Shown one piece after another: positions 1 to 14,078 of a stretch of 14,078 bases of DNA (the stretch's first letter is position 1; every line of letters starts with the position of its first letter). Source of the DNA: Demequinaceae bacterium UBA4004 (GTDB taxonomy: Bacteria > Actinomycetota > Actinomycetes > Actinomycetales > Demequinaceae); assembly GCA_002384765.1 (NCBI GenBank), contig DGBM01000302.1:206-14283 (forward strand), given 5' to 3'. The notes beneath the pieces were generated by a model. It made no database searches, was not told where the DNA came from, and saw only the letters and a program-made list of their open reading frames with translations. Position numbers and translations under genes: made by a program.

Positions 1-903
1 ATCAAGGACATGGGAGCCGTACCGGCTATCCAACTAGCGCACACCGGGCGCAAGGGAAGTGCCGAACCGGATTGGGGCGGCGGGCGCATGCTCCCGCCGG
101 AGCACGCCGATGGCTGGCAGACAGTTGGCCCGTCCGCGATTGCGTTCGGCGGACGGATGCCGTACACCCCACGCGAGCTGTCGAAGGCGGAGATCGCCGA
201 GATCCACACCCAGTTCGCTGCGGCGGCCCACCGGGCCGCCGAAGCCGGGTTCGAGTGGCTGGAGCTGCACTTCGCGCACGGGTACCTCGGTGCTAGCTTC
301 CTGTCGCCGTTGGCAAACCAGCGCAGCGACGAATACGGGGGCAGCCCTGAGAACCGGGCCCGCTTCCACCTCGAGGCCATCGATGCGGTCCGGAAAGGCT
401 GGCCCGAGCGGTTCCCGCTCACCGCGCGGGTGGGTTGTGACGACCTGCACGACGACGGGCTTCAGTTCGACGAGTCGATCGTCGCAATCCGATGGATGAA
501 GGAACACGGCCTGGATCTGGTCGACCTGAGCCTCGGGATGAACACCCCCGAGATCAACCAGTCCCCGTTCGCCGACATGGGCTTCATGGTGGACCGGGCC
601 GCACGCGTGCGTGCGGAGGTCGGCCTCCCCGTTGCGACAAGTTGGAACCTGGGGAAGCCGTCGGTCGCCGATCAGGTGATTCGGCAGGAAAGGAGCGACC
701 TGGTCTATCTCGGTCGGCCCGCACTCTCGAACCCTCACTGGCCGGTGTGGGCGGCAATCGAGCTAGGCGGTCAGGACCCCATCGATCTCGTCCCCCGAGA
801 CTGGCGAGGATGGCTTCGGCCATATCGTGGTAACGAGGCAGCCTCCGGTTGGCCGCGGCCGAGATCGAACGATGCCGCTACCAACCTGCCGAGCGCGACC
901 TAA
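1..903 (+). CDS. Old Yellow Enzyme family NADH:flavin oxidoreductase (5' end missing)
   Basis: The gene enters the window already open (codon 1 is at base 1) and ends at TAA 901-903, so the N-terminal part is missing. The product is an FMN-dependent TIM-barrel ene-reductase of the YqjM/NamA-like group, which reduces activated C=C bonds with NAD(P)H in the cytoplasm. Visible family signatures in order are QLAHTGRKGS near the start, the substrate-binding histidine pair in LHFAHGYL (codons 90 and 93), FLSPLANQRSDEYGGSPENR, DLVDLS, and the FMN-phosphate region YLGRPALSNPHWP. The last ~25 residues, rich in Pro, Arg and Asn, run past the usual family end and may be a strain-specific tail. This is host chromosome, outside the integrated element. 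Family assignment is strong; the physiological substrate cannot be read from the sequence. Confidence 0.93.
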   Translation: MKDMGAVPAIQLAHTGRKGSAEPDWGGGRMLPPEHADGWQTVGPSAIAFGGRMPYTPRELSKAEIAEIHTQFAAAAHRAAEAGFEWLELHFAHGYLGASFLSPLANQRSDEYGGSPENRARFHLEAIDAVRKGWPERFPLTARVGCDDLHDDGLQFDESIVAIRWMKEHGLDLVDLSLGMNTPEINQSPFADMGFMVDRAARVRAEVGLPVATSWNLGKPSVADQVIRQERSDLVYLGRPALSNPHWPVWAAIELGGQDPIDLVPRDWRGWLRPYRGNEAASGWPRPRSNDAATNLPSAT

Positions 904-1107
904 GCCTGGATCCACCGATGAGAGGGGTCGGGTGAGCGTGCCGTAACGCGAGGATGCCCTGTCGTCTCCAGACGGGTAGTCGGGGCAGGTCGTTGCCTCG
1001 CAGCGACTGGCCGGCATCATGGATTCTGATGCGTACAGCGTCGAGCAGGGGATCGTCGACCGGCTCGGGAACTGTCTTCCCCTTTTCGGTCCTGAGCTGG
1101 CGTTTTC
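904..1107. other. Host intergenic spacer between the oxidoreductase gene and attL
   Basis: No convincing coding frame. The open frames crossing this stretch have low-complexity Arg/Ser/Pro translations and no ribosome binding site. Before integration, the tRNA-Thr 3' end would have abutted base 1107, so this is the original downstream flank of that tRNA gene. Confidence 0.6.
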
Positions 1108-1139
1108 TGGAGCCGACTAGGGGACTCGAACCCCTAACC
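1108..1139. repeat. attL: 32-bp left attachment repeat (displaced tRNA-Thr 3' part)
   Basis: Bases 1108-1139 are identical to 13859-13890, the 3' part of the tRNA-Thr gene on the minus strand (CCA, acceptor 3' strand, T-arm and variable loop). Identity stops at 1140. With a one-base gap it resumes for TCTGTT, a weak match into the anticodon stem. This is the displaced tRNA 3' fragment expected at the distal end of an element integrated into a tRNA gene by a tyrosine recombinase. Confidence 0.95.
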
Positions 1140-1150
1140 TCTGTTAGGGG
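1131..1150. repeat. 8-bp inverted repeat straddling the attL inner edge
   Basis: CCCCTAAC (1131-1138) and GTTAGGGG (1143-1150) are perfect reverse complements around a 4-base spacer. The right arm belongs to the element, so the palindrome would also exist in the excised attP. There is no T-run after it, so it is not a classical terminator. Confidence 0.6.
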
Positions 1151-1434
1151 ACACGTTATCGATGGGTCTCGACTGAGTGTGCTTACTGTCGACGTGACCA
1201 GGCGCTTTTGACGCCGCCGTGTCGACTGGTGTCGATCTGAATGCAGGCGACTAGATAGGAATGTGGGCGACTAACTGGGCGACCAGACGCTGCGACCGCA
1301 CCCGGCCGATTGCTAACGTCCGGAGGCAACCGTTCGGCCGGCGGTTCAGGCGAGCGAGATAGTAAGGCGGTGCAGCTGATGCTCGGTGGGGTTCGCGCGT
1401 CGACGACCCACAACACTGTCACGGTGGTGAAGAG
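1140..1434. promoter_or_regulatory. Left-end spacer with candidate integrase arm-type sites
   Basis: No gene is evident in these 295 bases. A paired TGGGCGAC-type motif lies at 1264-1283 (TGGGCGAC, four bases, TGGGCGACC). A looser AGGCGACT copy lies just upstream, at about 1246-1253. The same paired motif recurs in the same orientation near the right end at 13782-13801. Subterminal direct repeats at both ends of an integrating element are what arm-type integrase or directionality-factor sites look like. Their function is inferred from position and repetition only. Confidence 0.5.
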
Positions 1435-1451
1435 GTGACGCCGTTGTGGGT
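1406..1451 (+). promoter_or_regulatory. Nested inverted repeat enclosing the start codon at 1435
   Basis: ACCCACAAC (1406-1414) pairs with GTTGTGGGT (1443-1451), and GTCAC (1418-1422) pairs with GTGAC (1435-1439). The inner stem contains the GTG start codon of the first cargo gene, and the loop holds its purine-rich leader. In mRNA this could mask translation initiation. The complementarity is seen; the regulatory role is inference. Confidence 0.4.
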
Positions 1452-2046
1452 AACGATCGGCGGGTATGTGCTCGCTGCGGTCGCGGCACTCGCCGGAGTC
1501 TGGCTGACCCAGCGCGCCGAATCCAGACGGACCGCCGCTATCCATGCTCTTGAACGTCACCGGCGCGAAGCAGATGCGATCGCCGGGTTCCTCGCGGCCT
1601 CCCAGTCAGTGGGTATGCAGTGGAGCGGATATCTCGGCCTGCTCTACCGCGCCGAATCGACAGCAGCGATCCAGGACGCTGAGGACAGATGCGTCCCGGG
1701 CATCAATCAGGCAATGCTCGACCTCACGTCGGCATTGGCCCAGGTCGAGACCTCCGTTCGTTCCCCCCAGCTGGTCGGGCTCGCATCCCGCGTTGAGGTC
1801 CGCGGGTACGACATCGTTGCGGCCATGGAGCGTTACATCCTCGCCATGACGAAACAGAACCTCGACTGGATTGCAGAGCGGTGGAGCGAGTTCAATCAGG
1901 AGCGGCGGGGTTTCGTCGATGCAGCTCGGGCGGCCGTATTCCCAATGGAGAGCGCGGTGAAGCGGACGCCGTACACGTTCTTGACCGGCGGCGGCGTCGA
2001 TGCCCACAGAGGCCGGCCTGCACAGCGGACCCACACGGCCGGCTGA
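1435..2046 (+). CDS. Membrane-anchored protein of unknown function (left-end cargo)
   Basis: 203 aa from GTG 1435. One hydrophobic N-terminal segment (about residues 5-24, VTIGGYVLAAVAALAGVWLT) is followed by a charged helical stretch with Gln, Arg and Glu (AESRR, ALERHRREAD), then a mostly alpha-helical body to about residue 180 and a polar tail. This suggests a single-pass protein anchored by its N terminus with the bulk in the cytoplasm. I do not recognise the family. It is the first gene inside attL, where satellites and prophages usually carry non-structural cargo such as defence or exclusion genes. A second membrane protein follows 58 bases downstream on the same strand, so the two may be co-transcribed. 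Its start codon lies in a potential RNA hairpin. Confidence 0.7.
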   Translation: MTPLWVTIGGYVLAAVAALAGVWLTQRAESRRTAAIHALERHRREADAIAGFLAASQSVGMQWSGYLGLLYRAESTAAIQDAEDRCVPGINQAMLDLTSALAQVETSVRSPQLVGLASRVEVRGYDIVAAMERYILAMTKQNLDWIAERWSEFNQERRGFVDAARAAVFPMESAVKRTPYTFLTGGGVDAHRGRPAQRTHTAG

Positions 2047-2104
2047 TTCGAAGAGGCGTGATGCAGCGCGACCACGTGAGCCGGAGCGGTGAGATGATCA
2101 GCGC

Positions 2105-2782
2105 GTGAATAGGCACGCCGGATGGTGGATAGGCGGGGCGACAGCAACCGTCGTCCTCTTCGTCATCGTCTGGTTCGTGGCAGGCGGCGACGGCGTAGGG
2201 GCCCGGCTCGCCACAGTCGGGACGGTCGTCGGAGGAATAGCCGCGGCTGTCGCCGCGATTGCCTCGTTGGTGTCGGCGCGAGCCTCATCGAGTGCTGCCC
2301 ATGACGCACGCGAGACCGCGGCGCGAGCTAGGGAAGCTCTGGCGCTCGTCGTAAAACCTACGGTGCGGCCGGACAAGCCCCATGTCCCCATTGATCATCC
2401 GCCACACGAAGCCGCGAAGTTGAATTTTCCTTGGCGAATCGGCGTCCGATGCTTCTCAGCGAACGAGGCGATCAATGTAGGTATCCGCGTGGAGGTCGGC
2501 GACCGCAAGTTCACAGACCAGTGCGCGGTCCTACGTCTATCAGAGACGCTGATGACAGAGGAACTCGATCTCAAGGTGCCGATCTGGGATGAGAGCTGGC
2601 GCGGTGAAGGAACGCTCCCCATCCGGACCGAGTACGAGTTCGAAGACGCGCGCCGTGTTCAACGGTGGCGCGGGCTCGACAGCGGAGTAGTTCGCTACGC
2701 AAGGACGGGTGATCGCGTAATGCTTCGGTACGAGCACACGGGTGGGCATGAACCGCGAATGGTGCCGACCGACGCGCGGTGA
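2105..2782 (+). CDS. Two-helix membrane protein with a C-terminal beta-rich domain, unknown function
   Basis: 225 aa from GTG 2105. Two hydrophobic segments near the N terminus (about residues 8-27, ending VWFVAGG, and 36-57, containing TVVGGIAAAVAAIASLV) are followed by an Ala/Arg-rich helix (about 58-82) and a soluble domain of alternating short strands (about 105-215). No catalytic motif is evident and I do not recognise the family. The membrane hairpin plus cytoplasmic domain resembles the preceding gene in general plan, and both are read rightward from the left end of the element. Possible roles include superinfection exclusion or an abortive-infection effector, but this rests only on topology and position. 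It converges on the 266-aa leftward gene across a long inverted repeat. Confidence 0.7.
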   Translation: MNRHAGWWIGGATATVVLFVIVWFVAGGDGVGARLATVGTVVGGIAAAVAAIASLVSARASSSAAHDARETAARAREALALVVKPTVRPDKPHVPIDHPPHEAAKLNFPWRIGVRCFSANEAINVGIRVEVGDRKFTDQCAVLRLSETLMTEELDLKVPIWDESWRGEGTLPIRTEYEFEDARRVQRWRGLDSGVVRYARTGDRVMLRYEHTGGHEPRMVPTDAR

Positions 2783-2786
2783 TGGG

Positions 2787-2857
2787 GTGTGCTGGCCTGC
2801 CGCCGGCGCGTGACACCGACCAGGTGAGCCCGAACCCGCCAGGGCAGGCCAGCACAC
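2787..2857. repeat. 15-bp perfect inverted repeat between convergent genes
   Basis: GTGTGCTGGCCTGCC (2787-2801) and its exact reverse complement (2843-2857) flank a 41-base loop. The structure fills the 77-bp gap between the stop of the rightward membrane-protein gene and the stop of the leftward 266-aa gene. It could act as a bidirectional terminator, since actinobacterial terminators often lack a U-tract. On the + strand the arm and loop also resemble the conserved leader found before several leftward genes (TGTGCTGGC, then TGACACC, then GACCAGG). Confidence 0.75.
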
Positions 2858-2859
2858 GA

Positions 2860-3660
2860 CTAGGGGCGCACGTAGTCGCCGAACGCGCGCAACTGCGAAT
2901 CGCGCGTGAGTGTGGCAACCTGCGCCGAGCTCGTGACGAGCCGTTCCAGCTCGGTGAGCGTGCCGTCGCGGAATGCGACGGCATCCGCCACGGCCTCCGG
3001 TAACGGCTCAATTGTGCGTTTCTCCTGGTCGAACCGATGCAGCTGCCCGGCGTCGAGGCCGCGCGACTCGAGGTACCAGCGGCCCCACTCGCTGCTGGCG
3101 AGTAGCCATACCGTGGCGTCGTCACCGCTGCGCTTCGCTTCGGTGAGGATGCGGATTGTTCGGTCGACGAGCTCGTCACCGTCGTCGCCGCCGAAGCCGG
3201 CGGCAGTGCGCGGCGCCAGGCGCATTTGCAGGTCGGTCTTGCGCGCCGCTTCGTCGGCGTCGCTGACGGTCTCGGGGCGCGTGGGTACAGTGTCTCGGTT
3301 GACGCGTGTGCGGAGCTCGGCGACGTTGCCGGCCGCGGTTGCTGCCTTGGCTTCGGCGTTCGCGAGAGCTTCGGTGAAGATCTCAGTGGCCGCGTCCTGC
3401 CGTACTTCGGGGAGTAGATAGTTCGCGCCTTCACGGATCTTAGCGTGGGCTCGCGTGAGTCCTTCGACGGGAACGTTGAGGCTTCCAGCGACATCCTGGA
3501 GCGCGTTCAGGACGCGGGTTCGGTAGTCGCTGGGGGTATCGGCGAGACGCTGCTCGAGCGCGTTGCCGATGTGGCGGATGTGGTGCGCGTCGAAGGGGGC
3601 GTGAACTTCGTAGGGTGCGTCGGCGGGCATTGCGGGCTTTTCGAACATGCTTGCGCTCAT
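2860..3660 (-). CDS. 266-aa protein of unknown function, possibly virion-associated
   Basis: 266 aa, ATG at 3660, preceded by an excellent ribosome binding site (AGGAGG, 6 bases before the ATG). The sequence is acidic and largely helical, with an Ala/Glu-rich stretch (about residues 85-120, EALANAEAKAATAAG), an Asp/Gly-rich turn (FGGDDGDELVD) and a conserved-looking block DDATVWLLASSEWGRWYLESRG. There is no membrane segment or signal peptide. I do not recognise the family. Its leader is closely similar to the one at 7391-7444 upstream of the minor capsid gene, and it has the same direction as the packaging and capsid block. That fits an original place in a phage structural operon (scaffold- or head-associated), but this is inference. 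The cargo genes at 4028-6185 now separate it from that block. Confidence 0.75.
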   Translation of the reverse strand: MSASMFEKPAMPADAPYEVHAPFDAHHIRHIGNALEQRLADTPSDYRTRVLNALQDVAGSLNVPVEGLTRAHAKIREGANYLLPEVRQDAATEIFTEALANAEAKAATAAGNVAELRTRVNRDTVPTRPETVSDADEAARKTDLQMRLAPRTAAGFGGDDGDELVDRTIRILTEAKRSGDDATVWLLASSEWGRWYLESRGLDAGQLHRFDQEKRTIEPLPEAVADAVAFRDGTLTELERLVTSSAQVATLTRDSQLRAFGDYVRP

Positions 3661-3714
3661 GTGTTCCTCCTGGTCGATGTGGTGTCATCGTCCAGGGGCG
3701 CGTGCCAGCACAGA
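3661..3714 (-). promoter_or_regulatory. Conserved leader copy A (start-associated sequence)
   Basis: Read leftward it runs TGTGCTGGCACG, then GGACGATGACACC, then CGACCAGGAGG just before the ATG at 3660. The same order of blocks is found at 7391-7444, with a shortened version at 9064-9113. The repeat covers far more than a ribosome binding site, suggesting shared promoter, translational or recombination function. Confidence 0.6.
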
Positions 3715-4027
3715 CCTGTTCATGATCGGCGTGCACAGCGCTAGGCCGACGGCGCATGTATGGAGCGCACTATGAGCAGACTTCATGATCTGCTTTCTCA
3801 GGTCGGGGCGACGGTGAACGAAGGAACGTACCCGGCTGGGTGATGGTCGTCGTCATGACTATGGCGACCGGTCACCGGGCGACCGTGTGAAGATGCAGTT
3901 CGGGTACGGAAGGCGGGATCACATCGCCGCCCACAACGCAGCCCCTTTTTCTGTCTGCAGGCGCGTTGATACTGTCCCAGTGAAATACGCAGACCGTATG
4001 GTAGGAACCAACATGAAGGAGGCCGGG
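3715..4027. other. Divergent intergenic region with one tiny ORF
   Basis: This gap lies between the leftward 266-aa gene and the rightward module at 4028. It holds one short ORF with a plausible Shine-Dalgarno: ATG 3772 to TGA 3843, 23 codons, GGAG at 3762-3765, starting MSRLHDLLSQVG. Within it AGCAGA and TCTGCT form a small inverted repeat (about 3775-3794). A TATGGT at 3997-4002 could be a -10 element for the downstream module. Nothing else is evident. The tiny ORF may be a truncated gene, a leader peptide or chance. Confidence 0.4.
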
Positions 4028-4213
4028 ATGTCGACTGCGACCGTAGCGTTTCGCGATCGATCTGAGGTTCAACATATTCTGGACAAACTTCTTCGAAGGC
4101 TGGGGCGCAACGCCGACGAACTCCGTGAAGCCGACGCTAGATACGAACTCACCCCCGATGAGCAGGCCGACCTGATGCGCGTAGAAAGCCTGGAGTGGCT
4201 GCTTAAGCCATGA
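4028..4213 (+). CDS. Small charged protein, first gene of an ATGA-coupled pair
   Basis: 61 aa. ATG 4028 is chosen because AAGGAGG (4016-4022) sits 5 bases upstream; the frame is open further upstream, but those starts lack a ribosome binding site. The product is short, helical and highly charged, with a basic-hydrophobic helix near the N terminus (VQHILDKLLRRLGRNADELR) and an acidic C-terminal half ending EWLLKP. Its TGA overlaps the ATG of the 248-aa gene (ATGA at 4210-4213), a tight coupling typical of proteins made in fixed ratio. Size and arrangement would suit an antitoxin, adaptor or small subunit for the next gene, but there is no recognised DNA-binding motif. Function unknown. Confidence 0.7.
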   Translation: MSTATVAFRDRSEVQHILDKLLRRLGRNADELREADARYELTPDEQADLMRVESLEWLLKP

Positions 4214-4956
4214 CGCCACCGCCGTATCCGGCAAGTTCGGCGAGCCGGGACCTTGCTTCACAAGCAAACGCGTTCGCTGAAGACTTGAATCGAACGATCA
4301 CGTTGATCTTCGGCGAGGAAACGGACACGTTCGAGAGCGCCAGCCTCGAAGATCGCGTGTCGATCGACAACCTTCGGATCACAATGCGCAGAGGTGGAGA
4401 ACCGGTTCTTCAGGTTTCGGCGCGGTACCTCCTCAGCCTCGACCATCGGAGCGATTTCTTGCGCGTTGCGCAATCGCAGATACGGGTCGTCCCGGTGGGC
4501 GTTAACCGGCCCGTGTTTCGATACGAGTACGAAGAAGGGTACGAGGATGGCAGCCCTCATCCGGCCGCGCATGTGCAGTTCCACGGCGTGCACCCTGACC
4601 TGCAAGATGTCATGAGCCGGGCCTGGCGGAAGAAGCCGCGCGATGCTGATGCGCCTCCGGATGTGACGCATCTGCACTTCCCGGTCGGAGGAACGCGATA
4701 TAGGCCGTGCCTTGAAGACGTGCTCGAGATGCTCTTGGTGGAATTCAAGCTAGACGTCGCGTGCGGTCGGAAAGCGGCCCTCGAAGTACTCGCCGACCAA
4801 AGGGCTACATGGCGTCGGCGGCAACTCGCGACGGTAGTCCGCGACGATCCCGAGACCGCCATAGACGCTCTTGTTCGCCTTGGGTACGCGCGACCGAGAC
4901 TTCTGCCTGGCGTCAACCAGCCCCCACGCCACGACGAGCACCTCCGTCGGATCTGA
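4210..4956 (+). CDS. 248-aa conserved-looking protein of unknown function, second gene of the coupled pair
   Basis: 248 aa, ATG 4210 overlapping the stop of the 61-aa gene. There is no signal peptide or membrane segment. It begins with a helix (about 15-35), continues as a beta-rich section (about 50-110), then has two histidine motifs, HVQFHG (H121, H125) and THLHFPVGG (H154, H156). A helical C-terminal domain follows, containing CLEDVLEMLLVEF and RATWRRRQLATVV. The spaced histidines might bind metal or form an active site, but I recognise no catalytic family. With its small partner it forms a compact two-gene cassette in the cargo zone of a mobile element, where toxin-antitoxin and anti-phage modules are common. 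That role is inference from context only. Confidence 0.75.
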   Translation: MTPPPYPASSASRDLASQANAFAEDLNRTITLIFGEETDTFESASLEDRVSIDNLRITMRRGGEPVLQVSARYLLSLDHRSDFLRVAQSQIRVVPVGVNRPVFRYEYEEGYEDGSPHPAAHVQFHGVHPDLQDVMSRAWRKKPRDADAPPDVTHLHFPVGGTRYRPCLEDVLEMLLVEFKLDVACGRKAALEVLADQRATWRRRQLATVVRDDPETAIDALVRLGYARPRLLPGVNQPPRHDEHLRRI

Positions 4957-5023
4957 CATCGAGCGCGCGTCCGCGCCTATCACCACGCCGCGATCATCGG
5001 ATATTTTGTCACCCCTGGCCGGC

Positions 5024-5245
5024 ATGATCTCCGCCGTGATCATCGAGTCCCAGCCGCCGACCTGCAGCTGCGGCAACGACTGGACCGCCCGGGACCAGAT
5101 CGTCGGGTGGCTGCCGTGCGACTGCGCCCGCACGGCCGGTCATCGCACGTGGGAGTGCCAGCGGTGCGGCACGGTCTGGTCGCGGCCGCCGCACGTGGAC
5201 CGGCGCGGTGAGCTCGGGCGTCAGCCGAACAACAGTGGACGGTGA
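5024..5245 (+). CDS. Small zinc-ribbon-like protein
   Basis: 73 aa from ATG 5024; a GTG at 5039 is an alternative. The frame is open upstream to 4871, but that part overlaps the preceding gene and has unnatural composition. The centre has three cysteine pairs: CSC near residue 15, CDC near 33 and CQRC near 46, separated by Trp-containing spacers. This fits a small zinc-binding fold that may bind nucleic acid or act as an adaptor. No ribosome binding site is evident, so the mRNA may be leaderless or translation may be coupled. It lies 67 bases after the 248-aa gene on the same strand. Specific function unknown. Confidence 0.6.
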   Translation: MISAVIIESQPPTCSCGNDWTARDQIVGWLPCDCARTAGHRTWECQRCGTVWSRPPHVDRRGELGRQPNNSGR

Positions 5246-5294
5246 CGGCACCTAAGTGTTAGATCGACGTTATGTGCTTATCCGGGGGAGAACA

Positions 5295-5552
5295 ATGACC
5301 GAGCCATATCGACGTAGCCCCCATGACCGAGGCCTGGAGCCGCTGCCGATTGCGCTGGTCGTCATCGCGACCATGTTCTTCAGTCTCCCTGGGCTCGTCC
5401 TCGCGATCATCGGCTTCTACCAGGCGCAACGCATCGGGCGGGACGGTAACCCCTGGCTTCAGGCCTGGATCATCACAATGATCGTGCTCGTTCTGATCGT
5501 GATCGTGATGATGGTGGCGTTGCAGAGCATGGTCAAGGGGTGGGTTGAGTAA
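5295..5552 (+). CDS. Small two-helix membrane protein
   Basis: 85 aa. ATG 5295 is chosen because GGGGGAG (5284-5290) lies 4 bases upstream, better than the earlier in-frame start at 5256. After a polar N terminus of about 17 residues come two long hydrophobic helices (about 19-41, LPIALVVIATMFFSLPGLVLAII, and 55-75, AWIITMIVLVLIVIVMMVAL) joined by a basic loop (QAQRIGRDGNP). This is a helical-hairpin membrane protein of unknown function, similar in size to DUF4190-type actinobacterial proteins. It is followed 51 bases later by a lipoprotein gene, so the two may form a cell-envelope pair. Confidence 0.7.
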   Translation: MTEPYRRSPHDRGLEPLPIALVVIATMFFSLPGLVLAIIGFYQAQRIGRDGNPWLQAWIITMIVLVLIVIVMMVALQSMVKGWVE

Positions 5553-5603
5553 TGCGAACTAGCCCCGACCGCGAACGGTTAACGGGGCACGAGGGGAGTC
5601 GAT

Positions 5604-6185
5604 GTGAGGGCATGGGCGTTGGGGCTGGCGCTGTTGCTGGCCGGATGCGGTGGGGCAAGCGGGGAGTCAGCAGCGTCGGAACCGCCGGCGGTCGAGACGG
5701 AGATCGAGGGCGGCCAGGAGGCCCTCGACGCGGAAGCATCAGCGAACGCGGCGCCGACGATCGAGGCCGATGATGTCGCAGAGTGGGATAACGGACTGAC
5801 CGCGAAGATCACCTCAGTGACGACCGAGAAGGTGGACCACGAGCAGTACGCCGAAAAGGGCCACGACACGGCAGTGACTATCACAGTCGAGATCACGAAT
5901 GGTGGCGACGGCGTGTTCGTGTTCGACAACCCGTACATGGGGCCGAACGGTCCGAGGGATGGCCTCTACTACGGGGAGAATCTGTACGAGGCTCAGAGCT
6001 GGGGTGATGATGTTGAGGGGATAGATGGGCTCCCGAAGCAGATCGTGCCTGGGTCATCGGTCCCCTATACCGAGCTCTGGACCCTCCCCGGCGAGGGGCT
6101 GGCGTCGCTCACGTTCGAACTCACTCCGGACAAGGGGAACCTACCGATCTACACGTTTACCGGCGTCGAGACGCTGATCGCCTAA
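5604..6185 (+). CDS. Lipoprotein with a DUF4352-like immunoglobulin-type domain
   Basis: 193 aa from GTG 5604, preceded by GAGGGGAG. The N terminus is a short lipoprotein signal, MRAWALGLALLLAGC, with lipobox LAGC and the lipidated cysteine at residue 15. A low-complexity acidic linker (about 16-58) leads to a beta-sandwich-like domain (about 60-190) with DNGLTAKITSV, DTAVTITVEITNGGDGVFVF and LASLTFELTPD, the pattern of DUF4352/telokin-like domains of actinobacterial lipoproteins. The mature protein should sit on the outer face of the cytoplasmic membrane. In mobile elements such lipoproteins can be lysogenic-conversion or superinfection-exclusion factors; here that is a suggestion only. It is convergent with the minor capsid gene. 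Confidence 0.8.
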   Translation: MRAWALGLALLLAGCGGASGESAASEPPAVETEIEGGQEALDAEASANAAPTIEADDVAEWDNGLTAKITSVTTEKVDHEQYAEKGHDTAVTITVEITNGGDGVFVFDNPYMGPNGPRDGLYYGENLYEAQSWGDDVEGIDGLPKQIVPGSSVPYTELWTLPGEGLASLTFELTPDKGNLPIYTFTGVETLIA

Positions 6186-6232
6186 CGCCTCACACAGTTG
6201 AGCAGGAACCACGAAGCCGCGACGTGTTGTGA

Positions 6233-7036
6233 CTAAGCAGCGCGCAGCACGATGTCACCGAGCCGCGGTACCTCACGCCACCGATTCCGCTTCAGCGTGC
6301 CGCGGGGTTCCCACTCGAGAACGTGCGCGGCGAGCTCCGCGCGTTTCGCTTTCAGCTTCGCGTAGGTAGCTTGTGTCGTCGCTGCACGCGGGCCGATGGT
6401 GGCGCGGTTCGTCTCGTGCAGGAGGCGCGCTTGTCGTATCTCGCGTTCGAGACGGCGTTGTTTTTGGGATGCTGAGTAGCCCTGGGGGTCGGGGGTGCTC
6501 TTCGGGTTCGGCAGCTGGTCCCCCTCGCGCCACCACGGGTACGCCTGATGCCGGCAGTTCGGGTGAAACAGGCCCTCGCTGCGTGCCAGGTCGAGGGTTG
6601 CTGTTGCGACGTCGTCCGTGACGCCGTCGATGCGGAGCACGCGGGTTTCCCACGGTCTGCACCGTGCGCATTCGCGGTGCGCGTTGCTGATGACGACGTA
6701 GGGCGTGCCGGTGTCGTTTGCGGCGTTGATGCTGACGGCTTGGTGTGCCTGCTGGGCGTGGGTGCGCAGCAGCATTTCTGAGTAGGTGGCGGGTTGCCAG
6801 CGGCGGCCGGCGGAGTCACGTAACGCGTCGGTGTGGACGCCTTGCGCGATGAGGTCCAGTGCGGCGGCTCGTGTGGCCGTGGGTAGGTCGTTGATGCCGT
6901 CCGCGTGGTCGGCGAGGGTCTTGGTTATCGAGTGCTGCGCGGCGACGTACAGGCCTCTCATCCCTGTGCGCCAGACGCCGCGGGCCTGCGTCACGTACTC
7001 GTGCGCGGGCACGTAGCCGTGTCGGTATGCGGCCAC
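6233..7036 (-). CDS. Phage minor capsid protein 2 / MuF-like protein, main (C-terminal) part
   Basis: 267 aa from GTG 7036 to TAG 6233. The middle matches the phage minor capsid protein 2 (MuF-like) family: SNAHRECARCRPWE followed by LFHPNCRHQAYPWW, giving a probable zinc-type cluster of H120, C123, C126, H158, C161 and H163. A long basic coiled-coil helix follows (about 185-250). MuF-type proteins sit inside the capsid near the portal and help head assembly or injection of co-packaged proteins. The frame continues sensibly upstream of the GTG (a DLYEAAVAAYRHG-like run), but no start codon exists there. The missing N-terminal part is in another frame just upstream, so this is most likely one gene split by a +1 frameshift. 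The part shown may still be translated from 7036. Confidence 0.85.
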   Translation of the reverse strand: MAAYRHGYVPAHEYVTQARGVWRTGMRGLYVAAQHSITKTLADHADGINDLPTATRAAALDLIAQGVHTDALRDSAGRRWQPATYSEMLLRTHAQQAHQAVSINAANDTGTPYVVISNAHRECARCRPWETRVLRIDGVTDDVATATLDLARSEGLFHPNCRHQAYPWWREGDQLPNPKSTPDPQGYSASQKQRRLEREIRQARLLHETNRATIGPRAATTQATYAKLKAKRAELAAHVLEWEPRGTLKRNRWREVPRLGDIVLRAA

Positions 7037-7094
7037 GGCTGCCTCGTACAGGTCGCGGCCGGCGCTGATGATGGCGCGGTCGACGGCGGCAGAG

Positions 7095-7334
7095 AGCGGC
7101 GGGCGCGATACGGAGCCAGGCCGCCTCGAGACGCTGTCGCGCTGATGTTTCCCAGTTGCCGGCCGGGCCTGCCGTGTCGGATAGGCGGGGTGCGATTGCG
7201 TCGACTAGGGCGTAGAGCATGAGGTACTGCGCTGACCAGAGGGCGTCGGATGCGGAGATGACGACGCGGTCGATGTGTTGCTGTAACTGTTGGAGGGCGG
7301 CGTGGATGGCGCGGGCCTCATCCATGTCCGGCAT
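7095..7334 (-). pseudogene. N-terminal part of the MuF-like minor capsid protein, frameshifted
   Basis: ATG 7334 opens a frame (MPDMDEARAIHAALQQL..., then APRLSD..., then RLEAAWLRIAPA) that reads like the helical N terminus of minor capsid proteins up to about 7100. Beyond that it becomes Arg/Pro-rich nonsense, although it stays open to 6816. The natural continuation (SAAVDRAIISAGRDLYEAAV) is in the frame of the downstream part. The offset from 7334 to 7036 is 99 codons plus 1 base, so a +1 shift near 7090-7103 would join them into one protein of about 365 aa, close to normal family length. Causes could be real decay, programmed frameshifting or a sequencing error; no obvious slippery heptamer is visible. 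The upstream ribosome binding site is weak. Confidence 0.7.
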
Positions 7335-7336
7335 AC

Positions 7337-7390
7337 GTTACTCGCTGACGTGGTCGGGAAGGCCGATGTGCCGTGCGGTCGTGCTAGTCA
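7337..7390 (-). CDS. 17-codon ORF with a strong ribosome binding site, possible portal-gene scar
   Basis: ATG 7390 is preceded by ACCAGGAGGCACCC, the best ribosome binding site in this block, but the frame reads only MTSTTARHIGLPDHVSE before TAA at 7337-7339. The minor capsid ATG follows 2 bases later. The wording of the peptide is compatible with the beginning of an actinophage portal protein, whose gene normally precedes the MuF gene. The ORF may therefore be what remains after deletion of the portal gene, now serving as a translated leader for the capsid gene. Seen: the ORF and its signal. Inferred: its origin. Confidence 0.45.
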
Positions 7391-8130
7391 TGGGTGCCTC
7401 CTGGTCGACGGGTCATCAAATCGTCCATTGGTGTCTGACAGCACGAACCGGTCCGGCTGGTTGTGGGGCATCGAGCGAGCCGCACGCGGCGCATCGTGAC
7501 GTCGCCGATAAGGGCGCGTACTCGGGCTAGCATCGGTCGCTCCATTGCGTAGGACCGTGCCCGGGCCATAACGTCACTCGGCAGCAACGGGCCAGTGCTG
7601 TCCGCGTCCTCCGCCTGTAGATGCTGATCGCGGGGCAACAGCACTTCGGCCAGGAGTTTGGTGGGGCTGTCGAATATCAGCGCGTTGGTGGAGCGGGGGA
7701 TCGCGATCCGAAAGAGAATCCATCGGGTTCCCTCCGGGTAGGGGCGTTGCTTCGATCCCAGGAACCCGGCAAGGGGGAGCGGGTCGGCCACGGTCGAGAG
7801 GTAGCCGGGTTCGTGCCAGCTCTCACCAGGCGTGCTGAGAGCGGTGGGGAGGCGGGGCGTTTGGTTGACGTACCGCCACACGACGGCCGGTGCGGTGGTT
7901 TCGCTGTCGCGTAGTGCCGTGTCGAGCTCGTCTACGATGCCGCGGGCGCGGTCGGGGTCCTCGAGGATGAGCTGCCCTCGGAGCATCTCGTTGATGACCC
8001 AGTACTGCGGACCTCGGTATACCTTCACCGCGTGTTCGTGAGCGGGCAGCCAGGGTCGGTGCTCGATTGACACGGGACTAGGCCGCGCTGCTGCTGTGGG
8101 CTGCCGTTTCCCGTGAGCTGGCTCGATCAC
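7384..8130 (-). CDS. ADP-ribosyltransferase-fold protein (phage ART type)
   Basis: 248 aa. GTG 8130 is preferred because GGGGGA lies 4 bases upstream; GTG 8073 is an alternative, and the frame is open to 8274. Landmarks follow the ADP-ribosyltransferase exoenzyme layout: helix QYWVINEMLRGQL, first-strand arginine in VVWRYVNQTP (R86), serine-threonine motif in EPGYLSTV (S112, T113), and the strand with the catalytic glutamate in LLAEVLLPR (E162). These enzymes move ADP-ribose from NAD+ to proteins or other targets. In phages they are injected with DNA or encoded next to MuF proteins. The usual E-x-E is L-x-E here, so arginine-type transferase activity is doubtful. The last ~35 residues run through the conserved leader and look unnatural. 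Overlaps the WhiB gene by 53 bases. Confidence 0.75.
   Translation of the reverse strand: MIEPAHGKRQPTAAARPSPVSIEHRPWLPAHEHAVKVYRGPQYWVINEMLRGQLILEDPDRARGIVDELDTALRDSETTAPAVVWRYVNQTPRLPTALSTPGESWHEPGYLSTVADPLPLAGFLGSKQRPYPEGTRWILFRIAIPRSTNALIFDSPTKLLAEVLLPRDQHLQAEDADSTGPLLPSDVMARARSYAMERPMLARVRALIGDVTMRRVRLARCPTTSRTGSCCQTPMDDLMTRRPGGTHD
7391..7444 (-). promoter_or_regulatory. Conserved leader copy B
   Basis: Read leftward: GTGCTGTCAGACAC, then GGACGATTTGATGACC, then CGTCGACCAGGAGG, with the ATG at 7390. It matches copy A (3661-3714) block for block, including the last 15 bases with only two differences. It also encodes the C-terminal tail of the upstream ADP-ribosyltransferase-fold protein. 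Confidence 0.6.
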
Positions 8131-9061
8131 GGGTTCCCCCGTGCGTGCTAGGGGCGGTACGGCACTGACGTGTGCCGCGAAGCGTGCGCAGCAGGATTTC
8201 AGCGTGCGCGAACGTCCAGGCCTGCCCAGGCCACGGGAGGCCGGCGCGTGTCCACCAGCCTGCTGACGTGTCACCGGGAACGTAGGGCGTCGTTGCGGCG
8301 TGCGGTCCCGCGTCGTGGATCAGCCGGTCGCGAGTGTCAAAGAGCCGCCAGCCATGTACGCCTTCGCGTTCGAGCCTGGCCGCGAGGTCGAGGGCCGCGT
8401 TGTCGGCTCGGTCAGCGTCCACATGCTCGATGACCACGCCGGAGTGCTGCCACGCTTCTAGGGCCGGTTCTCCGAGCTGGGGCTTGGGGATGAGCCGAGC
8501 GACCAGCCACGGGTCGGGGCGCGTGAATTCGATCCGCGCGTACTGGGGCGGGTGGTCATCCCACGCGCGCAGCTGGATGAGGGGGCGGTCACGCACGCTC
8601 TGCGCGTTGTGGGCGTCGGCGCCGCGGCGTCGTCGGGCGTCCTGTTCATAGCTTCGGTGTGCTGCCTTGCAGGCGTCGCAGCGGCAACCGGGGTAGGCGC
8701 TGCTTCCGATATACCGGCTGCGGGTGGCGTGGGGGGAGCGGCGCGCGGCCGCGCGGGTCACTCCCAGCAGGCTCGCCCGTTCCGGCGTGCTCAGGCCACC
8801 GACCACGGTGTAGGGCTCGGTGATGTTCGCGGTGAGGCACTGTTCGCGTACCGGGCAGCCGTGGCAGATGGCGCGTGCGGCTGCGAGCTCGGTCGGGCTG
8901 GCGGGGTCCCAGTAGTCGACGTCGTGCCCGACGCACGCCGCGCGGCCGGTCCAGTCCGGCGGCGCTTCGAGCGCGTCGTTCTGGTGCCCGCTGGCGCTGC
9001 GGAGGACGTTCATGCCCCGGGCGGCGCGTTCGGCGTCGAGGTGGGTGGCTGGTCGGCTCAT
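8078..9061 (-). CDS. WhiB-like iron-sulfur protein with a second cysteine motif and C-terminal extension
   Basis: 327 aa from ATG 9061; ATG 9070 is equally possible, and the frame is open to 9190, which would overlap the previous gene. The N-terminal domain carries the four WhiB cysteines C43, C66, C69 and C75 (C-x22-C-x2-C-x5-C) in ACVGHD...CHGCPVREQC, followed by VVGGLSTPERASLLG, the usual G-rich turn and helix. WhiB proteins bind a 4Fe-4S cluster and control transcription with the primary sigma factor. A second cluster, YPGCRCDACKAAH (C126, C128, C131), resembles motifs common in actinophage DNA-binding proteins. The remaining ~190 residues match nothing I recognise. At 327 aa it is about three times the usual WhiB length. 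It may control the element's own genes or those of a helper phage; this is inference. Confidence 0.85.
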   Translation of the reverse strand: MSRPATHLDAERAARGMNVLRSASGHQNDALEAPPDWTGRAACVGHDVDYWDPASPTELAAARAICHGCPVREQCLTANITEPYTVVGGLSTPERASLLGVTRAAARRSPHATRSRYIGSSAYPGCRCDACKAAHRSYEQDARRRRGADAHNAQSVRDRPLIQLRAWDDHPPQYARIEFTRPDPWLVARLIPKPQLGEPALEAWQHSGVVIEHVDADRADNAALDLAARLEREGVHGWRLFDTRDRLIHDAGPHAATTPYVPGDTSAGWWTRAGLPWPGQAWTFAHAEILLRTLRGTRQCRTAPSTHGGTRDRASSRETAAHSSSAA

Positions 9062-9063
9062 GC

Positions 9064-9113
9064 CGGTCATCGTCCGCGCGTGCCTGACAGCGAGACACCG
9101 GCACGAGTCAGCA
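9064..9113 (-). promoter_or_regulatory. Shortened conserved leader copy C
   Basis: Read leftward it contains GTGTGCTGAC, then GCTGTCAGGCACG, then GGACGATGACC, ending 2 bases before the WhiB ATG at 9061. It matches the upstream half of copies A and B but lacks the CGACCAGGAGG part. It starts inside the stop codon of the upstream HTH gene. Confidence 0.5.
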
Positions 9114-9650
9114 CACGCCTTCACCAGCGGACGGCTGGTCCGGGTCGTAGTCCGGGGCCGCTTGGACGCTCGCCTCGATACCGACGACAAGGCGATGAAT
9201 CAGCCCACGAGCGTTCTCGATGCTGTCGCCTTCGCTGTTCCTCAGTTCGAGGTCGTTGGCGCGCTGCAACGCGATACCCACCGATTGCATGATGTTCCGC
9301 TTATCCGCGAACGTCGGCTCGGTGATCGTGTGCTCGTTGTAGGTGTTCTCCTTGCCACCGAATGAGTACACGAGCGTGGGCTGGTCCATCTGGTCCATGA
9401 GCCGGTCCGCTTGCGCGTAGAGACGCTCGATCAGAGCATTGCGGCGTTCGGCGCCGCGGGCCTTGTTCATCGTCGCGGCTTGTTCGACGTGCGCGACGCG
9501 GTCGCTGGTGTCGACGTTGTTCCGCGCGGCGACGGCGCGGACGGTACCGACGCTCACGCCGGTCTGGTTCGCGATCTGTCGGTAGGGAAGCGCGTCGTAG
9601 AGCAGCTCTACGACGCGCTTCTCCACGTCTGCGGGAATCCTTGCCGGCAC
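9108..9650 (-). CDS. HTH protein, probable small terminase subunit
   Basis: 180 aa from GTG 9650. The N terminus has a clear helix-turn-helix, PYRQIANQTGVSVGTVRAVA (about residues 22-41), after ADVEKRVVELLYDA. The centre, SFGGKENTYNEHTITEPTFADKR, followed by a helix (NIMQSVGIALQRAND), is the pattern I associate with small terminase or terminase-like DNA-binding proteins of actinobacterial prophages. A small terminase recognises the packaging site and brings DNA to the large subunit. No large terminase is encoded here, so a helper's would be needed, as in SaPI and PICI satellites, which carry their own terS. A plain transcription regulator is the main alternative. No ribosome binding site is visible; translation may be coupled to the gene ending 25 bases upstream. 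Confidence 0.65.
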   Translation of the reverse strand: MPARIPADVEKRVVELLYDALPYRQIANQTGVSVGTVRAVAARNNVDTSDRVAHVEQAATMNKARGAERRNALIERLYAQADRLMDQMDQPTLVYSFGGKENTYNEHTITEPTFADKRNIMQSVGIALQRANDLELRNSEGDSIENARGLIHRLVVGIEASVQAAPDYDPDQPSAGEGVC

Positions 9651-9675
9651 GGTGTGAACGCTATGACTGGGCGTG

Positions 9676-10098
9676 TCAGATGAACCGTTGCGCGGCGCGG
9701 GCGATCTGCCGTCTCCACCATGGGCGGCGAGGCTGCAGAGCGGGTGCCGGCGGTACGGGTGGGCGAGTATCGACGACGCCGGTCAACTCGTACTTCCGTC
9801 TGCATTCCTCAAGGAACTGGTTCGCGGCAGTGACGAGCGTGATCGTGTCGCCGATCGTGAACGTCACCGGCGTACAGCCGCCGTCGTCCCACTCGACGCT
9901 GATCCCAAACGTCGGTTGGCTGAACTGGCAACCGCCCGGCAGGTAGTAACCGACGCTGATCACGCCGCCATCCTCGTTCGGCAGACGCGCGAGGTCTGGC
10001 ACGTGGTCGTCGTCCACGCACACCAGTTCGCGGTCACACGGCGGGTCGTGCGGTAGCGGCGTCCACGCCTCGATGGCGGGCATATCGGGCCTGGCCAT
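9676..10098 (-). CDS. 140-aa hypothetical protein
   Basis: 140 aa. ATG 10098 is chosen because AAAGGAAC lies just upstream; the frame is open to 10269, but that part is low-complexity and overlaps the previous gene. The N-terminal two thirds look like a compact beta-rich domain (GGVISVGYYLPGGCQFSQPT, GISVEWDDGGCTPVTF, IGDTITLVTAANQFLEECRRKYE). The C terminus is proline-rich then strongly basic (PPVPPAPALQPRRPWWRRQIARAAQR), which could bind nucleic acid or a partner. I do not recognise the family. Lying between the zinc-finger protein and the probable small terminase, it is in the slot where PICIs carry genes that redirect helper packaging, so that role is worth considering but unsupported. 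Confidence 0.7.
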   Translation of the reverse strand: MARPDMPAIEAWTPLPHDPPCDRELVCVDDDHVPDLARLPNEDGGVISVGYYLPGGCQFSQPTFGISVEWDDGGCTPVTFTIGDTITLVTAANQFLEECRRKYELTGVVDTRPPVPPAPALQPRRPWWRRQIARAAQRFI

Positions 10099-10256
10099 GA
10101 ACGTTCCTTTCGTGCGCGTGCGAGACACGGTCTGAACGCGTTGGATCGGGTGGTGTGGCCCCTGTCGGGCCGTCGGTTTTCTGCCGTGTCGTGTTGGCGT
10201 GTGCGTGGCGGGCTCTTGCTCGGTCAACCCGGGGTCGAGTGGGAAGCGCCGAGCGG

Positions 10257-10511
10257 TTAGGCGGCCCACCAGTCGGCGTTAGCGTTGTCGGCTTGGCGGC
10301 CCCATGCGGTGTAGCCCGCGCGTGTGCTGGCGGTGAGCCCGGCAGCGGCGGGGTGTTCGCAGCGGCCTGCTCGCTGGTGCTTGTCGAAGCTGGTGATGCT
10401 GGTGAATGTTTGGTGGCATGCGCGGCAGTGGTATGTTGCGATGCCTCCCCAGCGGTTCTGGCAGGCGTTGCAGCGGTGGGGTGGTGTGGTGGCTCGGATG
10501 GTTGTCGTCAT
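10257..10511 (-). CDS. FDxHR-type phage zinc-finger protein
   Basis: 84 aa, ATG 10511, with GGGAA 7 bases upstream. It has C14-x2-C17, then HCRACHQTFTSITSFDKHQR with C29, C32 and H45, and C51 in AGRCEHP. This is the small FDxHR-like zinc-finger family common in actinobacterial phages and integrated elements, usually near replication or regulatory genes. It is expected to bind DNA or RNA in the cytoplasm; the precise role is not known for the family. It is the first gene after the iteron cluster in the leftward direction, so the ~260-bp region upstream may hold its promoter as well as the origin. The C-terminal third is polar and aromatic-ended (ADWWAA). Confidence 0.8.
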   Translation of the reverse strand: MTTTIRATTPPHRCNACQNRWGGIATYHCRACHQTFTSITSFDKHQRAGRCEHPAAAGLTASTRAGYTAWGRQADNANADWWAA

Positions 10512-10576
10512 GATCGATTCCCGTCTTTCCCTCGCGCGCGTTCTGTTACGTGAGGTACGTCTAGAAGGTAAGTAGG

Positions 10577-10619
10577 TTCATAGCGTTCTGATGGGGTTCT
10601 CATGGAGTCCTCATAGGGG
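10577..10619 (+). repeat. Four tandem ~11-bp repeats next to the iterons
   Basis: TTCATAGCG (10577), TTCTGATGGGG (10586), TTCTCATGGAG (10597) and TCCTCATAGGGG (10608) form an imperfect tandem array with 11-bp spacing in the last three units. Base composition here is clearly lower in GC than the neighbourhood. Short repeats beside iterons can mark the unwinding element of an origin. Confidence 0.5.
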
Positions 10620-10649
10620 TGGCAGTGGCTGCAACCCTTACGGGGCAGG

Positions 10650-10762
10650 GAATGACACCCTTTCGAGTCAGTGAATGACACCCTTTCGGGTCGCTAGGCG
10701 ACACCCATTCGCCCGGCGCTCTGGTCCCGGAAAGGGGATCACTTGCCGACACCCTTTCCGGT
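10650..10762 (+). repeat. Iteron cluster, candidate replication origin of the element
   Basis: Copies of a GACACCCTTTCGGGTC-type repeat start with GAATGACACCC at 10650-10669 and 10673-10692. Diverged copies are at 10699-10714 (CGACACCCATTCGCCC) and 10747-10762 (CGACACCCTTTCCGGT). Cores are 23 bp apart for the first three, and the fourth is 48 bp further on, roughly two more steps. An inverted, degenerate copy lies at about 10724-10740 (GTCCCGGAAAGGGGATC). Regular spacing of about two helical turns downstream of a replication-type gene is the layout of an iteron origin. A repressor-binding array is the alternative. Confidence 0.6.
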
Positions 10763-10773
10763 CGTCACGAGGC

Positions 10774-11115
10774 CTAGGGAAAGGTCTTGGCATCAACGGC
10801 CACGAACCGATCGAGCGTGAGCTCGTACTCAGCCCGCGACCCTCGATAGCCGGCCGAGACCCGCTTGACGGCGCCGGCGTCGATAAGCGCGCGAAGCACT
10901 TTCAGAATCTCGCCCTTCCAGTTCTTGTTGCGCTCGTATCCGAGCCACGTCGCCATTTCCAGCGCGCCGACGTAGACCCGATTAGGCGGTCGGCCGTCGT
11001 CGCGCGGTCGTTCGGGATCCAGGCTCGTGTGCGCCATGAACGTCAGCAGAAGCCGCGGTGTGGGGTGGAGGTCGGGCCAGTCTGCGATGACGCGGGCGAC
11101 GTTGCTATGTCCCAT
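10774..11115 (-). CDS. Winged-helix replication-type protein
   Basis: 113 aa from ATG 11115, overlapping the stop of the 57-aa gene. The pattern is RLLLTFMAHTSLDPERPRDDGRPPNRVYVGALEMATWLGY, then WKGEILKVLRALIDAGAVKRV, then a YRGSRAEYEL wing. This is the winged helix-turn-helix architecture of small replication initiators or helix-turn-helix proteins in actinobacterial plasmids and phages. It lacks helicase or primase motifs, so it would bind an origin and recruit host replication proteins. The gene ends 12 bases from an iteron-like array, which supports a Rep role. A transcription regulator is the alternative. It is the last gene of a tightly packed leftward series from the excisionase. Confidence 0.65.
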   Translation of the reverse strand: MGHSNVARVIADWPDLHPTPRLLLTFMAHTSLDPERPRDDGRPPNRVYVGALEMATWLGYERNKNWKGEILKVLRALIDAGAVKRVSAGYRGSRAEYELTLDRFVAVDAKTFP

Positions 11116-11278
11116 AGCGTCGCGCTTCGAGCGCGGCGTAGTCGTTGGTCGGCAGCCGCTCGGGATGCTGCGCCCGATTCTCGCGCGGCCGGGAACACGC
11201 GTCGCAATACTCCGGTGACGACGACGGGATGAACGCGTGCGGTCGCGGTGGTCGCCATCCGGCCCTGTGTCGGCTCAT
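11105..11278 (-). CDS. 57-aa Cys-pair protein embedded in an overlapping gene chain
   Basis: 57 aa, ATG 11278 to TAG 11105. The product has a basic Trp/Pro-rich start (MSRHRAGWRPPRPHAFIP), one close cysteine pair (EYCDACSRPREN) and a polar C terminus (DYAALEARRYGT). The motif H-x-F-x-P, C-x2-C, R-x-x-R-x-x-H is common in tiny actinobacterial phage proteins and may bind one zinc ion with histidines. The gene is easily missed, but its start overlaps the stop of the 90-aa gene (TGATG) and its stop lies within the start of the replication-type gene, so all three are likely translated in a chain. Function unknown. Confidence 0.7.
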   Translation of the reverse strand: MSRHRAGWRPPRPHAFIPSSSPEYCDACSRPRENRAQHPERLPTNDYAALEARRYGT

Positions 11279-11550
11279 CACGCGCCACCTGCTCCGCTGG
11301 CAGCCACGGCGGCCAGGAGAGCCTCTGCGAGCTGCTGTGCCTCATTCACGGTGAGGTCCAGTCCGTCATCGTCGATGCTGAGTTCGACAGTCGGGCGGTA
11401 ACCGGCGGCGCGGTCGGCCGGTGAGGGGTGCAGCACTCCGACGTCTATAGCCGGCGCGGCGACGGGCTGCATGCTCGCGATGCGCTCATACGAGTCGCCG
11501 CCTGCGAAAAGGGTCATGTTGCGGGGTTGGGTCAGGGGTAGAGTAGCCAT
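11278..11550 (-). CDS. 90-aa hypothetical protein
   Basis: 90 aa. ATG 11550 is chosen with AAGGAG 10 bases upstream, rather than the longer frame from 11610. The sequence has a polar N-terminal half (MATLPLTQPRNMTLFAGG, SYERIASMQPVAAPAIDVG) and a C-terminal half with PTVELSIDDDGLDLTVNEAQQLAEALLAAVAA, a strand pair plus amphipathic helix seen in many small actinobacterial phage and island proteins of unknown role. Its TGA shares a base with the ATG of the 57-aa gene. It follows a small hairpin and a 24-codon ORF that separate it from the excisionase. Confidence 0.7.
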   Translation of the reverse strand: MATLPLTQPRNMTLFAGGDSYERIASMQPVAAPAIDVGVLHPSPADRAAGYRPTVELSIDDDGLDLTVNEAQQLAEALLAAVAASGAGGA

Positions 11551-11578
11551 GAGATTCGTGCTCCTTCGGGGGTGATGG

Positions 11579-11610
11579 GTGCCCGTGGCTGTTACAGCAG
11601 CTGCGGGCAC
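11579..11610 (+). terminator. Hairpin with T-rich tail (plus-strand terminator-like)
   Basis: GTGCCCG (11579-11585) pairs with CGGGCAC (11604-11610). On the + strand the stem extends to 13 pairs with two G-U pairs and a 6-base loop, followed by TTTGTTGTTT. The wobbles become mismatches on the minus strand and the T-run lies on the + side, so the structure looks made for a rightward RNA, although no rightward gene is nearby. Read leftward, the loop contains the stop codon of the 24-codon ORF. Confidence 0.55.
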
Positions 11611-11666
11611 TTTGTTGTTTCTGCGGTGCTGTGGTGCTCGTGCAGTGTGGATGCGAGCTGGGTCAT
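11592..11666 (-). CDS. 24-codon ORF coupled to the excisionase gene
   Basis: ATG 11666 overlaps the TGA of the excisionase-like gene (ATGA), and the frame ends at TAA 11592-11594. The peptide begins MTQLASTLHEHHSTAETTK, with a natural polar composition. It stops inside the loop of the hairpin at 11579-11610, about 20 bases before the Shine-Dalgarno of the 90-aa gene. It could be a leader peptide whose translation opens the hairpin, or a vestige of a longer gene. It is too short to assign. Confidence 0.4.
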   Translation of the reverse strand: MTQLASTLHEHHSTAETTKCPQLL

Positions 11667-11872
11667 GCGCTCTTCTGCTGCTGCGCTTCGATCCAGGCGT
11701 CCACGCTTTCGCGTGTCCAACGGGCCCGGTTACCTACGCGGTAATGCGGCGGAAGTTTGGACACGGTTGGGTCGCTCTTCTCCTTTGACAACCATGTGTA
11801 AATGGTGTGCGGCTTGACCATCAACCGACTCGCGAGGCCGCGAACGTCGTAGGTCTCATCTCCGAGCGTCAT
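11663..11872 (-). CDS. xis: Excisionase-type HTH protein (MerR-like/HTH_17)
   Basis: 69 aa, ATG 11872, with TAGGAG 6 bases upstream. It has the helix-turn-helix layout of small excisionases and HTH_17 proteins: YDVRGLASRLMVKPHTIYTWLSKE, then LPPHYRVGNRARWTRESVDAWIEAQQ, in which the G-x-R-x-R-W wing and the D-A-W-I helix are typical. Such proteins bend DNA at attachment sites and turn the integrase toward excision; some also act as regulators. Position supports this: it is the first gene of the leftward operon, divergent from the repressor-integrase pair, as in PICIs. The gene symbol is by analogy only. Confidence 0.8.
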   Translation of the reverse strand: MTLGDETYDVRGLASRLMVKPHTIYTWLSKEKSDPTVSKLPPHYRVGNRARWTRESVDAWIEAQQQKSA

Positions 11873-11977
11873 CCCGGCTCCTATCTAATTCGGTCAGTTA
11901 GACAGCCTTGATCTAACTGAAAACGAGAATAACATGCCCTGTCGATATTGGTCGAGATCTGTGTAAGAATAACTAAT
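11873..11977. promoter_or_regulatory. Divergent promoter/operator region between excisionase and repressor
   Basis: This is an AT-rich island in GC-rich surroundings. TCAGTTAGA (11894-11902) and TCTAACTGA (11912-11920) form a perfect 9-bp inverted repeat with a 9-base spacer. A further TCTAAT half-site is at 11884-11889. AGAATAAC is repeated at 11926-11933 and 11966-11973, the second copy near the repressor start. This is the natural place for the XRE repressor to bind and control both directions. Exact -35/-10 boxes cannot be assigned confidently. Confidence 0.65.
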
Positions 11978-12595
11978 ATGGTGAAATTGGATCTCGGGTC
12001 TACTGGTGAAGCCGTGCGTTTGAACATTCGCCACCAGCGAGAGCGGCGGGGCATGAGCCAGGCTGAACTAGCGGCCGCCCTCGGCGCATCCGGACATCCG
12101 CTCACTTTCAACCAGATCAGTCGCATAGAGGTTGGCGCGCGACGGGTAGACGTCGAAGATCTAGTAGCGATAGCCCGGGCGTTAGGTTTGCCGCCCAACC
12201 ACCTGCTGCAGCCGCCAGACGACGCCGAGGCCTGGGGACGAGAGCTGACCAGATCCCACATCGACCTAGCGCGAGAGATCGTCCGCCTAAATCAAATGGT
12301 TGTGACGATCTACGACGACCTAAGCGATTCACTGCTCAGCGTGGAGCACGCGAAGAGGCAGTATCAAGAACGCTTGGCCGCGGAGGGCAAGGACACTGCC
12401 GCGGCATCCGTCGAGGACCGAGTCCAAGGTTCCACTGAGCTTGAGTCGATCGCGGGAGAGTATCTGCGGGCGCTATGGGCCGCGGTACAGGCCGCCGAAA
12501 GGCACCGAGACGACTTGAGCGAGATGGGCGCGATAGCGGACGAGCGGGACCTCATCGAACCGCCGGCCGCCGACCAGGACGAGAATTATGCCTAG
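11978..12595 (+). CDS. XRE-family repressor (Stl/CI-like master regulator)
   Basis: 205 aa from ATG 11978; an in-frame TTG at 11948 would add 10 residues. There is no Shine-Dalgarno, so the mRNA may be leaderless. The N terminus is an HTH_3/XRE domain (about residues 12-75): AVRLNIRHQRERRGMSQAELAAALG, an unusually long turn SGHPLTFNQISRIEVGAR, and DVEDLVAIARALGLPPNHLL. A long helical C-terminal part follows (about 85-200), likely for oligomerisation, without an ImmA/IrrE or LexA-type protease domain. That would suit a repressor released by a helper-phage protein, as with SaPI Stl, rather than by RecA-driven self-cleavage. The gene overlaps the integrase by 8 bases. Confidence 0.85.
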   Translation: MVKLDLGSTGEAVRLNIRHQRERRGMSQAELAAALGASGHPLTFNQISRIEVGARRVDVEDLVAIARALGLPPNHLLQPPDDAEAWGRELTRSHIDLAREIVRLNQMVVTIYDDLSDSLLSVEHAKRQYQERLAAEGKDTAAASVEDRVQGSTELESIAGEYLRALWAAVQAAERHRDDLSEMGAIADERDLIEPPAADQDENYA

Positions 12596-13775
12596 GCCAC
12601 GAACGCCGATCGGGACGCACGGCAGCATCAGCTACCACCAACGCCGAGACAAGGCGCCAGGCGACGGCCCAGACGAGCGCACAGGACGCGTGATCGAGTG
12701 GCGGGCCAAGACCCGCTTCCGCGACTACGACGGCGGCACCCGCGTGGTCACTGCCCGGGCGGCGACCAAGACTGCGGCCGAGACGAAGATCAGACGCAAG
12801 CTCCACGATCTGAGCGCGCCCTCGCGGGAAGAGATCAGTTCCGGCATGCGGCTCGCTGCTCTCGCTGAGGCGTGGCTCGCCGAGATCCGCGCCGACGGCC
12901 GCACGCCGAGCACGGTCGCGCAGTACGAACGCCACGCGCGTGTGCACGTCACGCCGGGGGTCGGGGACCTGCTCATTCGGGAAGCGACCACGCCCGTGCT
13001 CAACCGGTTCGTGCAGCGCGTCCGGGAGCGCTCTGGAGACGCGACCGCGCGGCTGTGCCGCGTCGTGCTCAACGGCATGTTCTCCCTCGCTGTGCGCCAC
13101 GGCGCGAGTCTGGCGAACCCGGTAGCGGGCACGCGCGCCGTCACACCCAAGAGCCGGCCGGTGCGCGCCCTGGCAGACGCCGACGTGCAGCTGCTCCGAG
13201 CGAGGCTCGCCGCCGACGAAGCCGCGCGCCGCGCTGACCTACCCGACCTGTTCGAGTTCCTGCTCGGCACGGGATGCCGACCCGGTGAAGCCCTCGCCGT
13301 CCGCTGGTCCGATGTCGACCTGGCGGCCGAGGTGCCGACTCTGCGGGTCACTGGGACCGTCGTGCGCGTTGCCGGCCGCTTGACCCTGCAGGAGCACACC
13401 AAGACCGAGGCCGGCATGCGCGTACTCGTGCTGCCGCCGTTCGTCGTAGCGACGCTGCTGGCGCGCATCGCGGACGACCCGCGGCCGAACCCGCTCGGGC
13501 TCGTGTTCGCGAGCACGACGGGCACCATCAGGGACCCGCACGCGACGCGACGCGCATGGCGTGACTTCCGGGCGAAGGTCCACGGGTACGACTGGGTCGA
13601 GCTGCGGTCGCTCCGCTCGACAGTCGCGACGCTGGTGGGGCGGTCGACGGATGCGCGGACGGCAGCCGACCAGCTCGGCCACGCCGGCACGGGGGTGACC
13701 GAAAAGCACTACATCGAGCGGGTTCGGCGTGGCCCTGACGTGCGTGACGTGCTCGAAGGATTCGGCCGCGGTTAG
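12588..13775 (+). CDS. int: Tyrosine recombinase (site-specific integrase)
   Basis: 395 aa, ATG 12588, overlapping the repressor stop. It has three parts: an N-terminal arm-binding-like beta region (about 10-75, SISYHQRR to VTARAATKTAAETKIRRKL), a core-binding helical domain (about 88-175, LAEAWLAEI to FSLAVRHG) and a catalytic domain (about 185-385). Active-site residues visible are R231 in TGCRPGEALAVRW, K272 in EHTKTEAGMRV, R343 in LRSLRSTVA, H365 in QLGHAG and nucleophile Y375 in EKHYIER. The first His of the usual HxxR box is Arg340 here. It cuts and rejoins the element at the adjacent tRNA-Thr site. Cotranscription with the repressor implies expression in the integrated state or soon after entry. 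Confidence 0.95.
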   Translation: MPRPRTPIGTHGSISYHQRRDKAPGDGPDERTGRVIEWRAKTRFRDYDGGTRVVTARAATKTAAETKIRRKLHDLSAPSREEISSGMRLAALAEAWLAEIRADGRTPSTVAQYERHARVHVTPGVGDLLIREATTPVLNRFVQRVRERSGDATARLCRVVLNGMFSLAVRHGASLANPVAGTRAVTPKSRPVRALADADVQLLRARLAADEAARRADLPDLFEFLLGTGCRPGEALAVRWSDVDLAAEVPTLRVTGTVVRVAGRLTLQEHTKTEAGMRVLVLPPFVVATLLARIADDPRPNPLGLVFASTTGTIRDPHATRRAWRDFRAKVHGYDWVELRSLRSTVATLVGRSTDARTAADQLGHAGTGVTEKHYIERVRRGPDVRDVLEGFGRG

Positions 13776-13781
13776 GGAAAG

Positions 13782-13801
13782 TGGGCGAGTTTCTGGGCGA
13801 C
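13782..13801. repeat. Right-end candidate integrase arm-type site
   Basis: TGGGCGAG, four bases, TGGGCGAC: the same paired motif, with the same 12-bp period and orientation, as 1264-1283 near the left end. It lies just after the integrase stop and 57 bp before attR. A tandem CGGTTCGC duplication follows at about 13817-13832. Confidence 0.5.
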
Positions 13802-13838
13802 CTGACTGATTCGTAACGGTTCGCCGGTTCGCTACTTT

Positions 13839-13854
13839 TCACATATATATGTGA
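13839..13854. repeat. 16-bp perfect AT-rich palindrome beside attR
   Basis: TCACATATATATGTGA reads the same on both strands. It lies between the integrase and the tRNA 3' end, 4 bases from the attachment repeat, in otherwise GC-rich DNA. It could be a recombination-protein or regulator site. Confidence 0.6.
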
Positions 13855-13858
13855 TGTG

Positions 13859-13890
13859 TGGAGCCGACTAGGGGACTCGAACCCCTAACC
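13859..13890. repeat. attR: 32-bp right attachment repeat within tRNA-Thr
   Basis: Identical to 1108-1139. It covers the CCA end, acceptor 3' strand, T-arm and variable loop of the tRNA on the minus strand, directly beside the integrase gene. The two copies bound a 12.8 kb element. Confidence 0.95.
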
Positions 13891-13934
13891 CTCTGTTTAC
13901 AAGACAGATGCGCTGCCAATTGCGCCAAGTCGGC
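13859..13934 (-). tRNA. tRNA-Thr (anticodon UGU), CCA encoded
   Basis: The 76-nt gene folds as a standard cloverleaf: acceptor stem GCCGACT/AGTCGGC, D-arm GCGC/GCGC, anticodon stem TCTGT/ACAGA with loop CTTGTAA (anticodon TGT, reads ACA), variable loop GGGTT, T-arm AGGGG/CCCCT with TTCGAGT loop, discriminator T, and CCA encoded. The 3' portion is now supplied by the integrated element, which restores the full sequence, so the tRNA should be functional. A TACGAT box on the minus strand (13962-13967) lies 27 bases upstream and may be its -10 element. Confidence 0.97.
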
Positions 13935-14078
13935 TTGCGCGGATTGCTCCGAGCGTCGTACATCGTACAGGCCGTCCGGGCCGGCAGGCTGTGGCCGCCG
14001 ACCCGGACGGTGGACGAATCGTACGGCCTGCGGACCCGGATTCGCATCGTGTGCGGCCGAATCGCCGGTGGAATTCAG
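13935..14078. other. Host flank upstream of tRNA-Thr
   Basis: No gene can be supported. CCGTCCGGG (13972-13980) and CCCGGACGG (14002-14010) form a 9-bp perfect inverted repeat, flanked by CAGGCCGT (13969) and ACGGCCTG (14023). It may be a terminator of a neighbouring gene beyond the window. Confidence 0.5.

Follow-up and report, generated by a model that had tools for sequence, protein, structure and literature searches.

The 14,078-nt window contains a 12,751-bp element (~12.75 kb, counted from att start to att start) that is bounded by an exact 32-nt repeat. The left copy (attL, 1108-1139) duplicates the 3' end of a tRNA-Thr gene, and, because tRNA-Thr(TGT) spans 13859-13934 on the minus strand, the right copy (attR, 13859-13890) is the 3' end of the intact gene. 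These boundaries confirm the perfect att repeats around ~12.8 kb that an earlier, sequence-only reading had described. Near attL, a candidate integrase arm-type site (GTGGGCGA...TGGGCGACC, 1258-1288) pairs with one near attR (13776-13806); the two agree at 26 of 31 positions, and the best of 60 mononucleotide shuffles reached 21.

Genes for a tyrosine integrase (12588-13775, plus strand; PF22022, 6e-9; PF00589, 4e-8; phrog_1, 7e-47) and an HTH repressor (11948-12595, plus; HTH_3, 1.4e-12; start perhaps at ATG 11978) diverge from an excisionase gene (xis, 11663-11872, minus; HTH_17, 9.1e-7; phrog_66, 1.9e-7), and all three frames are open. No promoter-like site was found at this divergence in a search for the sigma-70 type. 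Leftward on the minus strand follow orf110 (11278-11610; weakly DUF6907-like at E 0.053, below cut-off), the candidate replication initiator orf113 (10774-11115), a gene for a phage FDXHR zinc-binding protein (10257-10511; PF24071, 4.1e-17), orf135 (9676-10083, or up to 197 aa with an earlier start; recognised by coding bias and the gene caller, no family named) and a TerS-family gene (9108-9650). The sequence-only reading had given this same order, with integrase and repressor diverging from xis, small genes, a replication-type gene with a candidate origin and a probable small terminase. Beyond the TerS-family gene, the named set is completed by genes for WhiB, an ADP-ribosyltransferase fold and a MuF minor-head protein.

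The left end carries orf193 (5604-6185, plus; lipoprotein-like N-terminus by eye; phrog_806, without a function, at 7e-5), the small hydrophobic protein orf85 (5295-5552, plus; weak holin-type rows below cut-off), the cargo gene orf248 (4210-4956, plus; no family named), the small and uncertain orf71 (3998-4213, plus; gene caller) and orf266 (2860-3660, minus), which has coding bias and no credible family, its only row being BrxC at 0.0022. Two further cargo genes, orf225 (2105-2782, plus) and orf203 (1435-2046, plus), encode N-terminal hydrophobic stretches by eye, a single one in orf203, which has coding bias and no family at E<0.001. No gene could be placed at ~3661-3997 or ~4957-5294.

Family scans (Pfam and PHROGs) covered 19 ORFs of the element, and the codon model for coding bias was trained on eleven window genes, the TerS-family gene among them. 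By codon profile, MuF is the only one of the larger genes whose frame is clearly broken; xis and the zinc-binding protein are too short to judge.

Packaging and head-module genes

The TerS-family protein matched phrog_5536 (2.1e-33), which carries no named function, and matched the terminase small subunit family phrog_1206 at only 0.0014; we call it a small terminase subunit by context, from the position of its gene. In Streptomyces phage Eastland, its relative is gene 1, immediately before terminase. The predicted fold is HTH-helix-hairpin-helix (pLDDT 86), and the predicted structure had no match in the PDB at E<=0.001. The gene keeps its coding bias though TerL is absent, a bias measured with a model whose training set included it.

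All 89 of the other TerS loci that we fetched, representing 79 distinct TerS sequences from collections that are mostly phage, have terL or portal downstream (terL at 87, portal at 86, at least one of them at every locus). MuF is present at 77 of the 89, a partly circular count, MuF having been the query for most of the set apart from L147-L183; those 37 loci, fetched via TerS itself, all have terL or portal. Because of this circularity we also surveyed 394 genomes for TerS. Matches at E<=1e-5 occurred in 54 genomes, and one region was fetched from each of the 17 at E<1e-15; the weaker matches, whose genomes were left out, are confined to roughly the first 90 positions at most. One surveyed locus (L215) coincides with L006/L077. 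The link between TerS and terL is not absolute, since terL is present at 13 of the 17 loci and absent at four. Two elements, L223 and L224, carry tandem TerS genes and are terL-less; the two have one chromosomal flank in common, in two genomes, and one ORF of L224 has a virion-structural match.

The MuF gene is split over two frames. Its C-terminal part (6233-7036, minus) matches MuF/Phage_min_cap2 (PF06152, 1.9e-31; profile positions 137-365 of 366) and is 56% identical to Cumulibacter soli P0002, and the N-terminal part (7090-7334, minus) lies in a different frame, recognised from the codon profile and from 27% identity over 56 aa to the N-terminus of the MuF protein of L009 (E 0.007). The coding frame switches between ~7000 and 7095. 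The MuF-like protein named by the earlier reading is thus upheld as to family and not as a plain, intact gene.

Between TerS and MuF, on the same strand, lie genes for a WhiB-domain protein with a C-terminal extension (8078-9070; PF02467, 3.9e-11; start from the gene caller) and a 229-aa ADP-ribosyltransferase-fold protein (7384-8073; PF03496, 6.2e-6, above its cut-off), with gaps of 37 nt from TerS to WhiB and 4 nt from WhiB to the transferase gene. Both had been named before from the sequence, and both assignments stand. For the ADP-ribosyltransferase-fold protein, a word-limited search gave no further protein at E<=0.001, and phage records gave none.

For this region we compared L009 (IMG/VR 2837730417), a phage contig read over 20.7 of its 35.6 kb; its host is probably Cumulibacter soli, judging from a MuF protein identical to P0002. 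Like the element, it combines the TerS family (35% over 136 aa), MuF (56%) and WhiB (38% over 124 aa) in one region. It differs in having TerL, portal, capsid-like and tape-measure-like genes, and its WhiB gene precedes TerS. Because its order is TerS-TerL-portal-MuF, the TerS and MuF genes of the element look like what is left of a head module whose other genes were deleted.

Large terminase, portal, major capsid, tail and lysis genes had been reported absent, and none had a credible match among the 19 ORFs scanned with Pfam and PHROGs. Purpose-built HMMs likewise found no terL, portal or major capsid gene in window ORFs of at least 60 aa, even at E<=1 (the capsid model comprised four sequences). 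Weak rows were Terminase_5 (0.093) and GP3_package (0.076) on xis, Phage_holin_3_6 (0.043) and NCBIfam CidB/LrgB (0.0051) on orf98, both below cut-off, and the PHROG rows holin (0.37, orf203) and tape measure (0.49, orf225). No helicase, interference or transfer gene was recognised among the same 19 ORFs, and the Pfam and PHROGs scans found no primase.

Candidate replication origin

Iterons of the form AAAGGGTGTC (10654-10757, minus), three exact and one with a mismatch, mark a candidate replication origin beside orf113. The copies lie at 10654, 10677, 10700 (one mismatch) and 10748, and four copies occurred in none of 200 shuffles. A further box of the candidate origin, AACAGAACGCGCGCG, lies at 10533-10547 (minus). 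The orf113 protein appears winged-helix-like by reading of its sequence alone; an AF2 model from the single sequence was poor (pLDDT 52) and was set aside.

Relatives of orf113 were found at four loci (L098-L101) and none in phage records or plasmids. GGG-rich repeats follow the orf113 relatives in L098-L101, in the same position as in the window. Exact three-copy 9-mers are present in four of the five (window and L098-L101); of 400 random stretches taken from the same loci, 17 to 77 had such 9-mers. The L100 repeats were recognised by pattern, with a spacing of 23-24 nt. In L098 the orf113 relative lies upstream of terL and portal ORFs, and in L099 the relative with its iterons adjoins an integrase gene and tRNA-Ser; ORFs there read, from their translations alone, as ParA-like and FtsK/TraG-like.

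We considered AACAGWACGCGCGCG as a specific origin box, given its apparent conservation across the window, L099 and L100; taken by itself, it lacks specificity. A collection scan returned at least 120 stretches with it. Three 9-mer copies lay within 450 nt upstream in 9 of 131 regions inspected, four of them iteron-like (window, L099, L267 and L233) and five not. The box was present in 9 of 296 genomes, the reversed control giving none among the matches listed; only one of these nine loci (G202, the same as L100) is origin-like, and the others resemble coding DNA by eye.

Comparison with satellites, prophages and related loci

PICIs are described as att-bounded elements of ~12-15 kb in which integrase and repressor genes diverge from xis, replication and terS genes, and the criteria for them include the absence of structural genes and the presence of PICI-type rather than phage-type genes (PMC6092414). 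Like Gram-positive PICIs and SaPIs, the element is att-bounded, has int and repressor transcribed away from xis and the replication genes, falls in the size range and has no detected terL, portal or capsid gene; no credible lytic gene was found either. Where the criteria call for a primase and/or rep gene with an ori, the element has an initiator candidate and iterons, and its TerS fits, by family and gene position and as an assignment by context, the small terminase gene of some PICIs. A further PICI criterion is an att site that prophages never occupy; the 32-nt att had no exact match in viral_contigs. Unlike those elements, it carries a broken MuF relic (6233-7334); the relatives of TerS and MuF, the two genes compared for PICI-type orthology, are lodged in phages; and no primase was found. 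The PICI-like label is therefore supported in part: layout, size, att, the TerS-type gene and the missing late genes resemble a PICI, whereas the MuF relic, the phage-type relatives and the failure to find a primase do not fit one.

Nor would an actinobacterial PICI be new in itself, since Mycobacterium candidates including phiRv1 and phiRv2 have already been reported (PMC10654092); the sequence-only reading had called notable an actinobacterial member with WhiB, an ADP-ribosyltransferase-fold protein and a MuF-like protein. Those candidates resemble the element in being actinobacterial and integrase-bearing, some of them in tRNA genes with tyrosine integrases; they were defined by an integrase and a major capsid gene, whereas the element has no detected capsid gene (PMC10654092). 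A major capsid gene of its own, as capsid-forming PICIs have, was likewise not detected. A 10-kb element of that type at tRNA-Lys (L143) shares the divergence of int and repressor from xis and a replication initiator, and an att at a tRNA, here of 41 nt, but encodes its own TerL, portal, scaffold, major capsid and adaptor. The Streptomyces satellites MulchRoom and MiniFlayer are likewise actinobacterial phage satellites, and differ in encoding packaging and capsid genes (PMC10690885). We found no TerS-only actinobacterial element in the literature searched.

Megablast with the whole element returned no hit from phages or plasmids. Single-protein scans, which reach close relatives only, found none for integrase, orf113 or the ADP-ribosyltransferase-fold protein in viral_contigs. 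Integrase matches at E<=1e-50 occurred in 23 of 394 genomes at 25 places, 20 of which were fetched. We rejected one locus at tRNA-Thr(TGT), L146, as the same element; its ORFs of at least 150 aa read as a non-phage element with transposases. The flanking flavin oxidoreductase has at best 60% identity to proteins in the genomes sampled, and no tRNA lay beside its relatives in the four loci scanned (L089-L092, each <4 kb). The relatives and the WhiB gene point to a probable actinobacterial host.

Possible origin and activity of the element

We tentatively favor, at a little under an even chance, an integrative element derived from a prophage by reduction and potentially acting as a satellite of the TerS type. 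Its ancestor would be a temperate phage whose head module ran TerS-TerL-portal-MuF; TerL, portal and the whole stretch from scaffold to lysis would have been lost, and the WhiB and ADP-ribosyltransferase-fold genes would have come in between TerS and MuF. The remaining mobility kit looks functional, with int, xis, perfect att, a repressor diverging from xis, the orf113 initiator candidate beside its iterons, and TerS. Relief of the repressor, for example by an infecting phage, would lead to excision by Int and Xis. The excised element may then replicate from the iterons with a host or helper helicase, and its TerS could direct its DNA to the large terminase of a helper for packaging in helper capsids. 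In favor of this reading are the perfect att with open, divergent int, repressor and xis, the iterons beside orf113 with their counterparts in L098-L101, the coding bias kept by TerS, and the phage relatives of TerS and MuF, L009 among them. The broken MuF, as decay would give, counts against this reading, as does the failure to find a second copy of the element. Also against it are the missing primase, helicase, interference and lysis genes, the two stretches with no placeable gene, the positional basis of the TerS name, the lack of a promoter-like site at the repressor/xis divergence and the four surveyed TerS loci lacking terL.

An inert decaying prophage, its late region lost in one or two deletions and gene loss continuing, is only slightly less probable. 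TerS, MuF and the left-end genes would then be leftovers or lysogenic-conversion cargo. TerS and MuF belong to a head module and have the same order and strand as in phage contigs, MuF is frame-broken, and the cargo occupies the end opposite int, the place of lysogenic-conversion genes in prophages. Cryptic elements are also common in actinobacterial genomes (PMC10023795). Against simple rot, the larger genes have no other clear frame break (the short genes being too short to judge), the att repeats are identical over 32 nt and the iteron stretch looks intact. Deletion alone, moreover, does not yield the placement of WhiB and the ADP-ribosyltransferase-fold gene between TerS and MuF, which is absent in L009. 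The sequence-only reading would have given way to full-length prophages among relatives at the same locus, with this copy scattered with dead genes. The outcome was divided: packaging-gene relatives do occur in phage contigs (L009) and one gene is dead, but dead genes were not seen scattered through the element, and the searches found no relative in this tRNA-Thr.

Compatible with these other readings, the MuF frame break may be a sequencing or assembly error in a whole gene, so that one intact minor-head gene is kept. Coding bias runs on both sides of the break, but the 267-aa form is listed with four contigs, possibly copies of one assembly, and we regard an error as doubtful. A genuine PICI of its own lineage, long established in actinobacteria, is improbable: the divergent layout, 12.75 kb and tRNA att fit the PICI description (PMC6092414), but a structural relic persists, TerS and MuF have their relatives among phage genes, no primase was found, and no second member turned up in viral_contigs, phages or plasmids. 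Least probable of all is a plasmid- or AICE-like integrative element with a few captured phage genes, a reading that the setting of the orf113 relative in L099 favors and that the lack of a transfer gene among the 19 ORFs and the terL and portal ORFs in L098 oppose.

We also consider it conceivable, although unlikely, that there is a capsid-less, TerS-guided type of actinobacterial satellite, arising from prophages by loss of terL through lysis genes with TerS kept and replicating from a small initiator/iteron replicon, of which L223 and L224 would be an older branch. An inert element would be a reduced prophage of the ordinary kind. A mobilised one would be a prophage caught turning into a satellite while remains of its former head module can still be read, and would bear on how satellites originate; the capsid-gene search rule behind the Mycobacterium candidates (PMC10654092) would then miss TerS-only satellites.

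Boundaries and gene content of the element

A 32-nt sequence occurs twice in the window in direct orientation without a mismatch, at 1108-1139 and 13859-13890. The right-hand copy forms the 3' end of an intact minus-strand tRNA-Thr(TGT) gene, which bears out the sequence-only reading of a unit bounded by perfect att repeats in tRNA-Thr. On the basis of this repeat and its position in the tRNA, we take the 12,751 bp that separate the copies, with an integrase gene adjoining the tRNA, to be an integrated element. A second, imperfect pair of 31 nt is internal to both att ends (1258-1288 and 13776-13806; 26/31 identical, compared with a best of 21 in 60 mononucleotide shuffles) and may represent integrase arm sites.

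Leftward from the tRNA, the first two genes encode the integrase and then an HTH repressor, both on the plus strand. Divergent from the repressor are xis, orf110, a short ORF and orf113, followed by an iteron stretch, a phage zinc-binding protein, an ORF without assigned function, a TerS-family (putative small terminase) gene, a WhiB gene, a gene for an ADP-ribosyltransferase-fold protein and a MuF minor-head gene. The left end of the element (~5 kb) carries genes of unknown function, mainly on the plus strand. The layout proposed earlier, with an integrase-repressor pair divergent from xis, small genes, a replication-type gene and TerS and with cargo at the far end, thus agrees with the gene order. 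The proposed absence of large terminase, portal, major capsid, tail and lysis genes also held, as none had a credible match in the 19 ORFs scanned and HMMs built for this analysis detected no terL (large terminase), portal or capsid gene in the window.

The WhiB domain, which has a long C-terminal extension (8078-9070), sits after TerS; in L009, an IMG/VR phage contig, WhiB comes before TerS. For the ADP-ribosyltransferase-fold protein (7384-8073), 5.8 billion proteins were searched with a word-limited method, and none was related to it at E<=0.001. Its activity is doubtful because the position that we take to be that of the E-x-E motif reads L-x-E.

The MuF gene is split over two frames, with the N-terminal part extending to about 7095 and the remainder running from about 7036 on, and the Pfam profile covers it only from profile position 137. 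The 267-aa version of MuF appears under 4 contigs, which may not be independent. A codon model whose training set was eleven genes from the window itself gave no other clear frame break in the larger genes; in the short ORFs, xis and the zinc-protein gene among them, the signal is too small for such a judgement. No gene could be placed in two stretches (about 3661-3997 and 4957-5294).

Phage affinity of TerS and MuF

The window TerS is related to gene 1 of Streptomyces phage Eastland, which lies immediately 5' of the terminase gene. The window MuF shares 56% identity with a Cumulibacter soli protein of 355 aa, which in turn is identical to the MuF of L009. In the 20.7 kb read of this 35.6-kb contig, the order is WhiB, TerS, TerL, portal, MuF, scaffold-like, capsid-like and tape-measure-like ORF (TerL, portal, scaffold, capsid and tape-measure named by reading translations).

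Using models built from the L009, Eastland and L098 references, we found TerS (E<=1e-5) at 89 loci besides the window (79 distinct sequences, among 184 sequences). Downstream of it, terL was present in 87/89 and portal in 86/89, and no locus (0/89) was without both. MuF was present in 77 of the 89, a partly circular count because many loci were fetched by MuF; all 37 loci fetched by TerS itself had terL or portal. Strong TerS matches (E<1e-15) occurred in 17 of 394 genomes drawn from the class, with terL at 13 of these 17 loci and not at L223, L224, L229 and L230. Given these companions and the L009 order, the window TerS and MuF look like what is left at either end of a packaging/head module that has lost its middle (terL, portal) and all its other genes.

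A candidate replication unit

No match to orf113 (10774..11115, minus strand) was found in Pfam or PHROG, and a relative was present in 4/394 genomes. Its description as a winged helix is a reading of the sequence, and the AF2 model is poor. Directly after the conserved domain, the window and the comparison loci L098, L099 and L101 have a GGG-rich 9-mer in at least three copies, spaced by 71 and 23, 22 and 23, 23 and 22, and 69 and 11 nt, respectively; L100 carries AGGGGGYC four times at intervals of 23-24 nt. Any three-copy 9-mer occurred in 17 (window), 77 (L098), 46 (L099), 28 (L100) and 21 (L101) of 400 random 760-nt stretches drawn from each of these loci. In the window, AAAGGGTGTC occurs as three exact copies and one with one mismatch, all within 10654-10757 (0/200 shuffles). 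In L098 the relative precedes terL and portal ORFs, and in L099 it stands beside an integrase with ParA/TraG-like ORFs (names by reading). It is plausible that orf113 and the iterons are an initiator and origin, perhaps of the lambda O/iteron sort.

The pairing of a small initiator-like gene with GGG-rich iterons behind it recurs in phage-like and AICE-like surroundings (window 10533-11115, L098-L101, L233 and L267). A AACAGWACGCGCGCG box follows the iterons in the window, L099, L100, L267 and L233.

A possible satellite or a dying prophage

The functions that the element is predicted to keep are integration and excision at a specific site, a switch based on the repressor, a candidate origin and TerS. 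These are the functions a satellite needs, and those lost are the ones a helper supplies; for this reason we tentatively favor a helper-dependent, satellite-like element. Nearly as likely, and ranked second, is a reduced prophage in plain decay; this would fit both the frame break in MuF and the phage relationships of the packaging genes.

The more specific claim of a PICI-like satellite stood in part. Judged by the criteria in the sections of PMC6092414 consulted, the element has PICI gene order and size, but structural genes are not absent and its TerS and MuF, the genes examined, lack PICI-type orthology. We therefore leave it outside the PICIs. Actinobacterial PICI candidates have been published already: the portion of PMC10654092 consulted describes them in Mycobacterium, defined by integrase and major capsid, some at attB sites that prophages also use. 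Actinobacterial prophage elements <15 kb have been suggested to include satellites (PMC10023795, in part).

Other elements of interest were found among the comparison loci. L143 (G202:C10, 2297-12332) is a 10-kb element at tRNA-Lys with a 41-nt att, in which int and repressor are divergent from xis, initiator, terL, portal, scaffold, major capsid and adaptor. Tail-tube, tape-measure and fibre had no match in 10 scanned of its 14 called ORFs, and by gene content it is a predicted capsid-forming PICI-like element. Its 3.6-Mb genome also holds a TerS-family phage module (L222) and an orf113/iteron replicon (L100). L223 and L224 each carry two tandem TerS genes (6521-7530 and 9444-10453, respectively), and HMM searches of both for terL and portal gave nothing even with the threshold at E<=1. 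Genes for an integrase, an xis-type HTH protein, a primase/DnaB-type protein and a SprT-like protein are present in L224, as is an ORF of 187 aa with a match to a virion structural PHROG (phrog_13989, 8e-11); the L223 integrase was assigned by reading its translation. A search for att repeats in the two found none. Because one flank is 81% identical between them, they probably occupy the same chromosomal site.

For the window element, the satellite-like and dying-prophage readings differ in present activity rather than in origin.
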